Shown: in pieces, positions 1 through 64,000 of the stretch
Position numbering within the stretch: position 1 is the stretch's first letter
How the letters are laid out: every line of letters begins with the position of its first letter
From: Axinella damicornis
Lineage: Eukaryota; Porifera; Demospongiae; Axinellida; Axinellidae
Length of the DNA: 64,000 nucleotides
Direction of reading: 5' to 3'
Assembly (NCBI GenBank): GCA_963931865.1
Contig: OZ007518.1
Location: forward strand, 7,368,361 to 7,432,360
Position numbers and translations under genes: made by a program
The notes under the pieces: model-generated
Databases searched by the model: none
What the model saw: only the letters and a program-made list of their open reading frames with translations
Told to the model about the DNA's origin: nothing

Positions 1-120
1 ACATCAACAGGCACTTCATAGATCATTTGTGTACCTGTAAAGTGTCTGTTGATGCTACTGAAGAGCAGTGTGGTTGAAACATTTGGTTGAAAACAAGTTC
101 TTTGTTGAACCTCCAGGATA

Positions 121-519
121 TAGAGCGTTTTCATTGACGTCACATGACGTGATCGGCTCGTTAAAGTTGTTGCTATAGCAACCAAAATTTATTTGACAAA
201 AGTTGGACGATTGTAGAATGCAAATTTAAAATATGAGAATAATTGGAAACACCACTAAAAAGTTATCAGCCTTAGTATTTTAGTGCTCTCCATAGAAATG
301 TATATATGGGAAATTTGCCTGGTGTACAGTTTTGGTACACCAGCACTTTTCACCCTACATTTTCTATGGAGAGTACCAAACTTCTGAGGCTTATAACTTT
401 TTAATAGCAGCACGATTTTCTTTCATACTTGAGGATTGCATTCTAAGCTACTTGCAAAATAATTTTGGTTGCCATAGCAACAAGATTAACATTTGATGAC
501 GTCACATGAAAACGCTCTA
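121..519. mobile_element. MITE, copy A only, TA target duplication
   Basis: A 399-bp element runs from TAGAGCGTTTTCATTGACG to the inverse complement ending in ACGCTCTA, with TA on both sides. It has no coding capacity. The interior is itself an imperfect inverted repeat, with AAAAAGTTAT-type stretches on both arms. In copy B the matching site (near 20,042) reads straight through from CCTCCAGGATA to TAGTGTAAATG, which is an empty site apart from a few extra bases. The TSD and ends suggest a Tc1/mariner-type non-autonomous element; this is inference from the TSD. Confidence 0.8.
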
Positions 520-913
520 TAGCTACCTAGTGTAAATGACATGTAGCTAGTTAGCTACACAATTGTTCGATTTGATCAGTTACAGTTTATGTATCTCCTG
601 GTGCTTCAAAGATAGTGGAGTTAGCTTAGGCTCATTCTAAGGCCACCTATAGTTGCTTGCAATACCGTTGTACTACAAATAACAGCTGTACTGGGACGTA
701 CGCGGGTAGCCTGCGAACAAGGATAGATGTTGCAGTGCTGTATTATATCGTCCACAAGCAAGACCATCATTTTTGGTGTAAGATTTTATGCATTAGCTAG
801 CAAAGGATGCATCAACCAGAATGATGTCATGATAGAACACATATAAACTAGAGTTGAGTGTATCATTACTGCAGTAGCTGCTAAAAGCTGCAGATCACCG
901 CAATGTCACATGT

Positions 914-3900
914 TTACTTGGGCTTGAACTTAAACTCAGTGGACAGGATACTGTCTACTCGGTAGTCCATGTATGTTCCGTCAATCAGTCCCTCTGCCTG
1001 CTCCCCTCGATTCATGGTGGCCCAGCACTTTTTACCACCAGTCGCATCCGGTAGCTCGTGCTTCAAGAATCCCCATACAGGACGCTGCTTCACAGCCACT
1101 GGTGTTTTGCCAGGAAGAATGAGAACCTTTTGGAGGCGATCGATTTGTATACCACCTCGCAAAAATTGGCCTGTTTATTCGGAGAGAAGATAGCATAATA
1201 TTATCTGCTACTCAAAAGGATACTTATTGCCAGTACACATGCAAGATTATGGGCTCCAATTTGGTGCCCACATGATCTGAATTTTGTCTCAACTTGGCAA
1301 CCAATCCCTACATGTATGTATCATTGATATCTTCGAATTTATCACCACCATTATCAGGGGTTAGTCATTGTGGGGTGAATTTTGAGTGCTAGCTACATGT
1401 AGCTCAGAGACCTTTCGACCAACAGCTGGCCTGGCCCTACATACTGTAAATTGGAAAGCAGGTCTAGCTAAAGGGGATTTGCTGAACTCAAAGTTACCTA
1501 TCACCTACCTGTGATACTAGCAGACAGCTGTGGTTCACTTTGTAGAGAGAGAGACTCCTAGACTGCAATATGCAATTGCAATGCAAAGTGACTTCAGATG
1601 CCACATAGCTACCCATTTAATCATCTTTCCAATTTGCTAGACACGTAAGTTTTATTTTAGCTTATAGCAAGCTTACGTAGCTTGTATATTACTTTACTTC
1701 AACTAGCTATGTACCCTGGGATTAATTAGTCATTATAAACTTCACCGTGTATTATAATTACTCTTCCTCACCAATAAGGCCATGTGAATCTTTGCTAAGT
1801 CTTCTCATACTCTGCCAGAACATTTCGAGGTGCTTTCGTGTGAATCTGACTGTGAACTGAAGTCCCACATCTTCCAGAATGAAACTCACACAGGGAGAGC
1901 CTTTGTGCTTTTTGGTATTGGACATGGAGGTGAGCACTTCACCATTTTTGAGGTGGAGTTTGCGTATATCTTTGGCATCCAGATTGATTTCATTCCCCAC
2001 AGAAATGCTCTTGCTCGTGGCATCAATTATGAGCTTGGTGGAGTTGGACGACTGCTGATCATTCCCAATCACAAAGCCCAGTGAACCAATCCAGGTTGCA
2101 TTCCTTTGTCCAGAATTTGGCACATACAGGGCATTCATGTAGAACTTGTCGTTGCTGATCAAGTTGAAAGCGGAGCCTGGCTGTCCTTGCACAGTGTAGC
2201 ACAACATCTCATTGTCTGGCAGCACAACGCTAAAGTGAGGGTCACCTCCCATGGATCCCCAGTCTGGTATGAGTAATGGGAGAATTGAACATACTAAGTT
2301 ATCAGGTTCCTACATGCATGACACTCAGAATAATATATATGTTGCACTAAAATGCTTTAATTAAACTCAACATACCTGGAATGAGAATAGACCAGTGAAA
2401 TGTCACCGTGATGTTTGAACAGGGATCCACAATCGTGAGATACAAGGAGACATTGGATCCTGGTGCTAAACTGCTAGAAGCTGTGACAGTAACCATCACT
2501 GCGAAGTTCCCTCCAGCAGGTACAGTCACTTCATCAGTTGGGTTCTCAAGTATCAGCCCATCAGAAGCAGCCATGCTGAAGAAAAGCATGTTGCCGACTG
2601 CACCATGCTGTAAGTGTATGGATAATGTTTGGCTTTCGCCTGCTGTCAAGCTTAAGCCCGTGTGGTCATCAAGAATAATTGTGCTCGGAAGCCGCAAATC
2701 ATTCGTATTTTTAGTTTGACAAGTGAAAGTAAAACTATTTCCATCACAGTCAGTTCCTCTTAGACGGTAGTGAAATTCTTCTGGTGGGAATGAAAGAAAA
2801 TCATCTGAAACAAGAACTCCATCACAGGATAAAACCTGAACCTCATCGATAATCCCTCCAGTGGTGTTGACAATTGCGAGATAGATCGGTTGTGTTAGAT
2901 TCATGTCAGGCAACCGTGTACTGGAAACAGCAACTCTTCCCACAGAACCTGTAAGGTGGAGTACCTGCATTGAACCGTATCACTATAGAGACAATTCCAA
3001 TGTTGAGAGACACATCAAACGTACATCAGCCATTAGCTACACTGACTCTTGCAATGGGCAAAAATCTACTTCCCCAATCAGCCCTATTACAATGACTAAA
3101 TGAAAGTATTTGATGCATGAATTTATTCCTATGTTAACAGAAACTATACTGAATGGACAAGTCTGTCCTCATACCATATGCAGTTAAAGTGTATAGCTAA
3201 CTAGTAAAATTAAGGGGCTATAGCCTCAGTCCCAGGCAGTGTAGGAGAAGAAAGATAGATAGATGTCTCCCAGCATTGGCACAAGGTTGTAAGGGGCAAC
3301 TCAAGCATAGTTGTGCATGCTGCTTCCCAGTTCAGCTCTAGGAATGCTATCATTGTAATCTAAAGTGTTACGTTTTGTCATTCTGAGACAGAAGGTTTAA
3401 TGAATGCTTGGACGTTGCTGATCATTTCATGTACTTACATGCAGTAGGTTCACAGGCAGGTAGAATCCCAGTAGAATTGGGGTCATCAACTACATGTGAT
3501 ACGAAAAAGTCGAGAAGAATTTGCACATTAACTGCAATTTCCAGTGTGCCTGAGGCCACAGAAAACATCCAGTCTCCAGATGATGGATTGTCATCTTCAA
3601 AGAAAACTAAAGTACCGGTAACAGTCAAGGACTCTGTTGTTCCATCTGGTCTTGCTACGTTGACCTGTGACAGACTGGTGCGAATGAGCACTTGCAGTGT
3701 TACTGCAAACTTTGATACTGTGACCGTGTGTGACGGAAGTACTAGGCTGAAAAACATTCCATCTCCTGCAACTCCACCTGCGACAAGTGTTGCTTGTACA
3801 AAGTTAGTTATAACATTAAAATCAGCAAGGCTATTGACCTGGATTCCGCCCGTTGCAGTTGCTATTGCAGGCAAACTGCCAAAGTTTACCCCTGTACATC

Positions 3901-5773
3901 CAGTCCTAATCAACAGTTCATGAATAGGAACACCAAGTGCTAGAGCCTGAGTTATCACTTCAGCAGATCGGAAATCTTCCAGTGAACTTGCATCAGTTAC
4001 TAGGATGACTTGGGAAAGGGAGGCTGCTAGTGTTGGCAGTGCACTGATCTGATCTAGGGCTAATAGCAAGCCTGCCATTCCAAACTCAGGACAGTCACCT
4101 CCACCAGTAGCAGTTAATGCATTCACTGCAGTCGTGAATTGACCAAGAGTTCCACTTGGAAGTGTCCCAGATGGATCAAACACTGCCCGAAGAAACACAC
4201 CTGCAGTAGACAACAACAGAAAAGTTGGGATCAAACTGCCACAAAAACGTACTCAGCTATATATTATACTAAGTTAGAGATGATGATGTGTAGTTTAGAC
4301 TTTGACATTTCCATGAAACGAATAGACTCTATACACTGTTAAAATTGGGGTGCTCAATGCTCATTCACATGCATGTTCCAGAATAGCACCCTGCCTGGGG
4401 TGCTACAGTGGGACCGGTTTCCATGGCAACCTTGGTACTTAACCATGGTTTCCAAAGAATCTCAGTCTTCTTCTGAGAAATTGATTTTCATTATGGCAAT
4501 TTGTTGTACACATCTTATTGTGGCTCCATATCCATTGAATCCCTGGTTTTATACTTATACCAAGGTAATGAGCACCCTAATTTTAACAGTGTGTAATTAT
4601 TATATAATACTTAGGTATTAAAATACACAGGCAGCTGCATGTGCAGAGGTATAGACTTCAGGTTCAGCAATCAGGACTGAATCAGTCCGACTGATTATAC
4701 TACTTCTGTCTCGGAGCTCAAAAGTGCAAAAGATGGGAATGTATACATGCAATGGTCCAGGAAATCACTGAATCGAGGGTTAAGTTAAGTTTCACAATCG
4801 GCGTGTGTTTTCCACAATGAACACACTTGACTAATAATGTGAGTTAACGGTATTTCATATGCATGTTAATGTGATTCAGTAGCTATGCAGTCGCATTTTC
4901 TGTACACGACGGCAGATTAGAAAGTCTATAAGGAATGCACAGTTGGTGCATATGTATTCTTCCACTGGCTCCCTGATCCCAAAAGCATAATTATTACTAG
5001 CTCACTGTTGGTTTGTTGCGAAACTCACTGTTATCTGCCATTCCGTTATCGTTGTAGTCAACTAGAATGTAGCACACGGAGTCTGCTGGGTCCATAAAAT
5101 CGTTGACAAGATCTCTCACTGCCGCTATTTCATCAGACATGCTCTCTGTAGTATCAACCACAAATGCGAGGCACGGGACCGTGTCAACTGTCATTGCCGC
5201 CGATTTAATCCCGAACAAATCTCGAACATCAGAAGACTGAAGACAGCAGAAGAATTCGCCAGTTGTCGTTGCATTCCCTAGACCACCCGAACAGTCGACT
5301 TCAGCACAATTGTGGTCGGGAACTGCCACCTGCTGATGGAGGCATATCAGGATCCCGAATTGTTTGCGTAGAGCGGAAAGGTCCAAAGGAGAAGTTCCGA
5401 GAATAGCCACGAATTGCTGAATGTGAGATCCGATGTCTGCTACCGACGGTCTCTGAGCCTCTAGACCAAAACAGGCCTTGAAGTATTGCTCGGTTATTTC
5501 CATCTGGGCCTTGATGAACCACACGAGTCCATCGTCCGTTTCCGTTTCGCCGTAAGCTGCAACCAGTGCACTGTATATTTCGCCAAAATTCGCGTCTGGA
5601 GGTAACCCTGAGATGAAAATCGTGTTTGTAATATCTGTGACCTTTTCAAGCACCGTATCCACAGCTGTGGCTCTTCGCACGCCATACTGATCATCAGCGA
5701 AGACGATAACAAACGACAGTGATAGGCATAGCGGTATGAAAATAGCGGCATTGCTCACCATCATACGTTGCAT
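914..5773 (-). CDS. Secreted vWA–ITIH_C-like protein, copy A
   Basis: Five exons on the minus strand: 5773–5029, 4200–3439, 2948–2376, 2263–1772, 1155–914. All introns are phase 1 with GT–AG ends, and the model gives 937 residues. Residues 1 to about 24 form a signal peptide. A helical N-terminal region follows, then a vWA domain (about 200–400) with the MIDAS motif DTTES at 207, GGGDCPE, and VILVTDAS. Exon 3 is a beta-rich stretch containing FHYRLRGTDC. Exons 4–5 resemble the C-terminal domain of inter-alpha-trypsin-inhibitor heavy chains: GGDPHF near its start, SHGLIG at the exon junction, then KKCWATMN and GLIDGTYMDYRVD. The vWA part resembles hemicentin/VWA7-type vWA domains, which suggests an extracellular adhesive or matrix protein. 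A TTG four codons upstream of the chosen ATG is ignored, because copy B supports MQRMM. Partners are unknown. Confidence 0.82.
4334..4591. mobile_element. MITE of the CACTGTTAAAATT family, in intron 1 of vWA gene A
   Basis: The 258-bp element has ends CACTGTTAAAATTGGGGTGC and CACCCTAATTTTAACAGTG. The inner part carries TTCCATGGCAACCTTGG motifs. The same family occurs at 23,910–24,194 (orthologous position in copy B) and 34,750–35,026. Because both vWA copies carry it, it predates that duplication. There is no transposase. Confidence 0.75.
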
Positions 5774-8600
5774 TTTTGCACTCAAGTGATTGAACGAGGT
5801 TATACATGCGCCCAGTTCGTTTCTTTACTTTACGACCACGTAGCTATACTACAGTCGCCTGTTGGCTAGGTAACTACTCGTCACGATGCGGGCGTGATGG
5901 TTGTCCCTTCGTTCAGAACTTTCCGCTTTTTATAGGCTACTGCGAGAATCCATATTGTTAGATGTATCTATCGGGCTTCGATAAATTACTTACTTGTTAC
6001 CCGCTGAGGCAAACTCGATTTTTCGATTATAGCGACGTAAATTTACAGTATTCCCATGCAATTAGCTAAACGCTACCGTTAACGTTGCGCATGAATTGCG
6101 TCACAGAGACCCAATTTTTGGCAGCGAACCAAGCCAACATTTGCGCGCAGAAGTGCTTTCCACTTTCTTACTGGAATTCATCCCCTGAATTGCTCACTAT
6201 GTCTTCATTCAGTGACTTCTTAGTTATAATGTCACTAGCAAATTTAATCATGGAGATTAAAGATCCGTCATTGTTTGTCAATGGATTTGTGCAACACGAG
6301 TTAAATCAGTTAGCTAATTTTATTTCAACTATGTAATATAGTATCTATGTGTTGTGTACACCTTATGTGGTGTGAATACATGTTATAATAATAATAATAA
6401 TAATACATTTGTGTTTTGTCAGTTTCTTCTGTGGGTGCACTTTATGTTAACTGATACTATCTTTTTTTTAGAATAGTGCATTCCATGTGCGTTGCAACGC
6501 ACACAGAAAATAGCAAATGATGTAACTTCGCACGGTCCTGAAGCTTCTTCAGCTTGTTTCACACAGCTAGCCTGACCTAGTTTTTGAGTTGCGAGAAGGG
6601 CAGCTAGTTTAGCTTCGCTCGTCGGAACGTTAGTGCCACTATGACAACGGAAACACGGAAAGAGGGAAAATGTTATCGTGGGTTGTGAAAGGCGCGATGT
6701 GTTGACTCAAGAATATTAAGTCATTTTCAGGTGGTAAATGATGTTTGCTTGTTGATACCGTTGTCTTTTGTTGGCTCGTAAAACACCCTCTGAACTATAC
6801 GATTTGAAGCTCCTCGATGAAATTAAATTGTCAAGCACTCCCTTCATTTACAGTGTCCATGCCATGCCGTGGATGAGAGAAATGTCTGAACAGTATGGGA
6901 GAATTAAGTGTGGAAATGAGACCAGTTGTTGCCATGCACTTAATTATTTGCTTCAGATTCTTCACTGTCATTCTCTTCATGAATAACAGTTACTGTCATC
7001 TTCACCACTATAATCTCACCAGCTGTCTTAGCTACTTTAATCATCAAAGACTGGTCTCATTTCTATTCTTCTCCAAATGGTCAGAATGAAGCTCCACGAG
7101 GTACCGGTACCTATTCAACATCCAATTCATTTACAGTGTGAAAGTCACATGATGGGAGCAAAATTTAAGCGCACTAAAACAGCATTGTACCATTAAAAAA
7201 GACCCTTGTCATGTGAACTGCAGTAGCTATATACTCTTTGCATGCCCTAAGACCTTGCAGCAAATTAATGTCAATTGTTGCAGTATACTTCAATTTCAAG
7301 GGAAGCTTTCAACTTATGTTCTGATGACACCACTATACGAACAATTGATACTCTCTGTAGCTATTTGAAAAGCGGTCAGAGGTTGTTTGTAAGCCAAGAA
7401 AGACACATTGTCACCAGCAAGCAAACATGATATTGCATACGTATGATAACTCTCAACCAATTGTACACACAAAAACACATTACACTCCCCCCAGTCGTCA
7501 ATTATTGTCCCATATCCAAGGGTAGTTACTGTAGCTATATGTTGACAAAGATGGCACACATGATCCATCCAAAACAAAGCATGCACTAACTCAAGACCAA
7601 GAGACCCAGCCTGCGTAAAAATAACGGCACCAAACTTAGCCTCGTTCCCAGGAGGCTACACCAAACTAGCTATACAAGAGGAGAATTACTAGAATAAGTG
7701 AACATGTAGCAACACTATACTATACAGTAGCACAACAGAATCCAACTCTAACAGCAAAGTAGGTTGGACAGGCCCAGTGGATGAACCTCTCTATAGTCTA
7801 GCTATCTAAAACAAATCTTGATAGCTATAAGCAAAATGGCACCTCTGGAAGAAAGATGTGAACATTCCTACCACAGACCCTTGAGATAGCTACATGAACG
7901 GGAACTATAGCATTGTCATTGTGGCATAGCAGAGCTGAATAGATTATTGCCAGCCTATTGAAGCAGTGCGCGCGATCAAAGTGACTGGGGAGGATTGATA
8001 ATCCTGGCCAGTTCTTGTCAAATATGTTCACCAAAAAGCAGACAGACAGTCGTGCATGAAGGTAAGAGCAGACTTGCAATTAGAACTACAAGACAATGGC
8101 CTATAAGGAGTACGTGCAGAATGGAGAATGTGGAATCTTTTAGTGGTAAGCTATAGCAGTCTGGCCTTCTTCGCACAGCTTTATTGCTGACGATCTACAC
8201 GACAGTCTGTCAGTGATCCCTTCCCACTAATGCCCACTATAATTATCTCATTACCTACTACTGCAAACAGCTTAAAGAAGCAGCAGAGCATGTACTAATA
8301 TTAAACCTCCCATATAAATTCTTATGGGCTTATGGGTATCCTCTGGGCTCATTTGGCTGCTACGGGGTGCAATGGGATATAACTTATACATGGACTTTAA
8401 TTTTCTGTCACCAAGCAATTTATGCATGTGATTTGACTAAGCTGTATTGAAATAGGCACAAACATGCAGCTTAGAAACGGCATATGCATTGTGGCATTGT
8501 TTGATTGGATTGCGCACACTAGCTACTAGACTACGCTCACGTTGGATTCAGCGGCAACCTCAATAAGAATGTGTACATAGCCTGCTAGCTGCATATCAAT
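5774..8600. other. Upstream flank of vWA gene A, no gene seen
   Basis: The first few hundred bases (5774–6100) are conserved with copy B and probably hold the promoter and 5' UTR. They include ACGACCACGTAGCTATACTA and a CG-rich stretch near 5880. Beyond this are short TAATAATAA repeats (6391–6405) and diverged intergenic sequence. The piece 7329–7709 has no counterpart in copy B, where a palindrome replaces it. No open frame here has coding character or splice support. Confidence 0.5.
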
Positions 8601-9566
8601 TACATTAATTAGTTTCAGTAAGAAGCAAAGCTAATTATCAGTGATTCTACCCATAGCTACAGTCATGCAGAATGTGTACAAGTGCAGCTGTAATTTTTGC
8701 ATTCCTAGCAATTAGGAATGCACTGTACTTGTGGCTTCTAGGTTCCGCTTGAGCTATAGAAATGTAGCTTCATTCATTTCCCTTCAATGGGTGAGCCTTA
8801 GAAGTTCACTACCGGCACTTCCAATATTCTCAATCTACACATGCCATGGCTTAATTATTGTTGACAAGCGTTTGTTGGCATGTCTCAAGTTAGAAATGGA
8901 ACCTATTGGGCTATAGCTAGTGGTCAAGCACTGAGACAAACGAACAGCTTGTATGCACACTGGCAGTGAAGCTGCAACTGAGCTGGGCTCATGCATAACT
9001 GTCTTCGTCACCACTAGCAATAAGGCTACCATCTCTCCTGATGATTGCACTGAAGATAAGTACTAGCTTGCTGTGAAGCTTCTTGAACAACTAGACTGTA
9101 GACTGTAGGCCGTATACCTATAGGCACAAGAATGGCATACTAATATTGACGGCAAGTGGTGACCACTGCATGGTCTCATGTCGACACTTCCCCAACTGAT
9201 CGCAATTTTTTGTTTTCCTAACACTTCACACACTAACTGTAAAAGCAGTCAATCTGGCAGCTTGACAACTACAGCATTCAGAATAGATCAGAGGTTGTTT
9301 AGCTATATAGCTACAATCCAAGAAAGAGACAATGTCACCAAAAAGCAAACTTCATTGCCACCTGACGATGCAAACAGTAGCTAATGACCTATAAACCCAT
9401 TCTCTTGGTACAAAAGAAAACAACAACCACAGGAGAAGACAACATATGCAATGCATCATCCAAGGATAGCTAGTACATCGACACTGATGGCACAAATGAC
9501 TGACAAAATGCTGGAGCACTAGCTAGCTACCTCATGCAAGAGGTGATGGACCAAGACACCCCACAT

Positions 9567-9668
9567 ATTAAGGTAGCACATACCCCTTTATGTTAGGTTA
9601 CCTTTAACCGTCGGGGGCCCCCGACGGTTAAAGGTAACCTAACGTAAAGCGGTATGTGCTACCTTAAT
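9567..9668. mobile_element. Near-perfect palindromic MITE with TTAA ends, copy A
   Basis: A 102-bp sequence folds on itself with no loop around GGGGGCCCCC. Its arms begin TTAAGGTAGCACATACC and there are two mismatched pairs. TTAA on both sides is the target duplication typical of piggyBac-type elements. The counterpart is at 29,498–29,599. It is non-coding and should form a strong cruciform or hairpin. Confidence 0.75.
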
Positions 9669-9871
9669 GTTACTAAAGATGCACAAAACTATATTGTATA
9701 TAGCTACACATGCTATATACCCCTAGAGGAAGCAGTGTGACGAATTATGCCTTGGCTTCCTCAGTCTGGACTGCACTGTACAACTTTGTGGTTGATGATG
9801 TATACACAGTATCTCAATTTGCCTACCAGAGAAACAGTCTGCTATGGGCAATCTTATCAAACAATGACTCA

Positions 9872-10230
9872 TAGCCGCATTGCTCACCATCATACGTTGC
9901 ATTTTGCACTCAAGTGATTGAGCGAGGTTATACACGCACCCAGTTCGTTGCTTCACTTTACGACCACGTAGCTATACTATAGAGATATACAGTCGCCTGT
10001 TGGCGGAGGTACTGACTACTCGTCACAATGCGGGCGTGATGGTTGTCCCTTCGTTCAGAAGTTGGGATCAGCTCCCATGGATCCAGAGTCTGGTATGAGT
10101 AATGGGAGAATGGAACATACTAAGTTATCAGGTTCCTACATGCATGACACTCAGGGTAATATATACGTTGCACTAACTTGAATGCTTTAATCTCAACATA
10201 CCTGAAATGAGAAACAATGACTCCACAATG
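9872..10230 (-). pseudogene. Scrambled vWA-gene fragment, copy A
   Basis: The left part (9872–10,055) matches the start of exon 1 (codons from MQRMMVSNAA) and the 5' flank of the vWA gene. It then switches at about 10,060 to the start of exon 4, intron 3 and the last bases of exon 3 (near 10,065–10,220). Read on the minus strand, exon 3/4 pieces therefore lie before a promoter and start codon. This is not a functional gene order. It looks like the scar of a lost gene copy joined by deletion. Confidence 0.7.
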
Positions 10231-12179
10231 ATTGTAACCCTTTCCAAACGGTCTATGCCAACTTGAACACGGCCCAGTCTAATCACTGTTGCGACAAACC
10301 TAATTAATACTGTAGGTGTTAATTATATTATTATATTATACTTATATGATATATAATTATATTATATTATACTGGGATCCTCAGTTGCAGCATAGATAAT
10401 ATAGCTGCGGAAGTTCCGCAGCTATAGGTTGCAGCTTCTCACTAACACAAACGTAATCAATTATGTTGCTTGACTACTGTAGGTCTCAAATTACAGCAAA
10501 ATGTCGCATATCACAGTCATGCAGAATGTGTTAGGAATGTGAGAATTACAGCTGCACTTGTGGCTTCTAGGTTCCGCTTGAGCTATAGAAATGTAACAAC
10601 TTCAATGGGCGAGCCTTAGAAGTTCACTACCTGCACTTCTAACATTTTCAATCTACACATGCCGTTGCGTAATTGTTAACAAGCGTTTGTTGGCATGGAA
10701 ATGGAACCTATTGGGCTAGCTATAGTGGTCAAGCAGTGTAATTGAACACTGAACAGCTTGTATGCACACTGGTAGTGAAGCTGTGAGTGAGCTGGGTTAA
10801 AGCAACACTCTAGCGGACAGTTATGCATGAAGAGTCTGACGGTGAAGAGTCTATCTTCACTGTCATCCTCTTCATGCATAACTGTCTTCTTCACCACCAG
10901 CTATATGGAATGCAATAAGTCCTCTTGATGATCGTATTCCCAAAGATCCTTACTAGTTTGCTATGACACTTCCATTGAACACCTGGGCTGTAGGCCGTAT
11001 GCCTAGCAAGAATGGCATACTCATAATTATATAATCAACGCTGACAGCAAGTGGTGACCACTGCATGGTCTCATGTCGACACTTCCCCAACTGACTTTAA
11101 AATACCTCGCACTTCATGCAACTCGCACACTGTATATTAAAAGTAGCTACCTTAGGGAGCTTGACAATCACAATAGATCAGAGGTTAAGGAGAAAGAGAC
11201 AATGGCACCAAAATGCAAACATCATTGCTACCTGACAATGCAGTAATGACTCACAAATTAACCCATATAGTTAATTCTCTTGACACTAGCAACCACAGGA
11301 GAACAAAACGTCTGAATGACACAGAGTACTCATTAGCTCAAATGGTGAAGGACAGTACAAAAGTTGCACCAAATGTATACAAAAGTAGTATACATGCATG
11401 CTATACCCCTAGAGGAAGCAGTGTGGTGGATTACGCCTTGGCTTCTTATCATATCTTGTATCTTCACACAGTATCTGGTATTTGCCCACCAGAGAAACAG
11501 TATGTGCTATCCATTGACTCCACCCAATCCTGTTTGTGCCGACTTCAGTACGGCTAGTCGAATCACATAAAATAATTTTACAACAAAACAACTTAATTAA
11601 AGCATAATGTGGTGGGCGTGTCCAGTTACAGGGATCCTGCAAGTAAGGGTTCAGTTGCAGCTTCATTAACAATGTGTACACAAACTCAGGCATATCAGTT
11701 ACATTGCTTGACTGCTGTAGGTCTGAAATGCGTTAATTATAAGTCACACACCCGATAGGCATACAGGAATGCTTGAATTGCAGCTGCATCTGTGGCTTCT
11801 AAGTTCTCTTCAATGGTGAGCCTTCAAAAGGTAGAAATTTCAGCTATACTTCACAAACTAGAGGCGACAAGGCTAAATTGTTTCCATTGAATTGAAAGAT
11901 GCGCTCTAGAAATGTAAGGACAGTAATTCCTGCAGATCATAAAGGTCAAACTAGACGTGACATGGATTATTCTTGTATACACATGACATCTACATGTAGC
12001 TAGATGTCTGAAATCGGAGGTGGAACATGTAATTGAACAGCTTTTCATGCACATTGGCAATGAAGCTGCAACTGAAGCTCATCACTCTTCAGGTTCTTGA
12101 CTGTCATTTTTGTATACGATGTAGCTACAGACCAAGTGTGGATGATATAAAATTATCAATACATTAAGATTTTATGTGT

Positions 12180-12640
12180 CTGTGTGTCTGTGTGTCTGTG
12201 TGTGTGTCTGTGAGTGACGGAAGTGGGATGTTCGTGGGGCGGACTAGACTATAGTGACGCGCGACCTTCGTACTTTAATTTATTTACTGAACCTCGAACT
12301 CGAGAAGAATGTTCGAGAACATTGGGCCCGGGCGCCGGGCATGGGCTGGAATCCAGTATGCAATCGGGGAGCAGCAGCCGAAGCGGACGCAATCGGGCTA
12401 GTAGCAGTTGAAGCAGACGCAATCGGGGAGCAGCAGTCGAAGCGGACGCGATCGGGAGCAGCAGCTGATCATAAAAGCGGCGAGCAGCAGCTGAAGCGGA
12501 CGCAAGCGGCAAGCAGCAGCTGAAGTGGACGCAATCGGGGAGAAGCAGCTCTTCTGAGAGCTGTCCGGCGCCGGATTACGCACGGTAGGCGAACAAGGGG
12601 GAAGTAGCTGAGCGAGCGAAGCGAGCTCAGCTACTTGTAT
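12180..12640. repeat. Short tandem repeats and hairpin in copy A
   Basis: A TGTGTCTG repeat at 12,177–12,211 is followed by about six imperfect 24–30-bp units (12,359–12,545) built on GAAGCGGACGCAATCGGG and GAGCAGCAG. A short hairpin follows at 12,604–12,634 (GTAGCTGAGC and its complement). The block is GC-rich compared with its flanks and has no counterpart in copy B, so it is probably a separate insertion. Open frames here are a by-product of the repeat. Confidence 0.55.
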
Positions 12641-14450
12641 AATATTATAGCTATTCCTGGAAGCAAAACAGTATGGAAGGCGTGGATGAGTAACCTGAGC
12701 TGTAGTGTTCCTTTTGCAGTCTTTTCCGGTAGGCTATCCAGTCAGGATTGGAGATCTTTAGACCTCCTGACTGCAGTCCATTCCAAATAGCAGGGGTTCG
12801 ACCTCTGAAAACGCCTGATGAATACTTCCATTGACTTAGCCTTGGTCTGATCCTGCAGCAGGTGTTTGTGCTGTTGGATGGGTCCCATTTGCCTGTTTTA
12901 CCTCCGGAGCCGCACTTCTAAGGGACTCCTCATTTTAGGAGTGAGCGGTTTTAGCGATTGTTTCACATCCCCTGGCATTAGTCGACACGTTTGTCCAATG
13001 GATGCTGTTTCTCTTCTCCATTTCCAGTGATAGGACAGCCACTCCTTCAAACAGCCTCTGTGCTTGTTGCTGGACTCGGTAGCCAGGTGTGTCTCTGCTG
13101 CACTCCAGAATAAAAGGTTTCCATGCTTTGACAGGATGAAGGCCTTGTAGGCCAGGCAGACCACATCATCCTTGAGATATCATTTTACTCGATTTATAGC
13201 ACCTAGCCTCCTACGAGCATCTTTCACAGTCTGTTCAACATGTGCTGACCACAGGCCTTTGTCTATCACTGTCTTCCTCACCACAATAGTGCTTACCATC
13301 CCTCCTGGGGAATGACAAATTTCAGTTGCTGCGGAGCTTCTTGAACAGCTAGATTGTAGGCTGTATGCCCGACACAAGAATGGCTGCCTCAATCCCATCA
13401 GGGCCTTGTAGAAACATTCCCTTCACCTTTCAAATCAGATGCAACAAAACTGCTTCACCACGCATGCTGCAACAAAAGTCAAAGTCCTCTCAGACTCAAG
13501 TCAAATATTCCATGCAGACAGTTCTTGGAATTCCTCCAGACCACTGCTCTGACCATCGTGCCCTTGCTTATTGCCTGATATGTTCGATTGTTTGTATTCA
13601 CTTCTGAATCAATGCACCTGCCTCTGCATGTTTCTGTATTTTTAATTTTAACTCTGTTGTACCATAGTATTCAACTTTGGCCTTGCCAAGTCCTGTACTC
13701 AGAATTTTGTCTCTGTCATTAGCTATAGGTAGGTACCTTGCATTCTGGGGTATGTAGCTATATTATAATTTTGTATATCCACTCAAAAATTTGTACTCTA
13801 TCCAAGGCCCTAGCTACCCACAGTCTGACCCCGCACATTCAATTACGTCAATTCGCCTTTCATGCTGCTGTGTGATGACAAATCACATGAAACATGGAGA
13901 CATGTGGTAGAGGAGGTGTAACTGACATCACAATCATTTGTACTTGCGTGGTCAAGAACACTTTTAGCTATGGAATGTAGCTATGCACAAAGGAATAATC
14001 ATAATTTATGATGTTATCGTGTCTGATCAGTTGGAATACACAGCACCAGAAGTCAGCGGAAAGTACCCGCCCTAGGCCTAGTATACCATAAGTATATTGA
14101 CAATCTGATCTGCGTACACATTGAAGTAGCCAAGGCGTACATTAGCTATATGCAGCCATTACCCTGTAAATCTGTGATCGAATTCTTTGTAAGCTATATA
14201 GTCAATTCCAAACAGTGTTTGTGTCCATGTCCGAATCAGCATCCAGGTCTGCATCCAGCTTTATCCGCCTTTTCCACTTGCCTCGAATATGTCCCACTAC
14301 CATTAGTCACAGACACACACATACACATAGCTACACACTCAAAATCCATATTGATAGCTCATTAGACCAGAAACAGTCCCATAGCTACATGCCTGAGTGA
14401 CGTTTTTTTTGACAGTACATATGTGATGAGCCTTGATTGCTGGCATGTGC
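12640..14450. other. Intergenic remnant at the right end of copy A
   Basis: Two adjacent minus-strand open stretches (13,398–13,180 and 13,164–12,898) are separated by one stop and could be remains of an old coding unit. Part of the first resembles non-coding repeats near 9000 and 10,860, so no gene is called. The tract 13,800–14,450 aligns with 32,560–33,182. Nothing else is supported. Confidence 0.4.
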
Positions 14451-16090
14451 ATGCATTGTAATTTGTAGGTAACACTTTTAGGGGACATTTTCACAAGCAA
14501 GGGGACACTTTGTTGACAAGCATGGGGACACTTTGGCAATGCTTTTAAGGTAGTAAACATGGGTACCGCGATCTCCGAAACCAAGTTGATGGATAAATGG
14601 GCAGCATCAAAGCGTACACAAGTTTCAGCAAGACTTTGCATCAAACTGCTCCCTCTGCTTGAAAATGCCCTAAAACTCAATTTTAAGGCCCTCTACGAAA
14701 CTGAAAATTTGGACCCTCTCCAAGGCCCCACCCACACTCTGACCCCATCATCAATACACACACAAAACAGGCCCAAAAACTACGGATGGATTTACCACCT
14801 GCACTCCTCACTTGCAGGCTACAGCCCAAAACTCACTGCCGCCCTCAAAAGCAGAGGTTTGGCTACCCTAGGCTTTCAAAAAAAATTCCACGCACACCAA
14901 CTAAAACCGACTCAAGCCAAGGCCAGTTTCCAAAAGGTCAACCTACCCCCTGCAAAACTAGGGATGCTTTTCCACATTCACCTCTCGGTTACAGAGTTTT
15001 GGTCACACATCTATACTCCCTCTCACCAGCCCAGTCCAGCTACCAAACCAGCCAAATTCGCCCTAACACGAAAATGGGCGGGGCCTGTAATGCCGAAAGG
15101 TCGACTCTCTAGAGTACGAGTACCTTGGCCAGGGAGCTGTCGGAGGCTGTTCACTTTCCAGGCTGTTCTTCGGCCACTTAGCAGACCCACAAACATTCCT
15201 GCTCACTCCACCTAGCTATTCACACTCAGATAGCCCATCGCTACATTCAATAAGCCAGAATAGCTCTTTAGCTACTCAAACAAATCTTCAAAGTACCGCA
15301 CGGCCACATCAGAGTGCCGATTTGAAACTTGAAAGGGCCGCTAGCCGCATCAAAGAGAGAAGCCCCCCTTGTTTATTCCGGTTGCCGCCATGGGAAAACG
15401 TAAACAGATGAATAACTCTAAATAACCGTACGCGAGTGACGTCATCTCATTAATTATTCATGAGCAAAATTGCGCGATTTCGACGATGCTGTGCTTCCTA
15501 CCTTCGGGATCCCTGCGCGCGGATACGCGCACCGTATACTTAATTAAGCGCTATTTCATAGTTTTTTGTCACCAAAAACAAAGCCGTGTGATCCGACCTG
15601 GACTTGGAAGACCGTGTTGAAATAGGCACAAACAGTATAGAAAGGGCCGGACGAAGCGTTTTTGTGAATACTGATGACCGTTCCGAAGTTATACGACGCT
15701 GTATTCCAAAGAGGGGACTCAAGATGGCGGTTATTCGCACTCAAGAGTCGTTCTTTCGAGGACTGCTCAACCTAGCCACAAAACGCTTACGTCCCGCCCT
15801 AGAGCTTCCTATGGCGTGTCTCCCAACAGTAGAATCGAGTTGCTGGCGGTCTTCGCACTGGAGATTTTTGGTGAATAGTTTGCTGGAATCGATTTAACTC
15901 TTTGAACGCGATCATTAATATTCATGAACTTCCGGTCACGCGACTCCTGATCAATTGATTGCCTTGGTTACACATCTCTAAGGCTTCTCGCCGTTTAACT
16001 TACGATCGCTGTGTAGACTTCAACTTTGGAGGCTAAGAACTATCGAAGTGTAGTTAATTTGCATGCTAAGGGCGTCATTGAGCCCCGACT
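14451..16090. other. Spacer between duplicates, no confident gene
   Basis: A GGGGACACTTT motif repeats at about 14,482, 14,501 and 14,524. A 218-codon plus-strand open frame (14,559–15,215) is Pro/Thr/His-rich, has no recognisable domain and is not repeated elsewhere. A strong start context (GCCGCCATGG near 15,386) opens only an 11-codon frame. The stretch from 15,290 is CpG-rich relative to the window and could hold a promoter. Confidence 0.35.
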
Positions 16091-16098
16091 ACCGTTAT

Positions 16099-16182
16099 AT
16101 GGCTGCTAAGGCCAAGTTATACTCGAGCGCTCACCTTGGAACTCTCCCTGCCCTGGTGCTGTCGATGTCTGCCCTCCAGCGG
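16099..16182 (+). other. Possible first coding exon (28 codons)
   Basis: An ATG opens 28 codons (MAAKAKLYSS, then a Leu/Ser/Ala-rich stretch) and ends at a consensus donor CGG|GTGAGT, phase 0. The composition would suit a mitochondrial targeting peptide. The downstream dehydrogenase-like exon at about 16,770 needs a phase-1 join, so the two cannot splice directly. An intervening exon was not found. Confidence 0.3.
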
Positions 16183-16456
16183 GTGAGTTACTGGTGTTGA
16201 TAGGTACTTCGGTGATGCCTCAAGCCTATGCTGGGTACTTTGAGCGCTACCAATGGCGTTCCGTGGGCGAAAAAGCCTGCCTATTCTGCCAGTACAAAAA
16301 ACGGCGACAAAATAGTGAGCGCTTACTTTACTCTCGATCGGTAGGAGGAGCTTGTGATGGATTGCTGATATCCGCAGGGTCTGCCTCTTCATTATTGTGA
16401 TTGGCATTATATTAGCAGGGTCTGCCCCGCTTCAGTTAACTCGCGAAATCGTGGTA

Positions 16457-16514
16457 GGCGTATAAATACGCCGTTCGCGCTGAGCGGAAGTTTTGACAGG
16501 CGTATAAATACGCC
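16457..16514. promoter_or_regulatory. Two copies of GGCGTATAAATACGCC
   Basis: The 16-base near-palindrome occurs at 16,457–16,472 and 16,499–16,514, each followed by CG[TA]TCGCGCT. It embeds a TATAAATA box within GC-rich arms. It lies about 270 bases upstream of the dehydrogenase-like exon. A core-promoter role or a small repeat element are both possible. Confidence 0.4.
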
Positions 16515-16769
16515 GATCGCGCTCAAAGAGACCAGCGTACGACGGCTACAGTGTGAGCTGCTGTAATGATGTTTGGTCTGCATGTTGACTACCCTCCCTG
16601 CTTTGTGTCGAGTAAGTTTGATTTCGCTAGCTTACTTTCTGTGCGAGAAAAACGGGGTTGAAGAAATTGTCAGGCCACGCCCACCGCGCGACGATCCCGT
16701 AACCTTAAGGTCGCGGGCTAGTCGCGTATTAATTCAATTAGCGTGCTACGCGCGAGTATTGTTTTCCAG

Positions 16770-17287
16770 CTGCACTGTCAATTTTCGTGAACCTATTGAC
16801 CTTTTGCGGAAGTCCTAGTGTTCTGGCCTCACACACCGAAATGATGAACACCTACGCTTCAAGCATTTTACATTTGGGGCCCGTGGGCAGTGCGGGTGTT
16901 GTGAAAGTCATCAGCAACATGCTCTGTGCAGTACACACAGTAATCACTGGCGAAGCAGTCATGCTGGCCAAAAAGCACGATATTGACCTTGTGAAATTTT
17001 TCCATGGTATTCGTGCAAGCGCAGGCAACTCATTTGTCTTTGAGACAGAAGCACCACTTATCTTCAATGGCTCGTTTGATCCAGGGTTCACCCTGGCTTT
17101 GCACTGCAAGGACTTGGACTTGGGTCACCAACTTGCAAAGGAGAAAGATGTCCCACTTGAGGTAATGGGTCTGGTTGAACAGATCTATCGTAGAGCAATG
17201 TTCAAGTATGGCGCTGATGCTGGTTCCAGCCATCCTGCAAAACTGCTCCAAGATGATGAATTTGTCTCTACAAGTAGAAGGCTTTGA
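16770..17287 (+). pseudogene. C-terminal part of a 3-hydroxyisobutyrate dehydrogenase-like protein
   Basis: The open stretch matches the helical C-terminal domain of the beta-hydroxyacid dehydrogenase family (HIBADH, GLYR1 and relatives). It has HLGPVGSAGVVKVISNM with the family's catalytic lysine region, then GEAVMLAKKHDIDL, a FDPGFTLALHCKDLDLG segment and a PLEVMGLVEQIYRRAM helix. The N-terminal NAD-binding Rossmann half (GxGxxG) was not found in the 700 bases upstream. A splice acceptor TTTTCCAG precedes codon 1, so this may be the last exon of a gene whose other exons are distant. It may equally be a truncated remnant. As it stands it could not be a complete enzyme. Confidence 0.6.
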
Positions 17288-17510
17288 GAATTGGACCTAT
17301 TCGATTGAAAAGGTAGAAGGTGGGGGCATTGGTGTAGTGCATAAGTGCAAAGATTGATTTGTCCACGGCATCGTTATGCTAATTTTAAAAATCAAGGTGT
17401 TCTGCTATTATTTGGACACCACCAAGATGCTTAGTTTTGTATTCCAAATTGTGTAAACACCTACGCTAAAATGGTATAGTTGCTTGCCCCCACTCCAACG
17501 CTGGTAGCCG

Positions 17511-17595
17511 TAGCCTCATTCCCAGGATCCTCCCCAGCTTTTTGTCACATACAGTATGCGACAAAAAGCTGGGGAGGAGCCTGGGAATGAGGCTA
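17511..17595. mobile_element. 85-bp palindromic MITE (TAGCCTCATTCCCAGG ends)
   Basis: Left arm TAGCCTCATTCCCAGGATCC, then TCCCCAGCTTTTTGTC, a short centre, and the complementary right arm ending GGGAATGAGGCTA. The same terminal sequence appears at the start of the minisatellite at 42,700, and the inner part (GCGACAAAAAGCTGGGG) appears at its end near 44,245. It is non-coding. Confidence 0.8.
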
Positions 17596-18253
17596 GGTAG
17601 CCATTGATCAAATTATGCCAGAACTATGCCAGCATCATATATCCTCTATATAGTTTGTATTGGTTTGGTGGCATGGATAGCTTTTAGCTGGTTTTATTTC
17701 TTGCATGCATGGGATTGTCACCCAGCTCAGCATGTGCCAACCATGCATGCACTGTACTGCAGCACATGGTGGGGGTCTGCATCTTGTAGCATGCAGCTTG
17801 CGTCTGCAAGGCAGCAGGAGATGAAGTGATGTGCACGAGTCCTCGATCACGATCATGCATGCATGAGCTGAGCTGTGAGGCTTACAGCCACTTGGATATA
17901 GCTCCATGCAATTCTTCTAGTATTACTATACCAGAATGAGAGAGGCATCCAATCTATGGTACTATAGCGTTGGTGGTTGATGCATGTCACTCTAGTGAGA
18001 ACCATGGAGAAGTACGTATTGATTTTGAGGTCTGACTCACAGTACAACACTTATCACCCCAGTATGTTACGGTAGCTATCACCATTCTGAACACATACTA
18101 AGGGTGGACAGTGCAATCACAGAGCAACTTCAACGATAACGTCCAGCCCCATAATTATTTGTGGGTATGAGGCTAAAGTTATATTAAGAGCAGAGTGTTG
18201 TTGCAGCAGAGGCACTGATGATCCCATTAGCCCTCGGATGGGACGTACTAAGG

Positions 18254-18537
18254 TACCGTAGTCGCGCGTTATTAGGCGCATGCGCCTATAACTCCACAGG
18301 AAGGAAATATGCGCCTATAAGCAAGATGCGCCTAATAAAAATAATGACATTCCTCGAATAGGAAGCGCACTTCAATGCAATTCGAATATAGCTGTTTTGC
18401 ACTTCGAAGGATCGAAAATGGCAGAGTTTCTGGAAGAAGACTGCAGCAGCGCTTACCTGGGTCGAGAGTTGTACCTGCGCCTAACAGCGAATATGCGCCT
18501 ATAAGTGAGATGCGCCTACTAACGCGCGACTACGGTA
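18254..18537. mobile_element. MITE with TACCGTAGTCGCGCGTTA ends
   Basis: A 284-bp element has matching inverted ends and subterminal TATGCGCCTATAA-type repeats on both sides. The core holds an ATG at about 18,418 (MAEFLEEDCS) followed by a short open frame. TA may be the target duplication. There is no transposase. Confidence 0.65.
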
Positions 18538-19842
18538 GCACTGCTATAGCTTTTCTGCCACATACTGTGGTCATGACATCATCTGAATAGCACAGGAAAA
18601 ACTACCTGCAGGCCTATAGGAAGCGTTTATCACTTGCAGTATACACATGTTGGTATTGCAAGTGACAAACGCTGGGGTGCATGGGAAGGACTATAGTATA
18701 CCCAGGTTAAGCAGTGCATGGATGGTGTTGCACGCACTGCATGTTTCATTGTGTATCAACAATCCCAGTATTTCAAGGTGTATAATGTGAGAGATAAGAA
18801 ATCTGCATGATTTGAAAGGGCATGGTGGCAGCCCTAAAAATTCCCATATTCACTATAGTCTTGATTGGCGGGAAGGACAGTTGACAAGTCAGAGGTTGCC
18901 CAATTATTGCAAGCAGCAAGCGTAGTTCATACTAGCCAACATGTAAGTTGAAAAATGCGTAACAGCCCATGCAACTGACCTTAGCTTTCGGACACTGCTT
19001 GACCATAATAGGCCCTGTCTTGAGGTGATGGAACGTACCTAGTACCTACATACAGGGTGTTGCCTGCCTGCAGCCTGGAACACCCCTTCCCAGTTGTCCA
19101 ACACTTTAAGAACAAGAAATTGTTCCCATTTTGAAGCTAATTCACTTGCATGTATGTAAGTGCAAGTGAATTAGGTTATGCATGTAGGGGGGAATTCCGT
19201 TGACAGAGTATAATTTTGTGCTGTTCTCCTTCCTACTACAGCTATGATACATACCAAGGTATACATTTTTTGGAAGTTGCATATGTCGGCTCACATTCCA
19301 GCCCAACTGGCACGAATTCGGGCTCGAAGTCAGAGCACTGGCGGTCGGTAACTGGACCGAAGTAATACGGCCAGCTGAAAAGCTCGAACCAACACTTGCT
19401 GTTGCTCAGCGTCGAGATGGAGCGATAGAAAACGGAGGAAAGACTTTTTAGTGTACACCATAATATAACTCGCTTCGTCATGATGAGAGGTCATGGATTA
19501 GCTAGTTCGAATCCCCGATTCAGTAGGGATCGCGGAGGAGGTAATTTGGTCATAAATTATGACTTCATGGCTTGCCGCGCCATAGCTAGCTACATGTAGT
19601 TCACTAAGCGCACCAGGAAAGACATGAAAGAGTTGTTACTTGGCATGGCCAGTGGTCCCACCAATCCAAGGTTTTAAAATGATACAGACAATTTGAAAAC
19701 ATTCTTCCAGAGAAGTTGATGGAATAGGGTGAACAGCATGCAAATTGGAATGTGTCCTCTGTTGGGAGGTTGCACTACTAGTAGAGCTATATATTCTATT
19801 ATAGAGGGTATAGGCATTTCACTTGCTTTTGCTTTACACTAG

Positions 19843-20041
19843 CCTGGAGGTTCAACCAAACGTTTCGACCACACTGTGGTGGTCTTCTTCAGTGGTACGT
19901 AGCTAGCTAACTAGCTAATACAACATAGCTAGCTAGTACATCAACAGACACTTTATAGACGGTTCATCATTTGCGAACCTGTAAAGTGTCCGTGTGGTTA
20001 AAACATTTGGTTGAAAACAAGTTCTTTGTTGAACCTCCAGG
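19843..20041. mobile_element. Inverted-repeat element at the left edge of copy B
   Basis: It starts CCTGGAGGTTCAACC and ends with the complement GGTTGAA…GTTGAACCTCCAGG. A CCACACTGTGGTGG motif lies inside. Copy A has the right part at 1–118. It sits at the border of the duplication and may have promoted the event. Confidence 0.5.
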
Positions 20042-20395
20042 ATATAGTGTAAATGACATGTAGCTAGCTAGCTATACACAATTAACTAGATTGTTCAGTT
20101 ACAGTTTATGTATCTCCTGGTGCTTCAAAGAATCAAAGCTAGTGGAGTTAGCTTAGGCTCATTCCAAGGCCACCTATAGTTGCTTGCAATACCGTTGTAC
20201 TACAAATAACAGCTGTACTGGGACGTACGCGGGTAGCCTGCGAACAAGGATAGATGTCGCAGTCGCGGCTGTATTATATCTTACAAGCAAGACCATCATT
20301 TTTGGTGTAAAATTTTATGCATTAGCAAAGGATGCATCAATTATTAACCAGAACGATGTCATGATAGAACACATATAAACTAGAGGGTATGACTG

Positions 20396-20470
20396 GGTGA
20401 CCAAGTGGTTAAAAGACAATGATATACATGTGATGGAATGAATGTGTGATCTCATGTCATGCACTATTAT
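20396..20470 (+). repeat. tRNA-like insert in copy B
   Basis: About 75 bases absent from copy A contain GACCAAGTGGTTAAAAG, which resembles the 5' half (A box) of Ser/Leu tRNAs. No matching 3' half is clear. It is probably a fragment of a tRNA-derived SINE. Confidence 0.35.
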
Positions 20471-20546
20471 ATGCCAGTGAGTGCATCATTACTGCAGTAG
20501 CTGCTAAAAGCTGCAGATTACAATGTCACATGTTTAGGTCTGTTAG

Positions 20547-23500
20547 CTACTTGGGCTTGAACTTAAACTCAGCGGACAGGATACTGTCAACTTTGTAGTC
20601 CATGTATGTTCCGTCAATCAGCCCCTCTCCCTGCTCCCCTCGATTCATGGTGGCCCAGCACTTCTTACCACCAGTCACATCCGGTAGCTCGTGCTTCAAG
20701 AATCCCCATACAGGACGCTGCTTCACAGCCACTGGCGTTTTGCCAGGAAGAACGAGAACCTTTTTGAGGTGATCGATTTCTATACCACCTCGCAAAAATT
20801 GGCCTGATTATTGGGGGAGAAGATAGCATAATATTATCTGCTACTCAAATGAATACTTATTGCCAGTACACATGCGGATTATGGGCTCCAATTTGGTGCC
20901 CACATGATCTGAATTTTGTCTCAACTTGGCAACCAATCCCTACATGTATGTATCATTGATATCTTCGAATTTATCCCCACCATTATCAAGGGGTTAGCCA
21001 TTGTGGGGTGAATTTGAGTGCTTGCCTACATGTAGCTCAGAGACCTTTCGACCAACAGCTGGCCTGGCCCTACATCAAGTAAATTGGAAAACAGGTCTAG
21101 CTAAAGAACGATGTTACCTTTCACCTACCTGTGATACTAGCAAACAGCTGTGGTTCACTTTGTAGAGAGATAGACTCCTAGACTGCAATATGCAATTGTA
21201 ATGCAAAGTGACTTCAGATGCCACATATAGCTACCCATTTAATCATCTTTCCAATTTGCTAGACACGTAAGTTTTATTTTAGCTTACAGCAAGCTTACGT
21301 AGCTTGTATATAACTTTACTTCAACTAGCTATGTACCCTGGGATTAATTAGTACTGTTCATTATAAACTTCACCATAATACCAGTGTATTATAATTACTA
21401 GTAAGTTTCTTCCTCACCAATAAGGCCATGCGAATCTTTGCTAAGTCTTCCCATACTCTGCCAGAACATTTCGACGTGCTTTTGCGTGAATCTGACTGTG
21501 AACTGAAGTCCCACATCTTCCAGAATGAAACTCACGCGGGGAGAGCCTCTGTGCTTTTTGGTATTGGACATGGAGGTGAGTACTTCACCATTTTTGAGGT
21601 GGAGTTTGCGTAAATCTTTGGCATCCGGATTCATTTCATCCCCCACAGAAATGCTCTTGCTCGTGGCATCAATTATGAGCTTGGTGGAGTTGGACGACTG
21701 CTGATCATTCCCAATCACAAAGCCCAGTGAACCAATCCAGGTTGCATTCCTTTGTCCAGAATTTGGCACATACAGGGCATTCATGTAGAACTTGTCGTTG
21801 CTGATCAAGTTGAAAGCGGATCCTGGCTGTCCTTGCACAGTGTAGCACAACATCTCATTGTCTGGCAGCACAATGCTGAAGTGAGGGTCACCTCCCATGG
21901 ATCCAGAGTCTGGTATGAGTAATGGGAGAATGGAAGTTATCAGGTTCCTACATGCATGACACTCAGGGTAATATATATGTTGCACTAAAATGCTTTAATT
22001 AAACTCAACATACCTGAAATGAGAATATGCCAGTGAAATGTCACCGTGATGTTTGAACAGGGATCCACAATCGTGAGATACAAGGAGACATTGGATCCTG
22101 GTGCTAAACTGCTAGAAGCTGTGACAGTAACCATCACTGTGAAGTTCCCTCCAGCAGGTACAGTCACTTCATCAGTTGGGTTCTCAAGTATCAGCCCATC
22201 AGACGCAGCCATACTGAAGGAAAGCATGTTGCCAACAGCATCATGCTGTAAGTGTATGGATAATGTTTGGGTTTCGCCTGCTGTCAAGCTTAAGCCAGTG
22301 TGGTCATCCAGAATAATTGTGCTCGGAAGCTGCAAATCATTCGTAGTTTTAGATTGACTAGTGAAAGTAAAACTATTTCCATTACAGTCAGTTCCTCTTA
22401 GACGGTAGTGAAATTCTTCTGATGGGAATGAAAGAAAATCATCTGAAACAAGAACTCCATCACAGGATAAAACCTGAACCTCATCGATAATCCCTCCAGT
22501 GGTGTTGACAATTGCGAGATAGATCGGTTGTGTTAGATTCATGTCAGGCAACCGTGTACTGGAAACAGCAACTCTTCCTATGGAACCTGTAAGGTGGAGT
22601 ACCTGCATTGAACCGTATCACTATATAGAGACAATTCCAATGTTGAGAGACACATCAGTACGTACATGAGTCATTAGCTACACTGACTCTTGCATGGGCA
22701 AAAATCTACTATAGTCGACTTCCCCAATCAGCTCTATACTTTGCTAAGCACAATGACTGAATGAAAACCATCCACTCGTTGAAAGTATTTGATGCATGAA
22801 GTTATTCCTATGTGCAGTGTGGGAGAAGAAAGATAGAAAGATGTCTCCAGCATTGGCACAAGGTTACAAGGGGGCAACTCAAGCATAGTTGTGCATGCTG
22901 CTTCCCAGTTCAGCCCTGGGAATGTTATCATTGTAATCTAAAGTGTTACGTTTTGTGGATCATTCTGAGACAGAATGTTTAATGAATGCTTGGACGTTGC
23001 TCATCACTTACATGCAGTAGGTTCACAGGCAGGTAGAATCCCAGTAGAATCGGGGTCATCGATTACATGTGATACGAAAAAGTCGAGAAGAATTTGCACA
23101 TTAACTGCAATTTCCAGTGTGCCCGAGGCCGTAGAAAACATCCAGTCTCCAGGTAAAGGATCGTCATCTTCAAAGAAAACTAAAGTACCGGTAACTGTCA
23201 AGGACTCCGTTGTTCCATCTGGTCTTGCTACATTCACCTGTGACAGACTGGTGCGAATGAGCACTTGCAATGTTACTGCAAACTTTGATACGGTGACCGT
23301 GTGTGACGGAAGTGCTAGGCTGAACATTCCATCGCCTGCAAATCCACCTGCGACAAGTGTTGCTTGTACAAAGTTAGTTATAACATTAAAATCAGCAAGG
23401 CTATTGACCTGGATTCCACCCGTTGCAGTTGCTACTGCAGGCAAACTGCCAAAGTTTACACCACATCCAGTCCTAATCAACAGTTCATGAATAGGAACAC

Positions 23501-25399
23501 CAAGCGCTAGAGCCTGAGTTATCACCTCAGCAGATCGGAAATCTTCCTGGGAACTTGCATCAGTTACTAGGATGACTTGGGAAAGGGAGGCTGCTAGTGT
23601 TGGCAGTGCACTGATCTGATCTAGGGCTAATATCAAGCCTGCCATTCCAAACTCAGGACAGTCACCTCCACCAGTAGCAGTTAATGCATTCACTGCAGTC
23701 GTGAATTGACCAAGAGTTCCACTTGGAAGTGTCCCAGATGGATCAAACACTGCCCGAAGAAACACACCTGCAGTAGACAACAATGTTCATACCGACAAGT
23801 TGGGATAAAACTGCAACACAAAATTACTCCATCATTAGCTAATAAGTTAATGGAACATTAATATGATGTAATTTAGACTCTGACATTTCCATGAAACGAA
23901 TAGACTCTACGCTGTTAACGTTGGAGTGCTCATTCACATGTTCCAGAATAGCACCCTGCTGGGGTGCTACAGTGGCACCGGTTTCCATGGCAACCTTGGT
24001 ACTTAACCATGGTTTCCAAAGAATCTCAGTGTTCTTTTTCCCCAGAAATTGATTATGGCAATTTGTTGTACACATCTTATTGTCGCTCCATATCCATAGA
24101 ATCCTGGTTTTATACCAAGGTTACCATGGAAACCACTGCAGCACCCAGGGTGCTATACAGGAACATGCAAATGAGCACCCTAATTTTAACAGTGTATAAT
24201 TATTATATAATTATTACTTAGGTATTAAAAAATACACTGCATGGCAGCTGCATGCAGAGGTATAAACTTCAAGTTCAGCAATCAGGACTGAATCAGTCCG
24301 ACTGATATACTAGTTCAGTCTCGGAGCTCAAAAGTGCAAAAGATGGGAATGTATACATGCAATGGAAATCACTGAATCGAGGGTTAAGTTAAGTTTCACA
24401 ATCGGCGTGTGTTTTAACAATGAACACACTTGAACTAATAATGTGAGTTAACAGTTATTACACCTGCTTCATATGCATGTTAATGTGATTCAGTATGCAG
24501 TAGCATTTTCTGTGCACGATGGCAGATTAGAAAGTCTAAGGAAGACGCCTGCACAGTTGGTGCATGCATATGTATTCTTCCACTGTCTCCCTGATTCCAA
24601 AAGCATAGCTAATTATTACTAAATTGGGATCTATTAGTTTATTGTGAAACTCACTGTTATCTGCCATTCCGTTATCGTTGTAGTCAACTAGAATGTAGCA
24701 CACGGAGTCTGCTGGGTCCACAAAAGCGTTGACAAGAGCCCTCACTGCCGCTATTTCAGCAGACATGCTCCCTGTAGTATCAACCACGAATGCGAGGCAC
24801 GGGACCGCGTCAACTGTCATTGCCGCCGATTTAATCCCGAACAAGTCTCGAACATCAGAAGACTGAAGACAGCAGAAGAATTCGCCAGTTGTCGTTGCAT
24901 TCCCTAGACCACCAGAACAGTCGACTTCAGCACAATTGTGCTCGGGAACAGTCACCTGCTGATGGAGGCATATCAGGATCCCAAATTGTTTGCGTAGAGC
25001 CGAAAGGTCCAAAGGAGAAGTTCCGAGAATAGCCACGAATTGCTGAATGTGAGATCCGATGTCAGCTACCGACGGTCTCTGAGCCTCAAGACCAAAACAG
25101 GCCTTGAAGTATTGCTCGGTGATTTCCATCTGGGCCTTGATAAACCACACGAGTCCGTCGTCCGTTTCCGTTTCGCCGTAAGCTTCAACCAGTGCACTGT
25201 ATATTTCGCCAAAATTCGCGTCTGCAGGTAACCCTGACATGAAAATCGTGTTCGTAATAGCTGTGATCTTTTCAAGCACCGTATCCACAGCTGTGGCTCT
25301 TCGCACGCCATACTGATCATCAGCGAAGGCGATAACAAACGACAGTGATAGGCATAGCGGTATGAAAATAGCGGCATTGCTCACCATCATACGTTGCAT
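20547..25399 (-). CDS. Secreted vWA–ITIH_C-like protein, copy B
   Basis: Paralogue of the gene at 914–5773 with the same structure. Exons are 25399–24655, 23767–23012, 22586–22014, 21909–21418 and 20788–20547. Exon lengths match copy A except exon 2, which is 6 nt shorter. The model is open throughout and gives 935 residues. The signal peptide starts MQRMMVSNAA. The MIDAS reads DTTGSMS here, the usual glycine form, whereas copy A has DTTESMS. Several other substitutions near the metal site distinguish the copies (for example AAVRALVNAF against AAVRDLVNDF). Both copies look functional because reading frame, splice phases and cysteines are kept. Expression and ligand are unknown. Confidence 0.82.
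23910..24194. mobile_element. MITE of the CACTGTTAAAATT family, in intron 1 of vWA gene B
   Basis: This is the copy B counterpart of the element at 4334–4591. It keeps a fuller right half (CCAAGGTTACCATGGAAACC, then TGCAAATGAGCACCCTAA). The left end has decayed to CGCTGTTAACGTTGG. It is non-coding. Confidence 0.72.
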
Positions 25400-26753
25400 T
25401 TTGCACTCATTGATTGAGCGAGGTTATACACGCGCCCAGTTCGTTTCTTCACTTTACGACCACGTAGCTATACTAGAGATATACAGTCGCCTGTTGGTGG
25501 AGGTAGCTACTGACTACTCGTCACGATGCGGGCGTGATGGTTGTCCTTTCGGTCAGAACTTTCCACTTTTTATAGGCTACTGCGAGAATCCATATTGTTA
25601 CATGTATATATCGGGCTTCGAAAAAATTACTTACTTGTTACCCGCTGAGGCAAACTCGATTTTTCTATTATAGCGACGTATTCGGAACGCTACCGTTAAC
25701 GTTGCGCATGAATTGTGTCACAGAGACCCAATTTTTGCCAGCGGACCAAGCCAACATTTGCCCGCAGAAGCGCTTTCCACTTTCTTACTGTAGAGATTTG
25801 GAATTCATCCCCTGAATTGCTCACTATGTCTTAATCCAGTGACTTCTTAGTTATGCAACATAGTTTTAGTCTTAAAGTACGTGCCATTTCAAATTGTATT
25901 TTGTCAGTTTCTTCTGTGGGTGCACTTTATGTTAGCTGATACTATCTTTTTTTTTAGAATAGTGCATTCCATGTGCATTGCAACGCACACAGAAAGTGAT
26001 GTAACTTCGCATGGTCCTGAAGCTTCTTCTGCCTGTTTCACACAGCTAGCCTGACCTAGTTTTTAAGTTGCGAGAAGGGCAGCTAGTTTAGCTACGCTCG
26101 GAACATTTAATTTAACGCCTGTGACAACGGAACAACGGAAAGGGGAAAATGTTATCGTCCGTCGTGAAAGGCGCGATGTGTTGACTCAAGAATATTGAGT
26201 CATTTTCAGGTGGTAAATGATGTTTGCTTCTTTATACCGTTGTCTTTTTCTTGGTTCGTAAAACACCCTCTGAACTATATTTGATTTGAAGCTCCTCGAT
26301 GAAATTAAATTATCAAACACTCCCTTGATTCATTTAGCTACAGTGCCCATGCATGCCGTGGATGCATGTGGATGAGAGAAACGTCTGAACAGTATGGGAG
26401 AATTAAGTGTGGAAATGAGACCAGTTGTTGCCACTTAATTATTCTCTTCAGATTCTTCACTGTCATTCTCTTCATGAATAACTGTCATTTTCACCACTAT
26501 ATAATCTCACCAGCTGTCGTAAATGTCATAGCTACTTTAATCATCAAAGACTGGTCTCATTCCTATTCTTCTCAGAATGAAGCTCCACGAGGTACTGGTA
26601 CCTATTCAACATCCAATTCATTTACAGTGTGAAAGTCACATGATGGGAGCAAATTTAAGCACACTAAAACAGCATTGTTCCATTAACAAAGACCCTTGTC
26701 ATGTGAAATACAGTAGCTATATACTCTTTGCCCTACAGCAAATTAATGTCAAT

Positions 26754-26873
26754 TGTTGCAGTATACTTCAATTTCAAGGGAAGCTTTCAACTTATGTTCT
26801 GATGACACGCACTAGTGTGTGTCATCAGAACATAAGTTGAAAGCTTCCCTTGAAATTGAAGTATACTGCAACA
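26754..26873. repeat. 120-bp near-perfect palindrome in copy B
   Basis: The arm runs from GTTGCAGTATACTTC to GTTCTGATGACAC and is followed, after a central ACTAGT, by its inverse complement. One pair mismatches near the centre. Copy A has only the left arm (about 7275–7328), followed by 380 bases missing from copy B. The join carries GCAAC on both sides. Confidence 0.85.
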
Positions 26874-27426
26874 CTATACTATACAGTGGCATAACAGAAT
26901 CCAACTCTAACAGCCAAGTAGGTTGGACATGCAGGCCCAGTGGATGAACTTCTTTATAGTCTAGCTATCTACTTGATAAGCAAAATGGCACCTCTGGCCA
27001 TGGAAGAAAGATGTGAACATTCCTACCACAGAACCTTGAGATAGCTACATGAACGGGAACTATAGCATGGTCATTGTGGCATAGCAGAGCTGAATAGATT
27101 ATTGCCAGCCTATTGAAGCAGCGCGATCAAAGTGACTGGGGAGGATTGATAATCCTGGCCAGTTCTTGTCAAATATGTTCACCACAGACAGTCATGCATG
27201 AGAGGTAAGAGCAGACTTGCAATTAGAACTCCAAGACAATGGCCTAAGGAGTACGTGCAGAATGGAGAATGTGGAATCTTTTAATAGCAGTCTGACCTTC
27301 TTCGTACAGCTTTAATGTTGACGATCTACACGACAGTCTGTCAGTGATCACTTCCCACTAATGCCCACTATAATTATCTCATTACCTATATACTAGCTAC
27401 TGCAAACAGCTTAAAGAAGCAGCAGA

Positions 27427-27856
27427 TAGGCCTTGGCATATAGCTAATGCTCAACTTTTATAGAATAATGCTTTGCAGCACTGCTCATTTAGATAGCCAA
27501 TTATGCTCTGATTTAAGTGGAAAATGCTCATGAAAATGCTCGTGATATTGCGGAACGACTTGCCCCTGAGTAGCTGAGCCAGGTAATTTTGGGCAGAAAT
27601 CTGACTAGGCTCATTCCCAGGTGCCCGAAAGGTGGAGAGGAGCATCTGGTATCCACTTTCTCCATACATTTCGTCAAGATATGTTATGTCAGCTGAAACA
27701 ACACGGACAAATGTTCGTACTGAGCCCTCACCAAGTCTGTCAGGTAACATGTGATTGAAAATGATTAAAAGATGCTGGATTGTGCTCAAATAATGCTCAG
27801 TGCTCACAACTATGCATAATGCTCGTTTTAGTGCTAGCCTTATATGCCAAGGCCTA
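27427..27856. mobile_element. hAT-like non-autonomous element, copy B only
   Basis: A 430-bp element has ends TAGGCCTTGGCATATA on both sides (inverted) and an exact 8-bp target duplication GCAGCAGA (27,419–27,426 and 27,857–27,864). Copy A has the empty site with a single GCAGCAGA near 8282. An 8-bp duplication is characteristic of hAT transposons. The interior is open on the minus strand for a long stretch but shows no transposase motif. Confidence 0.85.
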
Positions 27857-28287
27857 GCAGCAGAGCATGTACTGCCTAATATTAAACCCCCTATATAAAT
27901 TCTTATGGGCTTAGGGGTATCCTCCGGGCTCATTTGGCTGCTACAGGGTGAAATGGGATATAACTTATACATGGACTTCAATTTTCTGTCACCAAGCAAT
28001 TTATGCATGTGATTTGACTAAGCTGTATTGAAATAGGCACAAACATGCAGCTTAGAAACAGCATTGTGGCATTGTTTGATTGGATTGCGCACACTAGGTC
28101 TACTAGACTACACTCATGTTGGATTCAGCGGCAACCTCACTAAGAATGTGTACATAGCCTGCTAGCTGCATATCAATTACATTGCTTGACTACTGTATAT
28201 CCAAAATTAGTTTCAGTAAGAAGCAAAGCTAATTATCAGTGATTCTACTCATAGCTACAGTCATGCAGAATGTGTACAAGTGCAGAT

Positions 28288-28392
28288 GTAATTTTTGCAT
28301 TCCTAGCAGTTAGGAATGCACTGTATTGTGGCTTCTAGGTGTAATTTTGCATTCCTAGCAGTTAGGAATGCACTGTACTTGTGGCTTCTAGG
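28288..28392. repeat. Local tandem duplication of about 53 bp, copy B
   Basis: Two head-to-tail units contain GCATTCCTAGCAGTTAGG and GTGGCTTCTAGG. Copy A has one unit near 8690–8742. It is a recent event in copy B. Confidence 0.75.
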
Positions 28393-28896
28393 TTCCGCTT
28401 GAGCTATAGAAATGTAGCTTCATTTGTTTCCCTTCAATGGGTGAGCCTTAGAAGTTCACTACCGGCACTTCCAATATTCTCAATCTACACATGCCATGGC
28501 TTAATAGTTGACAAGCGTTTGTTGGCATGTCTCAAGTTAGAAATGGAACCTATTGGGCTATAGCTAGTGGTCAAGCACTGAGACAAACAGTGTATTTGAA
28601 CAGCTTGTATGCACACTGGCAGTGAAGCTGCAACTGAGCTGGGCTCATGCATAACTGTCTTCGTCACCACTAGCAATAAGGCTACCATCTCTCCTGATGA
28701 TTGCACTGAAGATAAGTATACTAGCTTGCTGTGAAGCTTCTTGAACAACTAGACTGTAGGCCGTATACCTATAGGCACAAGAATGGCATACTTATAATAA
28801 TGACGGCAAGTGGTGACCACTGCATGGTCTCATGTTGACACTTCCCCAACTGATCGCAATTTTTTTGTTTTCCTAACACTTCACACACTAATTGTA

Positions 28897-29171
28897 CCTC
28901 ACACATCACAGTATGCACTTCGCAACAACCACTCCCTTGTTCAATTCAGTGCTCACACAAAATGTTTCTATTATTCCTTTTTCCCGTATGTAACTTCCCT
29001 GTGGAATACATTACCTGACTCTATTACTTCTGCACCCTCTATATATACATTTAAGAACCTTGTTCATCTAGTATAGTTTGTATGGGCATGTGCTTGTATT
29101 AGTGTTTTTCACTATTCACTATGTCCTTTGCATTTGCATAAAGTTTTATAGAAAAAAAAAACAAAAACAAA
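28897..29171 (+). mobile_element. 5'-truncated LINE 3' fragment, copy B only
   Basis: A 275-bp insert ends in an A-rich tail (AAAAAAAACAAAAACAAA). It is flanked by AATTGTA/AACTGTA, probably the target duplication. Its frame ends with FFPYVTSLWNTLPDSITSAP then TFKN, the pattern (WN.LP…S…F) common to the C-terminus of non-LTR retrotransposon ORF2 proteins. Copy A has the uninterrupted site near 9230. Confidence 0.75.
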
Positions 29172-29497
29172 AACTGTAAAAGCAGTCAATCTGGCAGCTT
29201 GGCAACTACAGCATTCAGAATAGATCAGAGGTTGTTTAGCTAGCTAGCTACAATCCAAGAAAGAGACAATGTCACCAAAAAGCAAACTTCATTGCCACCT
29301 GACGATGCAAACAGTAATGACCTATAAACCCATTCTCTTGGTACAAAAGAAAACAACAACTACAGGAGAAGACAACATATGCAATGCACCATCCAAGGAT
29401 AGTACATCGACACTGATGGCACAAATGACTGACAAAATGCTGGAGCACTAGCTATAGCTACCTCATGCAAGAGGTGATGGACCAAGACACCCCACAT

Positions 29498-29599
29498 ATT
29501 AAGGTAGCACATACCCCTTTACGTTAGGTTACCTTTAACCGTCGGGGGCCCCCCACGGTTAAAGGTAACCTAACGTAAAGGGGTATGTGCTACCTTAAT
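29498..29599. mobile_element. Near-perfect palindromic MITE with TTAA ends, copy B
   Basis: Counterpart of 9567–9668 in the second duplicate, with one mismatched pair near the centre (GGGGGCCCCCCA). Being in both copies, it inserted before the duplication. The two mismatches in copy A lie at other positions, so each copy has changed independently. Confidence 0.75.
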
Positions 29600-29805
29600 G
29601 TTACTAAAGATGCACAAAACTATATGTATATACACATGCTATATACCCCTAGAGGAAGCAGTGTGACGAATTATGCCTTGGCTTCCTCAGAGTCTGGACT
29701 GCACTGTACAACTTTGTGGTTGATGATGTATACACAGTATCTCAATTTGCCTACCAGAGAAACAGTCTGCTATGGGCAATCTTATCAAACAATGACTCAT
29801 AGCCG

Positions 29806-30165
29806 CATTGCTCACCATCATACGTTGCATTTTGCACTCAAGTGATTGAGCGAGGTTATACACGCACCCAGTTCGTTGCTTCACTTTACGACCACGTAGC
29901 TATACTATAGAGATATACAGTCGCCTGTTGGCGGAGGTACTGACTACTCGTCACAATGCGGGCGTGATGGTTGTCCCTTCGTTCAGAAGTGGGGATCACC
30001 TCCCATGGATCCAGAGTCTGGTATGAGACTATGAGTAATGGGAGAATGGAACATACTAAGTTATCAGGTTCCTATATACATGCATGACACTCAGGGTAAT
30101 ATATACGTTGCACTAACTTGAATGCTTTAATCTCAACATACCTGAAATGAGAAACAATGACTCCA
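29806..30165 (-). pseudogene. Scrambled vWA-gene fragment, copy B
   Basis: Same arrangement as 9872–10,230: exon-1 start and 5' flank up to about 29,993, then exon-4 start, intron 3 and exon-3 end. Its presence in both large copies shows that the rearrangement is older than the large duplication. Confidence 0.7.
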
Positions 30166-33100
30166 CAATGATTGTAACCCTTTCCAAACGGTCTATGCCA
30201 ACTTGAACACGGCCCAGTCTAATCACTGTTGCGACAATCCTAATTAATACTGTAGGTGTTAATATTATATTATATTATATTATACTTATATGATATATAA
30301 TTATATTATATTATACTGGGATCCTCAGTTGCAGCTTCTCACTAACATTGAGTACACAAACGTAATCAATTGTGTTGCTTGACTACTGTAAGTCTCAAAT
30401 TACAGCAAAATGTCACACATCACAGTCATGCAGAATGTGTTAGGAATGTGAGAATTACAGCTGCACTTGTGGCTTCTAGGTTCCGCTTGAGCTATAGAAA
30501 TGTAACAACTTCAATGGGCGAGCCTTAGAAGTTCACTACCTGCACTTCTAACCTTTTCAATCCACACATGCCGTTGCGTAATTGTTAACAAGCGTTTGTT
30601 GGCATGTCTCAAGTTAGAAATGGAACCTATTGGGCTGTAGTGGTCAAGCAGTGTAATTGAACAGCTTGTATGCACACTGGTAGTGAAGCTGTGACTGAGC
30701 TGGGTTAAAGCAACATTCTAGCAGACAGTTATGCACGAAGAGTTTGATGGTGAAGAGCCTATCTTCACTGTCATCCTCTTCAGTCTTCTTCACCGCCAGC
30801 TATATGGAATGCAATAAGCTCTCCTGATGATTGTATTCCCAAAGATCCTTACTAGTTTGCTGTGACGCTTCCATTGAACACCTGGACTGCAGGCCGTATG
30901 CCTAGCAAGAATGGCATATTTGTAATCAATGTTGACGGCAAGTGGCGACCACTGCATGGTCTCATGTCGACACTGACCTTAAAATACCTCGCACTTCATG
31001 CAACTCACACACTTGCCACCTGACAATGCAGTAATGACTCACAAACCCGTATAGCTAATTCTCTTGAAACTAGCAACCATGGACAGGAGAACACAACATC
31101 TGAATGACAAAATACTGAAGTACTCATTAGCTCAAATGGTGAAGGACCGTTACAAAAGATGCACCAAATGGTGATATATATATGCTACACCCCTAGGGGA
31201 AGCAGTGTGGTGGATTACGCCTTGGCTTCCTCCAGAGTCAGGACTTTATCTCTATGACTCTACCCAATCCTGTTTGTGCCGACTACATTACGGCTAGTCA
31301 AATCACATAAAATAGTTTTGCAACCGAAAACAACTTAATTAAAGCATATGGTGGGCGTGTCCAGTTACAGGGATCCTGTAAGGGTTCAGTTGCAGCTTCA
31401 TTAACAATGTGTACACAAACTGGGCATATCAATTACCTTGCTTGACTACGGTAGGTCTGAAATGTCAGTAAAGTCACATATCATATAGCTAGGCATGCAG
31501 GAATGCTAGAATTGCAGCTGCATTTGTGGCTTCCATGTTCCCTTCAATGGTGAGTAAAAGAGAGAGGAGCTTGTTTGTTTGCATTGGGATAATAGAGACA
31601 TAGCTGTAGTTGCTATGGAATCTAACTGGGCTATCCAATGTGACCAAAATTAAAAGTCCTTTTTAGCACATCACCTGAAGGTTCTTGATATGCTGATCAC
31701 AATCACATTACCGGGATGCAAATTTCAGCTGCACTAGTGCACAGGGCTTCTATGTTCTTAGAATCTATGTTCCGGATTAGTTGTGGAAATGTAAATTTTA
31801 AAGTTGAATGCAGCTGCACGTCTAAACTATGTGGCACGGCCTCATTGTTACACATGTAAGTCAGTCTGTTAGAAATTGGAGATCGAACATGCATAGCTGA
31901 AGCAGTCTAGCAGTGTCATTGAACTGCTTGTATGCACAATGCACATTGACAGTGAACTGGAAGGGTAACTATAAAGAAGGTTATCAATTAGATCAGAATG
32001 GATGGCCAGCCAATTGATATACAGAGTGATGTATTGCTACCTACAGGGTAGTCTTCCTGAATCCTCACTCCTGAAAAGTTTGTCAATCTACAAGAGTACT
32101 TCAAATTTACAATTGCTATGCAAAATGGATTACAACAACACATTCTATGGATGCAAACACATAAATGTATGATTCGCCCTAGATGGATACAAACACAATG
32201 TCATTAACATGGCCCACTCTACATTGAATGGAAGGGTAAAATAATCGCAGGAGGACTTATGGTAGTTATAATTATATAAAAGAATGAACAATGAACAGGA
32301 TTCATCTATTGCATAAATATAAGAATGAACAGGGTTGTCTTTCTTGCAATATGCAATGAGATTCCACACCGCTGGAAAGAGCGTCACAAGACAATTCCAG
32401 TGGAGCGGAACTCCTTGAGTTGTGCAAAGGAAACCATCTAACAATTGTAAATGCAAGGCATTGGATATATACATGCATGGGCATTATTAAAGTCTACACA
32501 TGTTTCAGCAAAAGTTTACATGCTTGCAATATTCCTCAAAATTTTACTAAACTGGATTTTGTACTCTCTCCAAGGCCCTACCCACAGTGCTATGTGATGG
32601 CAAATCACGTGAAACGTGGAGGTGTGTATACATGTGGCAGTGGAGGTGCGACAAATGGTGTCACAATGATTTTAACTTGCATGGTCGAGAACACGTACAC
32701 GTTTTCATGCCTTTTAGCTTTGGAATGCACAACACATTATGACGTTATTGTGTCAGATCAGTTGGAATACACAGCACCAGAAGTCAGTGAAAAGTACCTG
32801 CCCTGGGCCTAATATACCACAAGTATATTGATCTGACTTCCGGTGCCATATATTCCAGCTGATCTGGTGTACACATCGAGGTAGCCAAGGCGGGCTATAG
32901 TGGTCAAGCACCTGTAGATCTGTGAGTTCTCTGTAAGCTAGTCCATTCCGAACAGAGTTCGTGTCCATGTCCGAATCTGCGTCCCAGTCTGCATCCAGCT
33001 TTATCCACCTTTTCCACTTGCCTTCAAGGCTTGAATATGTCCCACTGCCATCAGTCACAGACACACACGCATAAAATCTGTATTGATAACTCAGAGTAGA

Positions 33101-33708
33101 CAAGAAACAGTCTCATAGCTACATGCCTGAGTGACGTTGTTTTTGACAGTATATATGTGATGAGCCTTGATTGCTGGTATGTCACTTCCCCTCACCAATG
33201 CTACGGTGAGCAGCAAATCATTGGGTAGTTACCTATATTAATTACTTTCAGAATCACACTCAGTATGGCCACAGCCATCAGCTGTATAACCCCAAGTTCC
33301 ATATCTTAAACTGCATGGCATGCATACTGTGTACAGATGTTGAATACAAGACACACAAAGTCATGTTAGCTATTGTCTCTGGATATCCGTAGTGCTATTG
33401 CAGCATTCATTTAGCATTCATTTTGCGCCAGTATATTGCTGTAAAAAGACTGGGGTTGTTTTGGGTGAGCTTGGTTACTTCATGATCAATTGCAATTGGA
33501 AGGCAGCTTAAGGCAAGTGTAGGTATGTTCCAACACTCCTTTTTTGGATTCATACAGTCATGGGTCATGTAATATCACATGTAATTAGTAGATACAAACA
33601 GAATCCATAATAATAATAATAACTGTTACTGAAGTGTAGGCATTGGCTTCATGAACATTTGCTGTAATAGAATTATTGTGCAGAGAATTACAAAAAGGAT
33701 ACCAATAT

Positions 33709-36677
33709 TCAGTTGATGAGGGCATAACCCAGTCTTGCGTTTCTCCTCGTCGGTGTACAAAAATCAACCAGTAACATTCCCAAAATTCCTAGAATGCCAA
33801 TCACTATCAAAGTTGCGGGAATTATGAGAACTTGGTATCGCTTCACAGTTTCTACACTGATGTGTGTAGTTGGTGGATCTACATCGTATGGAGGTGACGG
33901 GATTGCATATGCAAGCAGGCAAATATCTTTCCAAGCGCCAAAAAAGTTCTTATTGACGGCAAGCTCACATGGTTCGCCTTCAGTTACTGAACATACCAGG
34001 AAATGTTCATAGTCAGTGGAATTGAGATATACGACATTCGACGTGATGTTGTACTGATACGTTATACCACCAGGGCATTCTGCCGACATGAAGTAGTATG
34101 CATTTTCGCTCACTATAAACGTGATCTGTGAGCAGGCTGGGTGCTCCGGTGAACCAATCCTCAGTTCCTGCTGCATAACTGCCGTATCTCTGCCCTTTGT
34201 TATATCACTGATGTATTCTTGATATGCAAATAGCGAGTCAAAAACAAAGAATTCTGCCGAATTTGATAGAGATTGATTGGTCCATAGACAAATGTTGTAA
34301 CTTACATTGCTTCCTGGGAGCAAATATAGGTAATCCACTATTCCTAACGACCGTGTCTTGTATGTCAAGTAAAGTTCCCTACTCTGAAAGTGGCCTTGAA
34401 AAGAGTGTGTTTGAATATCCCCACATGGTACAGTGTAGAACTGGAGCTTGCGATTGCCATCACTTTGTTCGACATGCTCTGCAACCTGGTAGTCACGATA
34501 CCAGAATGCATTTGCTGATGTAAGGTGAAGTGTATCTCCTTGAAATGCTAAGCTGTGCTCACTATGGCTTGATGGATACACTGCAAGTACAATCAAAGAC
34601 GATACACCTACAAGCACGATGAGGAGCCATATAGAAAAGAAGCAACGCTCAGCACAGCACAATCTACTTTTCTTCCACTTGTACGGAATTGCTGCAGGAA
34701 GGGAAAAAAACCTGTATAAGCCAAAAGAGAGACAACATCCTGCTAGGTACACTGTTAAAATTAGGGTGCTCATTCGCATGTTCCAGAATGGCACCCTGGG
34801 GTACTGCAGTGGTTTCCATGGTAACCTTGGTATAAAACCAGGGTTTCAATGGATATGGAGCCACAGTCAATAAGATGTGTACAACAAATTGCCATATTGA
34901 AAAATTAATTTCTAGGGAAAAAGAACAATGAGATTCTTTGGAAACCAAGGTTGCCATGGAAACCAGTACCACAGTAGCAGGGTGCCATTCTGGAACATGC
35001 AAGTGAGCACCCCAATTTTAACGGTGTACACGTCATGCATGAACAGCATAGCTACTCTTCCTAGAATTCCATGTTCGGCGGAACCAATTAGTATCAAACA
35101 TAATATTATACATGTATGGCATGATCAGCATGTCATGGATATAACTGGTGGTCCATATAATATATCTCAGGTGACATAACTGTAGCTCTATATGGTAATA
35201 CACCCCTGGAACAAACTCTATATTCCATTATATATATGTAGCAGGACCCTGCATCTGGACAGTATATATTGGGATGGAATTCACTATAATGGGCCTTTGC
35301 TGTTTGAGTCCACGTGCTTGCAGCAACAAACTGGCCCGCAGGTTCCTCATGAGTTCACAGGTCATGGGTCATACAAACTTCCTCAAACAGTTACAGGAAG
35401 TGTGAATATTGTCACAACACCTACAAGCTCACACACAGAAGACTTAGAAATTTAATTTACAGTTATCAAAAGAGTTCTACCTATGCATCAGCCTGTCATG
35501 GAAATTAAGTGACACAATAATTGAGTGTGTCCCTGTACATGTCCGGTACATGCACCTTTAAGTTTCACGGTTCTCAAGTATTACGGGCTACAGTTTGTTA
35601 TTGCGCGTGCGTGGTGTGTGCTTGCGGTTTACGGTCAAAAGTGAAATGTGTGCGTGACTTTGGCGTCAGGTTTTTTTATCGCTGAAGTAACATCTAACGG
35701 TACATTAGACTGGACTTCAATTCTACGAAGAAAGCGGAAGGGCGGCTCGAAAAGTTTTACTGAGATAAGCATCCTGTTCGTGAGATACTGTGCGTTCTAC
35801 TTGCCTGATTGGGTGAAAAGCGAATGGCTTTGTGTTATGAACGACCATCCCTCATTTTTCCAACAGCAGCGAAGCGAACTCGCTCCGAGCCGCCCTCCAG
35901 GCCGTTGAAAACTTCCCATGGATGCTGCGCAAGCTGGCCTGTTAGCCCTTTCAGATTGCAAAATCTGATGCCAACTCGACCTTAAGCTTGAACTTTGATG
36001 CCACTGCCTATGTTGGCATGCTGTACTCAGGCACTAAGATCATACCAGCTAGAAGGTACTCATATTGCTGTTATATGTCGTTTTTGTTGCGTGTCCCTAG
36101 CTAGTTCCTGCACGGAGGGACGAAGGTAACTTTTACGTTATGTATATTTAATGAGCACACGGTATCCCGTAACCTTAAGCACCACCTGACAACACTATTA
36201 TGCATGGCCACAATGCATCCTGGTTTGGAGTTGATTGAACTATATTTATGTCATACATGGCTAGCCGAGCCTAGGTTTAATTGGAGTTGAGCCAACACAA
36301 GCACAAGATGGCATAATGTTGTTGAAACACAAATCTGTATGACAAGCAAAAACTAGCACTCCAATTGATAAAGTAAAAGAAGTTGCATGTTGTACAATTA
36401 AGTGACTTGTAATTGCTGTGGTCAGTAGTGGACATTATGGAAGCAACACAATACACAAGTGTTGAACCGTTGGCATGTGATGAAAAGGGTCACACTGCTA
36501 TCCAGCATTGAAGGGGTGTGCACTGTGTAGTGGTGTATCTCAGGCTATGTCCTGGGTTTGAATCCCACCACTAAGCCCTTGCTTATCGGTGGTTCGCCCT
36601 TTGCCCTTCCAGAAAAACAAGTTTGAGCAATGCCATTTATGGTAACTCAAGCAACTTCAGTGGTGATATCATCACCA

Positions 36678-36709
<32 letters not shown>

Positions 36710-36933
36710 AGTTAATGGGGCCCAGGACCTGCATGAAAACTTTCTGCATTGGAGATGTGGGTTATCAAATCTAATTACTGAACTGAACTGAACTAGCATC
36801 TACAACCCCAGGCGGTTTTCTAGGTACTGTCATATATAGTGTACTGTATACATGTACTGTACGCTCCACTCGTACTTCTGCTCGTAGATTCACCCAAGTA
36901 GTCAGTGCCAAGTTCAGCTGATTTCTTCTCCAT
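33709..36933 (-). CDS. Two-pass membrane receptor-like protein, module A minus gene
   Basis: Two exons: 36,933–36,858 (25 codons plus one base) and 34,691–33,709, joined in phase 1, giving 352 residues. The first exon encodes MEKKSAELGTDYLGESTSRS and a few more residues, a Ser/Thr-rich cytosolic tail. Exon 2 begins with a basic stretch (KWKKSR) and a membrane segment at about 43–63. An ectodomain follows with N-glycosylation sites (NVS, NQS, NIT, NST), conserved pairs such as YLYLLPGSNV and AYYFMSAECPGG, and cysteines. A second membrane segment lies at about 313–335, followed by a 15-residue tail. No known domain is recognised. The first-exon join rests on a weak donor (GTACAT) but matches modules B and C. 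It lies head-to-head with the DED gene at 38,325. Confidence 0.7.
34750..35026. mobile_element. MITE of the CACTGTTAAAATT family, in intron of minus gene A
   Basis: A 277-bp element is flanked by TA on both sides. Module C has the uninterrupted site (GCTAGGTACTCATCATGC near 56,766), so this copy inserted after modules A and C separated. It lies just upstream of the acceptor of the terminal exon. Open-frame extensions through this region come from the element. Confidence 0.85.
35029..36850. other. Intron of minus gene A, with an insertion absent from module C
   Basis: Most of this aligns with 56,770–58,030. The piece of about 35,580–36,173, bounded by TTACGGG and CCCGTAA, is missing in module C and is probably a transposon. 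It holds an 86-codon open frame (35,648–35,908) of unknown nature. A C31 run is at 36,679–36,709, and a tRNA-like SINE head lies near 36,522–36,585. Confidence 0.5.
36522..36585 (+). repeat. tRNA-derived SINE-like head, module A
   Basis: GTGTAGTGGTGTATCTC is followed by GGGTTTGAATCCCACC, which matches the pol III B box (GGTTCRANNCC) with one change. The cognate at 57,663–57,745 keeps ACTGGTAGAGTG as an A-box-like part. The sequence does not fold as an intact tRNA. A similar B-box motif occurs at about 38,178 and 59,195. Confidence 0.45.
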
Positions 36934-37335
36934 TCCTCACTCAGCGATCCAGGGTCAAACCGTTGAGAGACCGATTCGGACGACGGGAGTTTGTAGCGTC
37001 TACTGTTGATACACAGCACTGCAAAAAGGATATTATGCCATCCGGCCCGTGGGACTCGCCTGGAATGTGCGTGCCTTTAATTACATTTGTGTAAGAAGGG
37101 TGGCCGGCCGGGGCTCGCTTTTTTATTTCCGGGTACCCCTATCCCTGCCACGCCGTAGGGTGGAGCTCTTTCTTTTTGCTGTATCATTTCCGGGTGAAAC
37201 GCTTCGTTGATATAGTTTTGGCGTACTTCGGTGACTGACCAGACTAGAGTGACTGCGCCGACTACAATTCAGTTCGTAACGAACTTTGTTGGAAAGCTGA
37301 AATTATTTTGTACGCCTGACTTTCACGTCGTAAGT
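36934..37335. promoter_or_regulatory. Shared promoter region of module A pair
   Basis: This interval lies between the minus-gene start codon (36,933) and a probable 5' UTR donor of the DED gene (GTAAGTGTA near 37,330). ATTTCCGGGT occurs at 37,125–37,134 and 37,186–37,195; it contains the ETS-type core GGAA in reverse. Module C shows the same two motifs. The compact arrangement suggests bidirectional transcription. Confidence 0.5.
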
Positions 37336-38107
37336 GTATCCAAGTAAGCGTGTAGATGCGTATCACAATCAGCTTCAGAACCTTGTTATCATCAGTACAC
37401 TAATTCATTAGTGAGCTTGGTTCCAAGCTTTGTAGCGTAACGTAGTTGTACGACAGTTGAATTACATTTGAGGGGTAATTACAAGGACCTCTCGAGAGGA
37501 TAGTCTCTCTAAGTAACGTAATTCACGCACTGACTGGAAGTCCTCAGTCCACTGATGCAGTGCTCGGTACTGTTGGACTGGGATGAGTTGTATACGTGGG
37601 ATTCTGTTTGTGTTGCCAGTGGCAATAACAATCAAGTGAACATAACCACCAGCTGAGCTGATTGAAGATGCTCCTGACATTCCTTTCTTTGGGTTTCCAA
37701 TGGGCATAATTCTGTGATAACCAGCAGAGCTGATTGAAGACGTTCCAGAAGTTCTTTTGTTTGGGCTTCCAATGGGCATAATTCTGCTGCTACCCTGTAG
37801 TGTACTACAGTACTACTTCATATTCTACTGGCATAGTGACTACAGGCTATCAATGAGTATAGGTAATCCCCTCTGCTGAGTTGGTACATATTTGAGTTGA
37901 TTAGTATTATAATAATATCATTACCATGCATGGTTGCAACATGTGACCGTGGTGTAATCCCATACATGACAATTCATTACTATGGAGTGTAGCTATAGTT
38001 TACACTGCTTGTCACAACACTTTAGTATGAAGTGTGGTATTGGGCTAAATTGGAATTGGATATCAGAGTACGTGCTGCTATTATATTGGCTAGCTTGTAT
38101 GCTATAA

Positions 38108-38215
38108 TTCTTTGCTGTGGTGGAGTGGCTTATAATGATAAGGTGCTTCTGTGACTGGCATTCAAAGAGCGACTTGGGTTTGAATCACATGCAGGAATTT
38201 TTCCTGTGGATTCAA
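38108..38215 (+). repeat. tRNA-like repeat in the 5' UTR intron, module A
   Basis: GGTGGAGTGGCTTATAATG and, about 60 bases on, GGGTTTGAATCACATGC resemble A and B boxes of a Ser/Leu-type tRNA. A degenerate partner lies at 59,130–59,215. It is probably a SINE head rather than a tRNA gene. Confidence 0.4.
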
Positions 38216-38324
38216 CTTCCCTGTCTCTCAGCAACACTAGCTGTTCAGTATACATACCTACCAGCCAGCTTTATTATTTGGATGTCCTCTATAGCAACTG
38301 ACGCTGATACTCATTCTGTAGGAG

Positions 38325-41300
38325 ATGGATGATCCACATATGGAAGAAGACATTCAGAAGAAGCTCATCGGCTGTAATCGCATGATACCCGAGGGCAACC
38401 ATTACGTTGTTCCTTTCCTTAGTGCAGCTGTTGTTCCTCATGGTCTACTCTTTGGGAAGGATCTTGAATCGAATCCCACCGTTTCAGACACATTTATTGC
38501 TTTAGTGAATTACGCCAACACCCGTTGCTTTGCATTAGCGTTGATAAAGTTCGCATTAGAGAGATCGGGTTGTGCTGCTGAATCGATACGAGAGTTATGT
38601 GCTGCCTGCAGAAAAGCTGGTTTCCGAAAGTATCCTGAGTATGATGTTAGCGTACTTGAAAAGGAGCCATTCTTTGAACGATTTCAATTTCACAAAATGC
38701 TAGTAGATGTTTCAGATGCTCTCACAGGAGACGAAAGGCATAGGATGATCAATCTGGGCAGTGCCTTCATTAAAATGAATCTGGCCCACACAGATTCACT
38801 GCTCCTTCACTTCCTTCGCCTTCTTCAAGGAGATGTGATAGGTCCAGGAAATGTTTCTAAATTAAAGGAGTGGCTTGAAGACATTCAGAGAATAGATATC
38901 ATCAGTACTATTGATGGTTAGTTGAATTGTATATCTATGCAAACATTCCACATAGTATCGTCAATTTTTGGTGGCAGAATATCTACAGTTATTTCTTCGT
39001 TTAGAAACCCAGCAATGTCAAGAACTGAATGGTGAGCGAACACTCGGTGGACAACTTTATGCTGCACCTGAACAGGGTATGTGCATTTCTCATGAATCTC
39101 TATATATCCTGCATGCACCTTCCAGAAAATACCTTTATCTGACATGCATGTGGCCAGAGACTGCCCAGGAATCTTTGATAACAAGAATACGGATACAAGT
39201 ATTAGCCAATCTAAACAATTCACAGAATCGAATATTTTCATCAATGGTACACAGATACAGTGGTAGTGTAGCCTATAGGCCCTAAATTGAAAGCATGTGG
39301 ATAAGGCTAATAATAGTCCCAATTTTCCTGTTGAATTAACCTATGACTACATGTACTATAGTTCTAGAATGCCAAATAATGGACAGGTGTGATTGAAGAA
39401 TTGAACCTGTCAATTCCTATAGAGAGCAGAGGACATCATTATGGAATTGAAGAGCAAGGCGAAGCTCATGGTAAGCCATAGTACCGGTACATATTCACAT
39501 GTAGCTATCCAGTGTTCCAGCCTCATACGTATCTTTTTGCCATTTATGTCCAATTGCATGAGGAGTGATTAAATGCATGTGAATGAGGCTAATGATAGTC
39601 CCAAAATTTAATGATTTTTCCGTTGAATTAACCTATGACTAAAATTAACCATACAGAGTAATGATTGCTAGTGAGCTAGCTAGTTAACAGTAAGTAGTGG
39701 CCAGTACAGAAACAGTCAGTTCAAATGTAGATTCTGTATGTTCAACATACGAAACAAAGACACATTTGAATTTCAAGAAAATCGCAAAAGGGATATGTCT
39801 TTGAGCATATGAGAATAACATAATAGGCAAAGGAAAAAGCAAAGCCTAACACCCATGCCACTACTGGTCACGTGAATGCATTCATGACACACATCTGACA
39901 TGGAAGTCAGAACTGAATATCTCGAAGCTGAGTCAAACATCTGGAGATCAGTAAGGAACTGATACGTGAGTGTGTAACTGTGCCTCAGCCCTGGTTGTTA
40001 TTGTAGCATGCCACTGCTGCATAATCATTTGATGGACTCGTACAGTTATGTATGCAAAAAAAACATTACCAAGGGGGGCGCATTTTCACCCCCCTTACTC
40101 CCTGGCCCCCCTTAATCTGCCACTGCATCATGGCCTCCACTTTCATCATAATGATTGTCATAGTAGTGTTTGTTGTGATGCAAGTGAAACTACTTATACA
40201 AGATCTGCATGTAATAAATTATGTTTGTCGTTACATGTACATGCTTGTATTATACTGAAGAGAATGCATGAGCTTATGATCCTTATGCATATTAGTATGA
40301 TATTACCTCTCTACATATAGGACAAAGTCAGATGCAACAAGGCTACAGGTTCCATGGTACGTAATTTAGCAACCTGGTGAGCCCCATTAAATGTGAAAAT
40401 ACTAGAGTTACCCACTTCTATCTGATTAGAAGACAGTGTCATATCTCAGAAGGCTAGGTACCACTCAGAATGTTTTTCTGTTGTGAGTTTTGTGCTTGGC
40501 ACTGAACCTGTAATGTTGTGTAATCGCTACGTCACCCATCAGTTGATGCTTGCTAGAGTGTTACATTCCTTAAATCTATGCTAGGGTTTAGCTGTGATGC
40601 CAATGTGCACCCAAAAGAATCTCACCGTGTCGAAGTTGACAATCCAGTGCCTCGGAGAACAGTGGAAAAAGAGCAAACTGGTAGGCATAGACTCTGTACA
40701 ATGAATGTGATTAAAGTGAAAAGTGTGAAGTTTTCTGCTTGTAGCTATTGCTAGCAGTTCCTCACCTAGCTCATTTTCAGGCCATTGAACCCTTGGGTTG
40801 CTGTGATCCAACTATGCTCACAACGAAAGTGGGCATGGGGCCCCAGCAACTTAGCTGGAGGCCTGAGCAATGAACATTTTGAGTTAGGGTTTAAAGTTTA
40901 ATTACATGGGCACGTGGCGAGCTACTGCATGGCGGTTGCTTTCAGTGTCACGAGGTTGAGATCAGTGCGCAGCACAGTTTATTCAAGTGATTTCCTTCTT
41001 GCATTTGTCAGTAGGCTCTATAAAACTGCCCCAGAAGCAACCTGATCATGAGATGCCACTGATGCCTAGCCAACTTCAACATGCCGTCTAACAGTGGCTA
41101 TGCCACAGCCCACTGCGCAATATGGTCCTAATAAGCACGTTTTTGTAATATATAACCGCACCCACTCCTCATCATTGCCTTCAGCACTTGGAGCCATGCA
41201 GTAGAAGTGCTAAGTAGAAGTTATCAAATGACCTCATTCGTTTATAGATGTAGTGGGCTAACTATGTTCTGTGCACGATCAAACGTCTGACGTACTCAAG

Positions 41301-44300
41301 TGAAAGGTGGCAAGACGATGTGCTGCAGTGCACATAATGAATTACTGTTCTTCTGATTCAACTAGAAAAAGAATGTGGCACTACTTATGTTCATGGCCTA
41401 ACTCTTTCGGCTGGCAGGGATCCATCTACTGCACTGCGTGTCTCATGGGAGGTACATAATGATACTAATAGACTGACAAATTATAGATCTGTGGTCTTTG
41501 TGAAGAAAAACCTGGAATTGTCTATTCATGGATTACTTGACTAATCACTGTCTTGACATCCTTATCAAATTTCATTGTTGCATACATGTACCTATTCATC
41601 TACCCTTTGACCTCTGAAACATGAAGTGATTCATTATTGTTTTGTACTATATCTAATAATAGCCACCAGACCCTGGCTGCAACATCGAGGGATACCAGCT
41701 TCAGTACAGACAGCAGGAACATCCTGATTTCACTGTAGTCCCAGTGGATGAAGGCACAACATTCCATACACTTACTCACCTTCTGCCTGGCACCCATTAT
41801 GAATTCAGAGTGGCCATCTTTACCTCAGAGGGTTTGGAACCATACACTGGAATAACTACGGCAACTACAGGTAAATTGCAGGGGGTTATTTATGAAGTGG
41901 CTCTGTAAGAACACACTGAAAACAAGTTAGCTATTGCAATAACGATAATAATTTGAATGTTCTTCTAATCCAACTAGGACCAAAAGAACGTGGCGCTACT
42001 TGTGTTCGTGGCTTAACTCTTTCTGCCGGCATAGATCCATCTACTATGCTATGTGTCTCATGGGAGGTACGCGATGATGCTAACAGACTGACAAATAATT
42101 GCAGATCCATGGAAAGGGTCCATGATCTTATCTGTGGTGAACAACCCCCCCTTATAAAAGTTCATTGTTGCATGCTTGTGTTAAATCATCTACCTTTTGT
42201 CCTCTGTAGAGTGAAATGATTCCTTTTATTTTGGTTTTGTATTATAGCCACCAGACCCTGGCTGCAACATCGAGGGATACCAGCTTGAGTACAGACAGCA
42301 GGAACATCTTGATTTCACCGTAGTCCCAGTGGATGAAGGCACAACATTCCATACACTTACTCACCTTCTGCCTGGCACCCATTATGAATTCAGAGTGGCC
42401 ATCTTTACCTCAGAGGAGCTGGGACCATACACTGGAATATCTACTGCAACTACAGGTAAACTACAAGGGGTTAGTTACAAAGTGGCACTACTGAAATCAA
42501 ATTTTTTGACAATAATAAGTTTAATTTGTCCCCAGTGGAGACTATAATTGGAATTCCAGGATTCTGTTGCTATGGCAATGATAACTGTGATGAGTTACGG
42601 CCTACTAAATTTCCATTCTCTCCCATTAACATCCTTGTCCATTATATTAATGGATGTGCCTCCGACAACATACACTTCAAATCTGAGAAGCAGCGTACCT
42701 AGCCTCATTCCCAGGCTCATCCCCAGCAGCTTTAGCCTCAATCCCAGGCTCATCCCCAGCAGCTTTAGCCTCATTCCCAGGCTCATCCCCAGCAGCTATA
42801 GCCTCATTCCCAGGCTCATCCCCAGCAGCTATAGCCTCATTCCCAGGCTCATCCCCAGCAGCTTTAGCCTCATTCCCAGGCTCATCCCCAGCAGCTATAG
42901 CCTCATTCCCAGGCTCATCCCCAGCAGCTTTAGCCTCATTCCCAGGCTCATCCCCAGCAGCTTTAGCCTCATTCCCAGGCTCATCCCCAGCAGCTTTAGC
43001 CTCATTCCCAGGCTCATCCCCAGCAGCTATAGCCTCATTCCCAGGCTCATCCCCAGCAGCTTTAGCCTCATTCCCAGGCTCATCCCCAGCAGCTTTAGCC
43101 TCATTCCCAGGCTCATCCCCAGCAGCTTTAGCCTCATTCCCAGGCTCATCCCCAGCAGCTATAGCCTCATTCCCAGGCTCATCCCCAGCAGCTTTAGCCT
43201 CATTCCCAGGCTCATCCCCAGCAGCTATAGCCTCATTCCCAGGCTCATCCCCAGCAGCTATAGCCTCATTCCCAGGCTCATCCCCAGCAGCTTTAGCCTC
43301 ATTCCCAGGCTCATCCCCAGCAGCTATAGCCTCATTCCCAGGCTCATCCCCAGCAGCTTTAGCCTCATTCCCAGGCTCATCCCCAGCAGCTTTAGCCTCA
43401 TTCCCAGGCTCATCCCCAGCAGCTTTAGCCTCATTCCCAGGCTCATCCCCAGCAGCTATAGCCTCATTCCCAGGCTCATCCCCAGCAGCTTTAGCCTCAT
43501 TCCCAGGCTCATCCCCAGCAGCTTTAGCCTCATTCCCAGGCTCATCCCCAGCAGCTTTAGCCTCATTCCCAGGCTCATCCCCAGCAGCTATAGCCTCATT
43601 CCCAGGCTCATCCCCAGCAGCTATAGCCTCATTCCCATGCTCATCCCCAGCAGCTATAGCCTCATTCCCAGGCTCATCCCCAGCAGCTTTAGCCTCATTC
43701 CCAGGCTCATCCCCAGCAGCTTTAGCCTCATTCCCAGGCTCATCCCCAGCAGCTTTAGCCTCATTCCCTGGCTCATCCCCAGCAGCTTTAGCCTCATTCC
43801 CAGGCTCATCCCCAGCAGCTTTAGCCTCATTCCCAGGCTCATCCCCAGCAGCTTTAGCCTCATTCCCAGGCTCATCCCCAGCAGCTATAGCCTCATTCCC
43901 AGGCTCATCCCCAGCAGCTATAGCCTCATTTCCAGGCTCATCCCCAGCAGCTATAGCCTCATTCCCAGGCTCATCCCCAGCAGCTATAGCCTCATTCCCA
44001 GGCTCATCCCCAGCAGCTTTAGCCTCATTCCCAGGCTCATCCCCAGCAGCTTTAGCCTCATTCCCAGGCTCATCCCCAGCAGCTTTAGCCTCATTCTCAG
44101 GCTCATCCCCAGCAGCTTTAGCCTCATTCCCAGGCTCATCCCCAGCAGCTACAGCCTCATTCCCAGGCTCATCCCCTGCAGCTTTAGCCTCATTTCCAGG
44201 CTCATCCCCAGCAGCTTTATGTCGCATATAATATTATTACAGTATGCGACAAAAAGCTGGGGAGGAGGAGGCTGCAGCCTACCTGCAGGGTAAAGGATGG

Positions 44301-45992
44301 GTTGTTGGGTTGTCACTACCGTGCAGGGCATTAACCTGGAATTCCGGATAATGTCTCCTACAAATGTTAACATTTAGCTGGACTATGGTATGCATAATGT
44401 GCTTTGATCTTTTGAACTTAATGAGGTTTCTAAGATCCATTATTATTTCGTACAGATATAACCCGTAGTCTAAGCCGGTTATTGCTCTCGAGCAGGTCTC
44501 TTAGCTGTTTAGAGACGTTTGGGATGCACCTAGAATCACCTCAGGCTTCGCCCTCAGGTCTCTAAAACAGCTAAGAGACCGGCCTGCTTGCATGAGTGCA
44601 ATAACCTATACTTATGAGATGATACCATATGTGTCCCATGGATGTGAGTCGTGACAGCCATCTATGGGCAAACATCACTACGGAGTATGTCAACACAAGA
44701 GCTTGATGGTTTACTTAGACCACAAATAGGGCTACACATGGGCACTGGATGTGAACTATAGTTTTCATAACTATATAGCTATACGTACCTAGAACAAAGT
44801 AGATTGACAGCCATTGTAGCAACTAGGATTACATCTCTTAAACTTAGTTGAGCAAGTTGAATACTCAGCAGTGAAAAGGTTTTGATTTCAGTCTGATTGT
44901 GCATTGTCTAAGTGTACGTCATATAGAGTGTGAAACAGTAATGACAGCTAGTGTATGTATATAATACTTAGTGGTTTATTTTCCATCCTTTAATTTTACT
45001 ATGCAGGTCCAGTAGTGAAGAGTAAGAAGTTCTCTGCAATAGTGTGTATTGTTATATTTGGATTACTGTTCGGAATGTTAGCTTCCTCTGCAATCTTTGC
45101 ATGGCTTGAGACTTACCCAGCCATGCAGGGCCAAGTCGTCCTCCATAGCAGTGAAGCAGTAATGGTACAACATAACGGCTTCGATCCATTCCATTATACG
45201 AGAGTGACATTCACGAAGAACCGATCCACCGACAATGGACATGTTCAGTTCTACATGCAGCTATGCAGTGATCTCATGGCAAACACAAGAGACATCCACA
45301 CTAGTGTTACACACATCAACCAGTCAGTTGATGAGAGTTCTAGATTTAGAATTGGTTCTTACTATTTGGTAACAGGCTCAGATGTTCTTTTCAGCGTCAA
45401 CATCACAGCTCATACTGAACTGCCAACCTGCTCAGCAAGTTTATACATCTTCCGAGATTATCTTGCTTATAGTAACTTCTTAGCTGATGGTTCTGACACT
45501 GGCAACGCAAGACAGATTTGTTTGCTCATATCAAATGAAACATCCATGATAGATCGTCACCCTTCATACTCATTCGTTGCTGATGAAACGTCATACTACT
45601 TCATTGGCCTTTCCGTTCCGAGAGGAAGTGATGGTGTTGACGATATATACTACCAAACAACGGGTAGACAGCTGTACTACACTACTGGCAATCTTTCCCT
45701 GGCTTGTAGTATAGTTCCTGGTACAAACTCCAGCTGTTATGTTCCCTTAGCTGCTAGTGAGCCTATTGCAGGACGTACAGAGTGCTTCCTTGCTGTCACT
45801 AACAGTAGCCCAGATGATGGTTTATACTTGAACTACTCCTCTTCATCAATGCCTAATCCATTGCATAACATTGCAAGAATTTTCACAGGACTTGTTTCTC
45901 TTCCTGTGTTCTCTTTGCTCTTCACTGTAACCATAATAATAACATTGTATGCTGTTTGTCGATCTAAACGTAAGCAGTACAGTATGAGCTAA
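38325..45992 (+). CDS. DED–FN3–FN3–two-pass membrane receptor, module A plus gene
   Basis: Eleven coding exons: 38,325–38,916; 38,978–39,076; 39,423–39,470; 40,321–40,356; 40,585–40,680; 41,366–41,451; 41,663–41,870; 41,978–42,066; 42,248–42,455; 42,536–42,694; 45,007–45,992. All joins are phase 1 except the phase-0 introns inside each FN3, and the model gives 868 residues. Residues 5–95 are helical and death-fold-like. A DED spans about 119–195 (FHKMLVDVSDAL, then WLEDIQRIDII). Short polar linkers follow (VEVDNPVP). FN3 domains lie at about 291–388 and 389–487 (PPDPGCNIEGYQLQYR, LPGTHYEFRVAIFTS). A small Cys-rich exon contains GFCCYGNDNCDE. TM1 (549–573), an N-glycosylated ectodomain, TM2 (834–857) and a short basic tail complete it. 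Topology would put the DED and FN3s in the cytosol. The role as a death or immune receptor is inference. Confidence 0.72.
40061..40125. mobile_element. Transposon end remnant in an intron
   Basis: CCCCCTTAATCTGCCACTG is the inverse of a CAGTGGCAGATTAAGG-type terminal repeat, similar to the end seen at 63,544. Only this end is recognisable. Confidence 0.4.
42700..44222. repeat. Minisatellite, 33-bp unit, about 46 copies
   Basis: The unit is TAGCCTCATTCCCAGG followed by CTCATCCCCAGCAGCTT, with T/A variation giving CTTTAG or CTATAG. The array is very homogeneous. It lies in the last intron of plus gene A, starting six bases after the donor of the 42,536–42,694 exon. The unit matches the terminal repeat of the MITE at 17,511–17,595, and the right edge (GCGACAAAAAGCTGGGG, 44,245) is the inner part of that element. 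Since 33 is divisible by three and the unit lacks stops, both strands stay open for over 500 codons. No protein is inferred. Confidence 0.93.
44477..44606. mobile_element. MITE with GGTTATTGC ends
   Basis: GGTTATTGCTCTCGAGCAGG at the left matches the inverse of CCTGC…GAGTGCAATAACC at the right. The inner GTCTCTTAGCTGTTTAGAGAC and GTCTCTAAAACAGC stretches also pair. The element is 130 bp, non-coding, and lies in the last intron of plus gene A. Confidence 0.7.
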
Positions 45993-47854
45993 ATAATATT
46001 GCTCAACATATAGCTGTTGAATTAATATGGCATACACAATCATAGCCATTTTATACTGTTCATATTTTCATCCCACCTTACTTTTTCTATCCCATGCACT
46101 TCTCTTTTCATTGCTCAGATGTGTTTACTGCTGTTTGTAATGTTTACAGAATGTTAGTAGCTACTACTACTTTCATCAATGACATCATTTTAGCCTTAAT
46201 CTAGTCCATAGCATAGCTAGACTGAGTGCACATGCAATGTTGAGAGGGACTGGTCTACCGGACATGTGCACCCTGGAATTGTGTTTTTATTTTAAAGCAA
46301 AAATGCCCTTCAAGTTGCATGAAGGCATATTACAACATTTCTTCTTCCATACCTTGGTATATACTACCAGCTGCATGCTACATATTGATTTGGGATAAAT
46401 ATACCTTGGTATATACTACCAGCTGCATGCTACATATTGATTTGGGATAAAAATTTGCTTCATTTGCCCAAAACCCCTCTCAAAGCCAAGTTGAGACATG
46501 CAACAGGATGTAATAGCTGTTTCCCAATAGGCTCTTTACACTTCTGGAGTTGTTGTAGCATTGACTACGAAGGATTCCGTCTTTCACAGAGGCGTGCTGC
46601 TTGCAGTGCAAGGGGTCATCACAGTCCGAGCAGCAGAAGTGCACTCCTTGTGCCATGCAGTTCTTCATCTGAGCCTCTGTGGGGACCTATGAGGTAGCTA
46701 GCCATAGGCATGATCTTCCCATGCTTGTGCACTCTAGGGTCTGGTCACACTGAACAGACCTTCCATGCATGGAGTACGTATGCACCAACTTGTAGCGGTA
46801 AGTACCGTGAAGAGAATATACAAACATATCGATCTTCTTCACCATCCACCATTCCTACAAAATAATACTCAGTTAGAATAACCCGTAGAGTAGTTACTCT
46901 GGTTTAAGTGAACTCCCATGCACTGCAAACTAACCAGGTAACACTAGATCTAGCAGATGATGCATACCTAACTGGTAAGTACCATGAAGAGAATGGACAA
47001 ACATGTCTACCATCCACCACTCCAAATGCACTCCTTCAAATTCTTCATGTCACGCTTCATAATCGACACTAAACAAGTGTGGTCTAGGAGCTTGAAAGTA
47101 TTTGTACACATCATTGCTCAGTGTGAATTCTAGCAAACAAGTGTGGTTTGGGAGTTTGTATTCCTGATTCTGGCAAACAGCAAACATATTTATGGTTTGG
47201 GAGTTTGAAATTGTATCATTCCTGAGTGCATGGTCAATCCTGAGTGGTGAGTCAATTATTTTCACTCATGCCAATTAATGAAGTAACAATCATCATGTCA
47301 AAACAAACAATTCCATTTTATACTGTGTAAGCATCCCCCTCAGAATTCAGCCAAGCTTCATAAAGTACCAATCATGCCTTTAAAGCACCAAACCAAACAC
47401 TTGTCTAATACAGCTGAAATACAGTCATAGTATGTCCAGGTGCTGCCCAATTAGTTAGCCATTAGTGAAACAGCGTTGGAATTCTGAGGGAGTGACTACT
47501 GTTGAATGACAATGAATCTTGTTTCCCTATGATTGCATTTTCTTGCCACTTAATTATGCATCATGCTCGATGGTTGATAATTAACCATTCTAATCCAGTG
47601 GGACGGTGAGAACTCACAGCTAAGCATTCCATCTCAAAAGTACATTGTGATACTTGATGAGTACATGTACACTAGGGACAGTATTATAATGAATGATGGG
47701 GATATACCATGCACACACAAAAAAAGGTCTGGCTAACTCATGCCTCTATGTGTACAGAGGAGAGCATTTCCTCAAATAAGCTTAAGCACGCAGTGATAAA
47801 TGCTGGCATGTACAATTGAATACACCAACAATATTATAACTGATGCTGTCTAGA
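45993..47854. other. Intergenic, tail-to-tail between modules A and B
   Basis: It holds the 3' flanks of plus gene A and minus gene B. A 52-bp tandem duplication lies at 46,351–46,452 (ACCTTGGTATATACTACC). Diverged repeats occur at about 46,797 and 46,975 (GGTAAGTACC…GAAGAGAAT) and a GTGTGGTTTGGGAGTTTG series at 47,079–47,210. No gene is supported. Confidence 0.5.
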
Positions 47855-50130
47855 TCACTGGATGCTTGCATAACCCTTTCTTGTAAATCTTCCTTTAAGT
47901 GTACAGAACCTAACTAGCAGCACACCTAGGATTCCTATAATACCAATGATAATTAACGCTGTGGGAATTACAAGGACTTGATATCTCTTCACAGTTTCTG
48001 CATTTAAGTGTGTAGTTGGTGGATCTGCACTGTATGGAGGAGATGGAATTGCATATGCAAGAAGGCAAATTTCCTTCCATGAACCAAAAGCGTTGCTATC
48101 AATAGCCAGCTTGCATGGTCGGTCTTCTGCCACTGAGCAAATCTGGTTGGTTTCATAGTCTGTAATATTCAGGTACTTCACATTCGACGTTATGTTGTAC
48201 TGGTATGTTACTCCACCAGGGCAGTCTGCTGACATGAAGTAGTACGCACTTTCTTTTGCTCGAAAGTTGATCTGTGAGCAGGCTGGATTTTTGGCTGAAC
48301 CGATTCTCAGTTCCTGCTGCATAACAGATGTATCTCTGCCATCCGTTACATCACCAGCAAAGTCCTGATATGCTGATAGTGAGTCGAAGACAAAGAATTT
48401 GGCCACTGAAGTTGTAAGAGTTTGGTTGGTCCACAGGCAAATGCTGTAAGTCACATTGCTCCCTGGAAGTAGGTACAAGTAATCCACCACACCCAGCATG
48501 TGTGTTTTGTACGTCAGGTAAAGCTCCCGACTTTGAAAATGTCCTTGAAAACTGTGTGTTTGAATATCTTGGCACGGTACCGTGATGAACTGCAGCCTGC
48601 GATTATAGTCACCATACTGAACAGATTCTGCTACATTATACTCACTGTACCAGAATCCATTTGCTGATGTAACGTAGAGTGTGTCACCTTGGAAGGCTAG
48701 ACTATTCTTGCTGCGGCTGGGAGGATACAATGCAAGAACAACGAAGCATAAGAGTCCAACAAGAACGACCAGGGACCAAACAACGCTGCAGCAAAGCCTG
48801 GGATGATGGAAATTACTGCAATTTGGTGTGTTTAAAGACGTAGGAACATCTGTGGAAAGAGATTTGATGATGAAACAACTACATTCTTAAAATATCAAAA
48901 TTCATGGACTGATAACAATAAGGAATTTTGTTCATGCCACCCACATTATATAGCTAGCTACTGCATGTTGCGTGTGTATGTATGAAGTGTAAAATTATTT
49001 TACCATTACAGGCCTATGCGTGTAGCACATAATCATTGCAATGTTGATATCTCTCATGTAAGTTTCCTAGGAATAACAGGATATAGCTTTATCTCCGACC
49101 ATGTACATATCCATTGAGTGACTCACACATTGGTACAAGGCTATGATTAATGACCCCTCACCAGGCAGGGATATATGATTGCACACCGACTACATGAACT
49201 ATCTTTGTATATAGCTCAGCTATTAACAGAACTATCATCAGTCGATATCAAGAGTTCAATCTTGCACTACGATCTATAATTGTGATCTATCTGCTATGCT
49301 AGTTAGACCCTTCCTGTTTGGTATCCCACTATAGGGAATCTACCCTCACAATCAAATATTATATGTCCTTACAACCCGGTCTGTACTCTGATGCAGAAGA
49401 CAAGCATATGTGGGTAACAGCGCTTGTGCACTATCACTCTTAACCATCATGCTAAACAAACTAGCTAGTTGTATCATGGTAAAACACCACTAGTATGACA
49501 TTCACAATTTCTTTCTAAGGACATGAAACAGCTTGCCATATACCTTGCCATCCAGATGCAATGAACAATGCCAACTTAGAACAAAGGAATATATCTCAGG
49601 ACTGTATCACACACATACAAGAGCATGAACAAGAGATAATTTATGTGCTGTGGGTGTGGTTTCATTTTAATTTCTTACTCTCTCGCACTTCTGGTCAGTT
49701 AGCTTTCATGACGTTACGTGTGGAGTTTAGTTTACTTCCCGAAAGGTGGATTTGTATGTACCCCTAATTTGCTGTGAGGATAACTACTTATCCATTGTTC
49801 TTGCACGATATCATGCAGCCAATTCCATTTCGTTGGTGTTGAATAATATATCAGCATTGCTGGCATGCATGGTGGCATTCCAGTAACTATACATGCATTT
49901 TCCTGTAAAGTACATGTATCAGTAGACAACAATATGCAAGCATACAGTTGCATTGTTTGTCATAACTCAATGCAGTAGCCCACCGGACATCGACGGTGCG
50001 CTTGTGTGGCTGTTGGCTACGGCTACACGATTGACATATTAATAGATGCTAGCTCACCGTCATCGTATGGTCGTGTGGTCGTAGAATCACACCAACCAGC
50101 CGTGCCTAACGGTGCAGATTTCTTCTCCAT
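47855..50130 (-). CDS. Two-pass membrane receptor-like protein, module B minus gene
   Basis: Exon 1 is 50,130–50,058 (MEKKSAPLGTAGWCDSTTTR and four more codons) with a strong donor G|GTGAGC. Exon 2 is 48,849–47,855. They join in phase 1 to give 355 residues. TM1 follows a short cytosolic tail (CCSVVWSLVVLVGLLCFVVL). The ectodomain carries YLYLLPGSNVTYSICLWTN, MQQELRIGSAKNPACSQI and YYFMSADCPGGVTYQYNIT. TM2 is YQVLVIPTALIIIGIIGILG. The tail ends KGYASIQ. The frame is fully open and similar to modules A and C throughout. The independent match of the MEKKSA start, with a good donor, supports the first-exon model in all three genes. No known domain is recognised. Confidence 0.75.
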
Positions 50131-51418
50131 TACGCTATTCCGCGAAATAACGAACACGCCCACCACAATAAACCGCGCCGGCGCGCAATTTAGATGGGTG
50201 GGGCTGCCGGAAATGAATTTGGTGGGAGAGAAGTGTACATGGATGAGTAAACTTCCCTAGATCTCCCACTGAATAGTTCCGCATTAGCATGTATGTGTGC
50301 GCAACTGTAATAGCTAACTGGATCTCTCCCCCGCATGAGAACATGTAACTGAGCGTGCCTCAACCCTTTACCTCCTTGCCCAGACGTTTTACATCTGTTT
50401 TGAGGTGCTCAGTGACAGTCCCTCAGACAACACCCTGCTCTGTGACCTCAGCCAACCTCCCTAGCTATAGCCATGATTGATTATCAACTTAGCACACTTT
50501 CCCAGCTGAATAGCTAGTTTAGACAGTAGTCATTATCACTAATGAGTACATCATTGCACAAATCTGACTGTCAATAATAGTATACAATGAATGCACTAGT
50601 TTCTATAGCAATTAGCTGTAGGTAGACCAGTACACATAGCCACACAATTTGACACAAACGTATTCCGCAAACCACAGTGCCGCAACTTACTCCAATTGCC
50701 ATGACGTCAACCCAACGTACAAATGGGTGGGGCTCACCCTCGGAATGTAATTTTCCGTGTGACGTCGCCTCGCCTTCACTTCGAACGGAAATTTCAATTC
50801 AAGGGGAGGATTTCAAGCTGAGATCAACAACCGCAGGACGCCAGGGTACGTGAACTTTGTATCGATCGCTGGAGGATAAGGAAACCATAGAAGAGCCAAC
50901 GGTATAATACTTTGCGGGCACTGGGCGTCATACCATAGATAATATAATATTATTAGGACTATGATCTATGGTCATACATACACCGTGGATTTTCAGAGTG
51001 GTAGACAGTGATCCTGGTCCTTAGCAATGAAGGTCTTGAGATAGTGATTCTATACTGCAGGGTTGTAATATTATGTGCACAGTTTAGTCTGTAGACGGTC
51101 TTTGTCCATAGGTAATGGTTCCTTTATGAAGGTATTCATAGCCGACTTATTGGCATGAGTTGTGGACTTGCACCACATGATTATGAGGTCATCTCCCCTG
51201 CCAATACTGTCATGCATTATGATAGAGGGTGCAGACAAGTTTGTAAAGAGTGAGGCTGGGCTGAGATGTGTGGGACAAAGATCGTGTGCTTGAAGTGCAC
51301 CCATATCTTTACCAAAGGACCGGACACCCCTTTCCCTTCAGATTTGATTAATTAGACTTGAGATCTGTATGAAGACCAATACACTGTGATTTGGGCTTTT
51401 TTCACTCGATAGAATTTC
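50131..51418. promoter_or_regulatory. Shared promoter region and 5' UTR intron of module B pair
   Basis: It contains TGACGTCA (50,702–50,709, a CRE/ATF consensus), a second TGACGTC near 50,761, and GC-rich stretches with CCGGAAAT (50,208). A probable 5' UTR donor (GTACGTGAAC) lies near 50,844 and an acceptor CGATAG at about 51,412 just before the DED start codon. A small inverted repeat ACCATAGAT…ATCTATGGT is at 50,931–50,972. Confidence 0.45.
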
Positions 51419-54400
51419 ATGGATAACCCCCCAGAGGAGCAAGAACATCTCTACCAGGCACTGTATAATTGCAACCAAAGTTTATCCGATGATAATCGCT
51501 TTGTTGTTCCATTTATCTGTGTGTCTGCTGTTCCATATGGGCGACTCTATAAGGAAAACCTCGAAGACATCCCCACAGTTACTGACACGTACAATGCTTT
51601 GCTAAATTACGACAAAACCAATCCAGTTGCAATTTCACTGATAAAATATGCACTGCACATTGCTGCATGTCCTTCTGAAAGGATTGAGCAGATAGAGGGT
51701 GCCTCTGTTCAAGAAACAAGCCTGCATGGAGACCACAATGATGAGATCAGTCGAGGTTTACGATTTCACAAACTACTCATAGATATCATCAATGGCCTAC
51801 CTTCAAATCTGAAACGCCAGGTGATAAGCGCAAGCAGTGGCCACCTTTTGAGCAATCCCATCCACACAGAATTACTCCATGTTCAGTTTCTCCAACTTAT
51901 CCAACGAAATGTAATTGGTCGAAGGGACGTGACCAAACTGCACGATTGGATTGAGTCAATTGCAAGGAATGACATCCTGGATCTGATTGACAGTTACAGT
52001 TCAGAAGTTGAAGTTCCCGTTTTACCCAGAAAAGGTATGAGTTTTTCCTGTGTGCCGGATTATTAAGTTATAAGTGAATAATGGCTGTATCATCTGATAT
52101 TTCTTATGTGTACATAGCTATTCAGCCTCCAACGGAAAGGCCACTAGCCGAAGGCATCTATCAACAACCCATACAAGGTATTAACAATGTGCAGTTATGA
52201 ATAAGATTATCGTTTATACTGAGGCCTTCCTAATGTGATCAACTGTCTGATCAACTGGCACAAATGCACCATCCATTCTGATCCCTATGCATGGTCCAAC
52301 ACACCTTATATGTTTGATATGAGAATTTCATTGTTTATTCTTTATTAGAAACTGAAAGAGAAACCTCTGGACCTAGGCCTGGTGAGATTGAAGATTAATG
52401 AACTCTTTACCGACCATAAGAAACAGCTTAAGGAAGCAATACTCTGTATTAAGGTCTAACACTGACCAATTAGGTTGGTGGTCAATACTAGCCACAAAGT
52501 ACTCTCCCTTTAATTAACTCTCTAGCTCCTATACTCAGTCCTACAAAACATGTACAGCATACTCACTACTTCCCTTACAGCCATAAACCGAAGTTGGGTG
52601 CATAATATGGAACCCCATATTGTTGAACGGGACAATCCAACTGGACCCACCCAGGACCGAACTGAACTTGATTCATGTGCAAATGGTGGTGATCATGCTG
52701 GTATGTTAATGGTATTAGTCCATATTAAGTTATAACCACCCCTTAGCAACCACAGACTGCAGCACCAGTCATGAGATTCACAGGAGAAAAAAAACCACCT
52801 GAAGATACGGACTAGACGGGCACCGTAACCATCCGTATCCCCCCCATCCGCACGCCCGTCGAGTCCGTAATAATACTAAGAAGTCAAAGTGGTCCCACGA
52901 TGGACTCGAACAGCGTGTGGATGGTGCAGTCACGGAGCAACTTTGACGACAATGGTGCCCGTCCAGTCCCGTATCTACAGCTAGTTTCTCCTGTGATTTT
53001 GAGACTTCACACTTGTTGTTGGATGTAGCACTAGCTATCACTGGCTGATAGGTTTTACCCCAACAGAATATGGCATGGCTGGCCGGACTCTGTTCAACTG
53101 ATAGAAGCATTCTTTGCAGCTGGGGCACGTAGCCATCATCCCAAATAAGGTGTTTCTACTTGTAATGTTTCCATTTCCAGTGACCAGAATATTACTAGCT
53201 ATATCACAGATGTGGCAGCCTGAGAACGAAAGTGTAAGATGCGATGAGATGATTGAGATTGTGGGCACATACGCATATGAATGTGCCACATTGAGCAGCA
53301 TGTTTGCATTATCTCATATTCTAGGTGAGCCAGAACGTACAGCCAGTGCTACTGCTATGCCTTGTCATAAAGGTAAGATCCACATGGAAAAATACCTGTA
53401 AATGTGGGTCTGGATGAGCACCGTAATCTTCAAAATTTCTCCATGATTTCACCGTCAGCTCACCCATTGAGTCTGTTGTATATAGGAACACTTCGCCTTT
53501 GATATTACAGTGTTATTTTCTGTGTAAGCCATGCCTAGGACACTCACTCCTCTAAGCAGTGGAATCGCTGAAAACTCCAAATGTGAAACTTCAAGTGTTC
53601 CCACCAAGGACTAAAATGCGTGAGCGGACGGTGTTGACACACGGTCCCCGCCCAGTGCATGCAGTTTTTCCTGTGATCTGAATCAATCAATGTATACCTT
53701 CAGATGTATCTTGGAGATTATGGTGAGAAGAGACTGGAAGACTACATCATAACCGATTACTTTACTTGATGATTTTTCCAGCACTTAGCAAGTTCTGGGA
53801 ACCCTTTGGGGAGTAACAATTGGGCAACCACAAGTAATGAATATGATTTGTAGTAATTTAATACTCATATCATTGTTCGTGATTGTATTCATTGGCATTT
53901 ATGTATAGTATCTCACTGTACTCCAGGCTATTTCTTTATTACCCCGTGCGCATGCACAGCAGGGGGTAGAGTGATCGGTTTGTCTGTCAGTCTGTCCGTC
54001 CAAGCGGTTTGAGCAGTGAAGGCCTCGTTGAAGGCTTATTTCAGGATAGAAGTGTCAGAATTCAGAAAATACTAGCGTCGACATAACTCACAGACCAGAG
54101 ATCTACTCGAGAGGCTGAGAAAAGCTGTGTGAAAGTCGGGCTTCTAATTTATACAACTTGACCGCACCCTATTTCTAACATTACTGCCACAACTTAAGGT
54201 ATCTCATTCTGCATGCTGACAAGGCTGACATCGCTGTAAATCATGGCCTAGCTAGCTCATCGTGCATGCTGTATGAATAATCGGTGGTAGGCCTAGAGCT
54301 GTCAAGTCAAAGTTGCACACGGGGTACATGCATGCTCTGCTGAGCACCTCTAGCTGTTACATTACACGATATAGACAGAGACAGTATTGTGTATTCTTTC

Positions 54401-55459
54401 TTTTAATCACCTCAGGTCGAAAGAAGAAATCCTGTGTTCTGATATCATTGCCCACCATACTGGTTGCAATTTGCTTCATTATATTTCTCGTGTTCGAATT
54501 TTATCCTCCTAAAAGCGGCCATACCATTCTTCAAGCAAATGATGTAGTGAGACTATCCAGCCACGGCTTTGATCCATTCCACTATACAAATGTGACAGTT
54601 ACAAGAAACGACTCTAAGACACCTGTCGTTGATGCAAGCCGAGTGAAATTTTATCCGCAGACATGCAGCAAATTGGTACCAAGCCACCGACCCATCCGCA
54701 CCAAAGTAACACACATTGATTCCAGTAGTGAAGACCGCACTTTTTTTTGTCTTTCAGGGATATTTACTGAAGGGCTCTAACGTCTCTTTTGATGTGAACA
54801 TAACAGCTCATACAGAGTTTGCAAAGTGTTCAGCAGCTCTATACATCTTTCAGAATTACGAATGCTTTGGTAACTTTCTAAACTTTGGCATAGATGTGAA
54901 TGATTGCAGTACAAGACGAACATGCCTGCGTATTTCCAGCACATTAGATCAGCAGCCACCGTATGTCTTCACGGCTGACGAAACATCGTACTATTTCGTA
55001 GCGCTTTCTACCCCCAGTGGCACTGAGGGTGTTGATGATATTTACTTTCAAACGACTGGTATGCAACTGTACTATACAACAGACGACCTTCCACCTGATT
55101 GCAGTATGATTACTGGTATCAACTCCAGCTGCTCTATGTCATTACCTGGTAGCCAAGCAGTCCAGGTGTCCCTCGGAAACACTGTATGTGTGCTTGCAGT
55201 CATGATAGCAGACAGCACTGATACTACTAGTTCTGAGAACAATACAGTGCCTACTTACCTGACCTACTCTTCGACAACTGCCCGTAATCCTGTGCACAAC
55301 ATTGCAAAAATTGTAACATTGTTAGCTATCATCACTATATTGATTGTTGCGACTGTTACAGTAGTTGTGTTTTGTACATGTATTTGTTGCTCTAAATGTA
55401 TATCTAGGGGTCATCCCTACCAGGAACTGCCCACTGGCCTAAACCCAGTCCATGAGTGA
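51419..55459 (+). CDS. DED two-pass membrane receptor, module B plus gene (frameshifted)
   Basis: Exons: 51,419–52,034; 52,118–52,177; 52,349–52,381; 52,581–52,700; 53,181–53,372 (or to 53,324); 54,416–55,459. All joins are phase 1. Exon 1 holds a helical death-fold-like region and a DED (FHKLLIDIINGLPSN, then WIESIARNDILDLID). The linkers are polar. The 53,181 exon is of unknown type (MWQPENESVRCDEM). The last exon encodes TM1 (SLPTILVAICFIIFLVF), an ectodomain with HGFDPFHYTNVTVTR and DETSYYFVALS, and TM2 (IVTLLAIITILIVATVTVVV). It has no FN3. A one-base length error in a run of eight T at about 54,741 breaks the ectodomain frame. Both sides match module A, so it is either a sequencing error or a recent loss-of-function allele. 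Confidence 0.62.
52778..52996. mobile_element. MITE with TCACAGGAGAAA ends
   Basis: A 219-bp element has outer inverted ends TCACAGGAGAAA/TTTCTCCTGTGA and inner pairing of GACGGGCACCGT with ATGGTGCCCGTC. Related fragments lie at about 53,385–53,675 and 18,108–18,150 (GAGCAACTTCAACGATAACG). It lies in an intron of plus gene B. Confidence 0.7.
53380..54415. other. Last intron of plus gene B
   Basis: It contains a decayed relative of the TCACAGGAGAAA element (53,385–53,675) and a repeat beginning ACCCCGTGCGCATGCACAGC at 53,941, followed by TCTGTCAGTCTGTCCGTCC. No FN3 exon like those of module A was found here. Confidence 0.45.
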
Positions 55460-55696
55460 AATGACCATGGTTGTACAAATTCCAATAATATTATTTTGTT
55501 GCAGCATGCATGTTTCAATTTGCATTTTGATCCTTATATGCAGTTGAAATTCTAAATTCAAGGTTGTGGGGGTTGTGTGTGCGTATGTACTAGAATGAAA
55601 TACAGTGATGCCATGCAGCCAAACCATTTCTGTGCATATGTGTGATATAATTATACAAGTGTTTATAATGTGGAGACATTTACAAACACTCACAAG

Positions 55697-58108
55697 TCAG
55701 TTTATGAGGGCATAACCCTTTCTCTTTGTGGGCATCCATAAATAAACCAGCAACATTCCCAGAATTCCTAGAATGCCAATGACTATCAAAGTTGCCGGAA
55801 AAATGAGAACTTGATATCTCTTCATCGTTTCAACATATATGACATTGTGTGTAGTTGGTGGATCTGCATCGTATGGAGGTGACGGGATTGCATACGCAAG
55901 CAGGCAAATATCTTTCCAAGAACCAAAAAAGGTCCTGATCGATGACAAGCTCACATGGTTCGCCTTCAGTTACTGAAAAATACCAGGAACTGTTCATAGT
56001 CGGTGGAATTGAGGTACATGACATTCAACGTTATGTTATACTGATACGTTATACCACCAGGGCATTCTGCTGACATAAAGTAGTATGCACTTTCGCTCGC
56101 TATGAACGTGATCTGTGAGCAGGCTGGGTGCTCCGGTGAACCAATCCTCAGTTCCTGCTGCATAACTGACGTATCTCTGCCCTTTGTTACATCACTGATG
56201 TATTCCTGATACGCAAATAGCGAGTCAAAAACAAAGAATTCTGCCGAAGTTGATAGAGATTGATTGGTCCAGAGACAAATGTTGTAACTTACATTGCTTC
56301 CTGGGAGCAAATAGAGGTAATCCACTATTCCTAACGACCGTGTCTTGTATGTTAAGTAAAGTTCCCTACTCTGAAAGTGACCTTGAAAAGAGTGTGTTTG
56401 AATATCCCCACATGGTACAGTGTAGAACTGGAGCTTGCGATTGCCGTCACTTTGTTCTGCAACCTTGTAGTCACGATACCAGAACGCATTTGCTGATGTA
56501 AGGTTAATCGTATCTCCTTGAAATGCTAAGCTGTTTTCACTATGGCTTGATGGATACAGTGCAAGTACAATCAAAGACGACACACCTACAAGCACGATGA
56601 GGAGCCATATAGAAACGAAGCAATGCTCAGCACAACACAATCTACTTTTCTTCCACTTGTACAAAATGGTAGGAATTGCTGCAGGAAGGTAAAAACCAAC
56701 ACATTTTGAGCACAGGCACTGCACGTGCATGTAATAACCTACCCAAAAGAGAGACAACATCCTGCTAGGTACTCATCATGCATGAAGTTATGAACAGCAT
56801 AGCTGCTCTTCATAGAATTCCATGTTGGGTAGAGCCAATGAATACTGTATGGCATCAGCCTGTCATGGATATAATTGGTGGTCCATATATATATCTCAGG
56901 TGACATAACTGTTTCTGTATAGGGTGTTACTAACTACACCCCTGAAAACAAACTCTATATGTAGCAGGCCTTGCATTTGGACAGTATATTGGGATGGAAT
57001 TCGCTAATGCTCCCAAATAGGCCTTTGCTGTTCAGTCATTTTTGAGTCTACATGTTTGTGTATGCAGCAACAAACAGGTCCTATGAGTGTCATTCTGGCT
57101 ATACCCACGGGTTCCTGATGAGTTCACAGGTCATGCAAACTTCCTCAAACAGTTATATACAGGAAGCTAGTGTGAATATTGCCAAGCTACAAGCTCACAC
57201 ATCGCTTTGAAATTACATTCATCAAAAAGAGTTCTACTTCAGTCTATGTATGGTATCAGCCTCTCATGGATACAAGTGATATAATAACTGACTGTGTCCC
57301 TGTACATGTCGGGCACACTTTTAAGTTCGTTCTCAAGTCTTAGTAAGCACTGACTAAGCACACTATTATGCATGGTCACAATGCATCGATTTGGAGTTAT
57401 CTTTATGCCCTAGGCGGTTAGCCGAGCCTAGGTTTGATTGGAGTTGAGCCAAACACAAGCACAAGATGGCATAATGCTGCCAGTTAGAACACAAATCCGT
57501 ATGACAAGCACTCAAATCGCAAGTCGCAAGTTGTATGATTGATTACTTAGCAAAGTTACTGCGGTCAGTGGTGGACATAATAATATGGACGCAACACAAT
57601 CACAAATTATTGAACCATGTGATCAGAAGGGTCACTGCTATAATAACATTGAAGGGGTGTGCACTGTGCAGTGGTGTACTGGTAGAGTGAAAGGTTCATC
57701 TCGGGCTATATAGCCTGGGTTTGAATCACACTAAAGCTCTTGCTTATTGGGTGGTTCGCCTTAAAAAGGAATTTGCCCTTTGTCCTTTCAGAAAGACAAG
57801 TTTGAGCAATGCCATAACTGAAGCGAGTTCAGTGATGACATCACCACCATCCCGTTATTGGGGCCCAGGGCTTGCATGGAAACTTTCTGCATTGGAGATG
57901 TGGCATTCCTGGGTTATCAAAATCTAAACTGAACTGAACTGAACTAGCATCTACAGCCCCAGTCAGTTTTCTTGGTACTGTCATATAATTATAGGTAGTT
58001 TAGTCTACGGTACTGATTGTACTGCTACGCACTGTACGCTCCACTCGTACTTCTGCTCGTAGATTCACCCAAGTAATCAGTGCCAAGGTCAGCTGATTTC
58101 TTCTCCAT
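55697..58108 (-). pseudogene. Two-pass membrane receptor-like, module C minus gene, frameshifted
   Basis: Exon 1 is 58,108–58,033 (MEKKSADLGTDYLGESTSRS) with donor GTGCGT. Exon 2 is 56,678–55,697. It is very close to minus gene A. Compared with A there is one extra base near 55,974 (run of T after CTGGTA) and a second near 55,935 (before the TTTTTT run). The reading therefore stops at VFFSN, about 240 codons into exon 2, and the last third, including TM2, is in another frame. Two separate indels argue for decay rather than a single sequencing error. A truncated, membrane-anchored ectodomain could still be produced. Confidence 0.65.
56761..58030. other. Intron of minus gene C
   Basis: It aligns with the intron of minus gene A but lacks the MITE (34,750–35,026) and the insertion of about 590 bp (35,580–36,173). 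It includes the tRNA-like SINE head at 57,663–57,745 with ACTGGTAGAGTG and GGGTTTGAATC. Confidence 0.5.
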
Positions 58109-58450
58109 TCCTCAGTCAGTGACCCAGAGTCTAAATTGAAGATCGATTCGGACGACGAAAGTTTTGTAGCATGTACTGTTTAGCTATATGCAGCACTGCA
58201 GAAAGGATATACGGGGGATGACAATCCTGGAATGTATATATATACGCGATTGATTAAGAAGGGTGGGGCTCGCTTTTTTCATTTCCGGGTACCTACCCTT
58301 AGTAGGGTGGGGCTCTTTCTTTTTGCTGTGTCATTTCCGGGTGAGACGCTTAGTTTTGGCAACTTAGTGACTGATCAGACTACAGTGACTGCGCCGACTA
58401 CAATTCACTTCGTAACGAACTTGATTGAAATACTTCTGACTCTCACGTAA
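58109..58450. promoter_or_regulatory. Shared promoter region of module C pair
   Basis: ATTTCCGGGT occurs at 58,281–58,290 and 58,333–58,342, matching module A. GACTGCGCCGACTACAATTC and GTAACGAACTT are also kept. A 5' UTR donor (CTCACGTAAGTATCC) lies at about 58,446. Confidence 0.5.
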
Positions 58451-59334
58451 GTATCCCAGTAATCGTGTAGTTACGTATCAGCTTCAAGAGGCAGGAAGTA
58501 CGTATAAGTAACGGACACGCCTTCGCATTGAGCAGGCCCTAATCAGTACAGTTGGTAATTCATAAATGAGCTTGCCTCCAAGCTGAAATTAAACTAGCGT
58601 TGCTGTACAACTTTCATGTAGACTATAAGCACTGTATATAGTGTTGGAGCTGTGATTGAAAATAACCACTGAGCTGTTTGTAGACGTTGAACTTCCTGAA
58701 AGCCTTTTGTTTGGGTTTCCAAAAGACATAGCTAGGCTGATTGGGCAGTACTTCATACTTATATTCTACTGGCACAGTATTAGCAGTATGTAGCTCCAGT
58801 GGTTCACTCCCAATTCACTCGTCCAATGCCAACCAACTAGGCCATCAATGATTATGGGTAATCCCGGCCTTCTGCTGAGTTGGTACATATCTGAGTTAAT
58901 TAAATATGCATGGTTGTGAGACACGTGACCATGGTGCAGTCCCACCATTCTATAGTATGGAGTGTAATTGTATACTGGGTGCTTTCCTTCACACTCACAT
59001 CACAACTTTGGTATTGAAGTGCTTAGAATCAGTTGGAATTTGGCAATGTAGAGAGAATCAGTTGGCATTGCATGGAGACTGAGGCTTCCACACAGCGTAG
59101 CTTGCATGCTAGTTCTCTGCTGTGCTGGTGCAGCGGCTTAAGGGTGATAAAGAGCATCAGTATTCAATGAAAGTCTACGTTTGAATCAGAGATGGTCCTG
59201 GAATTTTCCTGTGATTCGACTTCTTGCCCTCTCTCTCAGCAATACTAGCTGTTACTGTAGTATACATACCTACCAGCCGTCTTTATTACTTGGATGCCTA
59301 GCTACTTAGCAAACTGTTCCTGATACTGTAGGTG

Positions 59335-60478
59335 ATGGATGATCCACGTCTGGAAGAAGACATTCAGAAGAAGCTCATTCAATGTCATCGCATGATACCT
59401 GAGGGCAATCAATACATTGTTCCCTTCATTTGTGCAGCTGCTGTTCCTCATGGTCGACTCTTTGGGAAGGATCTTGAGTCGAATCCCACTGTTTCGGACA
59501 CATTTATTGCTTTAGTGAATTACGCCGACACCAGATGCTTTGCATTAACGTTGATAAAGATCGCATTAGAGAGATCAGGTTGTGCTGCTGAATCAATACG
59601 AGAGTTATGTGCTGCCTGCAGAACAGCTGGTTCCGCAAAGTATCCTGAGTATGATGTTGAAAAGGAGCAATTTTTTGAGAGATTTCAATTTCACAAAATG
59701 CTGGTAGATGTTTCAGATGCACTCCTGGGAGACGAAAGGCACAGGATGATCAATCTGGGCAGTCCCTTCATCAAAAAGAATCTGGCCCACACTGATTCAC
59801 TTCTCGTTCACTTCCTTCACCTCCTTCAAGGAGATGTGATAGGTCCAGGAAATGTTTCCAAGCTAAAAGAGTGGCTTGAAGACATTCAAAGGAGAGATGT
59901 TGTTGACGGTTAGTTGAATTGTGTATCTATACTACTGTTGCATTCTACATAATCAGGAATTCTTGGTGGCACAATTATCCACTGCAGTTGTTTCTTCCCT
60001 GCGTTGTCAAGAACTGAATGGCAAGCGAACACTTAGTGGACAACTTCATCCACCACCTGAACCGGGTATGTACATTTCTCATCTCTATACCGTGATGCAC
60101 GTTTAGTTCCATGGTAGATAGCTACCTGTTGCTGACATGTATGTGGCTGAGACTACATTTTGGAATGTTAATGGTTAAAAATGTTGGTGTGTGCTTCACA
60201 TGTGTGCTTCAGGTCCAGTTCCCCAACATCTTCCTACCACAGTATCCAGTGGAAAAGCCCACACACAGTGACACAGGATCAAGCCTAAAATCTGAGTGTG
60301 GGAAACCTAGCGTCCCAGCCAACTAAACATTGAGTAACAATATTGCACCAGGACTGTCCGACTGTTCTCATAATCTTAAATCTTGTCCAGAGTACAGACC
60401 TACTGTCATACAGGTACACTGTATGTGGCTCATAGTGGAAAAAAGATGGGGAGGGGGCATGCCAGTTGCCGAGAGATT

Positions 60479-60527
<49 letters not shown>

Positions 60528-62215
60528 AGGCAAATTAATTTCATTCCACCCCAGAAGACTCCAATGGCCCACTCAAAAATCCTGAGTATAGTTTCAGCCT
60601 AGACTCGGTTGCAGCTGTCATGCACAAACCCAGTACAAAATTTATTGGATGCCCATGCAGAGTGCAGCAGCATTCATCATATTGGCGCCCTCTGGGTAGG
60701 AAATTATTCATGATTGTGTAATTGGAACTGAAGTTACTATATTCACGTATCAGCTATTACCTAGCTGCGTAGTACTGTATTCATTGTAGCTTTCAGCTAT
60801 TGGTTGTCTTGCGTGGGGCAAAAGAGGGAGGATCAAGGTCAGGGGATGAGTCGTCGCCAGCCCTCCATTTCTTGCAGTGATGCACTTATACCCACTGCAT
60901 GCTTATCTAACTCATATCTAAATGACCGTAGATGCATGAATAGCTCCAGGACGTACAGAATGAATGGACAACTTTTCAATTCCTATAGAGAGCAGAGGAC
61001 CTCCATGTGGGACTGAAGAGCAAGGTGAAGTTCATGGTAGCTAAGCTGGAGCATATGTACCTGTATATCCATGTGTTCTCACGTGTTAATTCTATGACTG
61101 TTCTTCTCCATGACGTATGGGGAGAAACAACAAAGTGAGCTCTGCTATTTAATCGCCTTTCAACACTGAATCCATACCTTCTCCAACATACATAATACTA
61201 CAGTAACTATTTCATGCCAAGTAATGATAGACAATCAGCTGTATAATACATCTGTATGATTGTATTGTGGCCTGCGTTTGCACTGTCAATAGTGATATAG
61301 TGTTCTTTGTGGTGAAGCTACCTGATACTTGATCTTGCTTGTTGTATCAATTATTCATGCAACTGATTCAGAACTCAATCACAATTGCTTATCACCTCTC
61401 TAGATGCAGGACAAAGTCAGATGGAACAGAGACACAGCGTCCTTGGTACATAGTTTAGCAACCTTGCATATGCCAGCCTGTGAAAATGCTATGAATTACC
61501 CACATTTATCCACATTGCCTTATCTCAGAAGTCTGTGAATATAATTATGAATACGTTTTGGTATTGGGATTCTGGATACTGAATCTGTAACGTGTGTAAA
61601 CTACATTGCTAATTAGTTGATGCATGCAAACTAGAATGTTTTTGCCTTATCTGTGCTAGTTGGTGTCGGAGTACACGGAACAGAACCTCACCTTGTTCAA
61701 GGTGGCAATCCAGTGCCTCAGGGAAGAGCGGAAGAAGAGCGAAATGGTAGGTATACACTCTCTACTTCAAGTGAAAAGAATGTTTTTCCATTTGTAGCTG
61801 TTCCTTGGCAAGCTACCAGCTGATCTGGCCATTGAACTCTTGGGTTGTTGTGATCCAGATATGTTCAAAACTGCAATTATACGAGTGCATTTTGGTATTG
61901 GGGCTTTGTGCTGGATACTGAATCTTTGACGTGTGTAAACCACATCACTCATTAGTTGATGCATACCACAATGTCTTATCAGTGCTAGGTGTACACAGAA
62001 CAAAACAGAACGTTGTTGAAGTTGACAATCCGGTGTCTCAGGGAACAGCGGAAGGGATTGGTAGGTATACACTCTGTACTTCAAGTGAATTAAAAGCATG
62101 ATGTTTTTCCATTTGTAGCTGTTCCTTGGAAAGCTACCAGCTTTTCTGGCCATTGAGCCCTTGGGTTGTTGAGATCCAGATATGTTCAAAACTGCAATGG
62201 GCATAGCCAGTTCGG

Positions 62216-62256
<41 letters not shown>

Positions 62257-62753
62257 TGCCACTAACTCATGCACAACCTCTGTGCCTATATTATTATAAG
62301 CAACTTCAGCATCTTGTGTAACCACACCCACTCATCAACACTGCCACCTCATTTTCCTAGCTGACAGAAATGGACCTAAGCTTGATCACTGGGAGCCTTG
62401 TAGTAGAAGTGCAAACATGCAAACAGTATATACAAAGTTATCGAATCATATTTTTTGTTTGTATTAACATTGAATGATTCTGTGAACAAATTAATGTGGG
62501 CAAAGACGATGTGCTATGGAATTATACTGTTCATCTAATCCAACTAGGTCGTGACACTAACGTTCGTTCTGCTGGCAGAGGGCTACAAGAACGATACAAT
62601 GGAAAAGATAGATGTATGTTGCAGGTGGTTGTTTACGAAGTGGTACAGTAGGAACTCACTGTATAATATATTATGTCCCCAGAAGTTTAAGAGACCTCCC
62701 CAAAAGTTTCTTTGCAATAGTAATGACAATCCATTCACTTGTGATCCCATGCA
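59335..62753 (+). CDS. DED receptor, module C plus gene, partial
   Basis: Supported exons: 59,335–59,908 (MDDPRLEEDI; DED with FHKMLVDVSDALLGD and WLEDIQRRDVVD); 59,988–60,065; 60,989–61,036; 61,404–61,445; 61,660–61,746; 61,989–62,060. All are in phase 1 and all are paralogous to module A linker exons. The linker exon with DNPV is present twice. Possible further exons are 62,548–62,632 and 62,686–62,753. The FN3 exons of module A are missing except for a degenerate trace at 62,548. The membrane–ectodomain exon expected from A and B is not reached before 64,000. Length and functional state therefore remain open. Confidence 0.62.
60480..60527 (+). repeat. Poly-C run (48 C)
   Basis: An uninterrupted C tract lies in an intron of plus gene C. 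A G tract of 36 lies at 62,219–62,254 and a C tract of 31 at 36,679–36,709. Such runs are unstable and often mis-sized in assemblies. Proline-rich open frames across them are artefacts. Confidence 0.9.
62219..62254 (+). repeat. Poly-G run (36 G)
   Basis: An uninterrupted G tract lies between GTTCGGGGAG and CATGCCACTAAC, in a late intron of plus gene C. The flanks share GCATGCCAGTT-like words with the C tract at 60,480, suggesting related origins. Confidence 0.9.
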
Positions 62754-63543
62754 GGTAGGATGCATCTGAGATCCGATGTATGCATATAATCAGTGCCGAC
62801 ATTCAGAACACGTTTCCAACAACGGTTTACAGTGCAGCTTTGCAAATTGGAAAGCTTTTTCCATTAATCAAGAAGGTTTCTTCCGAAGATACAGAAGGCT
62901 TGTAGCGTTGCAAAGAGTGCTGACTTTGAATGCCCCTAAGTTTCTGAACAACAGTGTGGCTTCACTTACTGATCTTTGGGATTTCATTTGGGCCTTTCAT
63001 AGCTGCATTTATCTGGAACCGTGACGGAAGTTGCTCCACAAACTTACTTCATTAAAAACATGTACTGTATGGTGTCTGACTTACAACCTATACACAATTT
63101 CCATTCCCTCCCATCAAAATTCTGAGTCCGTTATATTTATAGACGTGCCTCTGACAACATACATCTAGTTCACTTCAAATCTGAAATGCAGTGTGGTGCA
63201 CCCGAAGGGTGCAAACAGCATGGGAGGGTCTGGGCTTAGTCATGAATAGCCCTTGGTTGGAGCTGCAAGGGTGAACCATTTCTCAGGTTTTAAGCATAAA
63301 TTGGCCTAGAAACAAAGGTCTCACCTTGTATTGCCTCGAATTGCAGTGTTCAAGTCTCATTTTTCTGCTAGAGCGAGTTACCATTGCCCGAGCACCAAAC
63401 TGGCATGGAAGTTTACTTAGACCACAAATAAGTGGCATGATATCCAATTTTCATGTGAACTGCAGCACTCATAACTATCCTATGAACAAGTAAAGTTCAC
63501 CACCATTGTAGCACCTTCAGTTGTTGTAGTAGCAATACTAGTA
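62754..63543. other. Decayed counterpart of module A exon and flank
   Basis: An 82-codon open frame at 62,776–63,024 has no recognised domain. At 63,095–63,185 the text AATTTCCATTCCCTCCCATC, followed later by GACAACATACATC, aligns with the Cys-rich exon of plus gene A (42,600–42,690). It carries in-frame stops and a small insertion, so this exon is dead or replaced in module C. Confidence 0.5.
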
Positions 63544-64000
63544 CAGGGGCGGATCCAGGATTTTAGAAAGGGGGGTTCTTTTATATGAAGGGCTGCTGCC
63601 GAAGGCAGTGCACAGAGGTGCGTAGTGGCGATCAGTCTGCGCAAAGCGCGGAAATTTATTTTCGCCTATATTTTTCAGTCATCAGGATGGGCTCTCATGG
63701 CACCTTTGTGCTTTGCACTGCAAGTTTGAGATGTAAAAGGATTGCATGACCCGGGGCCGCCATGTGCTTCTGTTTCTTGCTCAAATTTCGCTCACGCAAC
63801 GTAATACGTACGTACATGTAAATATAGATCGTGGTCTCGTTCCCAAGCTGTTCGGTTTCAGCCAGGAGTTGCAATGTAGCAGCAGCTAGTTAGTAACTGA
63901 GTGCTCGATGTTGCCCTCGATGCTCGTCACCGCTGCAAGCAAGCGCTTGATATTATAGGTTGAAAGTTAGGTAATTCAACTGTAAGAAGGGGGGTTTGAC
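63544..64000. mobile_element. Transposon end, continues past the window
   Basis: It starts with CAGGGGCGGATCCAGGATTT, a terminal sequence type shared by many non-autonomous DNA transposons, followed by AAAGGGGGGTT. The window ends in GAAGGGGGGTTTGAC, so the partner end lies beyond. No open frame is recognised. Confidence 0.5.

Follow-up and report, generated by a model that had tools for sequence, protein, structure and literature searches.

Well-known death receptors reach DED caspases via death domains and FADD. Activating and inhibitory paired receptors of vertebrates are clustered, with related ectodomains and unlike cytosolic parts. Single-pass transmembrane receptors containing DED and TRADD-N have been described in oyster, and the sponge Amphimedon contains many TRADD-N proteins with death-like domains (accessible part of PMC8195603). 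In plants, APD1-4 proteins are reported to be membrane-spanning RING ligases associated with V-ATPase and Rab proteins, their substrates being unknown (accessible part of PMC13210498). NLR pairs such as RRS1/RPS4 are divergent, related genes with a shared intergenic region and an extra domain in one partner; functional co-dependence is reported for these pairs (accessible part of PMC9528088).

The locus described here lies on a 10.8 Mb contig of the 226 Mb genome of the sponge Axinella damicornis. The stretch analysed (the window) is 64 kb long and corresponds to C14:7368361-7432360; the adjoining 48 kb was analysed in continued window coordinates (64001-112000). The locus consists of minus-strand genes (A) facing plus-strand genes (B). 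Both end in an exon encoding a TM-ectodomain-TM unit; B starts with a DED exon. When the genome is searched with the terminal exons of A2 and B1, the close family falls at about C14:7402075-7474949, a span of about 73 kb, and two distant family places are found besides the cluster (C3:12284340 and C14:4319416). The original prediction ended the cluster at 63543; this is too short, as the terminal exon of B3 lies at 64518-65524 and the cluster reaches approximately 107034, beyond the window.

The cluster contains six A genes, five full B genes and two further B terminal exons, B3b and B5b, for which no DED exon was found in the cluster search. The order is A1 B1 / A2 B2 / A3 B3 / (B3b) / A4 B4 / (A relic) (B5b) / A5 B5 / A6; the A-like relic pieces lie near 83.1-83.4 kb on both strands. 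According to gene-model coordinates, the start codons of the five divergent pairs are 1392, 1289, 1227, 2378 and 1370 bp apart; with gaps of 1.2-2.4 kb, these are divergent neighbours with short intergenic regions, i.e. head-to-head pairs. Tail-to-tail spacing is smaller, some 240 bp between B2 and A3 and between B5 and A6. A6 is without a partner; opposite it there is at most a chance-level DED-like trace (108151-108303, E 0.28). Three head-to-head modules had been predicted in the window. Three MEKKSA genes on the minus strand do each face a plus-strand gene with a DED exon, but only pair 1 is intact within the window, since A3 and B2 are frameshifted as assembled and exon 3 of B3 lies outside; pairs 4 and 5, beyond the window, are also intact.

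Each A gene fits a two-exon model, in which a start exon with 24-29 whole codons precedes the TM-ectodomain-TM exon. The start exon begins with MEKKSA in four copies, MEKKTA in A5 and MERKPA in A6. A phase-1 GT/AG intron can be drawn in all six copies with splice sites picked by eye, and the five intact copies encode proteins of 352-356 aa. In A1, exon 1 (36858..36933, minus strand) encodes the predicted cytosolic MEKKSA N-tail and ends in a phase-1 donor; exon 2 (33709..34691, minus) encodes the TM-ectodomain-TM unit and a C-tail ending in GYALIN. The corresponding exons of A2 are at 50058..50130 and 47855..48849 (both minus), with MEKKSA at the start and GYASIQ at the end. Those of A3 are at 58033..58108 (MEKKSA) and 55697..56678 (both minus); exon 2 is broken by two frameshifts as assembled, for which the assembly does not distinguish between read error and pseudogene.

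Each B gene fits three exons joined in phase 1, again with splice sites picked by eye. The predicted plan of a DED followed by the TM-ectodomain-TM unit is confirmed for both of these exons; it lacked a linker exon of 18-22 residues between them. The DED exon has 191-205 whole codons, and the four intact three-exon copies encode 543-574 aa. In B1 the exons are at 38325..38916 (probable tandem DED), 39023..39076 (linker, phase 1 on both sides) and 45007..45992 (TM-ectodomain-TM), all on the plus strand. B2 has its probable tandem DED at 51419..52034, linker at 52118..52177 and TM-ectodomain-TM exon at 54416..55459 (all plus); in B3 the first two are at 59335..59908 and 60012..60065 (plus), followed by the plus-strand terminal exon past the window end. 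In B1 and B3 the exact acceptor site of the linker exon is uncertain. As assembled, the terminal exon of B2 is broken once (at a T run near 54740) and B3b also has one frameshift; here too, read error and pseudogene are not distinguishable. The A1-B1 divergent gap (36934..38324, ~1.4 kb) is, judged by its coordinates, a candidate shared promoter region.

Constraint was estimated as dN/dS by the Nei-Gojobori method; the broken terminal exons of A3, B2 and B3b were left out while B4 and B5b were kept. The A terminal exon gives 0.17-0.29 in all ten pairs of the five intact copies. The DED exon gives 0.19-0.42 in 8/10 pairs (two saturated) and the B terminal exon 0.15-0.55 in 9/10 (one saturated pair; dS exceeds 2 in several). 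The MEKKSA exon gives 0.19-0.61 in 13/15 pairs, although it is too short for much weight. Both strands are constrained as protein, and the coding status and architecture of the A and B genes are well supported. The minus-strand exons are thus genuine rather than antisense artefacts, given their low dN/dS and the phase-1 intron that can be drawn in all copies.

The genes fall into two types: type I comprises A1, A3, A6, B1 and B3, and type II comprises A2, A4, A5, B2, B4 and B5. DED-exon identity is 37-39% between types and 86-96% within them. Between types, dS is 0.97-1.27 for the A terminal exon and above 2.3 or saturated for the B terminal exon; within types it is 0.05-0.29 (B5b left out). 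Block copies are found: 50687-56695 matches 100574-106638 (92.7% over 6.2 kb), 51386-55481 matches 76862-80971 (95%), and 76805-80971 matches 101251-105423 (96.0%). Since these blocks cross gene borders, the same layout in neighbouring modules is mostly inherited, via block duplication. Only the type I/II split is old, judged by dS of the A terminal exon; the number of independent retentions of the pairing is therefore about one or two, not three. The original prediction had pairing kept in all three modules. Across the cluster it is not always kept, A6 being unpaired. Types I and II do share the layout, but several pairs are block copies, so that divergent pairing in three modules is weak evidence of selection.

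It is quite possible, though less probable than the paired-receptor reading given below, that A and B are independent. B would then signal as a DED receptor, A would have a separate task as an endolysosomal membrane protein, and the head-to-head arrangement would derive only from an ancestral inverted duplication that was block-copied. The extent of the blocks, each spanning several genes, is in keeping with this. The persistence of A6 alone and of B3b and B5b without a DED exon argues against strict A/B dependence. In addition, the three C6 relatives, the ones whose neighbours were read, are all on the plus strand, and comparison of the gaps finds no resemblance between those of type I and type II pairs. 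Against independence, the old types I and II keep one A/B layout, and type matches in all five full pairs.

The Pfam DED is matched in hmmscan by B1 (1.8e-8, 34.9 bits), B3 (2.4e-7, 31.3 bits) and B2 (3.8e-5, 24.3 bits), in each case below the curated cut-off of 35.9 bits. In a six-frame genome search with the same family, B1 scores 35.9 and B3 31.8; B2, B4 and B5 are absent among the 38 DED matches listed. A single cytosolic DED had been predicted. The DED is borne out by these matches, though below cut-off in hmmscan, but there are probably two: a model of the B3 exon and profile comparison suggest that exon 1 encodes a tandem DED of the caspase-8/FLIP type. The Pfam match in B1 lies in the second half of the exon; the first DED is predicted from the model and the profile. 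Viral FLIPs are among the 13 closest rows in the comparison behind the tandem reading. At two loci in the genome a caspase exon comes directly after a tandem-DED exon in the gene order. As with caspase-8, c-FLIP and viral FLIP, the probable tandem DED of B is contained in one N-terminal exon ending in phase 1, and seemingly so is that of both caspase-linked loci. In contrast to these proteins, B is a membrane protein without a caspase domain; none of the 37 Peptidase_C14 matches in the genome falls in the cluster.

The lack of a caspase domain beside a probable tandem DED, as in viral FLIPs, could also mean that B is an inhibitor, a membrane-anchored FLIP-like protein that holds caspase-8 or FADD and blocks signalling until ligand release. 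This is improbable; a constrained ectodomain on a TM protein suggests ligand-driven action, although this does not discriminate between activation and inhibition.

Compared with the oyster DED-TRADD-N receptors, B shares an extracellular domain, a membrane span, a cytosolic DED and lineage-specific expansion; the oyster proteins differ in having one TM helix, a Cys-rich ectodomain first and TRADD-N beside the DED (accessible part of PMC8195603). No TRADD-N was found in three of the five DED exons in a Pfam scan to E 1. B also differs from TNF-type death receptors: no Cys-rich TNFR repeat or death domain is matched by Pfam in three DED exons and 9/13 terminal exons.

The TM-ectodomain-TM unit is common to A and B (profile E 2e-9, with one control), which indicates that the two ectodomains are homologous; the anatomy predicted for a signalling and a non-signalling divergent paralogue holds. 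The terminal exons give nothing above Pfam cut-offs in the 9/13 scanned (A3 and B2 in part). A C3 relative (L016) does exceed the APD1-4_M cut-off of 25 bits, scoring 30.1, and its match to A2 (2.4e-16) makes it a bridge between A2 and APD1-4_M; its gene plan, read by eye, is an N-tail exon, a phase-1 intron and a TM-ectodomain-TM exon. APD1-4_M is found at six genome places, none in the cluster, and APD1-4_N at three. Three loci found via the APD1-4 family (L061, L062 and L066, two of them 98% alike) are matched by the B profile at E 2e-6 (probability 89%) and by the A profile at E 9.8e-4 (probability 22%). These matches suggest that the A/B ectodomain is distantly related to that of the plant APD1-4 RING ligases (PF16040/PF16041), which A and B also resemble in the TM-ectodomain-TM plan and a possible endomembrane setting. 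Unlike those ligases, B has a DED exon, and no RING finger was found by Pfam in the terminal exons scanned; the C-tails after TM2 are short.

The original prediction that no described family has this plan must be qualified, given the distant APD1-4 relationship and the oyster single-pass receptors. It stands in so far as no two-pass receptor with tandem DEDs was found in the literature searched, which lies mostly outside subscription journals; in the same literature no study of the APD1-4 ectodomain in animals was found, and the papers listed under the family's names concern plants, apart from one on photodiodes.

K/R counts favour cytosolic ends at TM1 in 7/10 proteins and at TM2 in 8/10, so both termini of A and B are predicted to be in the cytosol. 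GYxxI is present at the C-terminal end of all five intact A proteins and none of the five intact B proteins. YxxPhi is absent from the last 30 residues of B1, B3 and B5b, while B4 and B5 have YQEL in their tails. GYxxI is presumably a LAMP-like sorting signal; A is therefore probably sorted to endosomes or lysosomes. The V-ATPase and Rab associations of plant APD1-4 (accessible part of PMC13210498) fit, without proving, an endomembrane link for A and B.

The preferred reading, held tentatively at somewhat less than an even chance, is that A and B are paired receptors in which B signals through a membrane-anchored tandem DED and is tuned by A, a partner that lacks a DED and is sorted to endolysosomes. 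Two partner types would be built on one APD1-4-related TM-ectodomain-TM unit with both termini in the cytosol; in B, the tandem-DED exon and short linker would replace the short N-tail exon. Upon ligand binding or ectodomain clustering, B would seed DED assemblies that include FADD- or caspase-8-like proteins, leading to cell death or inflammatory signalling. A, which has a B-like outer part and membrane spans and lacks a signalling domain, would be directed by GYxxI to endosomes or lysosomes; by forming mixed complexes with B or competing for its ligand, it may limit, sequester or remove B. The coding exons, the architecture, the homology of A and B, the presence of a DED in B and the layout of the cluster are observed, whereas membrane topology, the first DED, DED signalling, A-B contact, co-expression, a shared promoter and the direction of the effect of A are inferred; a decoy or tuning role of A is possible.

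A and B resemble vertebrate paired receptors in clustering, related ectodomains and unlike cytosolic parts; no Ig or lectin fold is shown for them. Inhibition of the ITIM type is not supported: the pattern is found in one of the five intact A tails, that of A1. The likeness to RRS1/RPS4-type NLR pairs extends to divergent orientation, relatedness, an extra domain in one partner and the intergenic region between them; those NLRs are intracellular, without homology to A and B, and are reported to be functionally co-dependent (accessible part of PMC9528088).

A broader and rather doubtful proposal is that these genes represent a new class of animal two-pass receptor. Upon ligand clustering, its own tandem DED would directly form caspase-8-type assemblies at the membrane, with neither death domain nor FADD relay, a head-to-head, lysosome-sorted, DED-less paralogue would act as a built-in brake, and the class would have arisen by phase-1 exon shuffling of a caspase-type tandem-DED exon onto an APD1-4-like receptor. 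If this is true, the tandem DED built into such a receptor would be another, perhaps early, route from sensing to caspases. An ectodomain known from the plant APD1-4 ligases would gain a signalling context in animals, and divergent sensor/brake pairs akin to plant NLRs could be studied in an animal with this cluster.

The AlphaFold model of A2 exon 2 (eight sequences; pLDDT 71, pTM 0.54) has a helix, a beta-rich ectodomain and a second helix. P2X, ASIC and TMEM206 channels also combine a two-pass plan with a beta-rich ectodomain; A and B could by this likeness be subunits of a ligand-gated or mechanosensitive channel that the DED links to death signalling. This is very improbable. The ectodomain core (82-214) is modelled as a beta-sandwich for which GOLD, CBM, Eph and viral jelly-roll folds tie as matches, and by family the ectodomain is linked to APD1-4 ligases; as weak evidence, no channel family is among the sequence-search matches. 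Among the APD1-4 loci, L061 and L062 have, by eye, proline-rich tails with a PPxY-like stretch. The C5 locus seemingly contains two APD1-4-type ectodomains in one 840-residue frame, also by eye.

B2 and B5, two of the plus-strand genes with a death effector domain (DED), are near-identical in their 3' parts, including the intron (window 52400-55480 versus about 102350-105440 in continued window coordinates). This near-identity, together with the broken frame of B2, suggests recent conversion or copying.

Two further terminal exons of the B type lie past the window end: B3b, at about 6325-7316 of stretch L039, and B5b, at 7960-9009 of stretch L041. A search upstream of both terminal exons found no DED exon. 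B5b is intact and retains an acceptor-like site; consequently, it may take a different first exon.

The long intron of B1 holds two FN3 domains (window about 41366-42455), which are not present in the other copies. Each is divided between two exons, with phases of 1-0-1 as judged by eye. If spliced into B1, these domains would lie on the same side of the membrane as the DED. A minisatellite lies at window 42700-44219 (46 copies of a 33-bp unit, 97% matches); its unit has several open frames on both strands.

Contig C4 carries two tail-to-tail loci, at 599-3910 (plus strand) and 8748-4889 (minus strand) of stretch L068. Each locus pairs a tandem-DED exon with a caspase exon in the same orientation, and the two look like caspase-8-type genes. 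Contig C77 carries nine of the 37 caspase-domain matches of the genome; these form a caspase array.

On a separate stretch (L067), a single open frame of 840 residues runs on the minus strand at 687-3209. By eye, it seems to encode a pair of APD1-4-type ectodomains flanked by membrane spans.

The left part of the window contains a direct-orientation duplication of approximately 11 kb (855-11820 versus 20478-31554), whose copies match in pieces at 78-92% identity.
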